Shown here piece by piece: positions 1 through 64,000 of a DNA stretch of 64,000 bases (position 1 is the first letter of the stretch; each line of letters starts with the position of its first letter). The notes under the pieces were generated by a model that was not told where the DNA came from, searched no databases, and worked only from the letters and a program-made list of their open reading frames with translations. This stretch comes from Nocardioides marmorisolisilvae (GTDB lineage Bacteria > Actinomycetota > Actinomycetes > Propionibacteriales > Nocardioidaceae). The stretch spans positions 3,658,001 through 3,722,000 of the forward strand of contig NZ_CP134227.1 of assembly GCF_031656915.1 (NCBI RefSeq), written 5' to 3'. Both the position numbers and the translations under genes were made by a program.

Positions 1-1323
1 CAGCTGGATGCCGTTGCCACGCGAGGTGGTCAGCAGGTGGGGCAGCCGGGGGTAGCGGAAGACGTTGCCGGCCTCATCGAGCGCCAGCAGCAGCCGAGGC
101 TCGATCGGGCCGCCCTGCCGTGCGGCGCGCTGCTCGGCGGTGTGGATGATCGCCGACAGCAGGGTGGTGAAGTACGGCGCGAACCGGTCACCGTCGGCGT
201 TGGGCACCACCACGCACAGGGTGCCTGCGCGGTCGAACAGGTCTGCTGGGGTGAAGCCGCCGGCGCGTGCTGCGGTGAGGATGCCGGGCCGGGAGTAGGT
301 GTCGGCAATGCCCAGCGCGGTGAAGAGCACCGATCCCTTGCCTTCCTCGTGGATCTGCCAGGTCGAGGCGTAGTCCTGCGCGGCGCCGTCCTCACCTGCG
401 GTGCGCAGCAGGTCCTCGACGTGGTCGCGGGCGCGTTCACCGGCGTGGATCCACTCCACCCATCCGGCGATGCCGTCACCGGAGAGGTGGGCGGCGAGCA
501 GCAGCCCCTTGAGGTACTTGCGTGCTTGGGCGTTCCAGGGCCGCGCCTTCGGGTCGTCGGCCATCCCGGAGGAGTCGACCATCCACTCGGCGAGCCGGTC
601 GGCGGCCTCGGCGTCGACCGCGGCATCGATGGGTGACCAGCCCGCGAGCTGGTGGCCCGGCGCGCCGCCGGGCGCGATCACCCACACCGGCCCGTGGACG
701 GCGCGGGCCGCGCACAGCGGCTGCAGGTCCTGGGGCTTGGCGGTGGTGATCACCACGGGGCCGTCCCAGTCGAGCACGTTGGGCACGATCAGCCCGGTGG
801 TCTTGCCGGACCCGTTCGGCCCGAACACGACCGCGGAGACGCAGTCATGGCCGGCCAGCAGCATCCGCCGACCCAGCGCCCGCCCGGCGACCAGTCGCCA
901 CCGCCGCTTGGCGGGATCAGCGGGTACGGCGAGCCGCCGCTGCGTACGACGGGTCGCCCATCGTGCGGGATCGACCTGCGAGGGTTGGGTGCGGCGTTGC
1001 CAGCCGAGGATCCCGAGCGCTGCGCCGACCGCGATCAGGAGGATCAGGACCGCGAGCACACTCCAGAACGCGGCCGGCACCAGCGATGCAGCGTCGGGGT
1101 ACGCCGTATCCCAGGCGGCCGTGACCTGCCTGTCGCGGATCAGCTGGACCACGAACGACGGCGAACCACTGAACGGCGCCGAGGCACCGGAGCGTCCGAC
1201 GAGCAGCAGGCTGGCCTGCGCGGCCAGCCAGCACCCACCGGCGACGACCCCGACGACGCCTCCGATGATGAGGATGCCGATCGCCAGAGCGTCGCTGGAG
1301 ACCGTCTCCTCGCGGCCGCTCAT
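1..1323 (-). CDS. Type IV coupling protein (VirD4/TraG family), 3' end outside window
   Basis: Membrane ATPase that would deliver the relaxase-DNA complex to the conjugative channel. 441 codons are visible without a stop; the gene runs off the left edge. Two N-terminal hydrophobic segments (about residues 12-34 and 85-108) are followed by a Walker A motif FGPNGSGKTT (about residue 165) and a Walker B stretch LLLALDEAGN (about residue 408), the typical VirD4/TraG order. The ATG at 1323 overlaps the stop of the VirB4-like gene by 4 bp (ATGA), which fixes the start and implies translational coupling. It is the most distal visible gene of the minus-strand transfer operon. The family is clear from the motifs; the exact subfamily is inferred. 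Confidence 0.88.
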   Translation of the reverse strand, partial: MSGREETVSSDALAIGILIIGGVVGVVAGGCWLAAQASLLLVGRSGASAPFSGSPSFVVQLIRDRQVTAAWDTAYPDAASLVPAAFWSVLAVLILLIAVGAALGILGWQRRTQPSQVDPARWATRRTQRRLAVPADPAKRRWRLVAGRALGRRMLLAGHDCVSAVVFGPNGSGKTTGLIVPNVLDWDGPVVITTAKPQDLQPLCAARAVHGPVWVIAPGGAPGHQLAGWSPIDAAVDAEAADRLAEWMVDSSGMADDPKARPWNAQARKYLKGLLLAAHLSGDGIAGWVEWIHAGERARDHVEDLLRTAGEDGAAQDYASTWQIHEEGKGSVLFTALGIADTYSRPGILTAARAGGFTPADLFDRAGTLCVVVPNADGDRFAPYFTTLLSAIIHTAEQRAARQGGPIEPRLLLALDEAGNVFRYPRLPHLLTTSRGNGIQL

Positions 1324-2672
1324 GAGGCGATGCCTCGCATCCTGCCGTCAGTGTCGACGAGGGTGACCTCCTCCTCGCCGAGCAGGTGGTCGACGATCGC
1401 CGAGTGCCGTCCGATCTTCCACAACGCCCTTCCGCGAGGCAGGTGGACCAGCTGGTCGGCCTCGACATCGGTCAGGCCGAGCGTGGTCGCGGTCGCCTCG
1501 ACCTGGTCGGACTCCTGGGCGTAGACGATCCGGGTCGAGCAGTCGGCCAGCAGGCCCTGGGCCAGGGCGACGGCCTCGCTGCCGGATGCACCGACCGCGC
1601 CGAGGTCGGAGATGCGGTGCACCACCGCGAGATTGGCGACCCCGAGCGCTCGGGAGAGCTTCCACTGGGCCTGCATCCGGCGGACCAGGGCGAGGTGACG
1701 CAGCATCCGCCAGGCCTCGTCGTAGACCACCAGCCGTCGACCACCCGGTGCCGAGGCCAAGGTGGCCTCCATCCAGGCCGACGCGCAGGTCATCAACAGT
1801 GCGACCGCGGTGTCGTCACCGGCCAGCCGCGAGGTGTCGAGCACCTGGATCGGTGCATCGAAGTCCAGCGGGTGGGTGGTCGGCCCGTCGAAGAGCCCGG
1901 CCAGGTCGCCCACGACCAGGCGACGCAGCTCCAAGGCGAGGTCGCGTGAGTCCACGACCAGCTCGCGAACGCTCATCTGCAGGGTGGCCGCAGCCTCCCG
2001 CGACGGAGACATCAGCGCGGTGACGATCTCGGGCAGCACCGGCGCGCCCTGCCCGCCTGCATAGGAGTCTGGCTGGGCTTCGTGGCGGGTGCCGGTCACC
2101 TCGGTGAGCGCGACCAGCAGCGCGTTGCGCTCGACCGGGCGGAGCCGGCGGTCCAGCGCGGTCTCGGCCAGCGAGGCGAGCAGGCTGTTGCGTCGTGCCA
2201 GCACCTCGCGTGCCCATTCCTCGGCGCTCAGCCGTGGCGGGCGGGGGCCCGGGTCGAGCGGGTTGACTCGGGCGGGCAGGCCTCGACCGAGCACGATCGG
2301 GTCCGCGCCCAGCGCGGTGGCCACCTGCCCCCACTCGCCCTTCGGGTCACCGGGCACGTAGACGCGCACCCCGAAGGCGCTCATCCGCAGTGCGAGCGTC
2401 TTGGCCAGCGCGCTCTTGCCGCGCCCGATCACCCCGGCCAGCAGGATGTTCGGGTTGGTGATCACGCCCTCGCCGTACAGCTCCCAGGGGTCGAAGACGA
2501 AGCTGCCGTCCGAGCCGGCCTGCCGCCCGATGTAGACCCCGCGGGTGCCCAGCGCGGAGTCGACGATGAACGGGTAGATGGCCTGGAGGTTTCGGGTGGT
2601 GGCCCGGTGCGCCGGAACCCGCAGCCGCCGCAGCGATCGACCGGTCGCAGCGCGTGGGTCGCGACGCTTCAT
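1320..2672 (-). CDS. VirB4-like conjugation ATPase
   Basis: Cytoplasmic ATPase expected to power a type IV secretion channel. The protein is 450 aa. A P-loop GVIGRGKS lies at residues 80-87 and a Walker B-like RLVVYDEAWRM around residue 314, followed by a conserved region typical of VirB4/TraC C-terminal domains. It lacks the long N-terminal region of classical VirB4, which suits the split actinobacterial arrangement in which the upstream SCO6880-like protein supplies the membrane part. The start at 2672 (MKRRDPR) overlaps the upstream stop by 4 bp. A further upstream in-frame start would overlap the neighbour by over 100 bp and is less likely. Confidence 0.87.
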   Translation of the reverse strand: MKRRDPRAATGRSLRRLRVPAHRATTRNLQAIYPFIVDSALGTRGVYIGRQAGSDGSFVFDPWELYGEGVITNPNILLAGVIGRGKSALAKTLALRMSAFGVRVYVPGDPKGEWGQVATALGADPIVLGRGLPARVNPLDPGPRPPRLSAEEWAREVLARRNSLLASLAETALDRRLRPVERNALLVALTEVTGTRHEAQPDSYAGGQGAPVLPEIVTALMSPSREAAATLQMSVRELVVDSRDLALELRRLVVGDLAGLFDGPTTHPLDFDAPIQVLDTSRLAGDDTAVALLMTCASAWMEATLASAPGGRRLVVYDEAWRMLRHLALVRRMQAQWKLSRALGVANLAVVHRISDLGAVGASGSEAVALAQGLLADCSTRIVYAQESDQVEATATTLGLTDVEADQLVHLPRGRALWKIGRHSAIVDHLLGEEEVTLVDTDGRMRGIAS

Positions 2673-4129
2673 CGGGCCACCCCCTGGGTCAGCGGCAGGC
2701 CGCCGCGCAGGAAGGCCTGGTCCACCTCGCCGTAGACCCGGCGTACCTCCAACGCACTGCGCACGGCGGCCTGCTCGACCATCGAGCACGCCGACTCCAG
2801 CTCATCGAGATCGGCGGCGGTGACGGTGATCCAGCCGGTGAACCGGTATTCGGTGTGCCCGCGCACCAGCTCCCGCTCGCGCCGCTCGAGGGCGTCGTAC
2901 TCCTCGTCGTCTTGGGCGGTCTCCACCTGGCCGAGCCGACGCCGCTGTGCCTCGTCGGCACGCTTGGCGACCCGCTGGCTGCGCAGCTCCCGCAGCGAAC
3001 GCGAGGGTGCGATCGGCTCGGCGGTCACCGAGACGGTCCGACGGATCCCACCCAGCGCGATCAGCGGGTAGACCCACGCCGCCTCGACCGGCACCGAGGG
3101 CCACTGGGAGATCCAGTAGACCGCGTGCATCGCGCTGTCGGTGCGGTAGTGGTCCCAACCCGGCTCGGCGGCCATCGGCCCGGCCGCAACCGGAGAGGAC
3201 GGGACCCCCGCGGTGTCCAGCCCTGCTGCCGAGGCCGGGTCGAACTGTCCCCGCATCATCGTGGCAAGCTCCTTGGCCCCAGCCACGCCGAGCACGTCGA
3301 TGTCGGCGCGGCCGAGCGCCTGCCTGACCCAGGCGATCTCACCCATCAGCACCTTCGTGGTGCCCTCCGGGCCCCCGCCGGCCTGACGGATCGGACGGCG
3401 CAGCCTGTGGGCGTCGATCGCGACCGCGACGAACGACTCGTGCCGGGTCGCGGCCGGGCCGGCTCGCTCGATCAGCCGGGCGTAGGCCCCGGCGTACGGC
3501 GCCGCGTGCTGGCCGTGCTGGTCCCACCACTGCTTGAGGTCGTGACCGCTGTCGGGCACAGTGCGCTCGAGCCACTGGACCGCGGCGATCCGCGATCCCT
3601 CCTGCCCGCTCTGGGACAACAGCGCACCCCAAGCGCTGATCCGCCGCTCCTGGCTGGCGCGGTCGGCCAGGACGTAGTTGGCGCCGCGGACCCGCAGCAC
3701 CACCGTCCAGCGGTCGCCGATCCGCATCGCCGCGACCGGTCCGTCGAAGGTGCGGGCCTCGAACAGTCGTAGGCTCTGGCCCAGCCCCGGCAGGTCCATC
3801 CGCGCGACCCCATCGCAGCGGCGCAGCGCCGAGAACCCACCCAGATAGTGGGCATCTCCGAGCAGCCGGGCGTGCAGATGGTTGGCGATGGGACGCGCCC
3901 AGTCGACCAACGGGCGACCCTGGACAGGGAACAACGCGAGCGTGGCCATCACGCCCAGCACCAGGCAGCCGACCAGCGCGCCACCGGTGCCGCCGGCAAG
4001 GACGCCGAACAGCACCGCGGCGAAGCCGCATCCCAGCGCGCAGATCTGGCTCGCGGTGAAGCCGATCAGCAGCCCACCGCGGTCGCGTCGACCGAAGGTG
4101 TAGGTCGTCGGGGTCTCCTGGATCGTCAT
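2669..4129 (-). CDS. SCO6880-like conjugation membrane protein
   Basis: Predicted 486-aa inner-membrane component of the actinobacterial conjugation machine. Two hydrophobic segments near the N-terminus (about residues 20-38 and 45-68) precede a long soluble region. This layout, and its position directly before a VirB4-like ATPase, match the SCO6880 family of Streptomyces-type elements. The C-terminal soluble part is the region expected to work with the short VirB4 protein. ATGA overlaps on both sides (with the TrbL-like gene and the VirB4 gene) show one tightly coupled operon. The family name is recalled from recognisable N-terminal sequence; no catalytic motif was found. Confidence 0.75.
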   Translation of the reverse strand: MTIQETPTTYTFGRRDRGGLLIGFTASQICALGCGFAAVLFGVLAGGTGGALVGCLVLGVMATLALFPVQGRPLVDWARPIANHLHARLLGDAHYLGGFSALRRCDGVARMDLPGLGQSLRLFEARTFDGPVAAMRIGDRWTVVLRVRGANYVLADRASQERRISAWGALLSQSGQEGSRIAAVQWLERTVPDSGHDLKQWWDQHGQHAAPYAGAYARLIERAGPAATRHESFVAVAIDAHRLRRPIRQAGGGPEGTTKVLMGEIAWVRQALGRADIDVLGVAGAKELATMMRGQFDPASAAGLDTAGVPSSPVAAGPMAAEPGWDHYRTDSAMHAVYWISQWPSVPVEAAWVYPLIALGGIRRTVSVTAEPIAPSRSLRELRSQRVAKRADEAQRRRLGQVETAQDDEEYDALERRERELVRGHTEYRFTGWITVTAADLDELESACSMVEQAAVRSALEVRRVYGEVDQAFLRGGLPLTQGVAR

Positions 4130-5454
4130 GACTTGTCTCCTTGTCCGCCGTGGCCGCTCGGGTCGGCGTCGGGCCCAGGGAGCGCGGCGTCGTCGCGCGG
4201 CGGCTGCGCCGTACGACCTGGATCGACGTGATCCGCGAGCTGCTCGGACGTCTCCCGGGCATGGGTTCCCGCTGCCTTGGTGGTCTCGGCGGCCACCAGC
4301 GTCGCGACGCCGGCGACGCCTGCCGCGGTCGCAGCCCCGCCGCTCGCCGCCATACCGCCCGCTCCTTCGCCGGAAGCTCCGGCTGCCACTCCTTCTCCGC
4401 CACCACCGGGCGCGGGAAGATTGGTAGCCATCGCCGGCTCAGGACCCTCCGGCCGTGGCGCGGTGCTCTGCGCGCGGGCAGCGTCCTTGCGGCGCATCCC
4501 CGAGCCGGAGCCGCCACCGGGCATCCGGTTCAGCACCGGGTTCATCCCGCCCCGCAGGGTGCCCATCGCATCGCCCGCCAGGTGGGTGTCGGCGGCGAAG
4601 TGCACCAGCCGCAGCATCACCAACGGCGCGAAGCACGCGCCGCACATCAGCACCGTCTCGCCGACGAAGTCACTCAACGACTGATCGGTGCCCCGTGCCA
4701 GCAGCGCGAGACCGACCCCGAAGAGCGTGAAGATCGCGGTCTTGGTGAACACCAGCGCGATCAGCACCTCGGTGGTCTTGCGCACCCACGCTCGGGTCGG
4801 GGCCCACAGATAGCCCGCGATGAGCAGCGGCGCGAACGCGACCACCACCAAGATGGCGACCTTGCGCAGCGCCAGGACGAACCAGAGGATTAGCCCGGAT
4901 ACCAGCATGATCGCCATCAGCAAGATCAGCAGCATGTTCGCCGCCGCCTGACCGGGATCGCCCGCGATCCGGTCGAAGCCCGACGCCAGCTTGTCGATCG
5001 AGCTGGACAGGTCATAGCCGGTGATGCGCACCACGCTGTGCGAGAGCCAGTCATCCAAGGCGATCAGCAGCTGGGCCATCACGATGTAGAACCCGCCACC
5101 CAAAGAGGCAACCCCCACGCCCACCGCGGCCCGGCCCAGGGTGCCGGGATCGCGGCGCAGGCAGGCCATCACCAGCGCGATGCACAGCACCACCCCGATC
5201 AGCGAGGCCGCCAGGCCCAGGAACCCGTAGTAGACGTGGCGGTAGGTCGGGTCGGCCAGCGGGACGGTCGAGGACTGGTCGACGTTCTTGACGATCTGGC
5301 TCAGCAGCGTCTTCGCGCCGGTCGCGATCGACCTGGTGATCGCGCTCAGACCGGCGTCGGCGACCTGATGGCCGCCCTTACAGATCAGGTTCCACCACGG
5401 GCAGCCGGTGAACGGCGGGGCCACGGTGGGATCGAAGGCCTGGATCGAGTGCAT
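4126..5454 (-). CDS. Polytopic TrbL/VirB6-like conjugation membrane protein
   Basis: 442-aa integral membrane protein starting MHSIQAFDP. It has a Trp/Cys-containing N-terminal segment, then several strongly hydrophobic helices between about residues 75 and 320, and a Gly/Ala/Pro-rich hydrophilic tail of over 100 residues. That is the usual architecture of TrbL/VirB6-like channel proteins in Gram-positive conjugative elements. The ATG at 5454 was chosen because it lies 11 bp after the stop of the small membrane gene; the longer in-frame extension upstream runs through that gene in another frame. It overlaps the SCO6880-like gene by 4 bp. Confidence 0.78.
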   Translation of the reverse strand: MHSIQAFDPTVAPPFTGCPWWNLICKGGHQVADAGLSAITRSIATGAKTLLSQIVKNVDQSSTVPLADPTYRHVYYGFLGLAASLIGVVLCIALVMACLRRDPGTLGRAAVGVGVASLGGGFYIVMAQLLIALDDWLSHSVVRITGYDLSSSIDKLASGFDRIAGDPGQAAANMLLILLMAIMLVSGLILWFVLALRKVAILVVVAFAPLLIAGYLWAPTRAWVRKTTEVLIALVFTKTAIFTLFGVGLALLARGTDQSLSDFVGETVLMCGACFAPLVMLRLVHFAADTHLAGDAMGTLRGGMNPVLNRMPGGGSGSGMRRKDAARAQSTAPRPEGPEPAMATNLPAPGGGGEGVAAGASGEGAGGMAASGGAATAAGVAGVATLVAAETTKAAGTHARETSEQLADHVDPGRTAQPPRDDAALPGPDADPSGHGGQGDKS

Positions 5455-5465
5455 CGCCGGCTCCT

Positions 5466-5756
5466 TCAGTGGATCTGGGAGCCGAGGTTGGAGCAGAAGT
5501 TGATGATCGGCGCGGCGCCACCGGCCACCAGAGCGGCGGCGCCGCAGACCAGGACGCCGGTCTTGCCGCGCGAGACCGCGTGGTAGTTGCCGCCGAAGCT
5601 GCCCAGCGACCAGATGATCACGCTGATCAGCAGTCCGCCGAGGGCAGCGAACAACGCCCAACCGCCAAGCCCGTCGAGGATCTGCTGGATCTGCCCACCG
5701 CCGGGCAGGCTCGTCGGATCCGGGTTGACCTTCACGTTCGTCGCAAGGAACATCAC
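5466..5756 (-). CDS. Small two-helix membrane protein (DUF6112-like)
   Basis: 96-aa protein with an N-terminal polar stretch ending SLPGGGQIQQILDGLGG and two hydrophobic helices (about residues 33-50 and 68-85). It is the same size and has the same Asn-rich loop and C-terminal INF motif as small proteins (DUF6112) found beside TrbL-like genes in actinobacterial conjugative elements. It is probably a pilin-like or VirB2/VirB3-like channel subunit, but that role is inferred from size, topology and position at the head of the transfer operon. Tandem ATGs occur at 5756 and 5753. Confidence 0.72.
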   Translation of the reverse strand: MMFLATNVKVNPDPTSLPGGGQIQQILDGLGGWALFAALGGLLISVIIWSLGSFGGNYHAVSRGKTGVLVCGAAALVAGGAAPIINFCSNLGSQIH

Positions 5757-6043
5757 TGACTTCCCTTCCTGAGGTTGTACCTAGCCACAGGCATCGGAAA
5801 GGACCGCACGTGGACACTCGAGGAGAAGATCGCCGCCGGTAACGCCGGCCGGGCCGGCCACGCATCGGCCAGGGCCGATGCCGATGCGGCGTATCGCGGT
5901 CGGGCTGGCTGAACGCCCATTGCGGGTCACCCCCGAGAGGTGGGTCGAAGCTGTAGCCCTTCGACCGTGAACCCATCCGCGAGCGCGGCGGAACCCCGAT
6001 CAGTGAATCTGTGGAAAGCTCCTGCGACTCGCCGACGGTGGAC
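5757..6043. other. Intergenic leader of the transfer operon
   Basis: About 290 bp without a convincing gene, lying upstream of the minus-strand transfer genes and downstream of a small membrane gene. I see no long palindrome, tRNA or strong promoter. A promoter for the transfer operon could lie here, but no box can be defended. Confidence 0.4.
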
Positions 6044-6337
6044 TCAGCGGGTGAAGCTGGCCACCAGACTGGTCAGAAACCCGACCACCACCAGCAGGAA
6101 GAGCAGCCCGAGGACCAGGCGCCGAAGGACGCCGGTCCGCTGCCGGATCACGATCCGCTGGGGTCGGCTGCGGGCCGCGGCGTACCCCTCGGCATAGCCA
6201 TCCTTGAACGCGGCCTCACGCGCAGAAGCCAACAGGCGCTCATGATCCTCGCGCCAGAAGAACTCCCCGTGCACCTCAACCAGAGGGTCATCCGCATCGA
6301 CGATCACGACCCGCTTGGGTCTGGTTGACTCACTCAC
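6044..6337 (-). CDS. Small tail-anchored membrane protein, unknown function
   Basis: 97-aa protein beginning MSESTRPKRVVIVDADDP. It has an acidic N-terminal part, a basic stretch (about residues 60-75) and a single hydrophobic helix close to the C-terminus (about residues 75-92), so it should be C-terminally anchored with the N-terminus in the cytoplasm. The GTG at 6337 is preferred because GGGAGG sits about 6 nt upstream; a GTG at 6346 would overlap that ribosome binding site. It belongs to the conjugation module by position and strand. I do not recognise a family. Confidence 0.6.
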   Translation of the reverse strand: MSESTRPKRVVIVDADDPLVEVHGEFFWREDHERLLASAREAAFKDGYAEGYAAARSRPQRIVIRQRTGVLRRLVLGLLFLLVVVGFLTSLVASFTR

Positions 6338-6520
6338 ACCGCCCACCTCCCGATCGATAGCGCGGGTGGTTGTGACTTCTCATCGTAATCCGGTTCGGAC
6401 CTCCACTACGGCATCGATCTGGCCGGGCCTGAGCCCGCCCACGGCCGTGCACAAGGGGTCCAACTTGCGGTCCGCCGCCAGTTGCTGGACGGCGGTTGCG
6501 AACGACAACTGCTCGACTCC

Positions 6521-6548
6521 TCAACCACCGTCGGCCGACGGTGGTTGA
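6521..6548. repeat. 28-bp perfect palindrome at the module boundary
   Basis: A perfect inverted repeat with two 14-bp arms and no loop, centred between 6534 and 6535; each arm reads TCAACCACCGTCGG on its own strand. It lies in about 260 bp of otherwise gene-poor sequence between the conjugation module and the first cargo gene remnant. A loopless palindrome of this length could be a dimeric protein site, a recombination relic or a cruciform-type terminator for convergent readthrough. No T-run follows on either strand. Confidence 0.8.
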
Positions 6549-6599
6549 CTGAGGCGAGAGCGGTCAGGGCTGCCTGATGTCCAGCGTCTCGGTTGTCGG

Positions 6600-6785
6600 T
6601 CAGTGTGATCGGACCAGCGTTATCGCCTCGGTCAGAGCGAGCAGCACTGTGGCGAGAGTCTCGAGGTCGCCTTCGTTGCGCGAGCTGATCGTGAGGTTGA
6701 AGGCTTGCCGGGCTAGTGAGAGGGCGATGCCCTGCCCGATTCCCCGTGAGGCGCCCGTCACAAGCGTGGACCTGTTGAACGTCAC
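6600..6785 (-). pseudogene. 5' fragment of a short-chain dehydrogenase
   Basis: A 61-codon frame opening with a classical SDR nucleotide-binding start, TLVTGASRGIGQGIA, then ISSRNEGDLETLA, after which SDR similarity stops and the frame ends. A full SDR is about 250 aa, so the catalytic Ser-Tyr-Lys part is missing. The GTG start at 6785 overlaps the stop of the upstream ACAD gene (GTGA), showing it was the next gene of the same operon before a deletion or junction removed its 3' part. The break is therefore near 6600-6650, close to the 28-bp palindrome. Confidence 0.75.
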
Positions 6786-8017
6786 TGGGCCGGCTGCCCG
6801 TGGACGACGGGGTTGCGCGATGGATTCGCCGAGCCGCGGAGTTCGTTTCGTGCCACGGTTCGTCGGTGCACCGCGTCGGGTCCGTCGACGATGCGCAGGA
6901 CGCGGGCCCAGGCGTAGAAGTAGGCGAGGGGGGTGTCGTCGCTGACGCCGGCGCCGCCGTAGACCTCGATGGCGCGGTCGATGACCGCGGTGGCGACCTC
7001 GGGTGCGGCGACCTTGATGCCGGCGATTTCGCCTCGGGCGTTCTTGGCGCCGTCCTGGTCGATGAGCCAGGCGGTGCGTTCGACGTAGAGGCGGACCTGG
7101 TCGATCTCGATGCGGGACCGGGCGATGAGGTCCTGGACGACGCCTTGGTCAGCGAGCGGGACACCGAACGCGACGCGGTCCTTGGCGCGGTCGACCATAA
7201 GAGCGAGGGCGCGTTCGGCCATCCCGACGGCCCGCATGGCGTGATGGATGCGGCCCGGCCCGAGGCGGGCCTGGGCGATCGCGAAGCCGCCACCCTCCTC
7301 GCCCAGGAGGTTCGCGACCGGCACACGGGCTCCGTCGAAGCGGATCTCGGAGTGCCCGTGCTGGTCCTGGTAGCCGAAGATCGGCAGGTGACGTACGACC
7401 TCGACGCCCGGGGTGTCTCGGGGGACGAGGACCATCGATTGTTGCCGGTGGGTGGCGGCGTTGGGATCGGTGCGGCCCATGACGATGAAGATCTCGCAGC
7501 GTTCATCGGCCACGCCGGTGATCCACCACTTGCGGCCGGTCACGACGTACTCGTCGCCGTCACGGACGATCGAGGTCTCGATGTTGGTCGCGTCCGACGA
7601 CGCGACCTGCGGCTCCGTCATCGCGTACGCCGAGCGGATCTCGCCTTCCAACAGCGGCTCGAGCCACCGCTCGCGCTGTTCCGGGGTGGCGAAGAGGTGC
7701 AGCGTCTCCATGTTGCCGGTGTCCGGGGCCTGGCAATTGATGGCCTCGGGTGCGATTACGGGTGACCAGCCGGTGATCTCCGCGACCGATGCGTACTCGA
7801 GGTTGGAAAGGCCGCCGAACTCGTGGTGGAAGAGGTTCCAAAGACCCCGTCGACGCGCCGAGGCTTTGAGGGACTCCATTACCGGAGGATGTGCGTGCTC
7901 GCCGAGCTCACGCAGTTCTGCGGCCCACACCGGCTCGGCGGCGAAGACATCCTCGTGCATGAAGTCCCACATGCGACCGCAGACGTCCTCGGCCTTGGGG
8001 GAGAGGGCGAAGTCCAT
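6782..8017 (-). CDS. ACAD10/11-like acyl-CoA dehydrogenase
   Basis: 411-aa FAD-dependent acyl-CoA dehydrogenase family protein starting MDFALSPKAED. It has the FAD/substrate region YAMTEPQVASSDATN and the KWWITG stretch. Near the C-terminus the usual YEGTSEI-type catalytic segment is replaced by VDGPDAVHRRTVAR. This DGPD version is a hallmark of ACAD10/11 and LvaC-like proteins, which act with an APH-type kinase on 4-hydroxyacyl-CoAs rather than as plain dehydrogenases. The gene is 13 bp downstream of exactly such a kinase gene. The start is fixed by the ATG at 8017 with a GGAG-type site upstream. Confidence 0.85.
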   Translation of the reverse strand: MDFALSPKAEDVCGRMWDFMHEDVFAAEPVWAAELRELGEHAHPPVMESLKASARRRGLWNLFHHEFGGLSNLEYASVAEITGWSPVIAPEAINCQAPDTGNMETLHLFATPEQRERWLEPLLEGEIRSAYAMTEPQVASSDATNIETSIVRDGDEYVVTGRKWWITGVADERCEIFIVMGRTDPNAATHRQQSMVLVPRDTPGVEVVRHLPIFGYQDQHGHSEIRFDGARVPVANLLGEEGGGFAIAQARLGPGRIHHAMRAVGMAERALALMVDRAKDRVAFGVPLADQGVVQDLIARSRIEIDQVRLYVERTAWLIDQDGAKNARGEIAGIKVAAPEVATAVIDRAIEVYGGAGVSDDTPLAYFYAWARVLRIVDGPDAVHRRTVARNELRGSANPSRNPVVHGQPAQ

Positions 8018-8030
8018 GATCGGTGCTCCT

Positions 8031-9113
8031 TTAATGCGGGTCAGTGCGGGTCGGTGCGGGTCGGTGCGGGTCGTCGGTGCTGTCGAGCGCGAGGAGGCCG
8101 GCCTCGGCGATCCGTGCGACCTCGGCATCGAGGTCGCCGAATTCCTGACCGGCCATCTGGCCGCCGGCCGCTCGCGCCGAGATGCCTTGGGCGATCGCGG
8201 CGAACTTGAAGTGCGCCAACGCGGTGTACGCAGGCAACTCCGTCATGTCTGCGTCCGACAACTCCGCGTAGCGATCGACGAGTTGGGCCCGATCGGGGAA
8301 GCCCGGTTCGCGGGTCAACGCGGGTGTCAGCACGGGCACGGTCTCACCGGCCTGGATCCAATAGACGAGGAGCAGGCCGAGATCGGCCAGAGGATGGCCC
8401 AGGGTGGAGAGCTCCCAGTCGAGCACCGCCACGAGGCGGCGCGGATCGTCCGAAGCGAACACGCAGTTGTCGAGTCGGTAGTCCCCGTGAACGATGGTCG
8501 CCCGGGCCGGTTCCGCCCAGCGCTGCGCACCCAGCCGAGTCGAGAGTTCTGTCATGGCGGGTACGTTGTGCGTCCGGGTCGCCTCCCATTGCCGGGTCCA
8601 CGTCCTCACCTGTCGCGCGGCGAACTCCTGGGTCCTGCCGTACTCGCCGAGTCCCACACTCGCCGGGTCGACCGCGTGGAGGGTGGCGAGGCCCTCGATC
8701 AATGCGTCGGCCAGTGCGGTCCGATCGGTGGGTGAGTCGGCGTATCCGGCGGGAAGGGTCTCGCGAGGGATCACGCCGTCGACCTTCTCCATCACGTAGA
8801 ACGGGACGTCGAGCGTGCCCGGTGCGTCTCCGACGAGCACGATCCCGGGCACCGGCACGTCCGTTACGCCGAGCGCGCGTTGGATCCGCGCCTCCCGGGC
8901 CATGTCATGGGCCCGCGGGAGGAGGTGTCCGGTGGGGGGTCTGCGCAAGATCAACGAGCCGGCGTCCGAGGTCAGCTCGAAGGTGAGGTTCGACTTCCCG
9001 CCCGTGATCAGCGCTGCCGTGTGCTCGCGCCAGCGCTCATCCCCCGTGGCGCGGACCAGGGCGGGGCCGAGGCGGTCGGAGCGAGTCAAGGAGAACGTTT
9101 GTTCTGCAGTCAT
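8031..9113 (-). CDS. APH-family phosphotransferase (LvaA/ACAD10-kinase-like)
   Basis: 360-aa aminoglycoside-phosphotransferase-fold kinase. The Brenner-type catalytic loop reads HGDYRLDNCVF and the metal-binding segment VLDWELSTLGHPLADLG. The N-terminal GGKSNLTF is the nucleotide loop. In this neighbourhood (ACAD directly downstream) the closest known role is phosphorylation of a 4-hydroxyacyl-CoA, as by LvaA of Pseudomonas levulinate catabolism and the kinase domain of ACAD10/11; that is inference. The ATG at 9113 is preferred over a TTG at 9125. It is transcribed divergently from the XRE-TetR regulator, which probably controls it. Confidence 0.83.
   Translation of the reverse strand: MTAEQTFSLTRSDRLGPALVRATGDERWREHTAALITGGKSNLTFELTSDAGSLILRRPPTGHLLPRAHDMAREARIQRALGVTDVPVPGIVLVGDAPGTLDVPFYVMEKVDGVIPRETLPAGYADSPTDRTALADALIEGLATLHAVDPASVGLGEYGRTQEFAARQVRTWTRQWEATRTHNVPAMTELSTRLGAQRWAEPARATIVHGDYRLDNCVFASDDPRRLVAVLDWELSTLGHPLADLGLLLVYWIQAGETVPVLTPALTREPGFPDRAQLVDRYAELSDADMTELPAYTALAHFKFAAIAQGISARAAGGQMAGQEFGDLDAEVARIAEAGLLALDSTDDPHRPAPTRTDPH
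8034..8073. repeat. 10-bp tandem repeat at a gene junction
   Basis: Four near-identical 10-bp units (core TCGGTGCGGG, the first partial) in register. They encode the last residues of the APH protein (a Pro/Thr/Asp/His-rich tail) and run up to its stop codon. Repeats with a period that is not a multiple of three can shift frame when copy number changes, so the C-terminus of this kinase may vary between strains. Confidence 0.75.
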
Positions 9114-9165
9114 CGTGTAGTTCAACCTAGGAGGGGGAGCGTTTGCGGTCGAGAGCTATTCGACG

Positions 9166-9186
9166 GTGTTCAGGTATTCTGAACAC
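9166..9186. promoter_or_regulatory. Inverted-repeat operator abutting a regulator start
   Basis: Perfect 8-bp arms GTGTTCAG and CTGAACAC separated by 5 bp (GTATT). The right arm ends exactly one base before the GTG start of the XRE-TetR gene, and TATTCT at 9175-9180 could be its -10 box, which would make the mRNA leaderless or nearly so. Placement between divergent genes (APH start at 9113) suggests autoregulation plus control of the kinase/ACAD operon. Confidence 0.72.
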
Positions 9187-10047
9187 GTGACGGTCGATGG
9201 CCCGATCCGACGCGCGCGCGAGGACCGCGGTCGGTCGCTGCGGTCGGTCGCCGCTGAACTCGCCCTGAGTCCGGCAACCCTCAGTGCGATCGAGACCGGT
9301 CGAACATCTGTCACCGTCGACCGCCTCGCGCGCATCGCGGCCGTCCTCGGCGTACCGACGTCGTCGCTGCTGGAAGTTGACGACCACCCCGTACGACGGC
9401 CGCACCCCACGACCCGGCCCCGGGTCGCCCCATCGGCCCCGACGTCCTGGCGCGAGTTCCCCGACCTCAAGCTGGATCCGGTGCTCGCGAGCGCAATCCG
9501 CGTCTTCGTGACGACCGGCTATCACGGCGCGACGATCCGGTCGATCGCTGCCGGTGCCGGCACCAGCGTGTCCGGCGTCTATCAGCGCTACGACGGCAAG
9601 CAGCACCTCCTCGTGACCATCCTCGACCTGACGATGGACGAACTCGACTGGCGTCTGGCTGCCGCCCGCGCGTCGGCACCGGACGGTCCTGCCGGACCGC
9701 TCGTCCGGTTCGCGACGCTGGTCGAGGCGCTCGCGCTGTTTCACACGCGTCGGGCCGACCTCGCATTCATCGGGGCGAGCGAGATGCGCAGCATCCGACC
9801 GGCCGACCACGACCGCATCGCTCGACGACGCTCGGAGATCCAGCGGATGCTCGACCGTGAAATCCGTGCCGCAGTCAGATCGGGGCTGGTCGCGACCCGG
9901 CGTCCACGAGAGGACGGTCGAGCCATCGCGACAATGTGCACCTCGCTGCCGCAATGGTTCGACAACGCGGGATCGACAACGCCCGAGCAGATTGCCCACG
10001 AGTACGCGCTCCTCGCTCTGCGCATGCTCGGTACCCGTACCGGCTGA
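9187..10047 (+). CDS. XRE-TetR two-headed transcriptional regulator
   Basis: 286-aa regulator with two DNA-binding domains in series. Residues 1-65 form an XRE/Cro-type helix-turn-helix (LSPATLSAIETGR), and after a Pro/Arg-rich linker a TetR-type helix-turn-helix begins near residue 95 (YHGATIRSIAAGAGTSVSG, then YQRYDGKQHLL) followed by an all-helical ligand domain. TetR proteins normally carry one HTH and are about 200 aa, so this is a fusion. The GTG at 9187 is preferred over the GTG at 9166 because the latter lies inside the palindromic operator. It is divergent from the APH/ACAD genes, its likely targets; a fatty or acyl-CoA ligand is plausible but unproven. Confidence 0.85.
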   Translation: MTVDGPIRRAREDRGRSLRSVAAELALSPATLSAIETGRTSVTVDRLARIAAVLGVPTSSLLEVDDHPVRRPHPTTRPRVAPSAPTSWREFPDLKLDPVLASAIRVFVTTGYHGATIRSIAAGAGTSVSGVYQRYDGKQHLLVTILDLTMDELDWRLAAARASAPDGPAGPLVRFATLVEALALFHTRRADLAFIGASEMRSIRPADHDRIARRRSEIQRMLDREIRAAVRSGLVATRRPREDGRAIATMCTSLPQWFDNAGSTTPEQIAHEYALLALRMLGTRTG

Positions 10048-10105
10048 TCGCTCGCGGCGGACTAGAGAGCGTCGATCACCTTCAGATGGGGCGAGCCCTC
10101 CAAGA

Positions 10106-10197
10106 GGTGCTCGCGAGAGTGAACCCGCTGACCAGTGCTTCTTCTTGGGCCGGGGTGATCGGGCGTCACTCGTGGCGGAGCTGGCACGGGACACATT
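10106..10197 (-). pseudogene. Relic of the conserved element gene at 55.6-57.0 kb
   Basis: Within the roughly 185-bp gap after the regulator, 10121-10192 matches 55762-55833 at 67 of 72 positions by hand alignment. Read on the minus strand it encodes the same C-terminal peptide (RPITPAQEEALVSGFTLA), but the Trp codon before RPIT is a stop here. Nothing else in the gap looks coding. It is a short dead copy of part of the gene adjacent to the relaxase, in the same orientation. Confidence 0.82.
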
Positions 10198-10232
10198 CGA
10201 CGTCGGTCCGCACTAATAGGTCGAGAGCGACC

Positions 10233-11132
10233 TCAGGTGTCCAGGAGGCACGAGACCTCCGCCGCCAGCGCCTCCGGCCGGTCCGACTGCACGTTGTGGC
10301 CGCAGCGAGGGATCTCCACGCTGCGGACGCGCCGGTTCGACCGGAGCATCCGCTGACGGTCCTCGACGGTGACGATTGGGGAGTCGCCCGCGACCACCAG
10401 CGTCGTCGGACACTGCAGCAGCGCGACCTCGCTCCACAGCGAGGCCATCTCGTCGAAGAGCCGCTCGGTCTGGGTGCGACCGTCCTCCCACCGTCGTGGA
10501 TCCGCGCGCCATGCGTAGCTGCCGTCGTCCCGCCTCACGGCGTTGTAGCGCAAGGAGCGCTCCAGGGAGGCGTCGCTCGCCGTGGGGAGGTACCGGCGGG
10601 TGTGCCGGAGGAGCGCCTCGAAGTCGGCGAACACCTCGGTCTCCGCCAGGGTTGCGAGGTCTCCGGCGCGCCCGGGTCGGTTGCCGGGCGTGATGTCCAC
10701 CAGGACGAGGCCCCGAGCGAGGTCCGGATGGGCCGCGGCGAGCGCGAGCGCGGCCAGGCCGCCGAGGGACATCCCGACCACCACACGGGGAACGGCGGGG
10801 AGGCTCCCGATCGCAGTGGCGAGCGAAGCGGCCATCCGGCGAGGCCGGTAGTCCGGGGTGGGGTACCAGCCGGAGCGCCCGTGGCCGGGCAGGTCCAGAG
10901 CGAGCGCGGGCCCAGTCCCAGTGAGGAGCATCCGGTCCCAGGTGTGGGCGTTCTGGCCGCCACCGTGCAGCAGGATGACCTTGGGGTCGTCGCCCCCCCA
11001 AGACAGCCCGCTCACCCGGACATCGCCGCCGTCGAGCTCGACGCGGCGCACCGCTGCGGGGTCCAGCCCCACGCCGAGCTCGGCCGCGTGCCGGTGGACG
11101 CTCGCGATCTCGTCGTCGGTGTGCTCAGGCAC
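10233..11132 (-). CDS. Alpha/beta hydrolase
   Basis: 299-aa alpha/beta-hydrolase-fold enzyme. The oxyanion-loop motif is LLHGGGQNAHTWD, the nucleophile elbow GMSLGGLAAL, the acid lies near VVAGDSPIV and the catalytic His in CGHNVQ. There is no signal peptide, so it acts in the cytoplasm, probably on an ester, lactone or thioester intermediate. GTG at 11132 is chosen since the reading frame further upstream runs deep into the neighbouring SDR relic. It overlaps that relic's stop by a few bases, so both once belonged to one minus-strand operon downstream of the CoA-transferase gene. Substrate unknown. Confidence 0.83.
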   Translation of the reverse strand: MPEHTDDEIASVHRHAAELGVGLDPAAVRRVELDGGDVRVSGLSWGGDDPKVILLHGGGQNAHTWDRMLLTGTGPALALDLPGHGRSGWYPTPDYRPRRMAASLATAIGSLPAVPRVVVGMSLGGLAALALAAAHPDLARGLVLVDITPGNRPGRAGDLATLAETEVFADFEALLRHTRRYLPTASDASLERSLRYNAVRRDDGSYAWRADPRRWEDGRTQTERLFDEMASLWSEVALLQCPTTLVVAGDSPIVTVEDRQRMLRSNRRVRSVEIPRCGHNVQSDRPEALAAEVSCLLDT

Positions 11133-11555
11133 GACCGCCGTCCACGCTGATCGCGGTTCCCGTGGTGACCGACGATGCCTCGGTGGCCCGGTACAGGGCG
11201 GTGCCCCCGATCTTCTCCGGTCGATCGTCACGACCCAGCGCGGTGACCTCGCAGACAGCGGCCACCGCCTCCTCGGTCCAGTGCCGGCCGACGTCGGAGC
11301 CGAAGGCCCCCGGCATGATCGTGTTCATGGGAACGGGGGCGAACTCCGCCGTCAGCGCCGCCGTCATGGCGTTCACGCCGGCCCTCGCACCGCCTAGGGA
11401 ACGATTGACGGTCTTGTCCCACAACGCCTCGGTCACCTCGGCGACGGAGGGATAGCGGAGCGACATGCCCGCATTGTCCACCAGGACGTCGACGCGCCCT
11501 GCCAGTCCAGTGCGTGGGTCGCGGCTGCAAGGGCGGGTGCGAGTCGCTCCCCGCA
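11125..11555 (-). pseudogene. Degraded SDR, relative of the SDR at 24.6 kb
   Basis: Pieces of a short-chain dehydrogenase closely resembling the intact gene at 24604-25374: VDVLVDNAGMS, WDKTVN, AGVNAMTAAL, NTIMPGAFGSDV and SVDGGRA. About 39 residues between WDKTVN and AGVNAMTAAL are deleted, including the Ser and the YxxxK catalytic residues. Upstream of the NAG motif the matching sequence continues in another frame (near 11500), so there is also a frameshift. The 3' end retains an intact frame to its stop. It cannot encode an active enzyme. Confidence 0.85.
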
Positions 11556-11598
11556 GGTGAGAGCGTGTGTTATCAGACAGGATGAAAGTGACCGTTCT

Positions 11599-13968
11599 TC
11601 ATTCATGATCCTGCGATTCGTCGGTTCGAGAACGGGAGTCGCATAGTTGGATGACCCCGGCCCGGGCGGCTTCGTCGATCTGGGCCTCGGACAGCCTGAG
11701 AACGTCTCGGCAGATGGTGCGGGTGTCTTGTCCTTGAAGGGGGGCTGGTAACAGATCAATCTGCGGAAGGCTGGCAAATCGTGCCGGTGCGCCCGTCGCC
11801 GGAAGCACTCCTGGACCGTGTGGCTGATAAACGGGCCGGAGGAACTGTCGGTCCAGCAACTGGGGATCGCGCATCAGGTCAGTGGGTCGCTGGACGACAC
11901 CGCAGGGAACACCTGCATCCTGCAGCGTTGACATGGCTTCGGAGGCCGGATGATGGGCGAACCAATTGATCGCGGTATTCACGAGAGCCGCGCGCTCGGT
12001 GGTCCGACACCCCAGGACTTCAGCCAGTTTCGCGGAGTCACGCGGATCGCGCAGCTCGACCACGCACCACTGGTCGCGGCCGGCACATTGGAGGACGTGT
12101 ACGTCGGGTGATGGATACGCGCAATCGTCACCTGAAATGGAGGCAAAGGCGAATCGCGATGAGAGTTGCGCCAGGATCGTCTCGGCTTGGGAGACGCTCA
12201 CCCGGGCACCGATCCCGTCGCCGTTTCGTTTGATGAGCGCTGCGAGGACGGTAATGGCAGAGATGATCGCCGACACATTGTCTGGGTAGATCGTCGAGGT
12301 GTCTGCATATCCGTCCTCGAGCTCTGGGTATCGCCACAACGAGGTGAGACCGGTCGCGGCGCGCACCAGCGGCCCGTAGCCCATACGCTCGCTCCACGGC
12401 CCGGTCGGACCGAAGGCGCTGCTGTCGGCGACGACGATGCCTGGGTTCAGAGTGCGTAGCCGCTCGTAGTCGAGCCCGAGTGCCGCCATCGTGCCAGGTT
12501 TGAAGTTCGACACCACCACGTCGGAACCGCGGACGAGTTCTTCGAAGAGCTCGATGCCTCGGGGATCGCGGAGATTGAGTCCCAGGCTCTGCTTGTTACG
12601 GTGGCCGTAGGCGAGGGATACCGTCATCGTGTCGGCAGGGGCAACCTGACGACTTCCATCGGGGAAATTGCGGTTTTCTACCTTGATCACTTCGGCACCG
12701 AGGTCCGCGAAGAGCCGCCCGATCTCGGCCCCGACCACGATGACGCCCAGGTCCAGCACCCGTAGGCCCGCGAAGGGTAGTGCCCCTGGAGGACCTCCAC
12801 CCTGGCTGTCGGTCGGGCGCTTGTCGATGTCGGCAAGTTCGCGGAGTACCTCGGCGCGATGTTCGTCGTGCTGCGGCGCCCGGCGGCGGATGCCGGCCCG
12901 CTCGCCGTCGAACTCGACGAAGCCATTCGCCAGCGCAATCGTCTGCCCGTTGTCGTCCAACGGTGTGCGGACGAAGGCTCTTCTGGTTCCGAACTGTTCA
13001 CAGTCGAAGACCTGGGCCGGCGTCTGGACCCGGGCGAGCGGTACGCCGAATCGCTCGGCTTCGGTCTCCAGCTCGGTAGCCGTCCTGGTGCGGAGGAATC
13101 CGCCGACGACGGTGTCGATCAGGTCTCGCGCCTGCTGACGCGCGACGAGTGAGCCAAGTTCGGGATCGGCGAGCTCGGGCGGTGAACCCATCCAGCTCAG
13201 GAGAGACTCCCACTGCCTGGTCGCGAGCACGCACATTCGCACGTAACCGTCCTTGCAGCGGAAGATCGGATAGAGGTGTCGAGTGTCCTGCTGCTCGTAT
13301 TCCTCTTCCCATGGTGGCCGACCGCCCGACGCAGTGCCTCGGATCCCGAACAAGGGATCGACGGACTGGATGGCTGCTTCGTAGGTCGAGGCGTCGATGA
13401 ACTCGCCCCGTCCGGTTCCCAGTCGCCGGTAATAGGCGGCAAGTGCGGACCATGCCGTGAGGACCGCGGCTGACTCGGTCACGATTCCGTTGGGGGGTGA
13501 GAGCGGCTCCTGTCCGGGGAGCCGTGATTGGACGGATACGCCTATGAGTGCGCCGAGGACGGCGTCAGTGCCGATCCAGTCCCGGCGAGGCCCGGTGAGT
13601 CCGAAGTCCGTCAGGGCGACCACGATGAGGTGCGGATGCGCCGCAGCGATCTCCTCGGGGCTGACAGGGATCAACGGCGCATCAGGTTGCTGGAAGATGA
13701 TGTCGCTCCTGCCGACCAGATCCCAGAAGAACTCGACATCTTCTGTGGTGTCGGCATCCAGGGCGATCGCGCGCTTGTTGGCGTTGTGGACCGCGTAGCT
13801 GATGCTGCGGTCCCGCCACATCGGCAGTGCGGTACGGCTGCTCGAGCCCTGAGCCGTTTCGACGCGGATGACGTCAGCGCCCAGATCGCCGAGCAGGCGC
13901 GGTGCAAGTTCTCCTCGCCCATCTGTCAGGTCGAGTACCCGTAGTCCTGTAAGCGGCAGTTTCGGCAT
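11599..13968 (-). CDS. Tandem-fused class III (CaiB/BaiF) CoA-transferase
   Basis: 789-aa protein made of two CaiB/BaiF domains, about residues 1-375 and 392-789, joined by a Gly/Pro-rich linker. Each half begins with the family start (LTGLRVLDLTDGRGELAPRL; FAGLRVLDLGVIVVGAEIGR) and carries LGADVI(R/K)VE. Single-domain members are about 400 aa. By hand alignment the conserved catalytic Asp region is retained in the C-terminal half (IYPDNVSA) but altered in the N-terminal half (IVTESAA). It should move CoA between acyl groups, activating a pathway acid. It lies 6 bp downstream of the fused ACAD gene and belongs to the operon starting at the acyl-CoA synthetase at 17659. A similar fusion occurs at 38425-40881. 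Confidence 0.86.
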   Translation of the reverse strand: MPKLPLTGLRVLDLTDGRGELAPRLLGDLGADVIRVETAQGSSSRTALPMWRDRSISYAVHNANKRAIALDADTTEDVEFFWDLVGRSDIIFQQPDAPLIPVSPEEIAAAHPHLIVVALTDFGLTGPRRDWIGTDAVLGALIGVSVQSRLPGQEPLSPPNGIVTESAAVLTAWSALAAYYRRLGTGRGEFIDASTYEAAIQSVDPLFGIRGTASGGRPPWEEEYEQQDTRHLYPIFRCKDGYVRMCVLATRQWESLLSWMGSPPELADPELGSLVARQQARDLIDTVVGGFLRTRTATELETEAERFGVPLARVQTPAQVFDCEQFGTRRAFVRTPLDDNGQTIALANGFVEFDGERAGIRRRAPQHDEHRAEVLRELADIDKRPTDSQGGGPPGALPFAGLRVLDLGVIVVGAEIGRLFADLGAEVIKVENRNFPDGSRQVAPADTMTVSLAYGHRNKQSLGLNLRDPRGIELFEELVRGSDVVVSNFKPGTMAALGLDYERLRTLNPGIVVADSSAFGPTGPWSERMGYGPLVRAATGLTSLWRYPELEDGYADTSTIYPDNVSAIISAITVLAALIKRNGDGIGARVSVSQAETILAQLSSRFAFASISGDDCAYPSPDVHVLQCAGRDQWCVVELRDPRDSAKLAEVLGCRTTERAALVNTAINWFAHHPASEAMSTLQDAGVPCGVVQRPTDLMRDPQLLDRQFLRPVYQPHGPGVLPATGAPARFASLPQIDLLPAPLQGQDTRTICRDVLRLSEAQIDEAARAGVIQLCDSRSRTDESQDHE

Positions 13969-13974
13969 CGCCGG

Positions 13975-16119
13975 TCAGCCCTTCGCCATGCCCAGCGACC
14001 GTGCAATGAGGTTGCGTTGAATATCGATGGTTCCGCCGCCGACCGCATGCATGATCGAGGCGCGCAGGGCATATTCGAAACCCCCGCACCCCGGTACGTC
14101 GGCGACGTCCTCGCCGAGAATCGCGCTGGGGCCGAGTAGGCCCAGGGCCGACACGCCGAAGTCCTCGTAGAGCGAGGCCGCAACGACCTTGGCCATCGGC
14201 GCCTCCAGGCGTGCGCCGCCTCCGGCAGCGGTCGCGCGAACGCTCGCCGCGACCAGCACCCGTGCTGCCTGAACCCGTGCGGACAGCTGGGTGATCGTCG
14301 CCCTGGCCGCAGAGCCGACGGGGCCGACGACATCGGGCCGATCTCTGGTAGCTGCGAGCAGATCCTCGAGAAGGCGCAGACATTCGGCCGCGATGTTCGC
14401 CATGGCGATCCGCTCCTGGGCGAGCGCCTCGCCGATCACCTTCCAGCCCCCGTTAACCTCACCGATCCGGTCGCTGTCCGGGACACGGAAGTCATCGAAG
14501 AAGGTCGTGCAAGAGATTTCGCCGGACAACGCGACATGCTGCTGGGCCTCCCAGCCCGATCCCTCGATCGGAGTGAGGAAGAGCGTGATGCCTGCGTGGG
14601 GCGGCGTCGCGTCCGGGTCGGTTCGTGCCGCGAGCCACACGTACTCTGCTCGTTGCGCGCCCGTGCCCCACATCTTGCTGCCGTTGACGACCCAGTCGTC
14701 GCCCTCGCGAACTGCCCGCGTCCGAAGGTGAGCCAGGTCTGATCCGACCTCTGGCTCAGAGTAGGCAAGATACTGGGTCAGCCGGCCGCTGTTGAGCAGA
14801 GGCAGGAAGCGCTCGCACTGTTCGGGTGTTCCGTGACGGAGGATCGCGGTACCGAACATGTCGGCGACGATCTTCGCTTCGAGGTGGATGTTGTGGGCGG
14901 CAAGCTCCTCGGCGAGAACGATCTGGTGCTCGATCGGGGCATCGGCACCGCCGAACTCCTTGGGCCAGGCGAGCGAGAAGTAGCCGGCCTCGCTGAAGGC
15001 GGCGAGCAGGTCGGGCGACGGTGGCGCATCCAGATGCTGTACCGCTCCGACTCCGCTGAAGGGCGCGAGCACCTTGCGGACCTCTTGACGGAACTGTTCT
15101 GCGGACTCGCCGAGACCCAGAGCGGGCAGGCTGCGACTGGCCCGGAGGAGCTGTTCGGCGGGTTCACCCGAAGCTGGAGGAATTGCCCGCAGCCTGACCA
15201 GATCGGCGTGCAGGCGTCGGAAGAGCCAGGGTGCCTCGTGTTCCTCGAAGTAGCCTTGGGCGGCCAGCGTGTGGGCGTTGTCGAACTGGACGCGCGGCAG
15301 GGTCTCGACCGCGTAGGCGATCGCGAGCTCAGCGCTCAAGTGGCGATCGGGAGCCCCGTTGACGATCGACGCGGCTGCCTCCATCAGGAGCAGGCCCAGC
15401 GCGGTCAGGTCGATGGCCCCGTTCGCCGCTCGATGGGAGACGGCTTGGTAGGCGCCGATCGGCTTGCCAAAAGCCTCACGGGTCCGTGCGTACTCAAGTG
15501 CCAACTCGTGGCACCGGCTGGCTGCTGCGCGTGCCCGGGCAGCGAGACCGAGACGAAGCGTTGCGGCGAGGTCGTCGACTGCGTCCATCGCGAGCGTGAA
15601 GCTGCAGTCAGCTGCGCCCACCGAAGCCTCATGCCAATCCGGCTTGGCCAGGCCCGGTCTGGGCTCGAGCGAAACGACGGGCATCAGGTCGACCGCGCCG
15701 GTCCTGTCATCAACCACCAGGGCATGCGTGACGGACGTTCCCCCATCCACCAGGAGGCGCGGCGGTGCCCCGTCGTGCGTGAAGAAGGTGGCCGTCCGAA
15801 CGTCGGCCGCCGTCACCCGTGCAGCCCATTCGTCCAGGCCAGCGACCTTGAGCGCGAGGACAGCGACGTAGGCGTCTGTGAGAGGGAGAGGGAGCCCGAA
15901 GCCTCCTGTCTGGGACACGGCCGTCAGGAGAGCATCCGCAGCTGACTCATCGGCCAATCCGCACCACCCCAACTCCGCAGCTCGGGCCCATAGACCTTCG
16001 AGGCGTACGTCGGCGTCCGCCTCGCCAGCAGTGCGGGCATCCGGCCAGTGCTGCGAGATCGCGCCGTGGACGGAGGCACCGAATGCATCGAGTTCTTCGG
16101 GCGTCAGGGACGTCATCAT
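13975..16119 (-). CDS. Fused double acyl-CoA dehydrogenase (FadE34-like)
   Basis: 714-aa protein with two ACAD domains head to tail. The N-terminal half (about 1-340) is a weakly conserved ACAD with YARTREAFGKPIGAYQAV; the C-terminal half (about 355-714) carries the better FAD-site motifs YSEPEVGSDLAHLRT, VVNGSKMWGTGA and GGGTIDIQRNLIA. This size and organisation match mycobacterial FadE34-type enzymes, where one half binds FAD and the other is structural. Those act on steroid or bulky side-chain acyl-CoAs; the same substrate class here is only inference. Start at tandem ATGs 16119/16116, with GGAAGA just upstream. It sits between the synthetase and CoA-transferase genes in one operon. Confidence 0.84.
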   Translation of the reverse strand: MMTSLTPEELDAFGASVHGAISQHWPDARTAGEADADVRLEGLWARAAELGWCGLADESAADALLTAVSQTGGFGLPLPLTDAYVAVLALKVAGLDEWAARVTAADVRTATFFTHDGAPPRLLVDGGTSVTHALVVDDRTGAVDLMPVVSLEPRPGLAKPDWHEASVGAADCSFTLAMDAVDDLAATLRLGLAARARAAASRCHELALEYARTREAFGKPIGAYQAVSHRAANGAIDLTALGLLLMEAAASIVNGAPDRHLSAELAIAYAVETLPRVQFDNAHTLAAQGYFEEHEAPWLFRRLHADLVRLRAIPPASGEPAEQLLRASRSLPALGLGESAEQFRQEVRKVLAPFSGVGAVQHLDAPPSPDLLAAFSEAGYFSLAWPKEFGGADAPIEHQIVLAEELAAHNIHLEAKIVADMFGTAILRHGTPEQCERFLPLLNSGRLTQYLAYSEPEVGSDLAHLRTRAVREGDDWVVNGSKMWGTGAQRAEYVWLAARTDPDATPPHAGITLFLTPIEGSGWEAQQHVALSGEISCTTFFDDFRVPDSDRIGEVNGGWKVIGEALAQERIAMANIAAECLRLLEDLLAATRDRPDVVGPVGSAARATITQLSARVQAARVLVAASVRATAAGGGARLEAPMAKVVAASLYEDFGVSALGLLGPSAILGEDVADVPGCGGFEYALRASIMHAVGGGTIDIQRNLIARSLGMAKG

Positions 16120-16141
16120 CTTCCTCCGTTGGGTGGCGCGC

Positions 16142-17659
16142 CTACGCGGTCGCCTTAGCGGCCTCATGGGCGAGGATCTTGCGCAGCTCGCCCTTGAGAA
16201 TCTTCCCATCCGGCGACTGGGGCACGGTGTGCGTGCAGACCACCCGCTCGGGCAACTTCTCCTTGGAGAGCTTGAGGCCGAGCAGGTGCTGCACGAGGTC
16301 GGCCATGGTGACTTCCTCATCGGTCCAGATCCACGCACATGCACGCTCGCCGTAGACCGGATCCGGATAGCCGACCACGGCGACATCGCGGACACCGGGG
16401 TAGAGCCGGATGAGCTCCTCGACCTCGCTCGGATCGATATTGAAGCCGCCACGGATGATCATGTCCTTGAGGCGCCCGACGATCTTGACGTAGCCGCCTT
16501 CGACCTTCCGGCCCAGGTCCCCGCTGCGTAGGAAGCCCTCAGAAGTCAGCATGCCTTCGACACCTGACGGGTCGCCCAGATATCCGAGCATCAACGAGGG
16601 GCCCCTCATGGCGACCTCGCCGACCTCGCCGTCGGGAAGTCGTTCTCCCGAGGGCCCGAGGATGACCAGATCACAGTCGGGACCCGGCTTGCCGTCGAGG
16701 AGATTGCGCTCCTCCTGAGTGGAGTCCAGACCCATGTGGCAGTGCATCATGACCTCCGCCATCGCATAGACGCGAAGGACCTCGAAGCCCATGATGCGGC
16801 GAGCATCGGCGATGAGGTCGGACGACATGGGCGAACCACCCATGGAGATGGTGCGCATCGACGAGAGGTCGAGCGCATCGCCGAGTTCCTCGCGGGCTCG
16901 CATGAGCATGAGAAGCATTGTTGGAACCATGGTCGACCAGACACACTTCTCGCGCGCCATCAGCTCGACCACGCGAGCTGGATCCCACTTCTCGCTCTTG
17001 ACGATGGGCAACCCCCTCGTTAGGCCGAGATACGTGTAGAAGGTGAAACCGGGGGCTCCCGCCCCTGCACCGGTGACGCAGATTGCCTCGCCGTAGCTGA
17101 GCCCGGCCCGTTCCGCGATTCGGTCGGCGACCCAGTCCATCGAACTCCAGCCGTGCATCACGCCCTTGGGCAGGCCCGTCGAACCACTGGTGAAGCCCAC
17201 GACTGCCGGCACGTCTCCGGCCCACGCATGCGGCTCGACCGCGGTCGGTTGATCCGCGGCGATCTCGGCGCGGGTGGTCACGAGCATTCCCTCACGCTCG
17301 TCCACCATTGCGCGCTGCACATCGGTGTTGACCATGACGACGGTGGGATCTGCGAGTTCGACGACATAGCGGAACTCGCGTTCACCGAGGCGCTTGGGGA
17401 TGGGCATGAAGACACATCCAACGCGTGCTGCTGCCAGGGCGACGGCCACATCCTCGAACCCGGTGTCATAGTGTGCGACCACGGCGTCGCCGGGTTTGGC
17501 ACCGGCGGCGAGGAGCGTCGTGATCACACGATCGGCCTGCGTCGAGAGCTGCGCTCGCGTCCACCGGTCGTCCCCGACCACGATCGCGGTGGCCTCGGGA
17601 TCGGAATCGAGGTGGCGGGCAAACGAATGGGCCAGGCTCACAGATTGATTCGGCAACAT
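16142..17659 (-). CDS. AMP-forming acyl-CoA synthetase
   Basis: 505-aa ANL-superfamily ligase. The P-loop-like motif is VGFTSGSTGLPKGVMHGW, the acidic motif SGDLGRKVEGGYVKIVGR, and the C-terminal lid has the catalytic Lys region SPDGKILKGELRKI. It would activate a carboxylic acid to its CoA thioester via an acyl-adenylate in the cytoplasm. An AGGAG ribosome binding site precedes the ATG at 17659. It heads an operon followed by the fused ACAD and fused CoA-transferase, and a 17-bp palindromic box at 17675-17691 lies 16 bp upstream of the start, so it is probably repressor-controlled. Confidence 0.9.
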   Translation of the reverse strand: MLPNQSVSLAHSFARHLDSDPEATAIVVGDDRWTRAQLSTQADRVITTLLAAGAKPGDAVVAHYDTGFEDVAVALAAARVGCVFMPIPKRLGEREFRYVVELADPTVVMVNTDVQRAMVDEREGMLVTTRAEIAADQPTAVEPHAWAGDVPAVVGFTSGSTGLPKGVMHGWSSMDWVADRIAERAGLSYGEAICVTGAGAGAPGFTFYTYLGLTRGLPIVKSEKWDPARVVELMAREKCVWSTMVPTMLLMLMRAREELGDALDLSSMRTISMGGSPMSSDLIADARRIMGFEVLRVYAMAEVMMHCHMGLDSTQEERNLLDGKPGPDCDLVILGPSGERLPDGEVGEVAMRGPSLMLGYLGDPSGVEGMLTSEGFLRSGDLGRKVEGGYVKIVGRLKDMIIRGGFNIDPSEVEELIRLYPGVRDVAVVGYPDPVYGERACAWIWTDEEVTMADLVQHLLGLKLSKEKLPERVVCTHTVPQSPDGKILKGELRKILAHEAAKATA

Positions 17660-17674
17660 ATCTCCTGGGGCGAG

Positions 17675-17691
17675 AAAACGTCAGATGTTTT
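17675..17691. promoter_or_regulatory. Cargo regulon box (copy 1)
   Basis: AAAACGTCAGATGTTTT, near-perfect palindrome (5-bp outer arms perfect, centre TCAGA), 16 bp upstream of the acyl-CoA synthetase start. Same box as at 18598, 24528, 25385, 28401, 32250, 32785 and 43521. Confidence 0.75.
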
Positions 17692-17750
17692 GGATGGAGG
17701 CGTGACGGTGTCGTGGGTGACTCGGAAGTCGGCCACGCGTCGCCTGGGGA

Positions 17751-18533
17751 TCAGTACGGCGATGCGCCGCCGTCGACGTTGAGAGCGGTGCCGGTGATGC
17801 CACTGGCGGCATCGCTTGCGAGGAAGAGTGCGGCAGCGGCGACCTCGGCGGCCTCGATCGGCCGTTGGAGCGCCGATTCCTTGTAGTAGATGGCCGCGAG
17901 CGCGTCGAGGTCGGGAAGATTCATGGCTTGGATCGTGGCGGGGCCGACGTCGTAGAAGGCGTCGGTGAGGACGATGCCCGGGCAGAGGGCGTTAATGGTG
18001 ATGCCTTCGGTGCCGACTTCGCGAGCTGCTGACTTCACCAGGCCGAGAATGGCGTGCTTGTTTGCGACGTAGCCCGGAATCCCGGGCTTGCCCAGCTTCC
18101 CTTCCATCGATGACATGGCGATGATTCGCCCGCTCTTGCGGGGGAGCATGTGCTGGATCGACGCACGCATGCCCCAGAAGACGTGATTGAGGTTCCAGTC
18201 GAGCTCGAACTGCCATTCCTCGTCGGACATCTCTGCCACCGGTGCGGTCTTGTCGCAGCCGCCGGCGTTGAGAACGGCGATGTCAAGCCCGCCGAAGTGG
18301 TCGATCGCCGCGGCGATCAGGTGCTCCACGTCCTCGCGGCGGGTCGCGTCGCACGGCACGAAATGGGCCTGGGTGCCGGCGTCGAGCTCGCGCAGTGCCT
18401 GTTCGCCCTTCTCGGCCGACCGGCTACTGATGACGACGTACGCCCCTTCGGCCAGATAGGCCTCGGCGATGGCGCGTCCCAAGCTCCGCGTGCTCGCGGT
18501 GATGACCGCTACTTTTCCGTCGAGCGTAGGCAT
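17751..18533 (-). CDS. Short-chain dehydrogenase/reductase
   Basis: 260-aa classical SDR. The nucleotide motif is the variant ITASTRSLGRAIA (instead of TGxxxGxG), the structural motif LNAGG, catalytic Ser in MSSMEGKLG and YVANK for Tyr/Lys. It should oxidise a hydroxyacyl-CoA or alcohol, or run in reverse. The gene at 40929-41711 encodes a very close paralogue of identical length, with matching stretches throughout (for example ELDWNLNH, KESALQRPI, GIVLTDAFYD). It follows its own regulon box (18598-18613) and precedes the synthetase operon by about 90 bp. Confidence 0.88.
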   Translation of the reverse strand: MPTLDGKVAVITASTRSLGRAIAEAYLAEGAYVVISSRSAEKGEQALRELDAGTQAHFVPCDATRREDVEHLIAAAIDHFGGLDIAVLNAGGCDKTAPVAEMSDEEWQFELDWNLNHVFWGMRASIQHMLPRKSGRIIAMSSMEGKLGKPGIPGYVANKHAILGLVKSAAREVGTEGITINALCPGIVLTDAFYDVGPATIQAMNLPDLDALAAIYYKESALQRPIEAAEVAAAALFLASDAASGITGTALNVDGGASPY

Positions 18534-18597
18534 TCTTAGTCCTCCTGAGGTGGGTCCGCTTCCGAGGCAAGCGATGAGCCGTGCTGTGCGCCTGACT

Positions 18598-18613
18598 ATA
18601 AGTCAGATGTTTT
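18598..18613. promoter_or_regulatory. Cargo regulon box (copy 2)
   Basis: ATAAGTCAGATGTTTT, 65 bp upstream of the SDR start at 18533, in the gap between the SDR and the second acyl-CoA synthetase gene. It matches the consensus AWACRTCAGAYGTWTA in the core TCAGATGTTT. Confidence 0.7.
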
Positions 18614-18651
18614 CTCGCAGCAAGAGATCGCAGTCATTTTGGTGGCCTTGA

Positions 18652-20184
18652 TCATCCGTCCGCGCGCAACTGGGCGCGGAGCTGGAATTTCTGAATCTTG
18701 CCGGTTCCCGTCTTGGGCAGATCGCCAAACACGACCTCTTTCGGGGCCTTGAATCCGGGGAGTTGCTTGCGCGCCCAGGCGATAAGTTCGACGCTGGTGA
18801 GACTGGCCCCACTGCGGAGGGTGACGAAGGCAACCGGTACCTCGCCCCAGCGGTCATGCGGTGCGCCGACGACTGCACACTCAAGCACGTCGGGGTGGGT
18901 AGCAAGCGCCTGCTCGACTTCCACCGAGGCGATGTTCTCGCCGCCGGAGATGATCACGTCCTTCGCCCGATCGCGAAGTTCGATGTAGTTGTCAGGGTGC
19001 ATCACTCCGAGGTCGCCCGTTCGGAACCAGCCGCTACCGAACGCCTCCGCAGTGGCAACGGGATCGCGGTGATACCCCAAGGCGACCGTGTTGCCCGTCA
19101 GGACGATCTCACCCACGGAGACACCGTCCGCTGGCACGTCACGGCCGGCATCGTCGACGACGCGCACGGGCGCACCGGCGATGTTCGCGTTGCCTTGGCG
19201 TGCCTTGAACGAGGCCTGCTCGCTGAGCGGTGCCGCGGCACGTTCCGGTGGGAACTCGGACACGACGGAGGGCCCGAAGGTCTCGGTCAGACCGTAGTAG
19301 TGGCGCACGTCGAAGCCCAGGTCACCCAGTTGGCCCAGCAGTGTCGGGGAGGGTGGCGCTCCGCCGGTGCCGACGAGCACCCGATGGGGGACGCGGGCGG
19401 CGAGCGAACTCGCTGCGAGGTCGATGAGCACCGTTGGTGCTGCGTTAAGGCTGGTGACCCCCTCCTCCTGCACCGCGCGCCAGACAGCGTCTGGTCGCAC
19501 CTGCCGCAGGCATACGTGTCGTCCTCCGGCCGCAGTGACCGCCCAGGTGAAGCCCCATCCGTTGCAATGGAACATCGGAAGGGTCCACAGATGGACGGTG
19601 CTGGGGTCGAGCGCGGCGTGGTAGGCCATGGCAAGCGCCTGCTGGTGGGCGCCCCGATGGTGGTAGATGACCCCGCGCGGGCGGCCAGTGGTCCCTGACG
19701 TGTAGTTGAGGGCGAGGCTGGCGTATTCGTCCTCGACCGCGCGCTCGACCTCATCAGCGTCGATGAGCAGTTCCTCATACTCGACGTCCGAGATCTTGGC
19801 AGACGCAGGCAACCGGCTCGCGAGCGCCGCAAGCGAATGGTCATAGAGCAGGACGCTTGCCGACGCATGTTCGGTGATCCATGTGAGCTCGTCAGCGGTG
19901 AGTCGGATGTTCAGCGTCAACACTGTTGCGCCGGCTAGGGCGACGCCGAAATGTGCGTCGAGGAGCATGCGGCTGTTGGGGGCCAGCAGGGCTACGCAAT
20001 CGCCTGGTTTCACTCCCTGGGCAGCGAGGAGTCCTGCCATCCGGCGGACACGCGTCAGCCAAGCGGCATAGGTGATCCTGATGTCACCGTCGACGACAGC
20101 CACACGTTCGGGGAAGACGACGGCCGAGCGTCTGAGGAAGTTGACGGGGCTCAGCGGAAGGTCGGTCGGTGGCCGGGCGCTCAC
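18652..20184 (-). CDS. AMP-forming acyl-CoA synthetase
   Basis: 510-aa ANL ligase, second in the cluster. Motifs: LNYTSGTTGRPRGVIYHHRG, YYGLTETFGPSV, WFRTGDLGVMHPDNYIELR, DVIISGGENIASVEVE and the C-terminal Lys in PKTGTGKIQKFQLR. It resembles medium-chain or aryl acyl-CoA synthetases. The start is the GTG at 20184, 4 bp after the stop of the ACAD gene at 20189, since no ATG fits. It ends a minus-strand run 24479-18652 (hydratase, LLM oxidoreductase, two ACADs, ligase) with very short gaps, so all are probably cotranscribed from the box at 24528. Confidence 0.88.
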   Translation of the reverse strand: MSARPPTDLPLSPVNFLRRSAVVFPERVAVVDGDIRITYAAWLTRVRRMAGLLAAQGVKPGDCVALLAPNSRMLLDAHFGVALAGATVLTLNIRLTADELTWITEHASASVLLYDHSLAALASRLPASAKISDVEYEELLIDADEVERAVEDEYASLALNYTSGTTGRPRGVIYHHRGAHQQALAMAYHAALDPSTVHLWTLPMFHCNGWGFTWAVTAAGGRHVCLRQVRPDAVWRAVQEEGVTSLNAAPTVLIDLAASSLAARVPHRVLVGTGGAPPSPTLLGQLGDLGFDVRHYYGLTETFGPSVVSEFPPERAAAPLSEQASFKARQGNANIAGAPVRVVDDAGRDVPADGVSVGEIVLTGNTVALGYHRDPVATAEAFGSGWFRTGDLGVMHPDNYIELRDRAKDVIISGGENIASVEVEQALATHPDVLECAVVGAPHDRWGEVPVAFVTLRSGASLTSVELIAWARKQLPGFKAPKEVVFGDLPKTGTGKIQKFQLRAQLRADG

Positions 20185-20188
20185 GGGG

Positions 20189-21340
20189 TCAGCCGCGCAA
20201 TTGCAGCGAGCGTCCGATGACCTCACGCATGATCTCGTTGGAACCGGCCCAGATCTTGGTGACGCGGGCGTCCTGCCACGCGCGGGCCACGGCGCTCTCC
20301 TGCATGTACCCGTAGCCTCCGTGCATTTGCACGCATGCATCGACGACCTCGTTCTGGAGATCGGATGTCTTCAGTTTCGCCTTCGCGGCGTCGATCGGTG
20401 TGAGCTCGCCGCGCACATGGGCGTCCACACACGCGTCGACGTACGACTGGGCGATGTCGACCTCGGTCACGAGGTCGGCCATGCGGAAGCGGATGTGCTG
20501 GAGGGACCCGATGCTGGCGCCGAAGGCCTGTCGAGTGGAGACGTAGTCACGAGTCATCTCGAGCACGTGCTGAGCGTGCGTGATGTTGCAGACCGCAGAG
20601 GCGAGGCGCTCTTGAGCGAGGTGCTCCATCATGTAGCCGAAACCCTCGCCGCGGACACCGATAAGGTTGTCAGCTGGGACACGGACTTCGTCGAAGAAGA
20701 GCTCCGCAGTGTCGCCCTGGTGCTGACCGACCTTGTGCAGCAGCTTGCCGCGGTGGAGGCCGGGCGAGTTGCCGTCGACGGCGATCAGCGAGATGCCATC
20801 CCTTCCCGTGGTCGGCTCGGTCCGCACCGCCGTCACGATGAGGTCGGCCGAGGCGCCGTTCGTGATGAAGATCTTCGAGCCGTTGACGACCCATTGATCG
20901 CCATCGAGGGTCGCGCGTGTCTGGAGCCCCGCCAGATCCGATCCTCCTGCGGGTTCGGACATGCCGACCGCGGTCACGATGTCACCCGAACAGAAGCCCG
21001 GGAGCCATCGTTGCCGCTGCTCTTCAGTGGTTCGCTTCGTGAGGTACTGCGAGACCACATGGGTGTGGATCCCCAGGGCGCAGGCGTATGCCAGGCCGGC
21101 GCGGGTCAACTCCTCGTCCATGACGGCGTTGAACCTGTAGTCATCGACGCCCATGCCGCCGTACTCCTCAGCGACGCACAGGCCGAGCAGGCCGAGTGCG
21201 CCGGCCGCCCGCCAGAGCTCGCGATCCAATCTTCCCTCGTGCGCGAACCGCTCGTCATGGGGTTCGATCGCGTTCCGGACGAAGGCACGCACGCTCGTCC
21301 GGAAGTCTTCGTGATCGGTGTCGTAGATGCTTCGCAACAC
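20189..21340 (-). CDS. Acyl-CoA dehydrogenase, LCAD-like
   Basis: 383-aa ACAD of normal length. FAD/substrate signature VGMSEPAGGSDLAGLQT, then VVNGSKIFITNGASAD, and QMHGGYGYMQE. The C-terminal segment is WAGSNEIMREVIGRSL, so the Glu of the common YEGT motif is absent. That pattern occurs in LCAD and isovaleryl-type enzymes, where the base sits on helix G (here probably the Glu in LEMTRDYV). A true alpha,beta-dehydrogenase is expected. It is 9 bp downstream of a second ACAD gene and 4 bp upstream of the acyl-CoA synthetase. Confidence 0.87.
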   Translation of the reverse strand: MLRSIYDTDHEDFRTSVRAFVRNAIEPHDERFAHEGRLDRELWRAAGALGLLGLCVAEEYGGMGVDDYRFNAVMDEELTRAGLAYACALGIHTHVVSQYLTKRTTEEQRQRWLPGFCSGDIVTAVGMSEPAGGSDLAGLQTRATLDGDQWVVNGSKIFITNGASADLIVTAVRTEPTTGRDGISLIAVDGNSPGLHRGKLLHKVGQHQGDTAELFFDEVRVPADNLIGVRGEGFGYMMEHLAQERLASAVCNITHAQHVLEMTRDYVSTRQAFGASIGSLQHIRFRMADLVTEVDIAQSYVDACVDAHVRGELTPIDAAKAKLKTSDLQNEVVDACVQMHGGYGYMQESAVARAWQDARVTKIWAGSNEIMREVIGRSLQLRG

Positions 21341-21349
21341 GCTCGTCTC

Positions 21350-22666
21350 CTAGTACTGGTCGGGGGCCGCGAGAGCAGCGGGATCGTCGAGATAGGCCGC
21401 GAAGCGTTCAGCCGCCTGGCGGCGCCGCGTGGGCAGGTGCTCGCTGGGAATGTCATGTCGCTCGTATCCGCGGAGGATTCGGCGCGCGACCGTTGCACGA
21501 TGTACCTCGTCGGGGCCGTCGTAGATGCGCGCGTTGCGCGCCTCCTTGTACATGTCCTCGAGCGGCAGATCGGTCGTGATGCCCAGCGAGCCGTGCGCCT
21601 GGATGGCGCGGTCGATGACGTTGTAGAGCACCTGGGCCCCGTAGAACTTGATCAGCGAGATCTCCGTCAGTGCGGCCTTCACGCCCTGTGTGTCCATCTT
21701 CCAGGCCGCATGGAGGGTCATCAGCCGGGCTGCCGAGATCTCTGCAGCCGAGTCGGCCACCCAGTTCTGCACGGTCTGCTTGTCGGCGAGGAGCGAGCCG
21801 TGGGTGTAGCGGGACACTGCGCGCTCACAGAGCATGTCGAGTGCCCGGCGCGACTGGCCGAGCCACCGCATGCAGTGATGAATGCGGCCCGGTCCCAGGC
21901 GCTTCTGGGCAAGGAGGAAACCTGCGCCCCGGGCGCCGACCAGATGTCCTGCCGGCACGCGGACGTCGCGGTACCGGACCTCGGAGTGGTTGCCGATCCG
22001 TCCCGGCTCGGGGTGTGGGTGCTGCATGGTCCCGATGTCGCGGATGATCTCGACTCCTGGCGTGTCCCGAGGGACGACGATGATCGATGCCCGCCCGTGG
22101 GGAGCAGCGTCGGGATCCGTCACGGCCATGACGATGAGGATGTCTGCGGCAGAGCCGTTGGAGGTGAACCACTTGTGTCCATTGATCACCCACTCGTCCC
22201 CGTCACGGACCGCGGTCGTCGAGAGGAGCGTCGGATCGGCGCCGGCGCCGGGTTCGGTCATCGAGAAGGCGCTGCGAATCCCTCCGGCGAGGAGTGGTTC
22301 GAGCCATGCCTCGCGTTGCCATTCCGAATCGGGGGCCTCCTCGATTCCCAGCGCCAGCAGCTCCGAATTGCCGGAGTCGGGCGCATTGTTGCCGAAGACG
22401 ACGGGTGCGAGTGACGACATGCCGATGATCTCGTGCAGCAGGCCGAGACTGACCTGTCCGAATCCCATGCCACCCAGAGCGGCGGGAAGGTGCGCGGCCC
22501 ACAGGCCCTGGCGCTTGACTTCTGCCTGCAGGGGACGAATTGCCGCAGCCAGTTGTGTCTGAGGTAGTTCGAGTGATTCCAGCAGGAAGACCTCGCTGCG
22601 GACGAAGTTCTCTGCCCATGCCAGCTTCTCGGCATACTCGGGTTCTGTGGAGAAATCCCAGGCCAT
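21350..22666 (-). CDS. ACAD10/11-like acyl-CoA dehydrogenase
   Basis: 438-aa ACAD family protein. It contains FSMTEPGAGADPTLL and HKWFTSNGSAAD, and ends with the variant segment YDGPDEVHRATVARRILRG in place of YEGTSEI, as in the ACAD at 6782-8017. The DGPD type is linked in known systems to APH kinases and 4-phosphoacyl-CoA chemistry; two APH genes lie in this regulon (27343, 31209). A tail of about 35 residues after the ACAD fold is extra. It is cotranscribed between the LLM oxidoreductase and the LCAD-like gene. Confidence 0.85.
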   Translation of the reverse strand: MAWDFSTEPEYAEKLAWAENFVRSEVFLLESLELPQTQLAAAIRPLQAEVKRQGLWAAHLPAALGGMGFGQVSLGLLHEIIGMSSLAPVVFGNNAPDSGNSELLALGIEEAPDSEWQREAWLEPLLAGGIRSAFSMTEPGAGADPTLLSTTAVRDGDEWVINGHKWFTSNGSAADILIVMAVTDPDAAPHGRASIIVVPRDTPGVEIIRDIGTMQHPHPEPGRIGNHSEVRYRDVRVPAGHLVGARGAGFLLAQKRLGPGRIHHCMRWLGQSRRALDMLCERAVSRYTHGSLLADKQTVQNWVADSAAEISAARLMTLHAAWKMDTQGVKAALTEISLIKFYGAQVLYNVIDRAIQAHGSLGITTDLPLEDMYKEARNARIYDGPDEVHRATVARRILRGYERHDIPSEHLPTRRRQAAERFAAYLDDPAALAAPDQY

Positions 22667-22683
22667 GTCGATGTCCTCTCGTT

Positions 22684-23541
22684 TCAGGCGTCGGGGCGGA
22701 TGGCGAGGCGTTCGGCGAGTTCCTCGAGGCGGTCGACCGCCTCGCTGCCCTTCGCCCAGGGGCGTACGACGAGCCGGTCGATGCCGGCAGCTCCGTACGC
22801 TTCGACCATCGCGTCGGTGACGTCCCCGGTGATGTGGGCGCTGAATTCGAAAGCGTCGTCGCGCGCCAGTTCTGCCCTCTTGCCGCGGATGAACGCCGTT
22901 GCCTCACCGACCGTCTCGGGTGACATGCCCGTTGCCAGCCAGCCCTGGCCGCGAGTCGCCGCGCGGATGAGCGCCTTGGGTCCGTGGCCACCGAAGATGT
23001 ACGGCGGATGCGGTGATGTGGTCGGCTTCGGCTCCATTGCCACAGGGGGCACCTCGAGCAGGTCGCCCCGGTAGGTCGTCACCCGCTCGGTGAAGAGGAG
23101 ATCCATCACGTCGAGCGTCTCGTCGAGGAGGCGACCACGCCGGTTGAAGGGCTTGCCCATGATCTCGAACTCCTCACGCAACCAGCCCGAGCCGATGCCG
23201 AAGCGGAAGCGCCCGTCGGAGTACTGGTCCATCGTCATGACGGAACGGGCCAGCCGGAACGGATCGTGGAGGGGGACGATCGAGATCGACACGACGAGCT
23301 CGAGAGTGCTCGTGCGTGCTGCGAGGAAGCCCAGCGCGGCGTATGGGTCGAAGAAGGGGAGAAAGCCGTGGAAGGCCTGGTGTGCGTCATCCTCCGCATA
23401 CGGGAAGTGCGAGTCCTGGTGGACGGGCGTGACGACGTGTTCGCCCATCCACACCGAGTCATAGCCGAGCCGCTCACAGGCGGTGGCTACGTCGACGGTC
23501 TGGTGGGCCCGTAGCGGGAACAGCGAAACGCCGAACTTCAC
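22684..23541 (-). CDS. F420-type LLM-class oxidoreductase
   Basis: 285-aa luciferase-like TIM-barrel protein beginning MKFGVSLFPLRAHQTVDVA. Typical family stretches are YDSVWMGEHVV, FRFGIGSGWLREEF and PPYIFGGHGPKALIRAAT. It matches the Rv2161c/TIGR03619 type of actinobacterial F420-dependent enzymes, though FMN use cannot be excluded. It could oxidise or reduce a pathway ketone, alcohol or aldehyde. The ATG overlaps the stop of the enoyl-CoA hydratase gene by 4 bp, so translation is coupled. Confidence 0.83.
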   Translation of the reverse strand: MKFGVSLFPLRAHQTVDVATACERLGYDSVWMGEHVVTPVHQDSHFPYAEDDAHQAFHGFLPFFDPYAALGFLAARTSTLELVVSISIVPLHDPFRLARSVMTMDQYSDGRFRFGIGSGWLREEFEIMGKPFNRRGRLLDETLDVMDLLFTERVTTYRGDLLEVPPVAMEPKPTTSPHPPYIFGGHGPKALIRAATRGQGWLATGMSPETVGEATAFIRGKRAELARDDAFEFSAHITGDVTDAMVEAYGAAGIDRLVVRPWAKGSEAVDRLEELAERLAIRPDA

Positions 23542-24479
23542 GAGGCATTCCCCGAGGTCGAAGCACCGGGAAGCCCGTCGCGTGTGCGCCGCCGAACCGG
23601 TTCAGCCGACGACCACTCAGGCACGCCGAATTCAGGGGTGCCGAGGTGGGTCTCACCTCGGGTGACCTCGGCCCAATGCGAGTGGCTGACCTGATGCAGG
23701 GAGAAGCAGGCATTGAGTGCGTTGTAGAAGCCCATCTGGTCGACCGTCTGGTTGACGGACTCCTTGATGAGCAGCGAAGCGACGGTCGGAAGCTTCGCGA
23801 TCCGGCGGGCGAGTTCGAGGGTCCTGCTCTCGAGTTCGTCGTCGGGGAAGATCCGGCTGACCATGCCCCACTCGTGGGCCTCTTCGGCACCTACTGAGTC
23901 ACCGAGCAGGAGGAGTTCCTTGGCACGTCGGGGACCGAACTCCCACGGGTGCGCGAAGTACTCGAGGCCGCACATTCCAAGCCTTGTGCCGACGACGTCC
24001 GCGAAGGTGGTCGAGGGCGTTGCCACGATGAGGTCGCAGGCCCAGGCCAGCATGAGCCCGGCGGAGAAGACCGGCCCCTGTGTCTGGGCGATCGTGATCT
24101 TGCGCAGGTCACGCCAGCGGCGCGTGTTCTGGAAGTAGTAGTGCCACTCCTGCAGCATCCGCTGTTCGGTACCGAGCCGGGAGCCACCGTTCAGGTCGTA
24201 GCTGGGGTGGCCCTCGGGAGCACCGGAGCGCTCTCGTACGTCGTCCGCGGATCCAAGGTCATGGCCGGAGGAGAAGACGGGCCCATTCCCGCCGAGAATG
24301 ACCACTCGGACGCGATCGTCACGCTCTGCCCGGACGAGGGCGTCGTCGAGCTCGACGAGCAGTCCGCGGCTCTGCGCATTTCGCTGGCGCGGCCGGTTCA
24401 GCATGATGCGAACGATCCCGCCGTCGTCGATCTCGTCGTAGGTCAGGTAGGAGAACGGATCCTCCGTCGTTGTGGTCAT
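23538..24479 (-). CDS. Enoyl-CoA hydratase/isomerase family protein
   Basis: 313-aa crotonase-fold protein, longer than the usual 260 aa because of a C-terminal tail. It has MLNRPRQRNAQS, the oxyanion-hole region GGNGPVFSSGHDLG and a second region GPVFSAGLMLAWACDLIVA. The Glu positions of ordinary hydratases are not obvious, so isomerase, hydrolase or lyase activity is possible. The ATG at 24479 is chosen; an ATG at 24533 lies inside the regulatory box. It is the first gene of a long minus-strand operon and is divergent from the SDR at 24604. Confidence 0.83.
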   Translation of the reverse strand: MTTTTEDPFSYLTYDEIDDGGIVRIMLNRPRQRNAQSRGLLVELDDALVRAERDDRVRVVILGGNGPVFSSGHDLGSADDVRERSGAPEGHPSYDLNGGSRLGTEQRMLQEWHYYFQNTRRWRDLRKITIAQTQGPVFSAGLMLAWACDLIVATPSTTFADVVGTRLGMCGLEYFAHPWEFGPRRAKELLLLGDSVGAEEAHEWGMVSRIFPDDELESRTLELARRIAKLPTVASLLIKESVNQTVDQMGFYNALNACFSLHQVSHSHWAEVTRGETHLGTPEFGVPEWSSAEPVRRRTRDGLPGASTSGNAS

Positions 24480-24527
24480 CGTGTTGTCCTCGGTTGGGAG
24501 CGAAGCAGCGAAAAGAGCGATGGTGCA

Positions 24528-24542
24528 ATACATCAGATGTAT
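24528..24542. promoter_or_regulatory. Cargo regulon box (copy 3)
   Basis: ATACATCAGATGTAT, a perfect palindrome around its central base, between the divergent hydratase (24479) and SDR (24604) genes. It is the most symmetric copy and probably closest to the ideal binding site. TATAGT at 24540-24545 could be a plus-strand -10 box overlapping it. Confidence 0.8.
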
Positions 24543-24603
24543 AGTACAAATGTAGTCCGGTGGCTAGGGGTCGTCGGATCGAAGGTCGGAGGAGGTGGCT
24601 TTG

Positions 24604-25374
24604 ATGGCCGAAGTGCGAATCGATCCCGGCGGGTTGTTCTCGCTCGCGGGAAAGACCGTCCTGGTCACGGGCGGCAGCCGTGGTCTCGGCCGGGAGATGT
24701 GCCTGGGGTTCGCGGCAGCCGGCGCAGATGTCGTCGTGAGCAGTCGGGATCTGGGCGCGTGTGAAATGGTCGCCGCAGAGGTCGAGGCGTTGGGGCGCAG
24801 GGCCGTGCCCGTTGCCTGCCATGTAGGCAGGTGGGACGAGTTGACGAACCTGGCCGATGCTGCGATGAAGGCATCGGGCCGCGTTGACGTGCTGGTGAAT
24901 AACGCCGGCATGTCGCCGGTCTACGGCTCGGTGGCAGAGATCGGCGAGGACCTGTGGGACAAGACGGTCAATGTCAACATGCGTGCCGCGTTTCGCCTCA
25001 CCGCACTGCTGGCGCCGAAGATGGTGGCTGCGGGCGGCGGAGCGGTTGTCAACGTGAGCAGCATCGGGGCCGTCCGGCCCACGCGCGATATCGTTCCCTA
25101 TGCGGCCGCAAAGGCCGGTCTAAACGCCATGACGGCGGCGCTCGCCAAGGAGTACAGCCCATCGGTGCGCGTAAACGCGATCATGCCCGGCGCGTTCGCG
25201 ACCGACGTGGCGGAGTACTGGTCGGACGAGGCCGTTGAGCGGGTGTGTGGCATGACTGCGCTGGGCCGTGTCGGCAGGCCTAAGGAGATCGTGGGGACGG
25301 CGCTGTATCTGGCCAGCGATGCGTCGAGTTTCACCAATGGCGCGGTCATTGCCGTCGACGGGGGCCGCGACTGA
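24604..25374 (+). CDS. Short-chain dehydrogenase/reductase
   Basis: 256-aa classical SDR. Cofactor motif VLVTGGSRGLGREM, structural motif NNAGMS, catalytic Ser in NVSSIGAV and YAAAK. The C-terminus SSFTNGAVIAVDGGRD is typical. GGAGGAGG at 24588-24595 is 8 nt before the ATG at 24604, which rules out the GTG at 24595. A deleted relative lies at 11125-11555. It is transcribed away from the hydratase operon and shares the box at 24528. Substrate unknown; a 3-hydroxyacyl-CoA or alcohol is likely from context. Confidence 0.88.
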   Translation: MAEVRIDPGGLFSLAGKTVLVTGGSRGLGREMCLGFAAAGADVVVSSRDLGACEMVAAEVEALGRRAVPVACHVGRWDELTNLADAAMKASGRVDVLVNNAGMSPVYGSVAEIGEDLWDKTVNVNMRAAFRLTALLAPKMVAAGGGAVVNVSSIGAVRPTRDIVPYAAAKAGLNAMTAALAKEYSPSVRVNAIMPGAFATDVAEYWSDEAVERVCGMTALGRVGRPKEIVGTALYLASDASSFTNGAVIAVDGGRD

Positions 25375-25384
25375 GTGCGCTGTG

Positions 25385-25400
25385 ATACCTCAGACGTGTA
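25385..25400. promoter_or_regulatory. Cargo regulon box (copy 4)
   Basis: ATACCTCAGACGTGTA, upstream of the GntR-family gene and just after the SDR stop. It suggests the cluster's regulator is itself under the same control (autoregulation if GntR is the binder). Confidence 0.65.
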
Positions 25401-25451
25401 ACGTGCGAGCCAGCTCTCGCGGTCGAGTGCAGACTGAGGTGCGGAAATCGA

Positions 25452-25469
25452 GCCCGTCACATGACGGGC
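25452..25469. repeat. 18-bp palindrome before the GntR gene
   Basis: Arms GCCCGTCA and TGACGGGC with a 2-bp centre (CA), 23 bp upstream of the chosen GntR start. It may be a second operator, different in sequence from the regulon box, or an mRNA hairpin in the leader. Confidence 0.65.
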
Positions 25470-25492
25470 CGGACGGGTAGGTGGTCGGGGAC

Positions 25493-26263
25493 ATGGCACA
25501 GGACAAGGCGGACTCGGCACGGCTCTCGCGCGCCCGCCAACTGCAGAAGGCAGAGCTGGGTGTCAGCCGGGTGCAGTCGTCGTACACGCAGGTCGCTGCA
25601 CAGCTGCGCGACCTGATCACGCGTGGTGATCTGGTCGTGGGTCAGCGGCTGCCCTCCGAGGCGGAGATGGCGCCACTCTTCGGCGTCAGCCGGAGCACGA
25701 TCAGGGAGGCACTGCGGATCCTGGTCACCGAACACCTCATCGAGACCCGGCGCGGTGTCCAGGGCGGTGCCTTCGTGGCACAGCCGGACCCCAGTCAGCT
25801 CGAGGGCATGTTGAGCACCTCCTTCAGCATGTTGGCGCTGACCAACCAGGTCGACGCGGAGGCCTTCCTCCAGGCAATGAGTGCCTTGGACGGCCCGGCG
25901 GCAGCGCTGGCCGCGCGCCGGCGCGGGGGCGACCAGGTGGACGAGCTGATCCGCACGACCCGAGAGATCGATGCGGACGATCTCGAGGTGATGCGCCAAC
26001 TGCACATCGACTTCCATTCGGCGCTGCTCGTAGCCTCGGGGAACAAGCTGCTGGTCGCGATGGGTCGACCGGTGGCGGCGGTTGCGCGGGCGCGGTTCCG
26101 CCGCACGACGCCTGGCGAGGAGTTCTGGGAGCAGAACCTTCGCGACCATCAGGCGATCGCGCGGGCGATCCTCGACGGCGACGAGGTAGAGGCCTTTCGG
26201 CGGGCCAACGAGCACATCACCGGTAATCTCGCGCCCTACTACGAGCAGGAGAAGGTGGACTGA
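25493..26263 (+). CDS. GntR-family regulator, FadR/FCD subfamily
   Basis: 256-aa repressor-type protein. The N-terminal winged helix (about residues 30-95) shows QLRDLITRGDLVVGQRLPSE, then FGVSRSTIREALRIL and GAFVAQ. The C-terminal helical FCD domain has the metal/ligand His pattern (LHIDFHSALL, NLRDHQAI, ANEHI). FCD regulators usually bind small acids. The ATG at 25493 is preferred to the GTG at 25481. The GntR/FadR-type core GTC-N-GAC resembles the centre of the regulon box (GTCAGAC at copy 7), so this is the best candidate for the cargo-wide regulator; a TetR at 48488 is the alternative. Confidence 0.88.
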   Translation: MAQDKADSARLSRARQLQKAELGVSRVQSSYTQVAAQLRDLITRGDLVVGQRLPSEAEMAPLFGVSRSTIREALRILVTEHLIETRRGVQGGAFVAQPDPSQLEGMLSTSFSMLALTNQVDAEAFLQAMSALDGPAAALAARRRGGDQVDELIRTTREIDADDLEVMRQLHIDFHSALLVASGNKLLVAMGRPVAAVARARFRRTTPGEEFWEQNLRDHQAIARAILDGDEVEAFRRANEHITGNLAPYYEQEKVD

Positions 26264-26317
26264 TCGCACCCGTCGGGCACGAGCGCCTCGTGGCGGTCAG
26301 GGGAGGAGCCACGCTGG

Positions 26318-27346
26318 TCAGCTGGTCGGGTCCGGTGAGACCCGTACCAGCGCCTTACCGAAGTTGCGACCGGTGAGCATGCCGACGAAGGCGTCGACCG
26401 CGTTGTCGAGCCCATCGGCCACGTCCTCCAGGTACCTGATCTCGCCGCCGCGGATCCACGCGGACATCTCGTCGACGAAGCGGGCGTGGTGAGTGGGGAG
26501 GAACTGCGCTTGGAGGAAGCCCTGGACCGTCAACCTCTTGACCAGTGCCCGGCGCAGGAAGGTCGAGAGCCGGTCCGGACCCGAGCCGGCACCCGTGTCG
26601 TTGATCTCCGCCACCAGCCCGCACAGCGGGATGCGGCCATGGACGTTCATGCGTCTGATGACCGCGTCGCCCACCTCGCCGCCGACGTTCTCGAAGTAGA
26701 CGTCGACGCCATTGGGGGTGGCCTCCTTGAGCTGCTCGCGAAATTCGGGCGACCGATGATCGACGGCAGCGTCGAAGCCGAAGTGCTCGCGCAGGGCGCG
26801 GACCTTGTCGGCGCCCCCTGCGATTCCGACGGCCCGCGCACCCTTGATCCGGGCGATCTGCCCGACAGCCGACCCGACAGGCCCCGTCGCTGCTGCGACG
26901 ACGACGGTCTCACCGTATTGTGGATGACCTATCTCGAGTAGGCCGGCATAGGCCGTGAAGCCTGGCATCCCGAGCACTCCGAGGGCCGTGGAGATGGGTG
27001 CGACGGACGGGTCGACACGCCGCAGGGCACTCCCGTCGACGATGTCGTGGGTTTGCCACCCAGACTCGGAGAGGACGAGGTCGCCGGTCGCGAAGGCGTC
27101 GTGCTCGGATTCGAGGACCTCGCAGACCGTCTCGCCGATGATCGTCCCTCCGAGGGGGATGCCGGAGGCATAGGACTTCGCATCGGAGAGGCGACCACGG
27201 ACATAGGGATCGAGCGAGAGATAGATGACCCGTAGGAGGACCTGTCCCGGCTCGAGTGGCGGGAGGTCGAAGGTCGTGGACGAGAAGTCCGAGGCGGTGG
27301 GGAGGCCGACAGGATGCCGTGCGAGCGTGATTCGGGATGGCCTCAT
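26318..27346 (-). CDS. NADP-dependent MDR-family oxidoreductase
   Basis: 342-aa zinc-free medium-chain dehydrogenase/reductase of the leukotriene B4 12-hydroxydehydrogenase/CurA type. Motifs: YLSLDPYVRGRL, LGMPGFTAYAGL, the nucleotide loop AATGPVGSAVGQIAR and VYFENVGGEVGDAV. These enzymes reduce alpha,beta-unsaturated ketones or aldehydes with NADPH. The ATG at 27346 overlaps the stop of the APH gene by 4 bp, so kinase and reductase are made together. It is convergent with the GntR gene across a 54-bp gap. Confidence 0.87.
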   Translation of the reverse strand: MRPSRITLARHPVGLPTASDFSSTTFDLPPLEPGQVLLRVIYLSLDPYVRGRLSDAKSYASGIPLGGTIIGETVCEVLESEHDAFATGDLVLSESGWQTHDIVDGSALRRVDPSVAPISTALGVLGMPGFTAYAGLLEIGHPQYGETVVVAAATGPVGSAVGQIARIKGARAVGIAGGADKVRALREHFGFDAAVDHRSPEFREQLKEATPNGVDVYFENVGGEVGDAVIRRMNVHGRIPLCGLVAEINDTGAGSGPDRLSTFLRRALVKRLTVQGFLQAQFLPTHHARFVDEMSAWIRGGEIRYLEDVADGLDNAVDAFVGMLTGRNFGKALVRVSPDPTS

Positions 27347-28350
27347 CTCGGCCTCCCGTTGGGGGTGGTGACATCCAGGCGGCGGAGCCCGTCTGAAACC
27401 AGCCGCGGGATCGAGGGCGCGATCCGTTCCCAGTGTGGATCCTCGCGGCGGCCCGAACGATGCATATTCAGGTTGAGCCCGGCGATCACGGCGAAGCGAT
27501 AGCTCGCGAGCGCGCGCGCGAATGCCACTTCCTCGCGATCGACCGCGCGACCGAGAGCCGATTCGTACCAGGCGAGGACGACCTCTTGTGGCGGGATGTC
27601 CTGCGTGGCCACGTCGTGACTCCAGGATGCTTGGTCGTTGATCGAGAGGAACCAGCCGATGTCGAGAAGCTGCGGTCCGAGGCCGCTCACCTCCCAGTCG
27701 AGCACGGTGCCGAGGCGGTCGTCGTCGAAGAGAAGGTTGGAGAACTGGTAGTCGCCGTGAACCAGGCCGGTTGAGGGCTCCGCCGGTGCTCCGTCTAGCA
27801 GCCCGCGGCGGAGGCGCGTCGCGTCCTTCTGCCATTCCGTAGGCATTCGTTCGAGGGCACGGTCCCAGGCGCACACCTCGTCGGTGTAGGAGACCGGCTC
27901 ACTCCATTGCCGGAGGTCGACCGATGCCGGCAGGCGGTGCAGCTGTCCCAATGTGGTGACGGCGGCTCGGACGTGATGCGCGCCGGGTGGCTGGCGATCG
28001 GCGATCTCGAGACTAACGGTGTGGCCCGGCATCCGACGGACGAGCAGGAAGGGCGAGCCGAACCATTGGTCGTCGGTCCCCGGGTCGAGCACCGGAGCGA
28101 CGGGAAGCCCCTTCGAAGCCAGGTAGCGTAGAACTGGGATCTGGCGCAGCACGTCGGCATTGCGGGTGCCCGCGCCCGGTGGAGGCAGGCGCAGGACCAG
28201 GGGCTCGCGCGTGCCGTCGGGCTGGGTCACGTCGAAGCCGTAGGTGAATCCCGAGTGTCCGTCGAGCGTGCGTACGCCGGACACCCGCGCGCCGGATCCG
28301 CGGGTCCCCTCGACCCAGACCCGCAATTGTTCCTCGAGCTGACTGATCAT
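27343..28350 (-). CDS. APH-family phosphotransferase
   Basis: 335-aa kinase-fold protein. Catalytic loop HGDYQFSNLLF and metal site VLDWEVSGLGPQLLDIGW, with the nucleotide-binding GHSGFTYGF near the N-terminus. As with the other APH proteins here, an acyl-CoA or hydroxylated intermediate is a likelier substrate than an antibiotic, given the surroundings; that is inference. The ATG at 28350 is preferred, with GGAG about 11 nt upstream; a GTG at 28359 is possible. It is divergent from the thiolase-like gene at 28432, with a regulon box between. Confidence 0.82.
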   Translation of the reverse strand: MISQLEEQLRVWVEGTRGSGARVSGVRTLDGHSGFTYGFDVTQPDGTREPLVLRLPPPGAGTRNADVLRQIPVLRYLASKGLPVAPVLDPGTDDQWFGSPFLLVRRMPGHTVSLEIADRQPPGAHHVRAAVTTLGQLHRLPASVDLRQWSEPVSYTDEVCAWDRALERMPTEWQKDATRLRRGLLDGAPAEPSTGLVHGDYQFSNLLFDDDRLGTVLDWEVSGLGPQLLDIGWFLSINDQASWSHDVATQDIPPQEVVLAWYESALGRAVDREEVAFARALASYRFAVIAGLNLNMHRSGRREDPHWERIAPSIPRLVSDGLRRLDVTTPNGRPR

Positions 28351-28400
28351 CTCCACCACTTCTCCGGCGTGACGTGAGGACTTGAAGCGATGACGTTACT

Positions 28401-28416
28401 ATACATCTGACATTTA
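28401..28416. promoter_or_regulatory. Cargo regulon box (copy 5)
   Basis: ATACATCTGACATTTA (reverse strand TAAATGTCAGATGTAT), midway between the divergent APH (28350) and thiolase-like (28432) starts. TATAGT on the minus strand at 28398-28403 could be a -10 box overlapping it. Confidence 0.72.
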
Positions 28417-28431
28417 TAGTGAGGAGTGCTC

Positions 28432-29580
28432 GTGGAGATCGCGGTCGTGGGGGTGGGCGAGAGTGACTATGGGCGTCGAACCGGGCGGAGCGAGGGCGCG
28501 CTTGCGCGTGAGGCAGTCGATCGTGCTCTCGCCGACGCCGGGCTGACCGGTGCTGACGTCGACGGCTTCGTCACCGAGGGGATGCTCACCTCCCACAGCG
28601 TGCCGGTCGACCAGATGGCGCGTGCGCTCGGCATCCCCGAACGACCCTTCTCGGCGCAGACCTCGATCGCGGGCGCCGGTGTGGTCGCGGCTCCGAGGCT
28701 GGCGCGCACGATCATCGAGGCCGGTCTGGCAAGCGTCGTCGTCACCTACTTCTCGATCGCCCTTGGTGCGAACAGCGGTGGACCCTATGCCGTCCATGCT
28801 GAGGACCCGTGGAAGGCGGAGTTCGAGCTGCCCGCAGGATGGTTCGGGCAGCCGACCTATTTCGCGGCTGTCGCGGCGCGCTATGCCCACGAGTTCGGTC
28901 TGCCGGACGATGCCCTCGCTGCCGTGGTGGGCGCCGCCCGTGCGCACGCGGCGCGCACGCCCAACGCGCTGTTGCGTGAACCCGTGACTAGTGCTGACTA
29001 TGACAGGAGCCCGATCGTGGCGAGTCCGCTCCGGAAGGCGGACTGTTGCCTGACGAACGATGGCGCCATTGCCTATGTGATGACCAGCGCGGAACGCGCG
29101 CGATCATTGGCGAAACCCCCTGTCGTCGTCCGTGGCGCTGGTCTCGCGGCGGCTGCGACAACCCAGGCAGAGTATTTCACTCAACGGTCCGACTATTTCT
29201 CTCTGGCCGCTGGCGCTGCCTTCGGGGCAGCTCTCGCGGAGTCAGGACTTCAGCGTTCCGACATCGACATCGCCGAGCTGTACGACTGCTTCTCCATCAC
29301 CACCCTTCTGCAACTCGAGGAGCTCGGCTTTGCCGAGCGAGGGGGTGGGCCCGCGTATGTGCTCGAGAGCGGTATCGGTCCGGGAAGCCCCGTGCCGGTG
29401 AACACGCACGGTGGCCTGCTCGCCCAGTCGTACGTCGTCGCCGGCAACCACGTCGTCGAGGCTGTTCGACAGCTCCGCGGTGAGCGCGGGGAAGGCCAGG
29501 TCGAGGGAGCTGAGGTGGCAATGGTCACCGGCTTGGGAATCCCGGACTATGCGTGCACCCTGCTGAGCGTCGACCGATGA
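28432..29580 (+). CDS. Thiolase-fold lipid-transfer-like protein (Ltp type)
   Basis: 382-aa thiolase-superfamily protein (SCP2-thiolase/Ltp type). It has the N-terminal GVGESDYGRR, DCCLTNDGAIAYVMTS, ELYDCFSITTLLQLEELGF and NTHGGLL. The His of NTHGG is kept. Such proteins cleave 3-ketoacyl-CoAs or, with an OB-fold partner (as Ltp2-ChsH2 in cholesterol side-chain degradation), catalyse retro-aldol release. The partner gene follows with a 4-bp overlap. The GTG at 28432 is chosen because GAGGAG lies 5 nt upstream; a GTG at 28426 overlaps that site. Confidence 0.85.
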   Translation: MEIAVVGVGESDYGRRTGRSEGALAREAVDRALADAGLTGADVDGFVTEGMLTSHSVPVDQMARALGIPERPFSAQTSIAGAGVVAAPRLARTIIEAGLASVVVTYFSIALGANSGGPYAVHAEDPWKAEFELPAGWFGQPTYFAAVAARYAHEFGLPDDALAAVVGAARAHAARTPNALLREPVTSADYDRSPIVASPLRKADCCLTNDGAIAYVMTSAERARSLAKPPVVVRGAGLAAAATTQAEYFTQRSDYFSLAAGAAFGAALAESGLQRSDIDIAELYDCFSITTLLQLEELGFAERGGGPAYVLESGIGPGSPVPVNTHGGLLAQSYVVAGNHVVEAVRQLRGERGEGQVEGAEVAMVTGLGIPDYACTLLSVDR

Positions 29581-29975
29581 ACAGGTCAGAGATCGACGAG
29601 GAGTTCTGGAACGCTGCGCGGGAGGGGCGGCTCAGGTTGCCGCGATGCCCGTGCTGCCACGCGTGGTGGTGGTACCCACTGGACACCGGGCCGTGTCACG
29701 CCGCTGCCTACGAGTGGGTGGAGATACCGACGACAAGCCTGGTCTTCACCCGAACCGACGTGCAGCGGGCATTCGTCCCCGGCCAGGCAGTGCCGTTCAC
29801 GCTGGCGCTCGTCATACCCGGAGCGGCACCGGTGGTACGGCTGGTAGTCAGGCTCGGTGGTGAGGCTGCCATCGGCGACTCCGTCGACCTCAAGGGCGTC
29901 GCCGAGACCGAGAACGGGCCCGTACTCGTCTTCGGCGCGCGATCTGATCAGTCGTCCCGGCCGACCAGCACGTAG
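29577..29975 (+). CDS. OB-fold partner protein (DUF35/ChsH2-like)
   Basis: 132-aa protein with a short zinc-ribbon-like start (LPRCPCCHAWWWYPLDTGPC, where only three of four expected Cys are well placed) and an OB-fold remainder (LVFTRTDVQRAFVPG, PFTLALVIP, GDSVDLKGV). Proteins of this kind pair with thiolase-fold Ltp proteins and bind the acyl-CoA. Start ATG at 29577 overlaps the thiolase stop (ATGA). Its 3' end overlaps the convergent gene 29948-30406 by 28 bp. Confidence 0.83.
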   Translation: MNRSEIDEEFWNAAREGRLRLPRCPCCHAWWWYPLDTGPCHAAAYEWVEIPTTSLVFTRTDVQRAFVPGQAVPFTLALVIPGAAPVVRLVVRLGGEAAIGDSVDLKGVAETENGPVLVFGARSDQSSRPTST

Positions 29976-30406
29976 GCGCCGTTGATCTCGTTTTCGCGGT
30001 CGATGCGCCGGGCCAGAATTGCCCGACCCTGGGCGCGAAGCTCGTCCTCGCCGGCGTCGGCGGCAAGCTCGAGGAGACGGGCGAGCACGATCGAGCCGGC
30101 TTCGTATGCGCTGACGACGTCATCGAGGTGGTAGCTTGCCGCGGGCTCAGGCGCCACGATGTCGGCGACTTCCGGCGTGCCGCTCAGGGCGTCGAGCCCG
30201 GCGCGCGCGTAAGCAGCCATGAGATCGGTCTCCTCAAGCATCCAGGCGACCTCGTGTGCCGAGCGAACGGCAGCAGTCCGCAGGGTCGTGGCGATCACTG
30301 CGAGTGCTTGCTGCGCGGCGCTCGCGCCCACTTCGGGGGCAACGAGCTGCTCGAGGTTGTGGCAGCACTCGAGGATCAGCTTCTCGGTGGTGGGTCTGGG
30401 GATCAC
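29948..30406 (-). CDS. Conserved-looking helical protein, unknown
   Basis: 152-aa acidic, mostly helical protein (MIPRPTTEKLILECCHNLEQ at the N-terminus, RAILARRIDRENEING near the C-terminus). There are no membrane segments or signal peptide. I do not recognise the family. It is 14 bp downstream of an SDR gene that follows an APH gene, so it is probably cotranscribed with them and may be an accessory factor to the kinase. Its 3' end overlaps the OB-fold gene on the other strand by 28 bp, which marks the convergence of two operons. Confidence 0.68.
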   Translation of the reverse strand: MIPRPTTEKLILECCHNLEQLVAPEVGASAAQQALAVIATTLRTAAVRSAHEVAWMLEETDLMAAYARAGLDALSGTPEVADIVAPEPAASYHLDDVVSAYEAGSIVLARLLELAADAGEDELRAQGRAILARRIDRENEINGAYVLVGRDD

Positions 30407-30420
30407 GTTATTCTCCTGGA

Positions 30421-31194
30421 TCAGTGGGCGAGCAGTCCGGCATCGACCGAGAGTGCGTGCCCGAGGATGAAGGACGCTTGGTTAGAGCAGAGGAAGAGGG
30501 CAGCTTTTGCGACCTCCTCAGGATCGCCGAGGCGTCCCAGGAGGCTCAGACGTGAGGTGACTTCGTCGCGATCGCGGCCGCGACGAGCGATGGTGGCATC
30601 GAGTAGCGGAGTGCGGATCCCGCCGGGAGAGATCACGTTGACGCGGATGCCGTGTTCTGCAGCCTCAAGGGCGGCAGTCCTGCTGATGCCGACCACGCCA
30701 TGTTTGCTCGCGGTGTAGGCCGCCTGGCGGGCGTTTCCCCGGAATCCGGCGGTGGAACCGATGTTCACTATGGCACCACCTCCGCCCTGTGCGATGAGCT
30801 GGCGCAACTCATACTTGAGGCATAAGAAGGTCGACCTGAGGTTGACGGCGATGATCTGGTCGAAGAGTTCTTCCTCGAGGTCGACGAGGTGAGTCGTCTC
30901 GCGTTCAATGCCGGCAGAGTTTACCGCGCAGTCGAGGCGGCCGAATGCTTCCACGGTCTTCTCGACGAGTTCTTGCAATGCTGCCGCGTCGGAGACATCG
31001 GTGTAGAAGTAGCGGGCGCGTGCCCCGCTTGCCGTGATCTCTGCCTCGACCGTCCGACCGCGCTCGTCATCGAGGTCGGCGACCACCACATCGGCTCCAG
31101 CGGTGCCGAATGCCAGAGCCGTCGCGCGACCCATGCCGCTGGCTCCACCTGTCACCAGGGCCACCTTGCCGGCGAAGGACGGGTAGTCGTGCAT
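30421..31194 (-). CDS. Short-chain dehydrogenase/reductase
   Basis: 257-aa classical SDR: VALVTGGASGMGRATA, NSAGIE, Ser in NIGSTAGFRG, YTASK, and a C-terminal SVDAGLLAH. It resembles the 3-alpha/20-beta-hydroxysteroid or 3-oxoacyl reductase type. The acidic residue after the second strand (VVADLDDE) suggests NAD rather than NADP. The ATG at 31194 lies 14 bp after the APH stop. It belongs to the minus-strand group APH-SDR-unknown controlled from the box at 32250. Confidence 0.87.
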   Translation of the reverse strand: MHDYPSFAGKVALVTGGASGMGRATALAFGTAGADVVVADLDDERGRTVEAEITASGARARYFYTDVSDAAALQELVEKTVEAFGRLDCAVNSAGIERETTHLVDLEEELFDQIIAVNLRSTFLCLKYELRQLIAQGGGGAIVNIGSTAGFRGNARQAAYTASKHGVVGISRTAALEAAEHGIRVNVISPGGIRTPLLDATIARRGRDRDEVTSRLSLLGRLGDPEEVAKAALFLCSNQASFILGHALSVDAGLLAH

Positions 31195-31208
31195 GTCGGC
31201 CTCCCCTC

Positions 31209-32228
31209 TCATCGGACGCTGAGCGAGTGGTCGCGGTCGCGGACAATTCGGGAGAACTGGTTGTTGAAGTGCGAGAGTGTCCCGATGAGCAGGGCGCTCA
31301 TGACACCGTGTTGTCCTGTCTCGAGAGCGGCGACACCTTCCCAGATCTGCTGGAAGTACAGCAGATTGCTGACCACGCAGAAGTAGTCGATGGCGGCAGG
31401 TTCGACTTGGGCCTCGGAAAGCCCGGATGCCTTCCGGTATTCCTCCAGGACGGTGTCGGCGTCTTCGACGTAGAGGTTCGGCGGGACGGGGTAGATCGAG
31501 TAGTAACCCAGGTCCTCGCGAGGATCGCCGATGCGCGCATATTCCCAGTCGATGACGAGCGGGTCGCCCCCGGGCGGGAGGAGAATGTTGGCCGGCTGGA
31601 AGTCTCCGTGGACGAGGGTGAGCGGCGCAGGTTCGGGGATGTTGTGCCGCAGGTAGCCGACGACGTCGCCCATGACGGGCAGGGAAGAACCAGCGCGGCT
31701 TGCCAGTCGCTCGGCAAACGCGATCACGCCCGCGATGTGGTCGTCCCACGATGCTGGTGCATCGAGGAGGAGCTTCGTCGTATCGACCGCGTGGATCGCA
31801 GCCAGCGTACGCATCAAGCGCTTCGCGCCGGTCTTGAGATCTGTTCCCGCTGTCAACAGGCCCTGCAGCGTTCCGCCGGAGACGAAATCGGTGACGAGGC
31901 ACTTCGCCTCGAAGAAGTCCGCCTTCTCGTCGTACCACTGGGGCTCGGCTATCCCGAGCGAGGAATGCTCGTAGAGAGCGTTGAGGAGCTGCCACTCCCG
32001 GTCGCGATCGGTCCTGAAGGGCCCGGTGTCGGTGATTGGGTCCGAGCGCAGGATATGCGTCGTCATGGAGCCCTCGCGCCAGTTGATCGTGGCGACCCAG
32101 GTGGTCCGGCTGTATCCGCCCTCGACCGATTCGACCGAGATGTCTGTCACGCCTCGATCAGGCGCGCGCGCCGCAAGCAGGGCCTTCAGCTGTTCCGCGA
32201 TGCCGGCTGCCGTCTTCGTGGTGACCAT
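31209..32228 (-). CDS. APH-family phosphotransferase
   Basis: 339-aa kinase-fold protein. Catalytic loop LVHGDFQPANILL and metal site VIDWEYARIGDPREDLGYY, N-terminal GGYSRTTW. It is the third APH kinase in the cargo, divergent in sequence from the other two. A strong GAGGAGG precedes the ATG at 32228. The box at 32250-32265 lies 22 bp upstream of the start. A role in phosphorylating a hydroxylated acyl intermediate is inferred from context. Confidence 0.83.
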   Translation of the reverse strand: MVTTKTAAGIAEQLKALLAARAPDRGVTDISVESVEGGYSRTTWVATINWREGSMTTHILRSDPITDTGPFRTDRDREWQLLNALYEHSSLGIAEPQWYDEKADFFEAKCLVTDFVSGGTLQGLLTAGTDLKTGAKRLMRTLAAIHAVDTTKLLLDAPASWDDHIAGVIAFAERLASRAGSSLPVMGDVVGYLRHNIPEPAPLTLVHGDFQPANILLPPGGDPLVIDWEYARIGDPREDLGYYSIYPVPPNLYVEDADTVLEEYRKASGLSEAQVEPAAIDYFCVVSNLLYFQQIWEGVAALETGQHGVMSALLIGTLSHFNNQFSRIVRDRDHSLSVR

Positions 32229-32249
32229 AGTCGTCCTCCTCGAGGAAGT

Positions 32250-32265
32250 ATACATCTGATGTTTA
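32250..32265. promoter_or_regulatory. Cargo regulon box (copy 6)
   Basis: ATACATCTGATGTTTA, 22 bp upstream of the APH start and overlapping the very 3' edge of the gap before the SnoaL-like gene stop (32268). A repressor bound here would cover the APH promoter. Confidence 0.75.
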
Positions 32266-32267
32266 AC

Positions 32268-32735
32268 TCACGCGCGGTGGCTGAAGCCAAGCTGGGCACG
32301 CCGCGAGGCGAAGCGCCACCCCTCGGGCAAGCGGACGAAGGTGTCGACGTACTCGCCGACGTAGCGTGGCGAACCGGTCGGCGCGAGCGGGCGCACGCCT
32401 TGTGCGTCGGTGGTGACCACATCATCGAAGTCATGACGGAAGTTGACCATGTAGGTCGACGCTGTCGCGTGGTCGTCGTCGAGGAATTCGATTCGTGTGT
32501 TCGTGCAGACGTGCCGTGTAGTACGGCGATTGTCCGAAAGGCGCAGGGGCAACTCGATCCGTAGCTCGTCGTGGCCCGTGTAGCGGAGGTCCTCGAGTGG
32601 CATCTCCCAGAGGCCGTCGCCGGCGAAGAGCTCCCAGATCGTGTCCACCGAGCCGAAGTCGAGCCGGTGGGTGTAGTCGACGATGAGGTTCTCGATGTCG
32701 CGCTGGTCGAGCAGGCGCTGCAGGCAGTCAGTCAT
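32268..32735 (-). CDS. SnoaL-like (NTF2-fold) protein
   Basis: 155-aa NTF2-fold protein of the SnoaL/ring-hydroxylating beta-like type. Typical features are the N-terminal helix DQRDIENLIVDYTHRLDFGS with DTIWELFAGDGLWE and RRTTRHVCTNTRIEF, where Asp and His line the cavity. Such proteins are cyclases, hydrolases, isomerases or dehydratases. The ATG at 32735 starts just inside the divergent region shared with the histidine phosphatase. Exact reaction unknown. Confidence 0.8.
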   Translation of the reverse strand: MTDCLQRLLDQRDIENLIVDYTHRLDFGSVDTIWELFAGDGLWEMPLEDLRYTGHDELRIELPLRLSDNRRTTRHVCTNTRIEFLDDDHATASTYMVNFRHDFDDVVTTDAQGVRPLAPTGSPRYVGEYVDTFVRLPEGWRFASRRAQLGFSHRA

Positions 32736-32784
32736 CCGCGCACTTCCTCCTGGTTGGGAATGGCTGCTTGTTGCTGATGATGCT

Positions 32785-32800
32785 AGTAGTCTGACGTTTA
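32785..32800. promoter_or_regulatory. Cargo regulon box (copy 7)
   Basis: AGTAGTCTGACGTTTA (reverse strand TAAACGTCAGACTACT). Its last base is the first base of the phosphatase ATG, so the box would sit on the transcription start if that mRNA is leaderless. It also lies 50 bp upstream of the SnoaL-like gene. Confidence 0.65.
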
Positions 32801-33522
32801 TGGCAAGGACTCCGACAGTGGCTTCGCAAATGACTCCGTTCGACCACATGGTCTACTCCTATCTGAGCCAAGAAGGGCCCAAGACCGAGCTCTTGCTGGT
32901 CCGGCACGGTCAGCAGTGGCTGCCCGGGCCCGGGGAGGCCTATGAGGGGCACCGCAACCCGGCCCTCTCCGAGACAGGGAAGGAACAGGCCCGGGCGGTG
33001 GGACTCGGTCTGGCCGCGCACACGTTGGATGCGGTGTACGCCAGTCCGTTGACCCGTGCGCACGCGACCGCGGAGGCGATCGGTGGACATCATGGCCTGG
33101 AGCCAGTCGTCCTTGAGGACCTGCGCGAGATCGACCTCTTCCGCGAGCTCGAGCCCGGGATCAGTGCCGAGGATTTCCTCGGCCCGATCCAGATGCAGGG
33201 CGTGCGTGAGCGGATGATGCACGAACGGAGCTGGGACGTGTATCCGGCCTCTGAGTCGTCCGCGGAGTTCCGGCGCCGTGTTGCCAACACGATCGAAGGG
33301 ATCGCATCCAATCACGAGAACCAGCGAGTCGCGATCGTCTGCCACGGTGGCGTGATCAACTCGTATCTCGCCCACGTGCTGGGGATCGGCCGGGACATGT
33401 TCTTCATGCCAGCACACACGTCGGTGAGCACGGTGCTCGCCGCACCGTACGGCGTCCGCGCCCCACGAACGATCGGAGACGTCTCCCACCTGGCGCATCG
33501 TCGCGACCTGGTGACGTTCTGA
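32800..33522 (+). CDS. Histidine phosphatase (phosphoglycerate-mutase-like)
   Basis: 240-aa protein of the histidine phosphatase superfamily. The catalytic RHG motif is in LLLVRHGQQW, the conserved second Arg in YASPLTRAHATAE and the second His in IVCHGGVIN. Members remove phosphate from small molecules. In a regulon with several APH kinases it might dephosphorylate a kinase product; that is speculation. The start is uncertain: ATG at 32800 overlaps the box, while ATG at 32830 would give 230 aa. It is convergent with the isochorismatase gene. Confidence 0.8.
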   Translation: MARTPTVASQMTPFDHMVYSYLSQEGPKTELLLVRHGQQWLPGPGEAYEGHRNPALSETGKEQARAVGLGLAAHTLDAVYASPLTRAHATAEAIGGHHGLEPVVLEDLREIDLFRELEPGISAEDFLGPIQMQGVRERMMHERSWDVYPASESSAEFRRRVANTIEGIASNHENQRVAIVCHGGVINSYLAHVLGIGRDMFFMPAHTSVSTVLAAPYGVRAPRTIGDVSHLAHRRDLVTF

Positions 33523-33569
33523 CTGGCACCGGTTGCCGACTGCCGTTCGGCCGGCACGAGGGATGGGCG

Positions 33570-34244
33570 TCACGACGCTGCAGTCGCCGCCAGCAGCATC
33601 GCCCGGACCTCGCTCGAGGTGCGCACGTCGGCCGCGACGCTGGCGATGTTCATCATCGAGGCGAGCTCCTCTTCCTCGGTCGCCGCGGCGTTGCCGTCGG
33701 AGAGATACAGGGTCTTGTAGCCGAGCTGGTACGCGTCGCGTGCAGTTGCTTCACAACAGGTGTTCGCGGCGCACCCCATGATGATCAAGCTGTCGCAGCC
33801 ACGCTCGGCCAGGACGTCATCGAGGGAGGAGGAGTTCCTAGCGAAGGGGCTGTAGCGGTACTTGTCGACGACCTCGTCGTGGTCACTCAGGTCAAGGTCC
33901 GGGTGGAGGTTATGGGCAGCGTTGCCCACTCGCAACTCGTCGCTCAGAGCGTGAATGATCGGGCTCGCCAGCTGCCAGGGCGGTAGCGCTCGCGGGCCGC
34001 TCTCGGCGTAGGTGTGGCGCAGGAAGAAGACCTGGCCGCCGGCGGCGCGAACCGAGGCCGACATCGCATTCGCCAGCGGGATCAACGCCTGTGTGCGAGG
34101 CAGCCCGAACGGATAGGTGTCCAGGGTGAACCCCTGCTGGAGATCGACCACGAGGAGCGCGCATCGGCGTGGATCCAGATCAGCATGGTTGTTGATCGTG
34201 CGCCCTCGCTTCATGATCTGGTTCCACGCCTCGCGCGTGATCAT
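33570..34244 (-). CDS. Isochorismatase-like cysteine hydrolase
   Basis: 224-aa hydrolase with the full catalytic triad of the family: Asp in LLVVDLQQGF, Lys in VVDKYRYSPF and Cys in GCAANTCCEATARDA, preceded by a cis-peptide-type stretch. Family members hydrolyse C-N bonds (N-carbamoylsarcosine, biuret, nicotinamide) or vinyl ethers. The presence of an amidase in the same cargo (49997) hints that an amide or carbamoyl group occurs in the substrate. It is the last gene of the minus-strand operon 43322-33570 and overlaps the GMC gene by 4 bp. Confidence 0.85.
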   Translation of the reverse strand: MITREAWNQIMKRGRTINNHADLDPRRCALLVVDLQQGFTLDTYPFGLPRTQALIPLANAMSASVRAAGGQVFFLRHTYAESGPRALPPWQLASPIIHALSDELRVGNAAHNLHPDLDLSDHDEVVDKYRYSPFARNSSSLDDVLAERGCDSLIIMGCAANTCCEATARDAYQLGYKTLYLSDGNAAATEEEELASMMNIASVAADVRTSSEVRAMLLAATAAS

Positions 34245-35893
34245 TGGTCGTGGTCCTTCAGGATGAGCTGGGCGCCGCGCTCGCCGATCATGACGGTCGG
34301 CGCGTTCGTGTTGCCGCTGGTCAGCGTGGGCATCACCGAGGCATCAACGACGCGCAGGCCGCGGACACCCTTGACGCGGAGCGTCGGGTCGACCGCGGCT
34401 CCGGGATCTGCGGCGTCTCCCATCCGGACGGTACCCACCCAGTGTGAACCGCCGAAGGAGTGTCCTCGGATGAAGCTCTCCCATTCGACGTCGCTGTGGA
34501 CGTCACGAGTGGGCTCGTTCTCGGTGACGACGTACGGCTTCATCGAGGCCGTCTCGAAGATCTCACGCACCTTTCGGCCCGCCGCAGTGAGGTCCTCGAT
34601 GTCTCGAGGATCAGCCAACATCGGGTGGTCGATGACCGGTGCTGAGCGGTGATCGTCGGACTCGAGACGAATGGTTCCGCGTCCGCGCGGATGAACCGGT
34701 GACATGAAGGTGCTGACGATCGACCGGTCCGAGAAGGCCACGCCCTGTTTGTCGTGGCGGTTCTTGGCCACCTCCTCCTGGGTCGAATGGGGTTTCTCCT
34801 CGGCCAGCCCGAGGGGGGCCATCAGGACGTGGTACTGCGGCCAGCCCTCGGGTTCGAGCGGAGGTCCGAAGAGCATCGCGTGCGACAGGGGGGCGGTGCC
34901 GGGGCCGCGCCGCCTGAACACGAACTCCAGGCCACCCTTGAGGATCGAGAGAGGATTCAGCTCCTGGTTCAGGGTGCGCTCGGTCACCTCGAAGGTCATC
35001 GAGATCGCCGGGTGTTCCTGCAGGTTGCGACCGACCGCCGGCACGTCGGCGACGACGGGGATGCCCAGGGCACGGAGCTCATCCTCGGGACCGACACCAG
35101 AACGCAGCAGAAGGGTGGGGGACTCGAGTGCGCCGGCACTGACGATCACTTCCCTATTTGCGCGGACGGTGCGCAGCTGACCTCTCTTCTCGTACTCGAC
35201 GCCGACAGCCCGGGTGCCCTCGAACAGGATGCGAGTGGCCACGGCATGTGTTTCGACCTCGACCTCTCCCCGCCGCCGGGCTGGAGCCAGGAATGATCGT
35301 GCTGTGCTGTGACGCAGGCCCTTGCGCTGCGACAACTGCGACCAGGCTGCTCCAAACTGGCTCTCACCGTTGTAGTCGTCGAGCAGCGGCAGTCCAGCCT
35401 CCTCGGCACCGGTGAGCCAATGGCGCACCATCGGATGCTTGAGCCTGACCTCGGAGACGCGCTGTGGGCCGTTGCCGCCGCGCCACGCGTTGGCGCCACC
35501 CTCGTAGGACTCCAGCGACTTCATGAAGGGAAGCAAGGTGGAGTAGTCCCACCCGGCAGCACCCATCTTCGCCCAGGTGTCGAAGTCAGCCGAGTTGCCG
35601 CGTACCCACAGCATGGCGTTGACGGAGCTACCGCCGCCGAGCACCTTGCCTGCCGCCCACGTGTCCACCGCGCCACCACGGGTCGCGTCAGGAAGCAGTT
35701 CGTAATGCCAGTAGTTCTGGGGGTTGATCCTGATCATCCCGGCGGGAATCTGGATGAACGGCGACAAATCCGAGCCGCCAGCCTCCAGCAACAGGACGCT
35801 TCCCTTGCGCCCCGCCCCGAGCCTGGCGCTGACGACATTGCCTGCCGAACCGCCGCCGACCACGATGTAGTCGGGATTGTTGGTGGTACTCAT
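34241..35893 (-). CDS. GMC-family FAD oxidoreductase (choline dehydrogenase-like)
   Basis: 550-aa flavoprotein. N-terminal dinucleotide motif DYIVVGGGSAGNVVSARL, GMC signature 1 around VLGGGSSVNAMLWVRG, and C-terminal active-site His in GGSHWVGTVRM plus NTNAPTVMIGERGA. It should oxidise an alcohol to an aldehyde or ketone. The aldehyde dehydrogenase gene lies directly upstream with an overlap, giving a clear alcohol to acid module. The start is ATG at 35893, overlapping the ALDH stop by 4 bp. No export signal is seen. Confidence 0.88.
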   Translation of the reverse strand: MSTTNNPDYIVVGGGSAGNVVSARLGAGRKGSVLLLEAGGSDLSPFIQIPAGMIRINPQNYWHYELLPDATRGGAVDTWAAGKVLGGGSSVNAMLWVRGNSADFDTWAKMGAAGWDYSTLLPFMKSLESYEGGANAWRGGNGPQRVSEVRLKHPMVRHWLTGAEEAGLPLLDDYNGESQFGAAWSQLSQRKGLRHSTARSFLAPARRRGEVEVETHAVATRILFEGTRAVGVEYEKRGQLRTVRANREVIVSAGALESPTLLLRSGVGPEDELRALGIPVVADVPAVGRNLQEHPAISMTFEVTERTLNQELNPLSILKGGLEFVFRRRGPGTAPLSHAMLFGPPLEPEGWPQYHVLMAPLGLAEEKPHSTQEEVAKNRHDKQGVAFSDRSIVSTFMSPVHPRGRGTIRLESDDHRSAPVIDHPMLADPRDIEDLTAAGRKVREIFETASMKPYVVTENEPTRDVHSDVEWESFIRGHSFGGSHWVGTVRMGDAADPGAAVDPTLRVKGVRGLRVVDASVMPTLTSGNTNAPTVMIGERGAQLILKDHDQ

Positions 35894-37365
35894 GCCATCG
35901 CCCACTGGACGTGCTGAGCCTCGGAGAACTCCTCGATTCCCCAGACGCCGTACTCACGGCCAACTCCGCTCTGCTTCATGCCACCGAACGGGGCGTCGGG
36001 CCGGAAGCCTCCGCCGTTGACCTGCACACTGCCGACCCGCAGCTGCGCGGCCACCTTCAGGCCCGCTTCCAGGTCGGTGGTGAACACCTTCGCGTGGAGA
36101 CCGTACGGTGTGTCATTCGCCGTCGTCACGGCGTCGGCGATGTCGTCGTAGGGGAGGAGGACGCCCACCGGACCGAAGAGTTCCTGCCGCGACACCGGCG
36201 CCTGATTGTCCACGCCGCCGAGGAGGTACGCGGGCATGAACCAGCCGTCCAGGTCGGGCACGGACCCCTTGCCGATGACCGTCGCGCCTGATTCGAGCGC
36301 AGCATCGACCCTGGCTTGCACGTGGTCACGATGTTCGGGGCGGATCAAGGGACCGATCGCCGTTGAGGGCGCCCAGGGATCGCCTGCGGGAAGGGCTTCG
36401 ATGAACCGACGCGCACGCTCGGCGAACTCGTCCCACCGTGAGCGTGGAACAAGTATGCGTGTGGTGGCGCCACAGCTCTGGCCGGAGTTGGCGAGGTAGC
36501 CCATCAGGATAGAGGGCACCTGCGACTCGAGGTCCGCGTCAGGAAGGACGACAGCCGGTGACTTGTCCCCCAGTTCCAGCGAGATCGACTTTGCCGTCTC
36601 GGCCGCCTGGCGCATGATGTGTGCGCCGACTGCCATCGAACCGGTGAAGGCGACCTTGTCCACACCTGGATGTGTGGTGAGGCGCTGCCCGACGTCGGGA
36701 CCGCCGACGACGATGTTCACAACGCCGGGAGGAAGTTCCGAGAAGACCTCTGCCAGCAGCAGTGTCGTGAGTGGTGCGCGTGGGCTGGGCAGGAGGACTC
36801 CGGTGCAGCCGGCGGCGAGCGCCGCTCCCATGCCCCGCATGGCAAGGAGAATCGGGAAGTTGTATGCGGTGATGACGGCGGCAACGCCGACGGGGCGACG
36901 CGCGACCAGGCTGACGCTGGTCGTCGGTACGAAGTGAGGTCCGAGGTGGACGGTGCCGTCCTCGGCGGCCCGGTCGGCGTACTCACGCAGTGTCTGCACG
37001 GCGAGGTCGGTCTGCAGGGTGTCGGCCAGGGCCACAGGAGTCCCGACTTCGAGGATCACGCCTGCGGACAGGGTGGCCTGCAAGGTCTCGAGCTTGTCCG
37101 CAACGCGATGGAGTGCCAGCGAGCGCTCACGCGGGGACATCCGCGGCCACGGACCTTCGTCGAAGGCGCGACGAGCGGCATCGATCGCGGCGTCGACCTG
37201 GGACAGGTCAGCAGTTGCGAATGTGGTCAGGGTCTTTGTGGTCGTCGGGTCGGGAATTGTGAGTTCCGGACCATTGCCTGCGACGCTCTTGTCGCCCACC
37301 AACAGATCCAGGTTCCACGCGGGCGCGCGTTCGTCGACGCCTGCGGATGAGGGTAGTGATGTCAT
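35890..37365 (-). CDS. Aldehyde dehydrogenase
   Basis: 491-aa NAD(P)-dependent ALDH. The active-site Asn lies in ITAYNFP, the cofactor region in VDKVAFTGSMAVG, catalytic Glu in SLELGDKSP and nucleophilic Cys in NSGQSCGATTRI. The C-terminal PFGGMKQSGVGREYG is typical. It would convert the aldehyde made by the GMC enzyme to the acid that the CoA-transferase or ligases activate. The ATG at 37365 overlaps the MaoC stop by 4 bp. Confidence 0.9.
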   Translation of the reverse strand: MTSLPSSAGVDERAPAWNLDLLVGDKSVAGNGPELTIPDPTTTKTLTTFATADLSQVDAAIDAARRAFDEGPWPRMSPRERSLALHRVADKLETLQATLSAGVILEVGTPVALADTLQTDLAVQTLREYADRAAEDGTVHLGPHFVPTTSVSLVARRPVGVAAVITAYNFPILLAMRGMGAALAAGCTGVLLPSPRAPLTTLLLAEVFSELPPGVVNIVVGGPDVGQRLTTHPGVDKVAFTGSMAVGAHIMRQAAETAKSISLELGDKSPAVVLPDADLESQVPSILMGYLANSGQSCGATTRILVPRSRWDEFAERARRFIEALPAGDPWAPSTAIGPLIRPEHRDHVQARVDAALESGATVIGKGSVPDLDGWFMPAYLLGGVDNQAPVSRQELFGPVGVLLPYDDIADAVTTANDTPYGLHAKVFTTDLEAGLKVAAQLRVGSVQVNGGGFRPDAPFGGMKQSGVGREYGVWGIEEFSEAQHVQWAMA

Positions 37366-37829
37366 GACGTAGTCTCCATTTCTGAAAGGGGCACCTCGAC
37401 GACGACCGTCCCCGGTCCTACCGTCACGCCGAGCGAGTTCCAGGCGGAGATCTCCAGGTGGACTACGCCGACGCCCTTCGTCGTCGTCTTGCTGAGGACC
37501 CGGCCGCCGACGTAGGTGGTGTCGCCGACGATGTTGAACTTCTTCATCCGGAAGCCTGAGATGGAACGGATCGTTGCCGTCATGCCCACGTATTCGCGAA
37601 CGGCGCGTTCCCACATCCCGAGCAACATGAAGGTGTTCGCGTACATCTCGGGCGCGCCGGACGCCTGTGCAGCCTCCGTGTTGTGGTGAATTGAATTGAA
37701 GTCCCGGGTCGAGCCGGCAGCCATCACGAGGCGATATACCGAGAGCGGGAACGCGACAGCGGGCACCTCGTCGCCGGGCTGCACATCGGCAAAGCGCAGC
37801 CTGGCGCCCTCACTGGTTTCGAGGCTCAT
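37362..37829 (-). CDS. MaoC-like hot-dog hydratase subunit
   Basis: 155-aa hot-dog-fold protein. The hydratase-2 motif is present as AGSTRDFNSIHHN (Asp and His of the catalytic pair). It is a single-domain half-hydratase and lies next to a second MaoC-like gene (37826-38404), an arrangement known from ChsH1-ChsH2-type heteromeric enoyl-CoA hydratases. It should hydrate an enoyl-CoA. ATGA overlaps link it to both neighbours. Confidence 0.85.
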   Translation of the reverse strand: MSLETSEGARLRFADVQPGDEVPAVAFPLSVYRLVMAAGSTRDFNSIHHNTEAAQASGAPEMYANTFMLLGMWERAVREYVGMTATIRSISGFRMKKFNIVGDTTYVGGRVLSKTTTKGVGVVHLEISAWNSLGVTVGPGTVVVEVPLSEMETTS

Positions 37830-38404
37830 CGGTCGATCTCCTCATCATGTGCGTTGTAGGCGTAGGTGCCGGTGCGCACCCGCGCCACGACATCGAGGTT
37901 CTCGTCCACCACATCGGACTCCCATTTGATGAAGGCGCCCTTGCCGACCGCCGTTTCCTTGGGGGTGCAACTCAGGAGCCTGCGCCCCCGCTGGGCGAGC
38001 CGGGAGCCGACGACCACCGGGCGTAGGAACTCGATCTCCAGATCGGTTCCGAAGAAGCCGTTGGTGGGTGGGGCCAACTCGAGCCCGACGTTGTTGATCG
38101 GGCTGTCCTCCGGTTGGGCATTGCGCTCGTGGCTGGTGAAGATGACCTGGCCGGGCTGGCGCATCGGTGGAAGAGTCCACATCAGCATCGAAGCGGCAGG
38201 CGCAATGATGTCGTCGTAGCCGTGGGCGCGCGCGGTCTCGCGGCTGGTGTGGAGCTTGCAGTCGAACTCGAGCGGCTCCAACCACCGACGAATCGTGCTC
38301 TGCTCGACAGGGTCACCGGCGAAGGTCGGCGCCCCCTCGTCGAAGTTTCTTCCAACGGCGGCGATCATCGGCTGCCAACCGGCTTGCCATCCCTCATCTG
38401 CCAT
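37826..38404 (-). CDS. MaoC N-terminal-domain (FAS1-like) dehydratase partner
   Basis: 192-aa hot-dog protein of the MaoC_dehydrat_N type (PAASMLMWTLPP, GTDLEIEFLRPVVVGSRL). It lacks the D-x-N-x-x-H motif, so the catalytic residues come from the partner encoded next. The start ATG at 38404 is chosen because AAGGAGAGG lies about 9 nt upstream; an in-frame ATG at 38428 overlaps the CoA-transferase stop and is possible. Confidence 0.82.
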   Translation of the reverse strand: MADEGWQAGWQPMIAAVGRNFDEGAPTFAGDPVEQSTIRRWLEPLEFDCKLHTSRETARAHGYDDIIAPAASMLMWTLPPMRQPGQVIFTSHERNAQPEDSPINNVGLELAPPTNGFFGTDLEIEFLRPVVVGSRLAQRGRRLLSCTPKETAVGKGAFIKWESDVVDENLDVVARVRTGTYAYNAHDEEIDR

Positions 38405-38424
38405 GTCGCACTTCCTCTCCTTGG

Positions 38425-40881
38425 TCATGTCAGGACACCTGTCCGTTCGAGCTCGGCGATCTCATCCGAGGTCAGGCCCAGGTTTTGGCGCAGGATTTCG
38501 TGGTTGTGCTCGCCGTAACGGGGTGCGGATCCACGCACGCGGGCAGGCGTGGCGGAGAGCGAGAATCGTGGGCCTTCGACTGTCACTGATCCGTGAAGGG
38601 GGTGGTCGACGGAGGTGAAATGGCCGCGTGCAGCGAGCTGGGCGTCATTCATCGCGTCGACTGCGGTCGATGCGACATGTGCGGGCACGCCCGATCGCTG
38701 GAAGAGGTTCTCGAGGTCCTGTGCGCGACGGCTCGCCGTCCAGGCGCTGATGGTCGCATCGATCTCGTCCTCACGCGCTCGACGCCCTGCCAGCGTCGAC
38801 AGCGCCGGATCCTCGGCCCAGTCCGTGCGACCGATCGCGCGGGCCAGGGTCTGCCATTCGGACGTCGTACGCACCGTCAACGCGAGATGGTCCGCGCATC
38901 CGTCGTCTGTCGCGCGACAGCGATAGACACCGTGGGGCGCGAAGGCGTCGTGACGATTGCCGTGCGGCCGGGCGACGTGGCCGGTCGCGAGATGGGCGGC
39001 TAGTTCGGGACCGAGGAAGTAGACACCTGCCTCGGCCTGGGCGACATCGAGATAGCAGCCGCGGCCCGTCGTGCGTCGGGCGCGCAGCGCGCCGAGCAGT
39101 GCAATCAGGGTCACCCTGGGCCCGAGGAAGTCCGTGTAGGGGCCGAACGGCCCGATTGGCAGTTCTCCGGGGACGCCGACCAGTTGCTGATAGCCGCTCA
39201 TTGCCGCGCCGATGTTGCCGAAGCCGGCGAGGCCGGACAGGCTTCCGCTCTGTCCCATCAGGGAGCTGCTGACCATGACCAGGTCCTCATGACCCTCGCG
39301 TAGCGAGTCGTAGTCAAGCCCCCATCGCGCCATCTGGCCAGGTGCGAAGGACTCGACCACGACATCAGCCCAGCGGGAGAGCCGACGGACCAGCTCCCGA
39401 CCCTCGGCCGTGGAGAGGTCGAGCGAGAGCCCCAGCTTTCCGGCGTTGCATGTCTCGTAGAGCGCAGAGTTCTCGACTCCTGGGGTGCCGCCTTGGAAGG
39501 GCGGCATCAATCGGGCGGTGTCGACCTTCTTCCGCGACTCGACCCGAATGACCGTTGCTCCGAGATCGGCGAGTGTACGCCCGACCACGGGGCCGGCGAC
39601 CACCCAGCTCAGGTCGAGCACCCGCAGGCCGTCCAGGGGACCGATCGTGTCGGTCCGACGGTGAGACTCGTGGTGTGCAGACGCGGGACAGGAGCCGGAC
39701 AGCCATTCCGAAAGGACCTCCGATGTGTGCTCTCCCAGCTCGGGTGCTGCTCGCCGGAAGGAATAGAGCTCACCACTTGCGCACGCGAACCGGCCGGGCA
39801 GCCGCTGGCGGCGGTCGCCGTCGCCGACCTCACACCAGAAGCCCCTTTCGGCCAACTGTGGGCTGGCGGCGAGATCGGCAACATCGGAGATGCCGACACA
39901 GAGCAGTCGACGCTCCATCGCGGCCGCGGTGACCTGCGCCTTGGTCTTCGTCTGAAAGAACTCGCCGACACGGTCGCGAACCTTCTCTAGGTCCGACTGT
40001 GTGATCTCGCCGCGTTCGAGCATGGCGGGAAGGACCAGCCAGTCCCAGTCCAGATGCTTGGGGAGGGGGGCGTCCGCCTCGGCCATCCACGTGAAGAACC
40101 GGTTGGTGAAGTGGCCCGCCGCGGCTCCCATGGCGAGATGGAACTCGATCAGTCCGTCGACGCACGGCCATTTCGAACGGCGGGTGCCGGTGCCGCTGCC
40201 GCTCTGGTCGATCTTGCCGTGAACCGCGTCTGGATCGGGGTTGTCATCACCCGCGTACGGAGCGAGGATGCGGCCGAGGGTGCAGATCGTCAGCGAGGCT
40301 TGTGCGCTGACTTCGACGCGCTGGCCAAGGCCGGTTCGCTCGGCGACGTCGAAGGCGGCCAGGGCGCCGCATGCGGCGTCGGCCCCGGCGTGCAGGAAGG
40401 CCTGGTCCGAGCTGATCCTCAGTGGCTGGTCGGAGTTGTCCCGGTTGAGGTCGAGCGCACCCCCGGCGGCCCAGACGATCAGATCAGTCGATGCATAGTC
40501 CGCCTTCGGGCCCGAAGAGCCGAATGGTGAGATCGCCACGTGAACCAGGCGTGGATTGACCGCGGACAACTCGGCAGGACCGAGCCCGAACGATGACAGC
40601 TGGTTGCCGGAGGACTCCACCACGATGTCAGCGACGGCGACGAGGTTGGCCAGGCGCTCACGTCCGTGCGTGCTCTCCAGGTCGAGCACCACGCTGCGCT
40701 TGTTCGCGGCGAGCGCCGCCCATGTAGATCCGGCGGGCCCCGGACCCAGATGGCGGGTTGGGGAGCCTTCAGCGGGTTCCACCACGACGACATCGGCGCC
40801 GAGGTCGGCGAGCATGCGGCCGGCAAGCAGCGCGCCACCCTCGCACAGGTCGAGTACTCGACATCCGTCCAGAGATCCCAT
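38425..40881 (-). CDS. Tandem-fused class III (CaiB/BaiF) CoA-transferase
   Basis: 818-aa protein with two CaiB/BaiF domains (about 1-395 and 415-818), each opening with the family motif (GCRVLDLCEGGALLAGR; GLRVLDLSWVVAGPVVGR) and LADLGA(D/T)V. The conserved catalytic Asp region seems intact in the C-terminal half (GPYTDFLGPRV) and lost in the N-terminal half (FLHAGADAAC), the same asymmetry as in the fusion at 11599-13968. It should transfer CoA to a pathway acid. GGGAGGGAACG precedes the ATG at 40881. It sits between an SDR and the MaoC pair. Confidence 0.86.
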   Translation of the reverse strand: MGSLDGCRVLDLCEGGALLAGRMLADLGADVVVVEPAEGSPTRHLGPGPAGSTWAALAANKRSVVLDLESTHGRERLANLVAVADIVVESSGNQLSSFGLGPAELSAVNPRLVHVAISPFGSSGPKADYASTDLIVWAAGGALDLNRDNSDQPLRISSDQAFLHAGADAACGALAAFDVAERTGLGQRVEVSAQASLTICTLGRILAPYAGDDNPDPDAVHGKIDQSGSGTGTRRSKWPCVDGLIEFHLAMGAAAGHFTNRFFTWMAEADAPLPKHLDWDWLVLPAMLERGEITQSDLEKVRDRVGEFFQTKTKAQVTAAAMERRLLCVGISDVADLAASPQLAERGFWCEVGDGDRRQRLPGRFACASGELYSFRRAAPELGEHTSEVLSEWLSGSCPASAHHESHRRTDTIGPLDGLRVLDLSWVVAGPVVGRTLADLGATVIRVESRKKVDTARLMPPFQGGTPGVENSALYETCNAGKLGLSLDLSTAEGRELVRRLSRWADVVVESFAPGQMARWGLDYDSLREGHEDLVMVSSSLMGQSGSLSGLAGFGNIGAAMSGYQQLVGVPGELPIGPFGPYTDFLGPRVTLIALLGALRARRTTGRGCYLDVAQAEAGVYFLGPELAAHLATGHVARPHGNRHDAFAPHGVYRCRATDDGCADHLALTVRTTSEWQTLARAIGRTDWAEDPALSTLAGRRAREDEIDATISAWTASRRAQDLENLFQRSGVPAHVASTAVDAMNDAQLAARGHFTSVDHPLHGSVTVEGPRFSLSATPARVRGSAPRYGEHNHEILRQNLGLTSDEIAELERTGVLT

Positions 40882-40928
40882 CGTTCCCTCCCTTCTGACA
40901 TGCGCCACGCTGGTATTGGGCGGATCGG

Positions 40929-41711
40929 TCAGTAGGGCGACGTTCCGCCGTCGACGTTCAGCGCTACGCCTGTAATCCCGCTGGCGCTGTCACCTGCTAT
41001 GAAGACCGCCGCTGCCGCCACCTCGTCCACGGTGATGGGGCGTTGCAGCGCAGACTCTTTGTAGAAGATGGCCGCCAGCGCGTCGAGGTCGGGCAGGCCC
41101 ATTGCTTCGATGGTGACGGGGCCGCCGTCATAGAAGGCATCGGTCAGCACGATGCCCGGGCAGATGGCGTTGACGGTGATTCCAGCCGTCCCTACTTCCC
41201 GGGCGGCGGACTTCACGAGTCCGAGGATCGCGTGCTTGTTGCTCGTGTACCCGGGGATCCCTGCCTTGCCCAGCTTGCCTTCGATGGACGACATGGCGAT
41301 GATGCGGCCCTTGCCCGCAGGAAGCATGTGTCGCATCGCGCGACGCATTCCCCAGAACGTGTGGTTGAGGTTCCAGTCGAGTTCGTACTGCCACTCGGCG
41401 TCGGAGATCTCCGCGACGGGAGCGGTCTGATCGCAGCCGCCAGCATTGAGTACGACGATGTCCAGCCCCCCGAAATGGGCGACAGTCTCATCGATCAGTC
41501 GCTCCACGTCCTCGCGCTTGGTCGCGTCTGCGGCGATGAAGTGCGCCCGATTGAGACCACCCAGCTCGGCGAGTGCCTGTTTGCCCTTGTCCTCCGACCT
41601 GCTGCTGATGACGACCTGCGCGCCCTCGCGGAGATATGCCGCCGCGATGCCGAGGCCGATGCTGCGTGTGCTCGCCGTGATCACGGCGACCTTGCCTTCG
41701 AGCGAACCCAT
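40929..41711 (-). CDS. Short-chain dehydrogenase/reductase (paralogue of the 17.7-kb gene)
   Basis: 260-aa classical SDR with the same variant motif VITASTRSIGLGIA, LNAGG, MSSIEGKLG and YTSNK. It is a close paralogue of the gene at 17751-18533 over its full length, and both adjoin CoA-activation genes. This suggests duplication of a whole sub-pathway. The ATG at 41711 follows an AGGGAGAAGACC ribosome binding site. Confidence 0.88.
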   Translation of the reverse strand: MGSLEGKVAVITASTRSIGLGIAAAYLREGAQVVISSRSEDKGKQALAELGGLNRAHFIAADATKREDVERLIDETVAHFGGLDIVVLNAGGCDQTAPVAEISDAEWQYELDWNLNHTFWGMRRAMRHMLPAGKGRIIAMSSIEGKLGKAGIPGYTSNKHAILGLVKSAAREVGTAGITVNAICPGIVLTDAFYDGGPVTIEAMGLPDLDALAAIFYKESALQRPITVDEVAAAAVFIAGDSASGITGVALNVDGGTSPY

Positions 41712-41731
41712 GGTCTTCTCTCCCTGACGAG

Positions 41732-42124
41732 TCATGCGAGCGTGAACACGGGCACGTGCTGACCATCGTTGAGTTCGCGAAAGGCGATACGCAATGCGGA
41801 CCCGGTCTTGACCTCGTCGGGATCGGCATCCTCGACCTCGGCCCACCACCAGGGACCCTCGTCGAGCTCGCCGATCGCTACCACGGAGCGCGGAGTGACG
41901 CCGTTTGCGTCCGGGCGACCGTGGACGAAGGTGAAGCTCACGACGGTCGCCCTCCCGCTTGCGGCGAACGGCAACATCGCCTCCGCCGGGGTGTGTTCGG
42001 TGCGTGTGTCCTGGGGACCGTAGACCCGGCCGGTGGATGGGTCGCGATGCAGCAGGAATTCGCCACGGCCGGCGAGATCAACGAACTCCTGCGTGGCCGG
42101 GTCGGCGCGGAATGTGATGGACAT
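41732..42124 (-). CDS. OB-fold (DUF35-like) thiolase partner lacking the zinc ribbon
   Basis: 130-aa protein aligned in layout with DUF35/ChsH2 C-terminal OB-folds (VVSFTFVHGRP, RSVVAIGELDEGPWWWAEV, KTGSALRIAF). The Cys residues of the usual N-terminal zinc ribbon are absent (region GRGEFLLHRDPSTGRVYGPQ). It lies 10 bp downstream of a thiolase-fold gene, as in known Ltp/OB-fold complexes, and is the second such pair in the window. Confidence 0.8.
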   Translation of the reverse strand: MSITFRADPATQEFVDLAGRGEFLLHRDPSTGRVYGPQDTRTEHTPAEAMLPFAASGRATVVSFTFVHGRPDANGVTPRSVVAIGELDEGPWWWAEVEDADPDEVKTGSALRIAFRELNDGQHVPVFTLA

Positions 42125-42134
42125 CGGCGTCTCC

Positions 42135-43322
42135 TCATGACGGATGGGTGCCTAGGACGAGAGTGGAGTGGTGATCGAGGACCCCGCCGTTGCCGCTGAC
42201 GAGGAGGAGTTCGTGATCGGCGACCTGCCGCTCGCCGGCCTGGCCACGAGCCTGGATGATGGCTTCGGAGAGAGGCGTCATGCCCCACATGTAGTACGAG
42301 GAAAGTTGACCGCCTCCGGTGTTCAACTTCAGCGATCCACCGGGACCCAGGGCGCCCGACTCGACGAAGGCACCCCCTTCACCCTTGGCGCAGAAGCCGT
42401 AGTCCTCGAGACTGATCAGGACCGTGTAGGTATAGCAGTCGTACAACTCCACAACGTCGATGTCGGACAGACTCACTCCTGCCATCGCCAGCGCGGCTGG
42501 ACCCGAGTCCACGGCGCCGCTCACCAAGCCGAACTCTTCGAAGCGTTCGAGGAAGTGCCCCGGGTGTGCCTGCCCCCAACCCAGGACATGCACCGGCGGC
42601 TGCTGCAGGTCCGCGGCGCGCTCAGGGCTCGTCACGATGACTGCGATACCGCCATTGGAGACCAGGCAACAGTCGAGGAGCCTGAAGGGCTCTGCGATCC
42701 AGCGTGAGGATCGGTGGTCGTCCAGGGTCATCGGGGTCCGTTGCTGGGCAAGAGGGTTGAGCGCGGCCCAGGCACGCTGCGCTACGGCAATGGCACCGAA
42801 CTGATCCGTGGTGGTCCCGTATCGTTCGATGTGGCGTCGTGCTGCCAGGGCATAGAGCGGGTTGGCGCCGAGCACACCAGCAGCGGCGAGCAGGCCCATC
42901 CAGCCGGAGGCGCTCCCGCCTGTGTAACTTGCCCCCGCCGACACCGACTCCCGCAGAGGAGCGTCGGCGAAGACGCAGGCGACGGCGTTGACGACGCCGG
43001 CCGCGACCGCCAATGAGGCAGTCTGGACCATCGCGCCTGCGGTAGCGCCGAAGGACTGCATCTCGGCGAGCACATGGAGATCCTTGAGGCCGAGCGATCG
43101 TTGCAGGTCGAGATGCACGTCGTCGCTGATGCCTCCCGACACCAGGAGACCATCGATCTCCGACAGAGCCAGTCCTGCGTCCACGGCAGCGAGGCGGACC
43201 GCCTCGTCGGCGAACTGCGTGGCGGTCCGACCGTAGACCTTGCCCATCTCGGTGATCCCGAGACCGGCGATCGCTGCGTGGGGGTGATACCGGGTGTGCA
43301 CCGAGGTGACGCCTCCGTCCAT
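42135..43322 (-). CDS. Thiolase-fold lipid-transfer-like protein (aldolase candidate)
   Basis: 395-aa thiolase-superfamily protein (AAIAGLGITEMGKVYGR; DCCLVSNGGIAVIVTS; ELYDCYTYTVLISLEDYGF). The canonical NTHGG His is replaced: NTGGGQLSSYYMWG. Loss of this thiolase residue together with an OB-fold partner gene suggests an Ltp2-like retro-aldolase rather than a thiolase. The ATG at 43322 is chosen; a GTG at 43361 would add 13 residues and include a hairpin (GTGTGG/CCACAC, 43346-43363). It is first in the minus-strand operon reaching 33570. Confidence 0.83.
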   Translation of the reverse strand: MDGGVTSVHTRYHPHAAIAGLGITEMGKVYGRTATQFADEAVRLAAVDAGLALSEIDGLLVSGGISDDVHLDLQRSLGLKDLHVLAEMQSFGATAGAMVQTASLAVAAGVVNAVACVFADAPLRESVSAGASYTGGSASGWMGLLAAAGVLGANPLYALAARRHIERYGTTTDQFGAIAVAQRAWAALNPLAQQRTPMTLDDHRSSRWIAEPFRLLDCCLVSNGGIAVIVTSPERAADLQQPPVHVLGWGQAHPGHFLERFEEFGLVSGAVDSGPAALAMAGVSLSDIDVVELYDCYTYTVLISLEDYGFCAKGEGGAFVESGALGPGGSLKLNTGGGQLSSYYMWGMTPLSEAIIQARGQAGERQVADHELLLVSGNGGVLDHHSTLVLGTHPS

Positions 43323-43456
43323 TTCGTCCGACTCAGATTTGTGGTGTGTGGGGCTTGCCACACGTGTCGCTTCGCGGTTGACTGTGGCACGCTAAGAATC
43401 AGACGGCTATAGAAAAAAACGGTCCGTAACTCAAAACTTTCGCTCTCTCGCCCGAA

Positions 43457-43467
43457 CAGTCAGACTG
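43457..43467. promoter_or_regulatory. Palindromic GTC-A-GAC site
   Basis: CAGTCAGACTG, perfect 11-bp palindrome with central A. It shares the GTCAGAC core of the regulon boxes but has different flanks. Likely an auxiliary operator in the divergent region. Confidence 0.55.
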
Positions 43468-43511
43468 ATGAAGTGAGGGGTTTACTACGGGGAAAGCAAG
43501 ATGATCGTCCC

Positions 43512-43540
43512 TTGACAGGGTAAACACCTGATGTTTTACT
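43512..43540 (+). promoter_or_regulatory. Promoter of the ABC transporter operon with regulon box (copy 8)
   Basis: TTGACA at 43512-43517, a 17-bp spacer and TTTACT at 43535-43540 form a near-consensus sigma-70-type promoter. The box TAAACACCTGATGTTTTA (43521-43538) fills the spacer and runs into the -10, so a bound protein would block RNA polymerase. The leader to the first gene is about 180 nt. Confidence 0.75.
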
Positions 43541-43727
43541 TCCGGTCATGTGATGCGGACCACAGCGCAGCGGTGGAGGGCGCAGCTCGACCTTTCGACG
43601 GGGCGATTCTCGGGGACCGGCGGAGCGTCGGCGGTGGCTGACGGGGCACGCATCTTCGATCGATCGCCTGTTCCAACCCGGGTCATGCACCCCTCACCAG
43701 GCGACCAACAGTAGGGAAGGACAATTC

Positions 43728-44996
43728 ATGAAGGCCACGGGTAAAGCGATCGTCGCGCTGGCCGGCGCAACAGTCATCAGTCTCGCTGTGGTTGGTTGCG
43801 GCTCATCGAACTCCGGCGGCGACGCCGGCGCCAAGAGCAGCGCAGCCGCCAGCGCGCCGACCCTGACCGGGGACCCGGTGCTCATCGGCTCCATGTATCC
43901 GCTCACCGGCCAGGGGCTCAACGAACAGACCTGGCTCGCAGGTGCGAAAGCCGCCGTTGCCGGCATCAACCAGCGCGGTGGGATCAACGGCCACCCCGTG
44001 AAGCTCGACCAGTGTGACGACGGCAACGACCCGAACAAGGCGACCGCCTGTGCGCGCAAGTTCATCAAGGACAAGGTCATCGCCGTCGCGGGGGGCGTCA
44101 CCCTCTTCGGCGACAAGATGACTCCGATCCTGCAGAACGCGGGCATTGCGCAGATCGGCATCCTGCCCATCGTCCCGGCGGAGTACAGCTCGCCGACGGT
44201 CTTCCCGTTGGACACAGCCGGTCTGGGCACCGTCGGTGGTGGCTTGTACGCGCTCAAGAAGATCGGTGCAGAGACCGTCTACATCGTCGCGCCCTACTCG
44301 GGTGCGGCAAGCGACGCCGCCATCGCCTTCACGGAGAAGAATGCTGCCGCGGCCGGCCTCACAGTGAAGGGCGTCGCCCACGTGCCCCCGTCGGCGACCG
44401 ATTACACCCAGTACGCGCAGGCTGCGATCAGTTCGGGTGCCGACGCGGTGTTCACCAACCTGGCCCCCGCACAGTTGATCCCGTTCACCCGTGCCGCGCA
44501 GCAGCTCAACGCGCATTTCAAGCTCGGTACGGACGGCGAGGCGTCTCCGGGCGATTACAAGAGCCTTGGAATGCTGGGCAGCTCTGCCGTCTACGCAAGT
44601 TCGTACCCGCCGATCAGCGGCGACACCGAGCGGTTCCCGGCCCTGGCCACGTACAACGCTGACATGGATGCGGAGCTTGCATCGGGTGACAGCAACGCGG
44701 AGAAGGACAAGCGGACGTCGTTCACTCAGCGGGCCTGGCTCGCAGTCTCGGTCACTGCGCAACTGGCGGAGAAGCTCGAGAAGCCGGACGCGGCCGGAAT
44801 CCTCAAGGCGTTGCGGACCGAGAAGAACATCGAGACCGGAATGATTCCAGCGTGGACTCCCAGCGCCAAGGGTCCGACGGGCTACAGGTCGATATCGAAC
44901 GGCCAGATGTACCTGCTCCAGCGTGATGGTGATGGCGACAAGCTCATCGAGAACGACCCGGTCGACATCATGAAGATCCTCTTCCCCAACGGCTGA
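43728..44996 (+). CDS. LIV-type ABC transporter substrate-binding lipoprotein
   Basis: 422-aa periplasmic-binding-type lipoprotein. The signal peptide has a lipobox ending LAVVGC (Cys at about residue 24), followed by a Ser/Gly/Ala-rich linker and a type I fold typical of branched-chain amino acid and aromatic-acid binding proteins (VLIGSMYPLTGQGLNEQ, INQRGGINGHPVKL). AGGGAAGGA precedes the ATG. It should capture the cargo substrate outside the membrane for the transporter encoded next. In catabolic clusters such proteins usually bind carboxylates. Confidence 0.9.
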   Translation: MKATGKAIVALAGATVISLAVVGCGSSNSGGDAGAKSSAAASAPTLTGDPVLIGSMYPLTGQGLNEQTWLAGAKAAVAGINQRGGINGHPVKLDQCDDGNDPNKATACARKFIKDKVIAVAGGVTLFGDKMTPILQNAGIAQIGILPIVPAEYSSPTVFPLDTAGLGTVGGGLYALKKIGAETVYIVAPYSGAASDAAIAFTEKNAAAAGLTVKGVAHVPPSATDYTQYAQAAISSGADAVFTNLAPAQLIPFTRAAQQLNAHFKLGTDGEASPGDYKSLGMLGSSAVYASSYPPISGDTERFPALATYNADMDAELASGDSNAEKDKRTSFTQRAWLAVSVTAQLAEKLEKPDAAGILKALRTEKNIETGMIPAWTPSAKGPTGYRSISNGQMYLLQRDGDGDKLIENDPVDIMKILFPNG

Positions 44997-45020
44997 GTTC
45001 CGCCCAGAGCAGGAGTCGAA

Positions 45021-45716
45021 GTGCCCATTCATCTCGAAGCTGCCGGCGTCTCGGGTGGCTATGGTCCGGTCACCGTTGTGCGCGATCTGACGCTTGCGGT
45101 CCAACCCGGTGAGGTCGTCGCCCTGCTCGGGCCCAACGGCGCCGGGAAGTCCACGACCCTGCGATTGCTCAGTGGAGTGCTTGCTCCGACCGCGGGAGAG
45201 ATTCGGATGAATGGGCGCTCGACCCGGGAAGGCCTCCATCGTCGAGCACGGTCCGGCGTCGGCTACGTCAGCGGCGAGAAGCCCGTCTTCTCACGGCTGA
45301 CGGTCGCCGAGAACCTCAGGGTGTCCGGAGTCAAGCGCAAACGTGCGATCGACCTGTTCCCCGAACTCGAGAGCCGGTGGAACACTCGTGCCGGCAGCCT
45401 CTCGGGCGGGGAGCAGCAGATGCTCGGCCTGGCCCGGACCCTTGGCCGGGGAATCCAACTGCTGCTCGCCGACGAGCTGTCCCTCGGGCTGGCTCCTCTT
45501 GTGGTCGAACGACTACTGGCCGTCGTGAGACGCGCCGCCGACGAGGAAGGCGTGGCCGTGATCAATGTCGAGCAACACGTCGACAAGGTCCTCAAGATCG
45601 CCGACCGCGCTTATGTCATGCGCCGGGGCCACATCGAGATGGAGGACTCGGGTGAGCACATGCGCGGCCAGATCGACAAGATTGCCGCTTCCTACCTGAC
45701 GGGGATGCAAGGATGA
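45021..45716 (+). CDS. ABC transporter ATPase, LivF-like
   Basis: 231-aa ATPase. Walker A GPNGAGKSTT, signature LSGGEQQMLGLAR, Walker B LLADELSLGLAPL and H-loop VEQHVDK. The Walker B Asp-Glu pair is DE in the less usual ADELS context, as in LivF. GTG start at 45021 with an AGGAG site upstream. The stop overlaps the ATG of the fusion transporter protein by 4 bp. It would pair with the LivG-like domain of that protein. Confidence 0.9.
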   Translation: MPIHLEAAGVSGGYGPVTVVRDLTLAVQPGEVVALLGPNGAGKSTTLRLLSGVLAPTAGEIRMNGRSTREGLHRRARSGVGYVSGEKPVFSRLTVAENLRVSGVKRKRAIDLFPELESRWNTRAGSLSGGEQQMLGLARTLGRGIQLLLADELSLGLAPLVVERLLAVVRRAADEEGVAVINVEQHVDKVLKIADRAYVMRRGHIEMEDSGEHMRGQIDKIAASYLTGMQG

Positions 45717-48472
45717 CCAACTTCATCGAGTTCGCGATCCTGGGGATCGCCGCGTCGTCCGCCTACGCGCTGCTCTCGAGCTCCCTGGTCCTGATCTATC
45801 GGGGTTCAGGGATCCTGAACATCGCGCACGGCGCCTATGCCATGGCCGGTGGCTTCCTCTACTACCAGTTCAGCACCCTCAACGGGATCTCTGTCGTCTG
45901 GAGTGCCGTTCTCGCCGTGCTCGGCGCGTGCGTCCTGGGCGCATTGACCCATCTCCTCGTCATGGTTCCCCTGCGCAACTCGGTTCCCCTGGTCCGGGTG
46001 ATAGCCACACTCGGTGTGCTGGCGGTCCTCCAGGGCCTCGCACAGGTCCGCTACGGTGGAACCGGCAATGCCCTCGTCGCCGATCCGTTCCTGCCGCAGG
46101 GAAAGGTGACCTTTCACGACCTGATCGTGCCTTACGACCGGATCATCCTCTTCGGATTCGCCGTCGTGGTCGTCCTGGGTCTCCACTTCTTCAGCCGACA
46201 CACGACGATCGGGCTGGCGATGACGGCAGCTGCAGAGAACGAGATCGGCGCAGCCAGCGTCGGCTGGTCTCCCAACCTCCTCGCCCTGTTCACGTGGACG
46301 GTCGGTGCGGGACTTGCGGGCTTCGCCGGGGTCATGATCGTCCCCTTGATCGGCCTGCAGGTGCCGACGCTGACATTGATCGTCATCGCGGCGATGGCTG
46401 CGGCGCTCTTCGCCAGCTTCGAATCCTTTCCCAAGACTCTCGTGGCATCGATGGCGATCGGCATTCTCCAGTCGTGGATCCTGCTCTACGGGACCAATGC
46501 CCACTGGGCAGGCGTTGGTGATGCTGTCCCGTTCCTGGGGATCCTGGCGGTGATGTTGGTGCGGGGGAGTGCTCTACCGCTGCGGGGCCACATCGTCGAA
46601 CAGCTGCCGAAGGTTGGATCCGGGCGGGTTCGTCTCGGCTACCTGATACCCATCGTGGTCGTCCTCGGGCTGCTCATGATTTGGGTATTCTCCCTCGATC
46701 TCACGACGGCGATCGCGGTGCAGAGCATCGCCGGAATCGTCCTTCTCTCGGTGGTGGTTCTCACTGGTTACGCGGGGCAGCTCTCGCTCGCGCAGATGGG
46801 CCTGGCCGGCATCGGCGCCTACTTCGCAGGGCGTCTCGTCTCCGTGACGGGGGCGCCATTCCTGCTCGCCCTCATCGTCGGCGTGCTCGGCGCCGTCGTG
46901 GTGGGCCTGCTCTTCGCGCTACCCGCGCTGCGTACGCGAGGGGTCAATCTTGCCGTCGTCACTCTCGGCCTGGGGGTTGCGGTGCAGTCGGTGCTCTTCG
47001 AGAACGGCCTCTACACAGGTGGCTCGAAGGGGACCAACGTCGGTGCCGCACACCTCTTCGGCATCAACTTGGACCCGGTCGCCCACCCGCAGCGCTATGC
47101 CGTGTTCTGCCTGGTTTCCTTTGCCCTCGCGGGAGTCCTGGTCGCAGCCTTGAGGCGGAGCACCATCGGAAGGCAGCTCATTTCGATCCGCACCAATGAG
47201 CGTGCGGCAGCCTCGATCGGGATCAGCGTCTTCCGGACAAAACTGCTTGCCTTCGGCATCTCCTCGGGCATTGCTGGACTCGGCGGCATCCTGCTGGCGT
47301 TCAACGGTCACTACATCACCTATTCGACGGGATTCGATGCGCTGACATCGATCAACCAGGTTGGGAATGCGGTCGTCGGTGGCCTCGGCTACGCGAGCGG
47401 TCCCTTGGTCGGTTCGACCCTCCAGGCGGGTGGCATCGGCTCCTACGTGCTCAATCACTTCGGCTCACTCGATCCGTGGCTAACGGTGATCGGCGGCGTC
47501 TCCCTGATCCTGATGTTGCTGGGCAATGCCAATGGGGCGGTGGCGAACCTCACCGACATGACTGCGTCGTTGGTTGCCAGGTTCCGCGGGCGGGAGCCGG
47601 CCGAGGTCCGTGCCGGCGAGAAGACCTCGGCGCCGAGCCGGACGATTCCGGAGCCCTCGGTCGACAAGCCTTCACTCGCGCTGGTGGCGCGCGACGTGAC
47701 GGTTCGCTACGGCGGTGTCACGGCAGTCGACTCCGTGGGCCTCGAGGTGCGCTCGGGTGAAGTGGTGGGACTGATCGGTCCGAACGGTGCGGGCAAGACG
47801 ACGATGATCGACGCGTTGACGGGCTTCGTAGCAGCAGACATGGCAGAGCTCCGCCTCGGCGACACCGACCTCCGTAGGACACCCGCCCATCGTCGTGCAC
47901 GACTCGGTCTCACACGCTCCTTCCAATCCCTGGAACTGCTCGAAGATCTCACCGTCGCGGACAACCTGATGGCTGCCGCCGAGCGTCACCAGGGACTGCG
48001 CGGCGTTCTTGAAAGCGTGCTGGGACGGCGCCGGTCGCTGCCGGTCCGTGTGCAGGAGATCGTCGACCAGATGGGGCTGGGCGACTGCCTGCACCTGGTC
48101 CCCGGAGAGCTTCCGTACGGCCGCCGCCGGCTCGTGGCCATCGCGCGTGCCGCTGCGGCGAGTCCGACGATCCTCCTCCTCGATGAGCCCGCCGCCGGTC
48201 TGGATGACACGGAGACCCGCGAGCTGGCGACCGTGATCAGATCGCTGGCCGAGGAGCAGGGTCTGGGCGTCCTGCTCGTGGAGCATGACATGAGCCTGGT
48301 GATGGACGTCTGCGACCAACTCGTGGTACTCAACTTCGGCCAGAAGATCGCCGAGGGAAGCCCCGCCGAAGTGCAGCAGCTCCGTGTGGTTCGCGAGGCA
48401 TACCTCGGCGACATGGAAGACGAGGAAGAGGCGGATTGCGATGACCGAACGGTCGCATCCGCAGGGAGCTGA
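45713..48472 (+). CDS. LivH-LivM-LivG fusion: two permeases and an ATPase in one chain
   Basis: 919-aa protein. Residues 1-290 form a LivH-like permease (GSGILNIAHGAYAMAGGF), about 305-625 a LivM-like permease (GYAGQLSLAQMGLAGIGAY; NERAAASIGISV), and about 650-919 a LivG-like ATPase (Walker A GLIGPNGAGKTTMID, ABC region ELPYGRRRLVAIARA, Walker B ILLLDEPAAGLDD, H-loop VEHDM). These are normally three separate proteins. With the separate LivF-like ATPase and the lipoprotein, the transporter is complete. Gene order binding protein, LivF, LivHMG fusion. Confidence 0.9.
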   Translation: MTNFIEFAILGIAASSAYALLSSSLVLIYRGSGILNIAHGAYAMAGGFLYYQFSTLNGISVVWSAVLAVLGACVLGALTHLLVMVPLRNSVPLVRVIATLGVLAVLQGLAQVRYGGTGNALVADPFLPQGKVTFHDLIVPYDRIILFGFAVVVVLGLHFFSRHTTIGLAMTAAAENEIGAASVGWSPNLLALFTWTVGAGLAGFAGVMIVPLIGLQVPTLTLIVIAAMAAALFASFESFPKTLVASMAIGILQSWILLYGTNAHWAGVGDAVPFLGILAVMLVRGSALPLRGHIVEQLPKVGSGRVRLGYLIPIVVVLGLLMIWVFSLDLTTAIAVQSIAGIVLLSVVVLTGYAGQLSLAQMGLAGIGAYFAGRLVSVTGAPFLLALIVGVLGAVVVGLLFALPALRTRGVNLAVVTLGLGVAVQSVLFENGLYTGGSKGTNVGAAHLFGINLDPVAHPQRYAVFCLVSFALAGVLVAALRRSTIGRQLISIRTNERAAASIGISVFRTKLLAFGISSGIAGLGGILLAFNGHYITYSTGFDALTSINQVGNAVVGGLGYASGPLVGSTLQAGGIGSYVLNHFGSLDPWLTVIGGVSLILMLLGNANGAVANLTDMTASLVARFRGREPAEVRAGEKTSAPSRTIPEPSVDKPSLALVARDVTVRYGGVTAVDSVGLEVRSGEVVGLIGPNGAGKTTMIDALTGFVAADMAELRLGDTDLRRTPAHRRARLGLTRSFQSLELLEDLTVADNLMAAAERHQGLRGVLESVLGRRRSLPVRVQEIVDQMGLGDCLHLVPGELPYGRRRLVAIARAAAASPTILLLDEPAAGLDDTETRELATVIRSLAEEQGLGVLLVEHDMSLVMDVCDQLVVLNFGQKIAEGSPAEVQQLRVVREAYLGDMEDEEEADCDDRTVASAGS

Positions 48473-48487
48473 GCGAGGGGTGCTTCG

Positions 48488-49135
48488 ATGAGTCGTGGCG
48501 CTGGTGGCCGTCCCCGCGCCCCGGACGCTGATGACCGGATCCTGACAGCGGCGTACGAGCTCTATGCGGAGAAGGGCTGGCGCGGCTTCTCGATCGGGGA
48601 GATCTGCCGACGGTCGGGATCCGGCAAGTCGGGCATCTACCTGCGCTGGTCGGGCCGCGCCAACCTCGTGGTGGCAGCCATTGCATCCCGTGAACTCGAC
48701 TGGGCCTCGTGCGACACCGGAGACATTCGCAGTGACCTGCTCGCGCTCGCGCGCCTCGAGTATCTCGCCCAGACCTCGGGACACTACGCGGTCCTGGCGC
48801 GGTTGAAGACGGATGCTGCGACCTACCCGGAGTTGGCTGAGCTCACGGAGTCCGAGCTGTACCGCGCGCCGGTCCGGCATGTACGCGGAATCGTCAAGCG
48901 TGCCATCGAGCGTGGCCAGCTGCCCCGGCGAACCTCCACTGCGCTCATCTCGGATCTCGTTATCGGTGCCGTCATGAACCGTGCGATGGCCACACCGACG
49001 AACCTGCGGGCCGAGGTGAAAGCGAGGACCGAGGAGTACCTGAACCAGCTCGTCGATCTCGTCATAGCCGGCGCATGGCGTCTGGCTCAGGACTCAGACG
49101 AGGAAGCGGCCCACACCTTGACCCTTAGCCAGTGA
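48488..49135 (+). CDS. TetR-family regulator
   Basis: 215-aa TetR-type regulator. The N-terminal helix-turn-helix is FSIGEICRRSGSGKSGIYLR, after RILTAAYELYAEKGWRGF; the rest is the helical ligand domain. It lies 15 bp after the transporter gene with GAGG before the ATG, so it is in the transporter operon. It may sense a pathway acyl-CoA and act on this or neighbouring operons. It is the alternative candidate for binding the regulon boxes. Confidence 0.88.
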   Translation: MSRGAGGRPRAPDADDRILTAAYELYAEKGWRGFSIGEICRRSGSGKSGIYLRWSGRANLVVAAIASRELDWASCDTGDIRSDLLALARLEYLAQTSGHYAVLARLKTDAATYPELAELTESELYRAPVRHVRGIVKRAIERGQLPRRTSTALISDLVIGAVMNRAMATPTNLRAEVKARTEEYLNQLVDLVIAGAWRLAQDSDEEAAHTLTLSQ

Positions 49136-49149
49136 AGGGAAGTTCTTTC

Positions 49150-49965
49150 GTGCAGAAGGCACCAGACGTGGTTCGGAACGAGGCGGTTCTCACCGAAAGG
49201 CGCGAGGCGGTGATGTTGGTGACGATCAACAGGCCCGAAGCGCGCAACGCCGTGAATCTGGCCGTGTCGCTCGGCGTCGGCCGGGCGTTGGACGAAGCCG
49301 ATCGAGATCCCGATGTTCGCGCCGTCGTCATCACCGGGCAAGGTGATCTCTCTTTCTGCGCAGGGGCAGACCTCAAGGCAGTCGCGCGTCGCGAGATCGT
49401 TGTTCCGGTCGATGGGCCCGAGGCCACGTGGGGTTTTGCCGGCTATGTCTCGCACCCGATCAGCAAGCCCACGATCGCTGCTGTCAAGGGCTTTGCGATG
49501 GGTGGCGGAACCGAGATCGCTCTGGCCAGCGACCTCGTCGTTGCGGCGAAGAACGCTGTCTTCGGGCTTCCCGAGGTCAAGCGTGGGCTTTTCGCAGGTG
49601 CCGGCGGTGCCTTCCGCCTGGTGCAGCAGATGCCACAGAAGATCGCGATGGAGTTGCTTCTGACCGGTGACAGCATCACGAGCGAGCGCGCTCTCGAACT
49701 GGGCTTGGTCAACCGAGTGGTCGACGTCGAGGATGTTGTGGCGACCGCTCTCGATCTTGCGGATCAGATCGCAAGCAATGCGCCACTGTCGGTGCAGGCA
49801 ACCAAACGAGTTGCTCTGGGGATCGTTGGCGCCGTTGTGCGTGGGGAAGACCCCCGCTGGGCACAGACTGAGCGTGAGGCCCGCACCTTGATGAGCTCTC
49901 AGGATGCTCAGGAAGGCCCTCGCGCTTTTGCGGAACATCGCGCCCCGAGGTGGAACGGCCGTTGA
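49150..49965 (+). CDS. Enoyl-CoA hydratase/isomerase family protein
   Basis: 271-aa crotonase-fold protein of standard length. It has TINRPEARNAVN, the oxyanion-hole FCAGADLKAVARR and the second region GFAMGGGTEIALASDLVVA, with Glu in GLPEVKRGL. A Glu-dependent hydratase activity is plausible. The GTG at 49150 is chosen because AAGGGAAG lies 7 nt upstream; a GTG at 49132 overlaps the TetR stop. Probably cotranscribed with the transporter and TetR genes. Confidence 0.86.
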   Translation: MQKAPDVVRNEAVLTERREAVMLVTINRPEARNAVNLAVSLGVGRALDEADRDPDVRAVVITGQGDLSFCAGADLKAVARREIVVPVDGPEATWGFAGYVSHPISKPTIAAVKGFAMGGGTEIALASDLVVAAKNAVFGLPEVKRGLFAGAGGAFRLVQQMPQKIAMELLLTGDSITSERALELGLVNRVVDVEDVVATALDLADQIASNAPLSVQATKRVALGIVGAVVRGEDPRWAQTEREARTLMSSQDAQEGPRAFAEHRAPRWNGR

Positions 49966-49996
49966 TCCAGCCGCTGCCGCCAGCCTGGTTTCGAGA

Positions 49997-51415
49997 ATGA
50001 GGCCGGGTGAGGTGGACGAGACCACCGCTTCCAGTCCGGTCAGCGCCGCTGTGCGAAGGGCTCGCGCTGATGGTGCGTCATCCGTCGTACGTGAGGCCTA
50101 TCGTGCGATTGCCGCAGCTGAGTCGTCCGCGGAACTGAATGCATGGGTCAGGCTCTATCGAGGACGAGCTCTTGGCGTGTCAAAGAAGCTGGACGAACTC
50201 GACCCGAGTGAACGGCGCCAGCGGCTGCTGTTCGGCCTCCCCGTCGGGGTTAAGGATGTCATAGCGGTCTCCGGATGCCCGCTGACGGCGTCGAGTGACC
50301 GCCTGCACGGACGACCACGGAACGAGAGCTCCCTCGTCATGAAACGTCTCGAGCGCGCCGGTGCTGTGGCTGTGGGTCACTGCCACACGCATGAGTTCGC
50401 CGCAGGTGCCACGACAGACCAGTGTGCGAATCCCTGGGACGTCGCGAGATCCCCTGGTGGCTCAAGCGGAGGCTCGGCTGTGGCGGTGGCAAGTGGTGCC
50501 GTGCCGCTGGCGCTTGGCACCGACACGGCCGGATCTCTCCGGATCCCGGCCGCGCTCTGTGGCATCAGCTCGTTCAAGCCGACGTACGGCCTGGTTCCGA
50601 ACCAGGGGTCGATCCCACTGGCGGCGTCCTTCGACCACATCGGCCCGATGGCTCGTGAGGTTTCCGACTGTGCACGGGTATTCATGCTCATGTTGAGCGA
50701 CTCGGATCGACATCGTCTGGGCGGGCGTCGATCGGTGCCGCCTGAGGACCTCTCCGGGATACGAATCGGAATATGTGAGGCGCCCGACCGGACCGGGTTG
50801 CTCGACGAAGATGTCGCCACGGGGCTGGTGCGCGCATCCGAGTCGCTCGTGGAGCTCGGGGCGGAGTTGGTCTCGTTCCGCTTCCCGGCCGACCTCCTCG
50901 AGGGCTTCGCTGACTTCATGCCCCTGCTGTGCACGGACCTGTGGCGCTACCACCGCACGCTCACGAATGAGCCCGGTAAGTACCAGCCCGACGTGGCTGC
51001 GCTAGTGAATGCTGCCGCAGCGGACCATCTGGACGCCGAGAGGTACGCCGAGGCACAGCGGCGCCGGCGGCGGGCGATCGCGCGGTGGGAGGAGGGGATG
51101 GCTTCCGCAAATCTCAACGCTGTGCTCGAACCGACCTGTCCGATCACAGCGCCGCTTCGTGCATCACACGGCGACGTGGGCAATCCCGCAGCGGTGTCGC
51201 TCGCGGCGCTGACCGCGCTCTGGGACTACACCGGCAGCCCCGTAGTCGCCCTGCCGAGCGGCGTAGGGCCTGACAGCGGTCTTCCGACGGGCGTGAGCCT
51301 TGTTGGCACTTGCGACACTGATCTTCAAGTGCTCGATATAGGTGTCGCGTTGCAGACACTCATGCGGCCTCCGACCAGTCCGATCGCACTGAGGGTTGCC
51401 GCATCCGCTTGGTGA
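49997..51415 (+). CDS. Amidase-signature family hydrolase
   Basis: 472-aa amidase. The Ser-cisSer-Lys triad is visible: Lys in LPVGVKDVI, cis-Ser in SPGGSSGGSAVAV and nucleophile Ser in GTDTAGSLRIPA. It would hydrolyse an amide to acid and ammonia in the cytoplasm. The start is uncertain: ATG at 49997 is used, while ATG at 49904 would overlap the hydratase gene by 62 bp. It is the last cargo gene before the IS21 insertion, and together with the isochorismatase-like hydrolase suggests an N-containing substrate. Confidence 0.83.
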   Translation: MRPGEVDETTASSPVSAAVRRARADGASSVVREAYRAIAAAESSAELNAWVRLYRGRALGVSKKLDELDPSERRQRLLFGLPVGVKDVIAVSGCPLTASSDRLHGRPRNESSLVMKRLERAGAVAVGHCHTHEFAAGATTDQCANPWDVARSPGGSSGGSAVAVASGAVPLALGTDTAGSLRIPAALCGISSFKPTYGLVPNQGSIPLAASFDHIGPMAREVSDCARVFMLMLSDSDRHRLGGRRSVPPEDLSGIRIGICEAPDRTGLLDEDVATGLVRASESLVELGAELVSFRFPADLLEGFADFMPLLCTDLWRYHRTLTNEPGKYQPDVAALVNAAAADHLDAERYAEAQRRRRRAIARWEEGMASANLNAVLEPTCPITAPLRASHGDVGNPAAVSLAALTALWDYTGSPVVALPSGVGPDSGLPTGVSLVGTCDTDLQVLDIGVALQTLMRPPTSPIALRVAASAW

Positions 51416-51640
51416 GACGGCCCTCGGAGCCTGTTCATGGCTTGAAAGTGGATGTCGACCGAGACGCGATGATCGATGGCATGACCGCCGGGATCCGGCC
51501 GATGCTCTTCTTAGCCGATGACAATGGCTCCACACCGCTTGGCAGCGAAGGGAGCGTCACTCCCAATTCTGGGTCGCGCGGCCGGCGCCAACACTAAGCG
51601 TCGACCTCGACACGCGTCCGGCGAGATCGACCAAGCGTGG

Positions 51641-51666
51641 TGACAGCGGACAGTCCAAGATCCCTG
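51641..51666. repeat. IS21 left terminal repeat
   Basis: Begins TGACAGCGGACAG and ends ATCCCTG; pairs with the right end at 54252-54277. CGTGG target duplication lies just outside. Confidence 0.85.
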
Positions 51667-51813
51667 TAGGCGGACACTTCATCTCCCTCTCCGCGGACAG
51701 CTGATCTCCCTTCACGGACTACGGGGCCGGTCGTGTCGGTCCGAAATTGAAGGTCCCTCCGGGGCAACGCTCGAGGTCTCTAACCACGCTCGAGCTGCCT
51801 CACCGGAGGGACT

Positions 51814-53358
51814 GTGAAGAAGTCTGACAGGGAAATCATGGAGATTCTGGAAGCGTTTGATGCCACCGGGTGTGCGCACTCGGCGGCGCTGTTGGCGGGG
51901 GTAGACCCCAAGACCGTGCGCCGGTATGTCGCCAAGCGTGATGCTGGTGAGCCGGTCGATGCGCCGGTGCAGCGTCCGAAGTTGATCGACCCGTTCCTGC
52001 CGAAGATCGAGGAACTGGTCGAGCAGTCCGAGGGCACGGTCCGTGCCGATGTGCTGCACGAGCGGCTGGCCGCGATGGGATTCACCGGCGACGAGCGGAC
52101 CACCCGGCGCGCGGTCGCGAACGCCAAGCAGGCCTGGCGCAACGGGCACCGCCGTCAGTACCGGCCCTGGATCACCGAGCCTGGTTTGTGGTTGCAGTTC
52201 GACTGGGGCCACGGGCCGGTCGTCTTCGGTCCTGATGGTCGACCACGGCAGACGCTGCTGTTCTGCGCGTGGTTGGCCTGGTCGCGATTCCGGGTCGTCC
52301 TGCCGACCTGGGACCGCAAACTCGAGACCCTGCTGACGTGTCTGGACACCACCTTGCGCAGGGTGGGTGGGGCGCCGACGTATGCGTTGACCGACAACGA
52401 GAAGACCGTGACGGTCGAGCACATCGCCCGGGTTCCGGTCCGGCATCCGATGATCGTGGCCGCGGGCCGCCACTACGGGCTGACGATCCATACCTGTGTC
52501 CCGTTCGACCCTGAGTCCAAGGGTGGGTCCGAAGCCACCGTGCGGATCGCGAAGGCAGACCTGGTCCCGACCAAGGCGAACCTGCTGACCGGCTACAACT
52601 CGTTCGCCGAACTGGACGAGGCGTGTGAGGCGTTCTGCGTCAAGGTCAACAACCGGATCCACCGTGAGACCGCACGCATCCCGGCCGAGGCGCTGGTCAT
52701 CGAGCAGGCACGGTTGCATCCGATACCGGTGGCACCATTCACCGCAGCGCTCGGTGAGACCCGCATGGTCAACACCGACCAGACAATTCGGTTCGGGTCG
52801 GTGCGCTACTCCACCCCGTCGGGCCTGGTGGGTCGTGAGGTCTGGGTCCGTGCCGACGGCGACGAGCTCGTCATCACTGCCAACCTCCAGGCAGGGCTCA
52901 CCGAAGTCGCCCGGCACCGGCTCTCGACGCCGGGGAACCCGCGGATCGACCTGTCCCACTATCCCGACCATCCCCAACAGCCCGACGGGTCCCCGAAGCC
53001 ACCGCAACCGAAGGGCCGCAGTGACCAGGAGAAAGCGTTCCTCGGGTTGGGACCGGGCGCGCACTCGTGGCTGATCGAAGCCGCCGCCGTGGGTGCGCAA
53101 CGCGTTCGGTCGAAGATGACCGCCGCGCTCGAGCTCGCCGCCCTGGTCGGGACCGGACCCGTCGACGCTGCGTTGGGTGTTGCTGCCGCAGCCGGCCGGT
53201 TCGCCGAGGGCGACCTCCTCGCGATCGTGACCCACCGCGCGAACGGTGCCTCGATCGCCAGCATGGTCGTCGCCGACGACGCTCACTCGGTCCAACCCGG
53301 CACCAGCGGCTGGGCAACCTTCGGTGCCCGCCCAGAGGGTCTAGAAGAGGAACAGTGA
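51814..53358 (+). CDS. istA: IS21-family transposase IstA
   Basis: 514-aa DDE transposase. An N-terminal helix-turn-helix (HSAALLAGVDPKTVRRYVA) is followed by the catalytic core with Asp in WLQFDWGHGP, Asp in ALTDNEKTV and Glu in DPESKGGSEATV. The length is normal for the family. GTG start about 150 bp inside the left terminus. Its TGA overlaps the ATG of istB by one base, which allows coupled translation. Confidence 0.93.
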   Translation: MKKSDREIMEILEAFDATGCAHSAALLAGVDPKTVRRYVAKRDAGEPVDAPVQRPKLIDPFLPKIEELVEQSEGTVRADVLHERLAAMGFTGDERTTRRAVANAKQAWRNGHRRQYRPWITEPGLWLQFDWGHGPVVFGPDGRPRQTLLFCAWLAWSRFRVVLPTWDRKLETLLTCLDTTLRRVGGAPTYALTDNEKTVTVEHIARVPVRHPMIVAAGRHYGLTIHTCVPFDPESKGGSEATVRIAKADLVPTKANLLTGYNSFAELDEACEAFCVKVNNRIHRETARIPAEALVIEQARLHPIPVAPFTAALGETRMVNTDQTIRFGSVRYSTPSGLVGREVWVRADGDELVITANLQAGLTEVARHRLSTPGNPRIDLSHYPDHPQQPDGSPKPPQPKGRSDQEKAFLGLGPGAHSWLIEAAAVGAQRVRSKMTAALELAALVGTGPVDAALGVAAAAGRFAEGDLLAIVTHRANGASIASMVVADDAHSVQPGTSGWATFGARPEGLEEEQ

Positions 53359-54176
53359 TGACCACGCCGACCACGCGAGGTCCCCAGTCGACCGCCCTCA
53401 GCACCCAGTCGGCCTCGGCGCCGGAGCTGCCCGAGGAACTCCTCGCGGTCTTGAAACGGATGCGGTTGCCCTACCTTCGCAACGTCGCACCCGAAGTGTT
53501 GGCCACCGCACGGGCGCAACGCTGGGACCCCGCCGAGGTCCTGCGGGTCCTGATCACCGAGGAGATCCGCGGCCGTGATGACGCCACCAGGAGGATGCGA
53601 CGCAAAGCCGCCGGCCTGCCCGCCGGGAAGACGTTCGAGTCCTGGCGCGAGACCGACTCCTCCATCCCACCCGGCACCCAGACCGGCCTCGCCACCCTGG
53701 AATGGGTCGGCCGGGCCGAGAACCTCGCCGTCGCTGGCCCCAGCGGCACCGGGAAGACGCACTTCGTTGAAGCCCTGGCCCACAAGGTCATCGACGAGGG
53801 CATGCGCGTCTCCTGGTTCAGCCTCGAATCGCTGACCACAGCGATCGGTCGCGCGAGCGTCGATGGATCCGTCGCCAAGACCATCGCCCGGATCACCAGG
53901 GCCGAGCTCATCGTGATTGATGACATCGGCATGCTCCCCGCTGGCCAAGCAGCCGGCGAGGCGTTCTACCGCGTCGTCGACGCTGCCTACGAACGCCGCT
54001 CCATCGCCGTCACCAGCAACCTGCACCCCTCCGGGTTCGACACGATCATGCCCAAGACTCTGGCCACAGCCACCGTCGACAGGCTGCTCCACCACGCACA
54101 CGTCGTGCTCACCGAGGGCACCTCACTGCGCCTCTCCGAAGCCACCGCCGGACGAGGAGTGGTGCCTCTGACCTAA
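53358..54176 (+). CDS. istB: IS21-family ATPase helper IstB
   Basis: 272-aa AAA+ helper of transposition. Walker A GPSGTGKTHF, Walker B LIVIDDIGML. It forms ATP-dependent assemblies that select target DNA for IstA. Start ATG at 53358 within TGATG. It ends about 100 bp before the right terminus. No truncation is seen. Confidence 0.93.
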   Translation: MTTPTTRGPQSTALSTQSASAPELPEELLAVLKRMRLPYLRNVAPEVLATARAQRWDPAEVLRVLITEEIRGRDDATRRMRRKAAGLPAGKTFESWRETDSSIPPGTQTGLATLEWVGRAENLAVAGPSGTGKTHFVEALAHKVIDEGMRVSWFSLESLTTAIGRASVDGSVAKTIARITRAELIVIDDIGMLPAGQAAGEAFYRVVDAAYERRSIAVTSNLHPSGFDTIMPKTLATATVDRLLHHAHVVLTEGTSLRLSEATAGRGVVPLT

Positions 54177-54251
54177 CCAACGCAGGGAGATCAGTTGTCC
54201 GTGGACAGGGATATCAACTGTCCGCCAGCAAGGAGATCACCTGACCGCCCA

Positions 54252-54277
54252 CAGGGAAGTCCCGCTGTCCGTTGACA
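54252..54277. repeat. IS21 right terminal repeat
   Basis: Begins CAGGGAAG and ends CCGTTGACA; inverted copy of the left terminus with mismatches in the middle. CGTGG target duplication follows at 54278-54282. Confidence 0.85.
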
Positions 54278-54529
54278 CGTGGAAAGTGCGTCGTCCGGTT
54301 CGAGACGGGTAACCTCACCCCGGTCCTGTCGAGGCTTCTCTCCACGTGATTGGCTCGTATGCTACGACGCCGGCTATCGCGCCCCGCCGACCGAATTGGG
54401 TCGTCTGGTCGAGCACGGCAACAGCCGGTGGAACTCGTCCGTCGGGATGAATGCGTGGTGAAGTTTGCCGCAACAGCAAAGCCTCAGGTGAGGGACCTGC
54501 AGGCGCCCTTCTGTAATCCCACGGAAGGA
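54278..54529. other. Gene-poor gap between IS21 and the replication/mobilisation genes
   Basis: About 250 bp that, before the IS21 insertion, was continuous with 51416-51640 to form a gap of nearly 480 bp between the amidase and the primase-like gene. No supported gene, repeat or terminator was found in either half. Confidence 0.5.
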
Positions 54530-55624
54530 TCAGGTTCCCTGCGGTCGTGGCCCTTCACGTCGTAGCTGGGTGTGCCGGGGCCGAGTGTGGGTGGGGGCCT
54601 TGGCAACATCGTGGACTGCAGTTGAAAGCTCCCGGGTCACCGTTTCACCAGGTAGGTCGAGGTGGGAGGCGAGTCGGGCTGCTTGGCGGCTGATGTCGCT
54701 GGGCTGCATGCGGCTGACGACTCTGGCGATGCTCCGGAGGCAGCAGATTCGGGCTTCGGCGTTGTCGTCGATGTCGGGCCAGTTGGCGAGGTGGTCGGTG
54801 ACGATGCGGTCGGCCAGCGGTGTGACGGTGTTGAGGTGGGCGCGAACTGCAGATGGCTCGTGGGCGCCGAGGATCTCGGCCGGGTCCTTGCTGTCCTGGC
54901 GTTTCGGCGCCTGGAGCTTCGAGGGCGTCTCGCGCAGCGTGAAGTACGCAGATTGCGCTGCGCGGGCGCCGGAGGCGTCGTGGTCGAGGGCAATCACGAT
55001 TGTTCCGGGTGAGGATGCGGCAAGCTGGCGCGCGTGGCCGGGGGTGAATGCGGTGCCGCACAGGGCGAGCGGAGCGAACACGGGTGGGCCGTCGCTGTTG
55101 GCGGCGTCGACGGCGAGCGCGTCCAGGGGGCCTTCGACCAGGACCGGTGTCGCACCTTCACGGATCCGCGATGCCGTTTCACCGAGGCCGAACAGCGATG
55201 TGGCCTTGTCGTAGATGGCGGTGCGGGGGGTGTTGAGGTAGCGGGGCACGGTCTGGTCGGCGCCGGGTGCGGCGCGGCCGGTGAAGCCGATGAGGTGTCC
55301 TTCGGTGTCGCGGATGCCGAAGGTGACGCGGTTGCGGAACCGGTCGATGAGGCTGCCGCGTCGGCTTGTGGTGACCAGGCCTGCGGCGAGCATGGTCTCG
55401 TCGGTGTAGCCGAGATCGGCGAGGTGGTCGTGCAGGCCGGTCCAGGACGCGGGGGCGTGCCCGACGGTCCAGATGGTGTCATCGAGGAGGTGGGCGAAGC
55501 CGCGTCCGGCCAGGTAGTCCCTCGGTCCGGTGGCCTCGGGGCCGAGTAGGTGGCGGCGGAAGTAGGTGGCGGCGTCCTCGTTGGCTGCGAAGAGAACCTC
55601 GGGGGAGTGGGGCGTCGTGTTCAT
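54530..55624 (-). CDS. Toprim-domain primase-like protein
   Basis: 364-aa protein resembling the DnaG core without zinc finger or helicase-binding domain. The N-terminal part has YLAGRGFAHLLDDTIWTVG and RFRNRVTFGIRDTEGHLIGF, followed by a Toprim domain with Glu in VLVEGPLDALAV and an Asp-x-Asp pair in IVIALDHDASG. It probably primes replication of the transferred strand of the element. The ATG at 55624 overlaps the stop of the upstream unknown gene by 4 bp. It is the last gene of the relaxase operon. Confidence 0.85.
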   Translation of the reverse strand: MNTTPHSPEVLFAANEDAATYFRRHLLGPEATGPRDYLAGRGFAHLLDDTIWTVGHAPASWTGLHDHLADLGYTDETMLAAGLVTTSRRGSLIDRFRNRVTFGIRDTEGHLIGFTGRAAPGADQTVPRYLNTPRTAIYDKATSLFGLGETASRIREGATPVLVEGPLDALAVDAANSDGPPVFAPLALCGTAFTPGHARQLAASSPGTIVIALDHDASGARAAQSAYFTLRETPSKLQAPKRQDSKDPAEILGAHEPSAVRAHLNTVTPLADRIVTDHLANWPDIDDNAEARICCLRSIARVVSRMQPSDISRQAARLASHLDLPGETVTRELSTAVHDVAKAPTHTRPRHTQLRREGPRPQGT

Positions 55625-56967
55625 CGGCTCGCGCTCCGGTGGACCTCCAGGCGAGGTGCCTCGCGTGCCGCAGAGGTGACTGCGGGTCGGTCGCGTTCGG
55701 GCTGGGGGGCGATGTCGCGCAGGGCTCGGACTACGTGGCGAGATGTGCTGGCTGCGAGGGTGAAGCCGCTGACCAGTGCTTCTTCTTGGGCGGGGGTGAT
55801 CGGGCGCCATTCGTGGCGGAGCTGGCAGGGGACCCGTTGCGGGCTCTCCAGCGAGCCTGCGCGGCTGAGCGCGCGGACGATGGTGCTGGCCTCGGTGGCG
55901 AATCGGGGAAGGGCCGCGGTGAGGGCGATGCGCACGGGTGGCGTGAGTGTCGCGGGGTCGCGGAGGCGTTGGATCGCGTCCGCGTAGGCCCGTGGTGCTT
56001 TGGTGACGCCCTGGATGGTCTTGGTCAGGCCGGTGCCGGCGGAGGCCCAGGCGGCACGTGCGGCGTCGAGCTGGTCTTCGAGGTGGGCTCGCCGCACGCG
56101 GTCCAGCCCGGAGCCGGGCTCGTCCAGGGTTGTCGGGAGCTCAGCGAGGATGCTGGTGCCCAGCTGGGTCAGGTCGCGGAGGCTGGCCGGGCTCGCGCCG
56201 ACCTGTGCGTGTGCTTGGGAGAAGGAGATCTGCCGGAGCAGTCGCAGCGCATCCGTCGAGTTCTCGAAGGAGGCCGAGCACGGGCCGGGGCTGAGGCGCT
56301 GGGCGATCCCGAGCTCGTCGATCCCGAAGGGCCCAAGGCTGGTGGCGATGTCGCGCAGCTCCCACATGGCTGCGCCGCCGTAGAGCCGGATGGCCTGGTG
56401 TGCTCCGTGGATCCGCTTGTGGAACCCGCGGTCGACGGGCCTGTCATCGGTATGCCGCTGGGCCCGGATGGCACTTTGCAGCAGGGCTTCGCCCGCCGGG
56501 AGTACGTCGAGGACCAGCTCGGTCAGCGCGCGGCTGGCCTCCAGACCACCGGGGGTGATCAGGACGTCCTCGACATCCGGTGTGCGTGGCTGATTGCGGC
56601 GGTCGATGTGGGTGGCGACGATGTCGTGCGCGGCGCCGAGGTGGAGCGCAGCCGAATGCCACATCCGGTCGGCCGACGCGGTCGCCGGCGACATGCCGGG
56701 GGACATGATGAGCCGGCGCGCTAGGCGTCGTGTCCCGGGAACTGACTGGCCGCCGACCTCGAGCAGCATCCTCAGATGGATGCCGGCGACATGCAGGAAT
56801 TGTTCGTAGCCGGCCAGCTCGTCGCGGACGGCCAGGGCGTCGAGGCTGTGTTCGCAGGAGTGCCGGATGGCCTGGTCGACGCGCACATGGGTGCTGTGCA
56901 TCAGCTGGCCGTAGGTGGCGGTGGTCGGTGTGGGGCCGGTTGAGGGCGCGGGGGAGTACTGCAGCAC
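55621..56967 (-). CDS. Unknown protein of the relaxase operon
   Basis: 448-aa mostly helical, Ala/Arg-rich protein with no membrane segment or recognisable catalytic motif (STHVRVDQAIRHSCEHSLDA near the start, RPITPAQEEALVSGFTLA near the end). It lies between the relaxase and primase-like genes, the usual place for mobilisation accessory proteins. GTG start at 56967 with GGGAGG 4-5 nt upstream. A 72-bp stretch of its 3' region is duplicated as a dead copy at 10121-10192. Confidence 0.7.
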   Translation of the reverse strand: MLQYSPAPSTGPTPTTATYGQLMHSTHVRVDQAIRHSCEHSLDALAVRDELAGYEQFLHVAGIHLRMLLEVGGQSVPGTRRLARRLIMSPGMSPATASADRMWHSAALHLGAAHDIVATHIDRRNQPRTPDVEDVLITPGGLEASRALTELVLDVLPAGEALLQSAIRAQRHTDDRPVDRGFHKRIHGAHQAIRLYGGAAMWELRDIATSLGPFGIDELGIAQRLSPGPCSASFENSTDALRLLRQISFSQAHAQVGASPASLRDLTQLGTSILAELPTTLDEPGSGLDRVRRAHLEDQLDAARAAWASAGTGLTKTIQGVTKAPRAYADAIQRLRDPATLTPPVRIALTAALPRFATEASTIVRALSRAGSLESPQRVPCQLRHEWRPITPAQEEALVSGFTLAASTSRHVVRALRDIAPQPERDRPAVTSAAREAPRLEVHRSASR

Positions 56968-57011
56968 GAGACCTCCCGAGATCGGTGCGCTGCCTATGGG
57001 GCGCTATGGGG

Positions 57012-60000
57012 TCAGCGAGTCAGCCGCGGTCCGCGATAGGGCTGGGTGGCGGAAGGGGCTCGGACGGGGGCCGGCCGCGCCGCGAGTGGCGGTGCTGTCG
57101 GTCTTGGTGGGGCTGGCGGCGAGGCTTCGATCTCGGCCAGGGCGGCCCGGTAGGCGTCCTCGCGTCGGGTGCCCGGCTCGGGCGGCTCACCAAGCGGGCC
57201 CTGCTGGGTCGCGGTGACGTCGTACTGCTCGCGGTAGACCGCTGCCAGGGAGCCGAGCTGCTCGGCGCGGTCGCGGATCAGGCCGGCGCGCTCGCGCAGG
57301 TAGGGCAGCCAGCCGGGATGGCCGACATCGGGGGCGGGCAGCCAGGGAAGTGGTCGCTGACCGGCGTCACGGTCGGGTGCGCCGAGCGAACGCGGATGGT
57401 CCTGAATGCGGGTGGCGAGCACCAGCGCCGGGGAACGGGCGTTGTCGAGGTCTTCGAGGTCGTAGGCCGCGCGCAGCAGTCGCTGCGGTGCCACCCCTCG
57501 GCCGGCGGCCTCGGCGAGCACCCGTGCCAGGAAGGGTGCGGCTCGATCGCCCAGGATCCGTGGGCGTTCGGCCTCGGGGAGTGTCTCCACAGCCAGCCGG
57601 AGCGCATCGTCGGCCGCAACGGTGCGGGCGTGTTCGTACCGGCTGATCAGGGTGGGCAGGCTCCCAGCAGCGGTGACGGTCCCGGCGATGGTGGCGGTCG
57701 CGGAGTCCTCGCCACTGCTGCGGGCGAGCACTGCGTCGAGGACCTCCCGGGCGGTGCGTGGCGGGTCCGGTTCGTCATCGCAGGCCAGGCCCACAGCGTT
57801 CTCGGTCGCGACGTAGAGCGCGGTGTGATGCCGGCCGCGGGTGGAGGCCACGTAGAGCGCCTCACGTGTCATCTCGGTGGTCACGAGTGCGTGGGCGGTG
57901 TCGGTGGTGGTTCCCTGCACGCGATGGGCCGTGCTCGCGTAGGCAAGTTCGACCGAATCACTGACATAGGCCGCTGGCAGCACCACCGCGTGCCGGTTGG
58001 CCAGGTTGCGCACCGTCAGCGCGCCGTCGCGGTGCCGGCGTACGACGCGCCAGCTGTCGCCGTTGTGCACCCACCGGTCTCGGGCGTAGCGCAACAGCCG
58101 AGCGTTCTGGCGGGTGATCACCCAGTCCCCGACCCCGGCGGTGTTGCCGTCGCGCAGGCCGACACCCTTCGAGGCCACCTGTCGGGCATCGACCCGCTCC
58201 AGGCGAGCACGGGCGTTCAGTGCGGTGACGTCGCTGTTGGTCGAGGCCACCAGCACCGAGGTCCTGCCCGCACGGACGTCGGCGGCCCAGGCGTCGTAGG
58301 CCGCCTCCAGCATCGCGTCACGCGCGCCCGAGCGCACCCGGTCACGGTCGAAGTAGAAGTCCAGCGCCTCCCGACATCCGCTGCGCAAGGCCAGCGTCGC
58401 GGAGCCCTCATCGGGATCGGTGAACCGGTGCAGATCGCTCAGGTGTGCCGCACCGGCCTCGGCCTCGAGCAGCCTCAGCGCACCACCGGCGTCGACGGCG
58501 GCGAGCTGCGCCGGATCACCGAGGAGCCGTACCGCGGCACCGGCCGCCGACGCCACCCCCAGCAGCTCGGCCAACTGCAAGGTGCCGGCCATCCCGGCCT
58601 CATCGACCAACAGCACATCCCCGCGGCTGACCCTGAACCAGCCGTCACCCCCCTCGGCGTGGGTGTTCTCATGCAGGAACTTGTGCAGGTTCTCGGCCCG
58701 CATCCCGAGCTCGGCGCCCAGCACCGCGGCTGCCCGAGAGCTCGAGGCCAGCGGGATCACCCGGCCCAGGTCCGCGGCACCCCACACCTCGGCGAACGCA
58801 CGCATCGCGGTCGTCTTGCCGGCGCCCGCGGGTCCGATGCCGACCGCCAGCTGCCTCGAGGTGGCCGCGAACTCCTCGACCAGCGTCCGCTGCCCGGGAT
58901 CCAGACGGATACCGCAGGAGGACTCATGCATCGCAAGCGCGGCCTCCACGACGACGTCCTCGACGTGCGGCCCGCTCGCAGAGGTCGCCGCGGTCACCAA
59001 TGCGTCCTCGGCGCTGAGGATCTCGCTGCTGGTGTAGCGCTGGGAGCCGTGCGCCACGAACACGCTTTGGTTGTCACTGGCCCGGACCAGAGCCGGCTCC
59101 TCACCGACCAGCTCCGGTTCGGCGATCCGGATCGACAGCCGTGGGCCGCTCGCCTGCTCGACCACGGAGCGCACCGCCTGCTCCCGTGCTTGGGCGTCCG
59201 CGAAGCGCAGTGGCCGCAGCGCACGCTCGGTCTCGGCGTAGAGGTTCCAGATCGTCCAGGTCGCTCGCTGGGTCGCGACGCTGCGCACCACCCGCTTCGC
59301 CGCGGCGGCGGTGAGCTCGTCGGAGAGCGCGGTGACCGGGTCGTCGCGGTGCACACACTCGGCGGCCAGGTGTTCGAGGCGCCGCCTGCCGACCACCGTG
59401 CGGGCCTGGGTGGTCCAGTCGGTGACCTGCTCGGCCAGGCTGCGCCCGACACCCTTGGCCTCACGGGTCTCCAAGGTGGCCTGCTGGGCCAGCCGCAGCT
59501 GGGTGGGCCGATTCGGCTCTCGGCCATGAGCGCTGCGGTACTGGCTGCGCAGCTCGGCGTACCGCTGCTCGATCAGGGCACGACGCCGAGAGAAGTGCCC
59601 GATCAGGTCAGCCGGCACGCCATCGATCTCGCGAACCGGACGCTTGCCGCCCGCATCGCCGGGACGCTCGACGAACCGGACCCCCAGCCGCCGGGCCATC
59701 GCGTCCTCGAACCGAGTGTTGTACCGCTCCGAGGCCGCCACCCCCAGCCCATACAGCCCGCGAGCATCCAGGGAGCGCCACTTGCCGTCCATGCCGCAGA
59801 CCTTGTTCGCAATCGCGACATGGGTGTGCAGGTCCGGGTCGCCGCTACGCGACTCACGATGGTCGAAGGCCGCGCAGACCAGCCCGCTCGCGTCGATCTG
59901 CGCCACGCCCCCGTGGCCGGTGCGGGTGTAGGCCGCATGCTCCTCGAGCCAGCCGATCGTGGAGGCGACCGCCTCGTGGTGAGCGGCCTCGACCTCGGCC

Positions 60001-60509
60001 CGCACCGCGGGCCCGCCGAGTGCCCACAACACCGACGCGGACTTGACCGGAGTGAACACCAGATCGAACCCGGCCACCGCCCGACGCCCACGTCGCGCCT
60101 CGTTGGCCGCCAGCCGGCCCCGCTCGGACTGGGACGGTTCTCGCCCCGCCTGCTCGACGAACTGCGCCACCCGGGCGGCCACCCGATCCGGATACGGCGC
60201 CAGCTCGGCGTACGACGGATACCGCGCACCCAGCCGCACCGCCGCCTCGGTTGCGCCCGCCGCGCGCATCGCGTCGGCATCCGGATGCAGTCCGGCACCG
60301 AACAGCGCCCGCATCTGCGCCTCGGAGACCTCACCGCCGGCCACGCCCAGCTGTTCGGCGCCCTTGCCCATCCACACGCCCGGCGGGTTGCCGTGCGCCA
60401 CGTAGTAGTCCGCTAGCGACTGACCAGCCGCACGGGCCCGATCGGCCGAGGCGACCTGGCGGGTCAGGTAGGTGTACCCGTCCCCGGCCGAGAGCTTGTG
60501 CAGCGTCAT
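57012..60509 (-). CDS. MobF-family relaxase with helicase domain
   Basis: 1165-aa conjugative relaxase-helicase. The N-terminus MTLHKLSAGDGYTYLTRQVA carries the Tyr residues that nick oriT; DPDLHTHVAIANKV holds the metal-binding His cluster. A RecD2/TraI-type helicase follows with Walker A GPAGAGKTTAMRAF (about residue 590), LLVDEAGMAG and a later YASTAHRVQGTT motif. The tail is Pro/Ala-rich. The ATG at 60509 is preferred because it gives the canonical family start; a GTG at 60542 would add 11 residues. It should nick and unwind the element for transfer. Confidence 0.9.
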   Translation of the reverse strand: MTLHKLSAGDGYTYLTRQVASADRARAAGQSLADYYVAHGNPPGVWMGKGAEQLGVAGGEVSEAQMRALFGAGLHPDADAMRAAGATEAAVRLGARYPSYAELAPYPDRVAARVAQFVEQAGREPSQSERGRLAANEARRGRRAVAGFDLVFTPVKSASVLWALGGPAVRAEVEAAHHEAVASTIGWLEEHAAYTRTGHGGVAQIDASGLVCAAFDHRESRSGDPDLHTHVAIANKVCGMDGKWRSLDARGLYGLGVAASERYNTRFEDAMARRLGVRFVERPGDAGGKRPVREIDGVPADLIGHFSRRRALIEQRYAELRSQYRSAHGREPNRPTQLRLAQQATLETREAKGVGRSLAEQVTDWTTQARTVVGRRRLEHLAAECVHRDDPVTALSDELTAAAAKRVVRSVATQRATWTIWNLYAETERALRPLRFADAQAREQAVRSVVEQASGPRLSIRIAEPELVGEEPALVRASDNQSVFVAHGSQRYTSSEILSAEDALVTAATSASGPHVEDVVVEAALAMHESSCGIRLDPGQRTLVEEFAATSRQLAVGIGPAGAGKTTAMRAFAEVWGAADLGRVIPLASSSRAAAVLGAELGMRAENLHKFLHENTHAEGGDGWFRVSRGDVLLVDEAGMAGTLQLAELLGVASAAGAAVRLLGDPAQLAAVDAGGALRLLEAEAGAAHLSDLHRFTDPDEGSATLALRSGCREALDFYFDRDRVRSGARDAMLEAAYDAWAADVRAGRTSVLVASTNSDVTALNARARLERVDARQVASKGVGLRDGNTAGVGDWVITRQNARLLRYARDRWVHNGDSWRVVRRHRDGALTVRNLANRHAVVLPAAYVSDSVELAYASTAHRVQGTTTDTAHALVTTEMTREALYVASTRGRHHTALYVATENAVGLACDDEPDPPRTAREVLDAVLARSSGEDSATATIAGTVTAAGSLPTLISRYEHARTVAADDALRLAVETLPEAERPRILGDRAAPFLARVLAEAAGRGVAPQRLLRAAYDLEDLDNARSPALVLATRIQDHPRSLGAPDRDAGQRPLPWLPAPDVGHPGWLPYLRERAGLIRDRAEQLGSLAAVYREQYDVTATQQGPLGEPPEPGTRREDAYRAALAEIEASPPAPPRPTAPPLAARPAPVRAPSATQPYRGPRLTR

Positions 60510-60548
60510 CACGTGGACCACAGGCGTTCGAATCGAAACCACGTGGAC
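60510..60548. promoter_or_regulatory. Spaced CACGTGGAC repeats and palindrome upstream of the relaxase
   Basis: CACGTGGAC occurs at 60510-60518 and 60540-60548, exactly 30 bp apart, with the palindrome TTCGAATCGAA (60527-60537) between them. The first repeat abuts the relaxase ATG. It could be an operator or part of oriT, both of which commonly lie just upstream of MobF genes. Confidence 0.55.
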
Positions 60549-60622
60549 GCGAGATCGCCGGATCGTGCGGCCAATTCTGTGACCAAAACGTGCTGGAACC
60601 GGCCGCGATGGGTGGGATCGGG

Positions 60623-60683
60623 CGGGACAGCTGAAGCGCGAAACCGCAGGTCAGGCCGCCAATTCGGGTCGCAGCGGGACAGC
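60623..60683. repeat. Two direct repeats beside the attachment site
   Basis: CGGGACAGC at 60623-60631 and 60675-60683, each preceded 14-18 bp upstream by GGCCGC. Spacing is 52 bp. Position 20-80 bp from the tRNA-derived site fits arm-type binding sites for an integrase or excisionase, but that is inference. Confidence 0.5.
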
Positions 60684-60702
60684 CAGAACTGCCTTCGAGC
60701 AG

Positions 60703-60748
60703 GCTCATAACCCAGAGGTCGCAGGTTCAAATCCTGCCCCCGCTACAA
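60703..60748 (+). tRNA. 3' part of an initiator tRNA-Met gene (probable att site), anticodon CAT at 60706-60708
   Basis: GCTCATAACCCAGAGGTC is the anticodon loop and 3' stem of an initiator-type tRNA-Met (CCC of the GGG:CCC stem kept), followed by a perfect T arm (GCAGG, TTCAAAT, CCTGC), the acceptor 3' strand CCCCGCT and A. The matching 5' half is not present: the D arm and most of the anticodon 5' stem do not fold. The simplest reading is that only the 3' end of the tRNA was duplicated by integration of the element, so this is an attachment site rather than a working gene. Curiously AGCGGGA at 60673 could pair with six of seven acceptor bases at the correct distance. Confidence 0.75.
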
Positions 60749-60769
60749 TGTGATGTCTCAAGACATCCC

Positions 60770-60806
60770 GGAGGGCCGAACCCAATAGTCGTGGGTTCGG
60801 CCCTCC
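60770..60806. terminator. Strong stem-loop terminator after the tRNA-derived site
   Basis: Perfect 15-bp stem (60770-60784 with 60792-60806; starts GGAGGGCC, 7-nt loop ATAGTCG) followed by TTCGTTT. It is the clearest intrinsic terminator in the window and probably ended the original tRNA transcript. Confidence 0.85.
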
Positions 60807-60813
60807 TTCGTTT

Positions 60814-60828
60814 CTGCCCCCGCTACAA
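60814..60828. repeat. Second copy of the attachment-site core
   Basis: CTGCCCCCGCTACAA, identical to 60734-60748 and 80 bp away in direct orientation, just beyond the terminator. It could be a second att core, the trace of another integration, or the edge of an excised element. Confidence 0.7.
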
Positions 60829-61028
60829 GGTGAAACAGCAGGTCAGAGGCGGCTTTTGGAGAGATCCGGAAGCCGTCTTTGGCGTTGTCGGGAGCGGTTT
60901 GGTAGCACTTGGCAGCAAGATCCGCGCCCCTTGGCGCTCGAGTCGCGTAAGCGACCGTGGTCACACGTGGACGGTCGCGTCCGTCGGTGAGCGTGCAGGG
61001 ACCGACTTCTCGACGCGACCGGCCTCGA

Positions 61029-61184
61029 CCTCTGGGTCAATGACCCTGATCACCGGCGTCATCGCCCGCGATCCCATACCGACTGGAAGCATCGCCGCAG
61101 CGGTCAACGGTGCCATCGAGGCATGGGGTCGGGCTAGCGCCTTGGAGCTGTGGGGAAGCCACCGCATCAACGCGGTCAGCCCCA
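61029..61184 (+). pseudogene. 3' fragment of a short-chain dehydrogenase
   Basis: The frame reads MTLITGVIARDPIPTGS, AAAVNGAIEAWGRASALEL and RINAVSPTR, which matches the C-terminal half of SDRs that end with RINAVSPT. No N-terminal cofactor motif exists upstream and the frame stops just after SPT, so it is a relic lying outside the element. The 60829-61028 stretch before it shows no other gene. It abuts the 3' end of the convergent YD-repeat gene. Confidence 0.65.
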
Positions 61185-62489
61185 CTAGGAGAGGGTGCGT
61201 GTGACCGTCACGCTGTCATCGATCACACCGTCGTCCCCATAGTCGACGTCGCTGGTGTAGGTGACTGTCGAGCGTCCGATGTAGTCGTAGCGGGTGGTGG
61301 CAGTGGTGGTGCTGCCGCTCGCTGTATCGGTCCACGACTCCAAGCTGATCCGGCCCTTGGTGTCGTAGGTGTAGGCGTAGAACTGGTTGTCGACGAGCTG
61401 GCCATCGGCGTCATGCGTGTCTCCCGTGGTGTGCTCCAGCCGGCCCTGGCTGTCGTACTTCGAGATGAGGCGCTGGGTGGCCTCCGGGACCCCGTCGCCA
61501 TCCGTGTCGAACTCGGCCAGGGTCGACACCTGCCGGCCACGGTTGTCGTAGCCGTACGTCACTGCCTCCAGGTTGGTCGTCCTTCCAGAGGCGGGATCGG
61601 TGCTGGTGGTTACCGACCTCAGCAGCCGACCGGCCTGTCCGTAGTCGTTGCGCACGTCTATCTGTCGGTCGTAGACGCCGTCGCCGTCGTCATCGATGCG
61701 TGCGTTCAGCAGAGTCAACTGGCCCCGGGGGTCATAGGTCTGCTGCTCATCCTGCATTAGCGTGAGCGCTCCTGGCCCCTGGGCCTGTGACTGGGTCTGC
61801 CTGATCAACTGTCCGCGGGAGTCGTAGGCGAGCTTCACGACGTCGTGAAGGAGCACGGCCCCGTGTTCGTCGTGCTGCACCGTGTCCCACTCCAGAACGT
61901 TGCCCCGCTGGTCGTAGGTCGTGGTCAGGACGTAGCCCGACCCCGATTCGTTGGAGTTGCTGTAGTCGTACGTCGTGGTGAGGGCCCGGCCCCGGCGGTC
62001 GTTGCCGAAGGCGAAGGTGTTGGTGCGGTCGATGACGCCGTCGCCGTTGTCGTCCACTGTCTGCTGTTCGCTGGTTAGGTGGCCCTGCCGGTCGTAGTTG
62101 GGCGTGTCGACAGCCGTGGAGGTCGGCCCCGGCCCGTCACCGTCCGAGTCGAAGGTGGACACCGTGTCGATGAGCTGGCCGCGAGCGTCGTACTCGGAGT
62201 GACGGTCGCTCCGTTCGGTCACGGTGCCGGCCGCATCGGTGATCACCCGCGACTGACTCACCACGTGCCCCGAGGTGTCGTAGACGGTGGTGACCGTCGC
62301 CCGCTGGACCCGTCCGTCCATGGCCTTGACGTCCGTGGTGGTGGTGACCACGGCCCCACGCAGCTCGGCCGGTGAGAGGGTGAGCGCCGCGTAGGGGTCC
62401 GGAGTCGCTGACGCTGGCGCCATCGGAACGAGGAGAAGCGCGGCTGGCAGGACCGAGGCGAGGCGCAGCAAATTCCGACGGGCAGCCAT
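61185..62489 (-). CDS. Secreted YD-repeat (Rhs-like) protein with DxDGDG loops
   Basis: 434-aa exported protein. The signal peptide MAARRNLLRLASVLPAALLL ends at a likely ASA cleavage site near residue 30. The mature part is built of repeated YD-type motifs (YDTSGHVVS, YDARGQLID, YDQRGNVLE, YDSRGQLIR, YDNRGRQVS), alternating with acidic DSDGDG, DDNGDGVID, DDDGDGVYD and DTDGDGVPE loops that should bind calcium. There is no toxin domain or transmembrane anchor, and it is far shorter than Rhs toxins, so a surface or matrix role is more likely. The ATG at 62489 gives the signal peptide. Confidence 0.8.
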   Translation of the reverse strand: MAARRNLLRLASVLPAALLLVPMAPASATPDPYAALTLSPAELRGAVVTTTTDVKAMDGRVQRATVTTVYDTSGHVVSQSRVITDAAGTVTERSDRHSEYDARGQLIDTVSTFDSDGDGPGPTSTAVDTPNYDRQGHLTSEQQTVDDNGDGVIDRTNTFAFGNDRRGRALTTTYDYSNSNESGSGYVLTTTYDQRGNVLEWDTVQHDEHGAVLLHDVVKLAYDSRGQLIRQTQSQAQGPGALTLMQDEQQTYDPRGQLTLLNARIDDDGDGVYDRQIDVRNDYGQAGRLLRSVTTSTDPASGRTTNLEAVTYGYDNRGRQVSTLAEFDTDGDGVPEATQRLISKYDSQGRLEHTTGDTHDADGQLVDNQFYAYTYDTKGRISLESWTDTASGSTTTATTRYDYIGRSTVTYTSDVDYGDDGVIDDSVTVTRTLS

Positions 62490-62508
62490 GAGTGCTCCTG
62501 CTTTCGTG

Positions 62509-62790
62509 CCCGGCGCGGGTCGCCGGACACCTCCACCGTGGCCCGGAATCATCGGTAAGGGAACGTCGGGCACTACCGGGGTTTGCGCTTCCGGTACCGG
62601 GTTTTCCGGCCGACCTCAGTGGGCGCATCGACTCCGGGCCAAACCGAGATGCATTCGGGTCAGCAGTGCATGTTGGTCGTGATCGGATCCCGGCGCGGGT
62701 CGCCGCGCACCTCCACGGTGGCGTGGAGACATCGGAAAAGGGAAGGGCAGACACCACCGGTGTTTCCGGTGCCGACACTGGGGTTTTCTT
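62509..62790. repeat. Two imperfect direct repeats of about 100 bp in the divergent gap
   Basis: 62509-62609 and 62689-62790 share CCCGGCGCGGGTCGCC, ACCTCCAC, GTGG, ACATCGG/TCATCGG and GGGTTTTC blocks, with a 180-bp offset. The gap between the YD-repeat gene (minus) and the ATPase regulator (plus) contains little else. The duplication may give two binding regions for the regulator. Confidence 0.65.
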
Positions 62791-62858
62791 GTGGTGTGAC
62801 CTGTCCGAGGGGGACCGGTTCGGCGGTTTCCGAGACACGGTGCGCCCAGCGAGGCACA

Positions 62859-64000
62859 GTGGAAGCGTCTGTCGTCCTGTCACCCCAGGAGCTCCCGTTG
62901 CACAGTCCGGTTCGATGTGTGCGCTACCGGGAGGTGAAGGTGATCGAGGGGGCTCTCGCGGCGGTCTCTGGTGGCACCTCGAAACTGGTCCTGGTCGAGG
63001 GTGGGATGGGCAGCGGCAAGACGGCGCTTCTAGCGGCGGCGGCCGAGGCGGCGACCAGGCTCGGTCTCCCCGTCATTCATCGGCGCGGAGACGAGTTCGA
63101 TCTCGGATCGCCCATTGCCGACTTGGAGCCGGAGCTCCATGCACACGACGGGGATGTCGCCATCGTGCTCCTCGTCGACGATGCGCACTGGATCGACTCC
63201 CGCTCCCTGCTTCGCCTGCGACGATGGGTTCAGGACGGTCCGGGCCACACCTGTATGGTCATCGCGGTCCGGGCGGCTGAGTTGGTGGGAACCTCCGAAC
63301 GCGTCATCCACGAGCTGATGGTGACCTCCGACGCCGAGGCGATTGAGCTGGCACCCCTCTGCCATGACTCCGCTGCGTCGCTCATCGCGGGGATCCGTGG
63401 GCGCCCGCCGTCATCCGAGGAAGCGCGGGAGTTGTGCACTCGGACGGGAGGCAATCCTTTCCTTCTGGCCGCAGTCGCGCAGGCTGACCACACCAATGCG
63501 TGCGCAGAGGTGCCGCGAGAGATCGTCCGCTGGGTGCGCACGGAGCTGACGCGGCAGGGTGATGACGCCGTGGTGCTCGCTCGGGCGGTGGCTGTGTTGG
63601 GGATGCATGCCTCGCTTCCCCACGCGGCGCGGGTCGCGCGGCTCTCGATCGAGGCTGCTGCCGAGGCGGCCGATGGTCTTGCGGTGGGCGAGATCCTGGC
63701 ACCGCCGTCCGCGGTGGGAGATCGGCTCGACTTCGTCGCGTCCGTGGTGCGGGAGGCGGTGCTGGTGGACATGCCGCCGTTCGGCCGAGCCGAGTTGCAC
63801 CACCGGTCGGCGGAGGTGCTGCACGGCGAGGGCGCACCAGCCGGTGACATCGCGACACATCTTCTGTCCTCGGTCTGCCGTGACGACGCGTGGGCCGCCG
63901 AGAGCCTGCTAAGCGCTGGTCGCCAGTGCAACGATGCAGGCGAGCCGACCAGGGCCATCGACCTGCTGCGTCGGGCGCTGGCCGAGCCGCCCCCGTCGGC
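62859..64000 (+). CDS. LuxR/STAND-type ATPase regulator, 3' end outside window
   Basis: Open frame of at least 380 codons running off the right edge. An AAA/STAND ATPase domain is visible: Walker A VEGGMGSGKTALL and Walker B VAIVLLVDDAHWID, then TGGNPFLLAAVAQ and helical repeats, as in large LuxR-family (LAL) regulators. Their DNA-binding domain is C-terminal and would lie beyond the window. The GTG at 62859 with GAGG 4 nt upstream is the likeliest start; a TTG at 62898 is possible. It is divergent from the YD-repeat gene and may control it. Confidence 0.8.
   Translation, partial: MEASVVLSPQELPLHSPVRCVRYREVKVIEGALAAVSGGTSKLVLVEGGMGSGKTALLAAAAEAATRLGLPVIHRRGDEFDLGSPIADLEPELHAHDGDVAIVLLVDDAHWIDSRSLLRLRRWVQDGPGHTCMVIAVRAAELVGTSERVIHELMVTSDAEAIELAPLCHDSAASLIAGIRGRPPSSEEARELCTRTGGNPFLLAAVAQADHTNACAEVPREIVRWVRTELTRQGDDAVVLARAVAVLGMHASLPHAARVARLSIEAAAEAADGLAVGEILAPPSAVGDRLDFVASVVREAVLVDMPPFGRAELHHRSAEVLHGEGAPAGDIATHLLSSVCRDDAWAAESLLSAGRQCNDAGEPTRAIDLLRRALAEPPPS

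Follow-up and report, generated by a model that had tools for sequence, protein, structure and literature searches.

What is controlled by a palindromic box that recurs eight times within 26 kb of a CoA-dependent catabolic cluster, and which protein would recognise it? We addressed this in the window (the whole 64-kb stretch of DNA analysed), in the 4.2-Mb genome that contains it, and at the loci of related regulators in other genera.

Boxes in front of the cluster operons

We found all eight boxes of the preliminary description in the window, each within 1 bp of the coordinate given there (Table 1). The repeat unit, which had been described as an even 16-mer, is instead a palindrome of odd length centred on a single base, with a core of 15 bp and a length of 17 bp including the flanks. 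Within the eight 17-mers, 8 to 14 of 16 positions are self-complementary, and the 16 half-sites comprise eight ATC, six GTC, one CTC (box 4) and one ACC (box 8), the last two departing from the consensus. Box matching used the consensus ATACATCNGATGTAT, with which box 3 agrees at 14 of 14 positions, and the lowest-scoring site is box 7, which falls under the 11/14 cut and reaches 15.4 bits with a matrix built from the other seven, at the null floor. Seven boxes share no base with any called gene; the exception, box 7, falls within a mechanical open reading frame and is read as intergenic because the probable starts are ATG 32735 (SnoaL, minus strand) and ATG 32800 or 32830 (histidine phosphatase, plus strand). 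The placement in intergenic or 5' regions thus holds, as does the coverage of nearly all cluster operons, which the boxes precede. The distance from box centre to start ranges from about 24 bp to about 200 bp, with box 1 centred 24 bp 5' of ATG 17659 and the nearest transporter start about 200 bp from box 8.

Table 1. Boxes and the genes behind them, in window coordinates
Feature	Position	Strand	Context
Box 1, AAAACGTCAGATGTTTT	17675..17691		between SDR (stop 17751) and FadD-like ligase 16142-17659 (-)
Box 2, TATAAGTCAGATGTTTT	18597..18613		5' of SDR 17751-18533 (-)
Box 3, AATACATCAGATGTATA	24527..24543		between divergent ECH operon (-, start 24479) and SDR (+, start 24604)
Box 4, GATACCTCAGACGTGTA	25384..25400		about 100 bp 5' of gntR
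Box 5, TATACATCTGACATTTA	28400..28416		between divergent lipid-transfer/thiolase gene (+) and APH-MDR operon (-)
Box 6, TATACATCTGATGTTTA	32249..32265		5' of APH-SDR operon (-, start 32228)
Box 7, weak, TAGTAGTCTGACGTTTA	32784..32800		between SnoaL (-, probable start 32735) and histidine phosphatase (+, start 32800/32830)
Possible ninth box, weak, TAAGAATCAGACGGCTA	43393..43409		12.4 bits, E 0.8 per window
Box 8, TAAACACCTGATGTTTT	43521..43537		between divergent thiolase operon (-) and ABC transporter operon (+)
FadD-like ligase, acyl-CoA dehydrogenase, CaiB/BaiF CoA-transferase	11599..17659	-	putative operon (from strand and spacing) behind box 1
SDR	17751..18533	-	behind box 2
Enoyl-CoA hydratase, luciferase-like oxidoreductase, two acyl-CoA dehydrogenases, acyl-CoA synthetase	18652..24479	-	operon behind box 3
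SDR	24604..25374	+	behind box 3, opposite direction
GntR-family regulator with C-terminal FCD domain	25493..26263	+	candidate box-binding protein
APH-like kinase, curcumin-reductase-like MDR	26318..28326	-	behind box 5
Lipid-transfer/thiolase-like protein, small downstream ORF without Pfam match	28432..29975	+	behind box 5
APH-like kinase, SDR	30421..32228	-	behind box 6
SnoaL-like protein	32268..32735	-	behind box 7
Histidine phosphatase	32800..33522	+	behind box 7
Thiolase-like (start 43301 or 43361), SDR, CaiB/BaiF, two MaoC/dehydratase-like	33570..43361	-	operon behind box 8
Aldehyde dehydrogenase, GMC oxidoreductase, isochorismatase	within 33570..43361	-	same operon behind box 8
Branched-chain-type ABC transporter, TetR, enoyl-CoA hydratase, amidase	43728..51415	+	operon behind box 8

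Upon scanning the 64 kb for matches of at least 11/14 to the consensus, seven were found, all between 17676 and 43522, against 0.3 expected from 30 first-order Markov sequences. Across the genome, 16 places carry the box with at most three mismatches and seven of them lie inside this 26 kb (P ~3e-12), while the reversed pattern gave three places in the same scan. The random spread over the genome that the preliminary description had set against its proposal was therefore not what we observed. Of the nine places outside the cluster, four belong to a repeated element whose copies match without a difference for 1.7 kb or more, four (L013-L016) each coincide at least partly with one or more open frames longer than 300 codons, and the ninth lies at 3958725.

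The cluster GntR and its relatives

The protein encoded at 25493 combines an N-terminal GntR winged helix (PF00392, E 8.4e-19) with a C-terminal FCD domain (PF07729, E 4e-18), and these family assignments fix its fold class. The FCD-pocket residues H175, H219 and H241 are invariant across 18 sequences; the conserved histidines of this pocket are metal ligands in several members. Relatives are 35-46% identical, derive mostly from Actinomycetes and share a nearly constant recognition region, SRST[VI]REALR. A scan of the genome set with this protein sequence alone returned no relative, and the relatives were found with an alignment of the GntR and 17 relatives as query. The best 80 of 279 loci form the larger set, and a second set comprises 20 loci of 20 kb.

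Within the best 80 of 279 loci, 37 carry a box no more than 400 bp from the gntR match, compared with a mean of 0.35 and a maximum of 1 of 80 for 40 column-shuffled palindromic matrices at the same distance, and 53 carry one scoring 15 bits or more anywhere in the locus. The corresponding figures in the 20-locus set are 10 and 13, these locus counts not being independent events because some loci come from one genus and the two sets overlap. Of 101 distinct boxes of the relatives, 84 are intergenic (16% expected) and 89 lie at -40 to 250 bp from a start. Their first core position is most commonly G (60%), followed by A (31%), and the next is T in 98%. Not all GntR relatives share the site, since 27 loci of the best 80 of 279 and seven of the 20 lack a box that reaches 15 bits; the relative of highest identity (46%, L044/L064) is among those without a box. 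The helix-turn-helix residues of the 53 loci with a box and the 27 without (again the best 80 of 279) differ mainly at 61-63, 46 and 41, and we draw no specificity from this because the differences follow relatedness, with a large Actinoplanes group lacking boxes.

We also built a motif model from 58 sites of the relatives, with consensus TAAAYRTCWGAYRTTTA. In the window it returned 14 rows that correspond to seven of the eight boxes on both strands and to nothing else, with weak matches for box 7 (E 0.4-0.8) and box 4 (E 4.3-5.7), and box 8 was missed. In the 4.2-Mb genome at E<=10, five rows mark three places, all in this cluster; scoring here extended to 150 of 220 first-look candidates, and the E-values are rough for so short a model. 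The model is not wholly independent of the window, because the matrix that located its input sites in the relatives came from the window.

A search of 394 genomes with the luciferase-like protein yielded, besides its own genome, a single 48% relative, in G291. The 60 kb around it hold related CoA genes but no gntR relative (E 1e-15), and the best box candidate there scores 14.2 bits, below the 15-bit threshold, which rules out footprinting of true orthologous promoters. In plasmid records the GntR relatives are all below 60% identity (at most 34.4% in the best 20 of 791), and no similar cluster was seen there, the best cover being 12% among the matches listed.

Known operators and competing regulators

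The general operator of the FadR subfamily is given as NyGTM-N0-1-KACNy, with core GTM-N0-1-KAC (PMC4494728), and by its letters the box appears to be a variant of the known form GTCnGAC. Spacing and palindromy are common to both, and G is the commonest first core base among the relatives, whereas GTC occupies just six of 16 half-sites in the window. A close likeness is the operator of LutR, a GntR-family regulator of L-lactate utilisation in Bacillus subtilis, TCATCTGATGA (PMC11734750), likewise an odd palindrome, whose nine central bases CATCTGATG are identical in box 6. That the site has no counterpart among named regulators is consequently not supported. LutR is a dimeric repressor of catabolic genes, as we propose for the cluster GntR, but the next outward bases are T and A in LutR against A and T here, and LutR belongs to a Firmicute and controls lutABC and lutP. 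Membership of the LutR group (operator TCATCnGATGA, L-lactate genes) was rejected on these outer bases and because no L-lactate gene was recognised among the cluster genes scanned. AlkR, which governs n-alkane degradation, binds ATTGTCAGACAAT over the -10 region and is released by C16- and C18-CoA (PMC12042122). It offers a model for acyl-CoA sensing, and differs in its core, GTCAGAC as against mostly ATCnGAT here, in its genes and in its FCD group. The operators of AnsR from Corynebacterium glutamicum, ACCTGTCTGACAGCT (PMC9145765), and of the L-2-hydroxyglutarate regulator LhgR, TTGTCTGACAA (PMC8206213), have the same core as many boxes of the GntR relatives, but both regulators differ in their genes and inducers.

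That the boxes merely reflect AT-rich intergenic DNA in a GC-rich genome has next to no probability: their outer positions are indeed simply A or T, but the excess in the window (7 against 0.3), the concentration within the genome, the recovery of seven of eight boxes by the relatives-built model and the failure of shuffled matrices of the same composition to track gntR already contradict a composition effect. The preliminary description had named both the GntR and the TetR protein (48488) as possible binders, and only the former gained from our comparison. The tetR gene is itself a cluster gene, belonging to the operon that follows box 8, but none of 100 gntR loci (including the best 80 of 279, and extending about 10 kb on each side) encodes a TetR relative at the strict cut of E<=1e-20, whereas 66 of them carry a box, and the box resembles the FadR-subfamily form (PMC4494728); binding by TetR, alone or as a second regulator, is very improbable. 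We consider it highly unlikely that a regulator from another part of the genome, for instance another FCD GntR with the cluster as guest, is the one that uses the boxes. The genome does encode six FCD proteins, but the other five loci (about 3.4 kb each) contain no box (best 7.3 bits), no second genome match to the cluster GntR reached E<=1e-30 among the 13 scored of 24 candidates, and the box tracks relatives of this protein in other genera. The GntR and not the TetR is the candidate because boxes accompany GntR relatives in many genera and TetR relatives were not found in those 100 loci at that cut. Judged on sequence, the boxes are very probably binding sites of the cluster's own GntR.

Proposed regulon and mode of action

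The earlier proposal that the boxes define one regulon agrees with our results, in which they behave as one regulator's sites, concentrated genome-wide in the cluster. They probably mark a self-regulated regulon under a repressor, comprising about 33 genes of CoA-dependent catabolism, a description of which was not found in open-licence papers. Comparative genomics thereby assigns a candidate regulator to a 17-bp operator, delimits these genes of an uncharacterised degradation pathway as one putative regulon and provides a searchable motif for similar clusters in actinobacteria; the general picture of bacterial catabolic repressors is unchanged. More tentatively, and at a likelihood somewhat below even, the cluster GntR may represent an undescribed, widespread, mainly actinobacterial FCD branch that acts as the specific switch of many CoA-thioester catabolic clusters, most members having an RG[VT]xGG wing together with the operator TAAAYRTCWGAYRTTTA, and the clusters containing MaoC/mesaconyl-CoA-hydratase-like proteins, CaiB, MmgE/PrpD and acyl-CoA dehydrogenases. 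If true, an entire degradation island, which is perhaps mobile, would answer to a single acyl-CoA-type signal through one regulator and eight operators, and the box could therefore serve to locate such pathways and their limits.

Beyond the computed boxes, positions, local enrichment and co-occurrence with GntR relatives, we infer binding, a dimer, repression as the sign of control, an inducer and a substrate. A GntR dimer would bind the odd palindrome WAWAYRTCNGAYRTWTW with one winged helix per half-site at eight promoters, including gntR's own (autoregulation through box 4), and would most probably block RNA polymerase where a box covers or abuts -10 or -35. Upon substrate uptake or the onset of degradation, a pathway acid or acyl-CoA would enter the FCD pocket, the effector-bound dimer would come off its operators, turning on jointly the genes for the transporter, ligases, dehydrogenases, hydratases, CoA-transferases and thiolases. 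As a joint explanation, the boxes as operators of the FCD GntR (25493-26263), bound as a dimer, mainly repressing and effector-released, appear highly likely.

That GntR binds the boxes but mainly activates, or acts both ways by position, is unlikely, though less so than a different binder. The wide range of distances between box centres and starts would accommodate it, and Escherichia coli FadR is described as both activator and repressor (PMC6608401); against it, boxes 2, 5, 7 and 8 overlap or abut promoter-like hexamers, and AnsR, LutR, HypR and AlkR are presented as repressors in their respective sources (PMC9145765, PMC11734750, PMC6608401, PMC12042122). Between 24400 and 43800, a terminator scan gave 3 hits against 7.2 in shuffles and a generic sigma-70 scan gave one pair, spanning box 7, against 1.6 in shuffles, and the promoter overlap therefore rests on inspection by eye and a looser scan without control. 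In that looser scan, box 2 extends over the spacer and into the TATAGT of a minus-strand promoter-like pair, TTGCTG/TATAGT. Additionally, ACTATA and TATAGT overlap both edges of box 5, and box 8 starts three bases past TTGACA (43512-43517).

Boxes in the window and in the genome

We found all eight boxes of the preliminary description, which share TCAGAYGT or its reverse from 17675 to 43521, at most 1 bp from where they had been placed. They are palindromic as described, but with an odd length of 17 bp instead of 16 bp when taken symmetrically around the core ATACATCNGATGTAT. In seven boxes, all inside the catabolic region, 11 to 14 of the 14 core positions agree, against 0.3 such matches (at least 11 of 14) expected by chance per 64 kb, as estimated from 30 first-order Markov sequences of matched composition. 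The box at 32784 falls under this cut, and with a matrix from the other seven it scores 15.4 bits, the floor of the null. The location of the boxes in intergenic or 5' regions was also borne out, with seven of the eight free of any base of a called gene. Box 32784 falls within a mechanical ORF; we read it as sitting between divergent genes, because SnoaL most probably starts at the ATG at 32735, with AGGAGG upstream, and the histidine phosphatase at 32800 or 32830 on the opposite strand.

Positions of boxes and associated features (window coordinates unless marked as genome)
Feature	Position	Remark
Boxes between divergent genes	24527, 28400, 32784, 43521	32784 by our reading
Boxes in a same-strand gap ahead of a gene	17675, 18597, 25384, 32249	
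First boxed operon	11599-17659	ligase/dehydrogenase/CoA-transferase
Last boxed operon	ends near 51415	branched-chain-type ABC transporter
APH-family kinases	8031-9125, 27343-28326, 31209-32228	one catabolic region, beside acyl-CoA dehydrogenases
Repeat copies carrying ATACATCCGATCGAT	1390011, 1395716, 1999533, 4047786 (genome)	four copies

The window occupies bases 3658001-3722000 of a single-contig genome of 4,228,226 bp. When up to three mismatches were allowed, the core occurred at 16 places, seven of them within the 26-kb cluster stretch (binomial P = 3.5e-12), and the reversed control pattern at three. This concentration speaks against the random scatter that had been named as the finding contrary to a regulon. 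Of the nine places outside the stretch, four belong to a single repeated element whose copies are identical for 1.7 kb or more; it is probably mobile and without a link to the regulon. Four more each share bases with at least one open frame longer than 300 codons, and the ninth lies at genome position 3958725.

Box sites beside relatives of the cluster GntR

Box 25384 is directly followed by the gene for a protein with a GntR winged helix and an FCD domain. Matches at E<=1e-30 were present in 14 of 197 family genomes (own included), none above 43% identity besides itself, and at E<=1e-45 in 4 of 394 class genomes (own included), namely the own genome and three members of a single genus at 44-46%. 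When 20 kb around each of 20 relatives was scored with the window-only matrix, 13 loci had one or more sites scoring 15 bits or higher, and in 10 such a site lay no more than 400 bp from the gntR match. Genomes were also scanned with an alignment of GntR and 17 relatives (A1), and among the best 80 of 279 loci such a site lay within 400 bp of the match ends in 37, whereas 40 palindromically column-shuffled matrices averaged 0.35 loci of 80 and never exceeded 1; loci of this set partly belong to one genus or overlap the 20, so the counts are not independent events. The 37 loci represent 22 named genera and a few metagenome bins, including Parafrankia, Amycolatopsis, Saccharopolyspora, Pseudonocardia, Actinomadura, Micromonospora, Streptomyces, Rhodococcoides and Nocardioides, with two alphaproteobacterial genera, Roseibium and Roseovarius. 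At least one site anywhere in the locus was found in 53 of these best 80 of 279. The specificity is not universal among the relatives, because the other 27 of the 80, including a large Actinoplanes group, 7 of the 20 (at 15 bits or more) and the highest-identity relative (46%; loci L044/L064) showed no site. Several actinobacterial loci of Thermomonospora, Actinocorallia, Nonomuraea and Actinomadura (L077, L085, L086, L093, L095, L096) carry boxes in pairs, spaced by about 25 bp or about 100-150 bp, with as many as eight boxes per 20 kb.

The relatives' loci yielded 101 distinct sites of at least 16 bits, with consensus TAAAYRTCWGAYRTTTA, of which 84 are intergenic against 16% expected and 89 are placed -40 to 250 bp from a start. 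A sequence-only model was built from 58 of the 101, hand-picked and none from the own genome. Across the whole genome at E<=10, with 150 of 220 first-look candidates scored, it returned five rows for three places, 17675, 28400 and 32249, all in the cluster. Run on the window without filters, the model gave 14 rows, which all corresponded to seven of the eight boxes, each on both strands (E-values of 0.01 to 0.2 for five, 0.4-0.8 for 32784 and 4.3-5.7 for 25384), and box 43521 was missed. The sites had been picked with the window matrix, so this test is not wholly independent; their closeness to gntR is not a consequence of such picking.

As to other candidate regulators, the genome encodes six FCD proteins, and the best site at the other five loci (about 3.4 kb each) reached only 7.3 bits. 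No relative of the TetR encoded at 48488 was found at E<=1e-20 in the 100 gntR loci, and a locus with related CoA genes and no gntR relative (G291) held no 15-bit site in 60 kb, the best scoring 14.2. The cluster GntR is therefore firmly assigned, by computation, as the predicted regulator of the boxes.

Operator form and proposed mode of action

With GTCnGAC / ATCnGAT, the core is a variant of the operator form known for the FadR subfamily, and the operators of LutR (TCATCTGATGA; PMC11734750), AlkR (ATTGTCAGACAAT; PMC12042122), AnsR (ACCTGTCTGACAGCT; PMC9145765) and LhgR (TTGTCTGACAA; PMC8206213) are close to the box. The preliminary description knew of no named regulator with this exact site; the core is thus of a known form, and no description of the full box, the regulon or the GntR branch was found in open-licence literature. 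We therefore regard this GntR as another member of a known regulator kind, its binding to the boxes being predicted by computation.

Box 43521 starts 3 bases past a TTGACA, and the two edges of box 28400 overlap ACTATA and TATAGT. In a minus-strand TTGCTG/TATAGT pair, box 18597 covers the spacer and reaches the TATAGT. A generic promoter scan found a single pair, spanning box 32784, a total no higher than in shuffles (1 vs 1.6 pairs); a looser scan was run without a control. Contact with such promoter-like hexamers suits repression, the sign we propose, in which GntR at the boxes would block polymerase. AnsR (PMC9145765), LutR (PMC11734750), HypR (PMC6608401) and AlkR (PMC12042122) are described as repressors, and C16- and C18-CoA release AlkR. 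For the cluster GntR, we infer an acid or acyl-CoA derived from the cluster's substrate as putative inducer. Histidines 175, 219 and 241 of the FCD domain are the same in all 18 sequences aligned and may bind metal.

Boxed genes and cluster flanks

With operon limits taken from strand and spacing, nearly all operons from the ligase genes to the ABC transporter, about 33 genes, are headed by boxes, in agreement with the preliminary description. The boxed genes include two of three APH-like kinases, the third being that at 8031. All three are reminiscent of hydroxyacyl-CoA kinases, and their place beside acyl-CoA dehydrogenases resembles levulinate catabolism with its route through phosphorylation of 4-hydroxyacyl-CoA, a lead only. 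At the 80 loci, 76 called genes start behind boxes; nine are gntR and were left out, and the 67 scanned (E<=1e-10) included 16 with matches to models of MaoC/mesaconyl-CoA hydratase, 6 to CaiB CoA-transferase, 6 to MmgE/PrpD, 6 to binding proteins of the branched-chain type, 6 to MFS transporters and 4 to luciferase-like oxidoreductases, and therefore the branch is often located on CoA-thioester catabolic clusters.

A small palindrome, ACGGTCCGT, at 43419-43427 in the divergent region next to box 43521 could be a TetR site. To the left of the catabolic genes, proteins at 1320-5976 (an EccE-like match above the Pfam cut-off, TrbL and AAA_10 matches below it) hint at conjugation machinery, and an integrated conjugative element is possible. 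Just right of the cluster, a protein at 51814-53358 has a Mu-transpos_C_2 match and is probably an IS21-type transposase.
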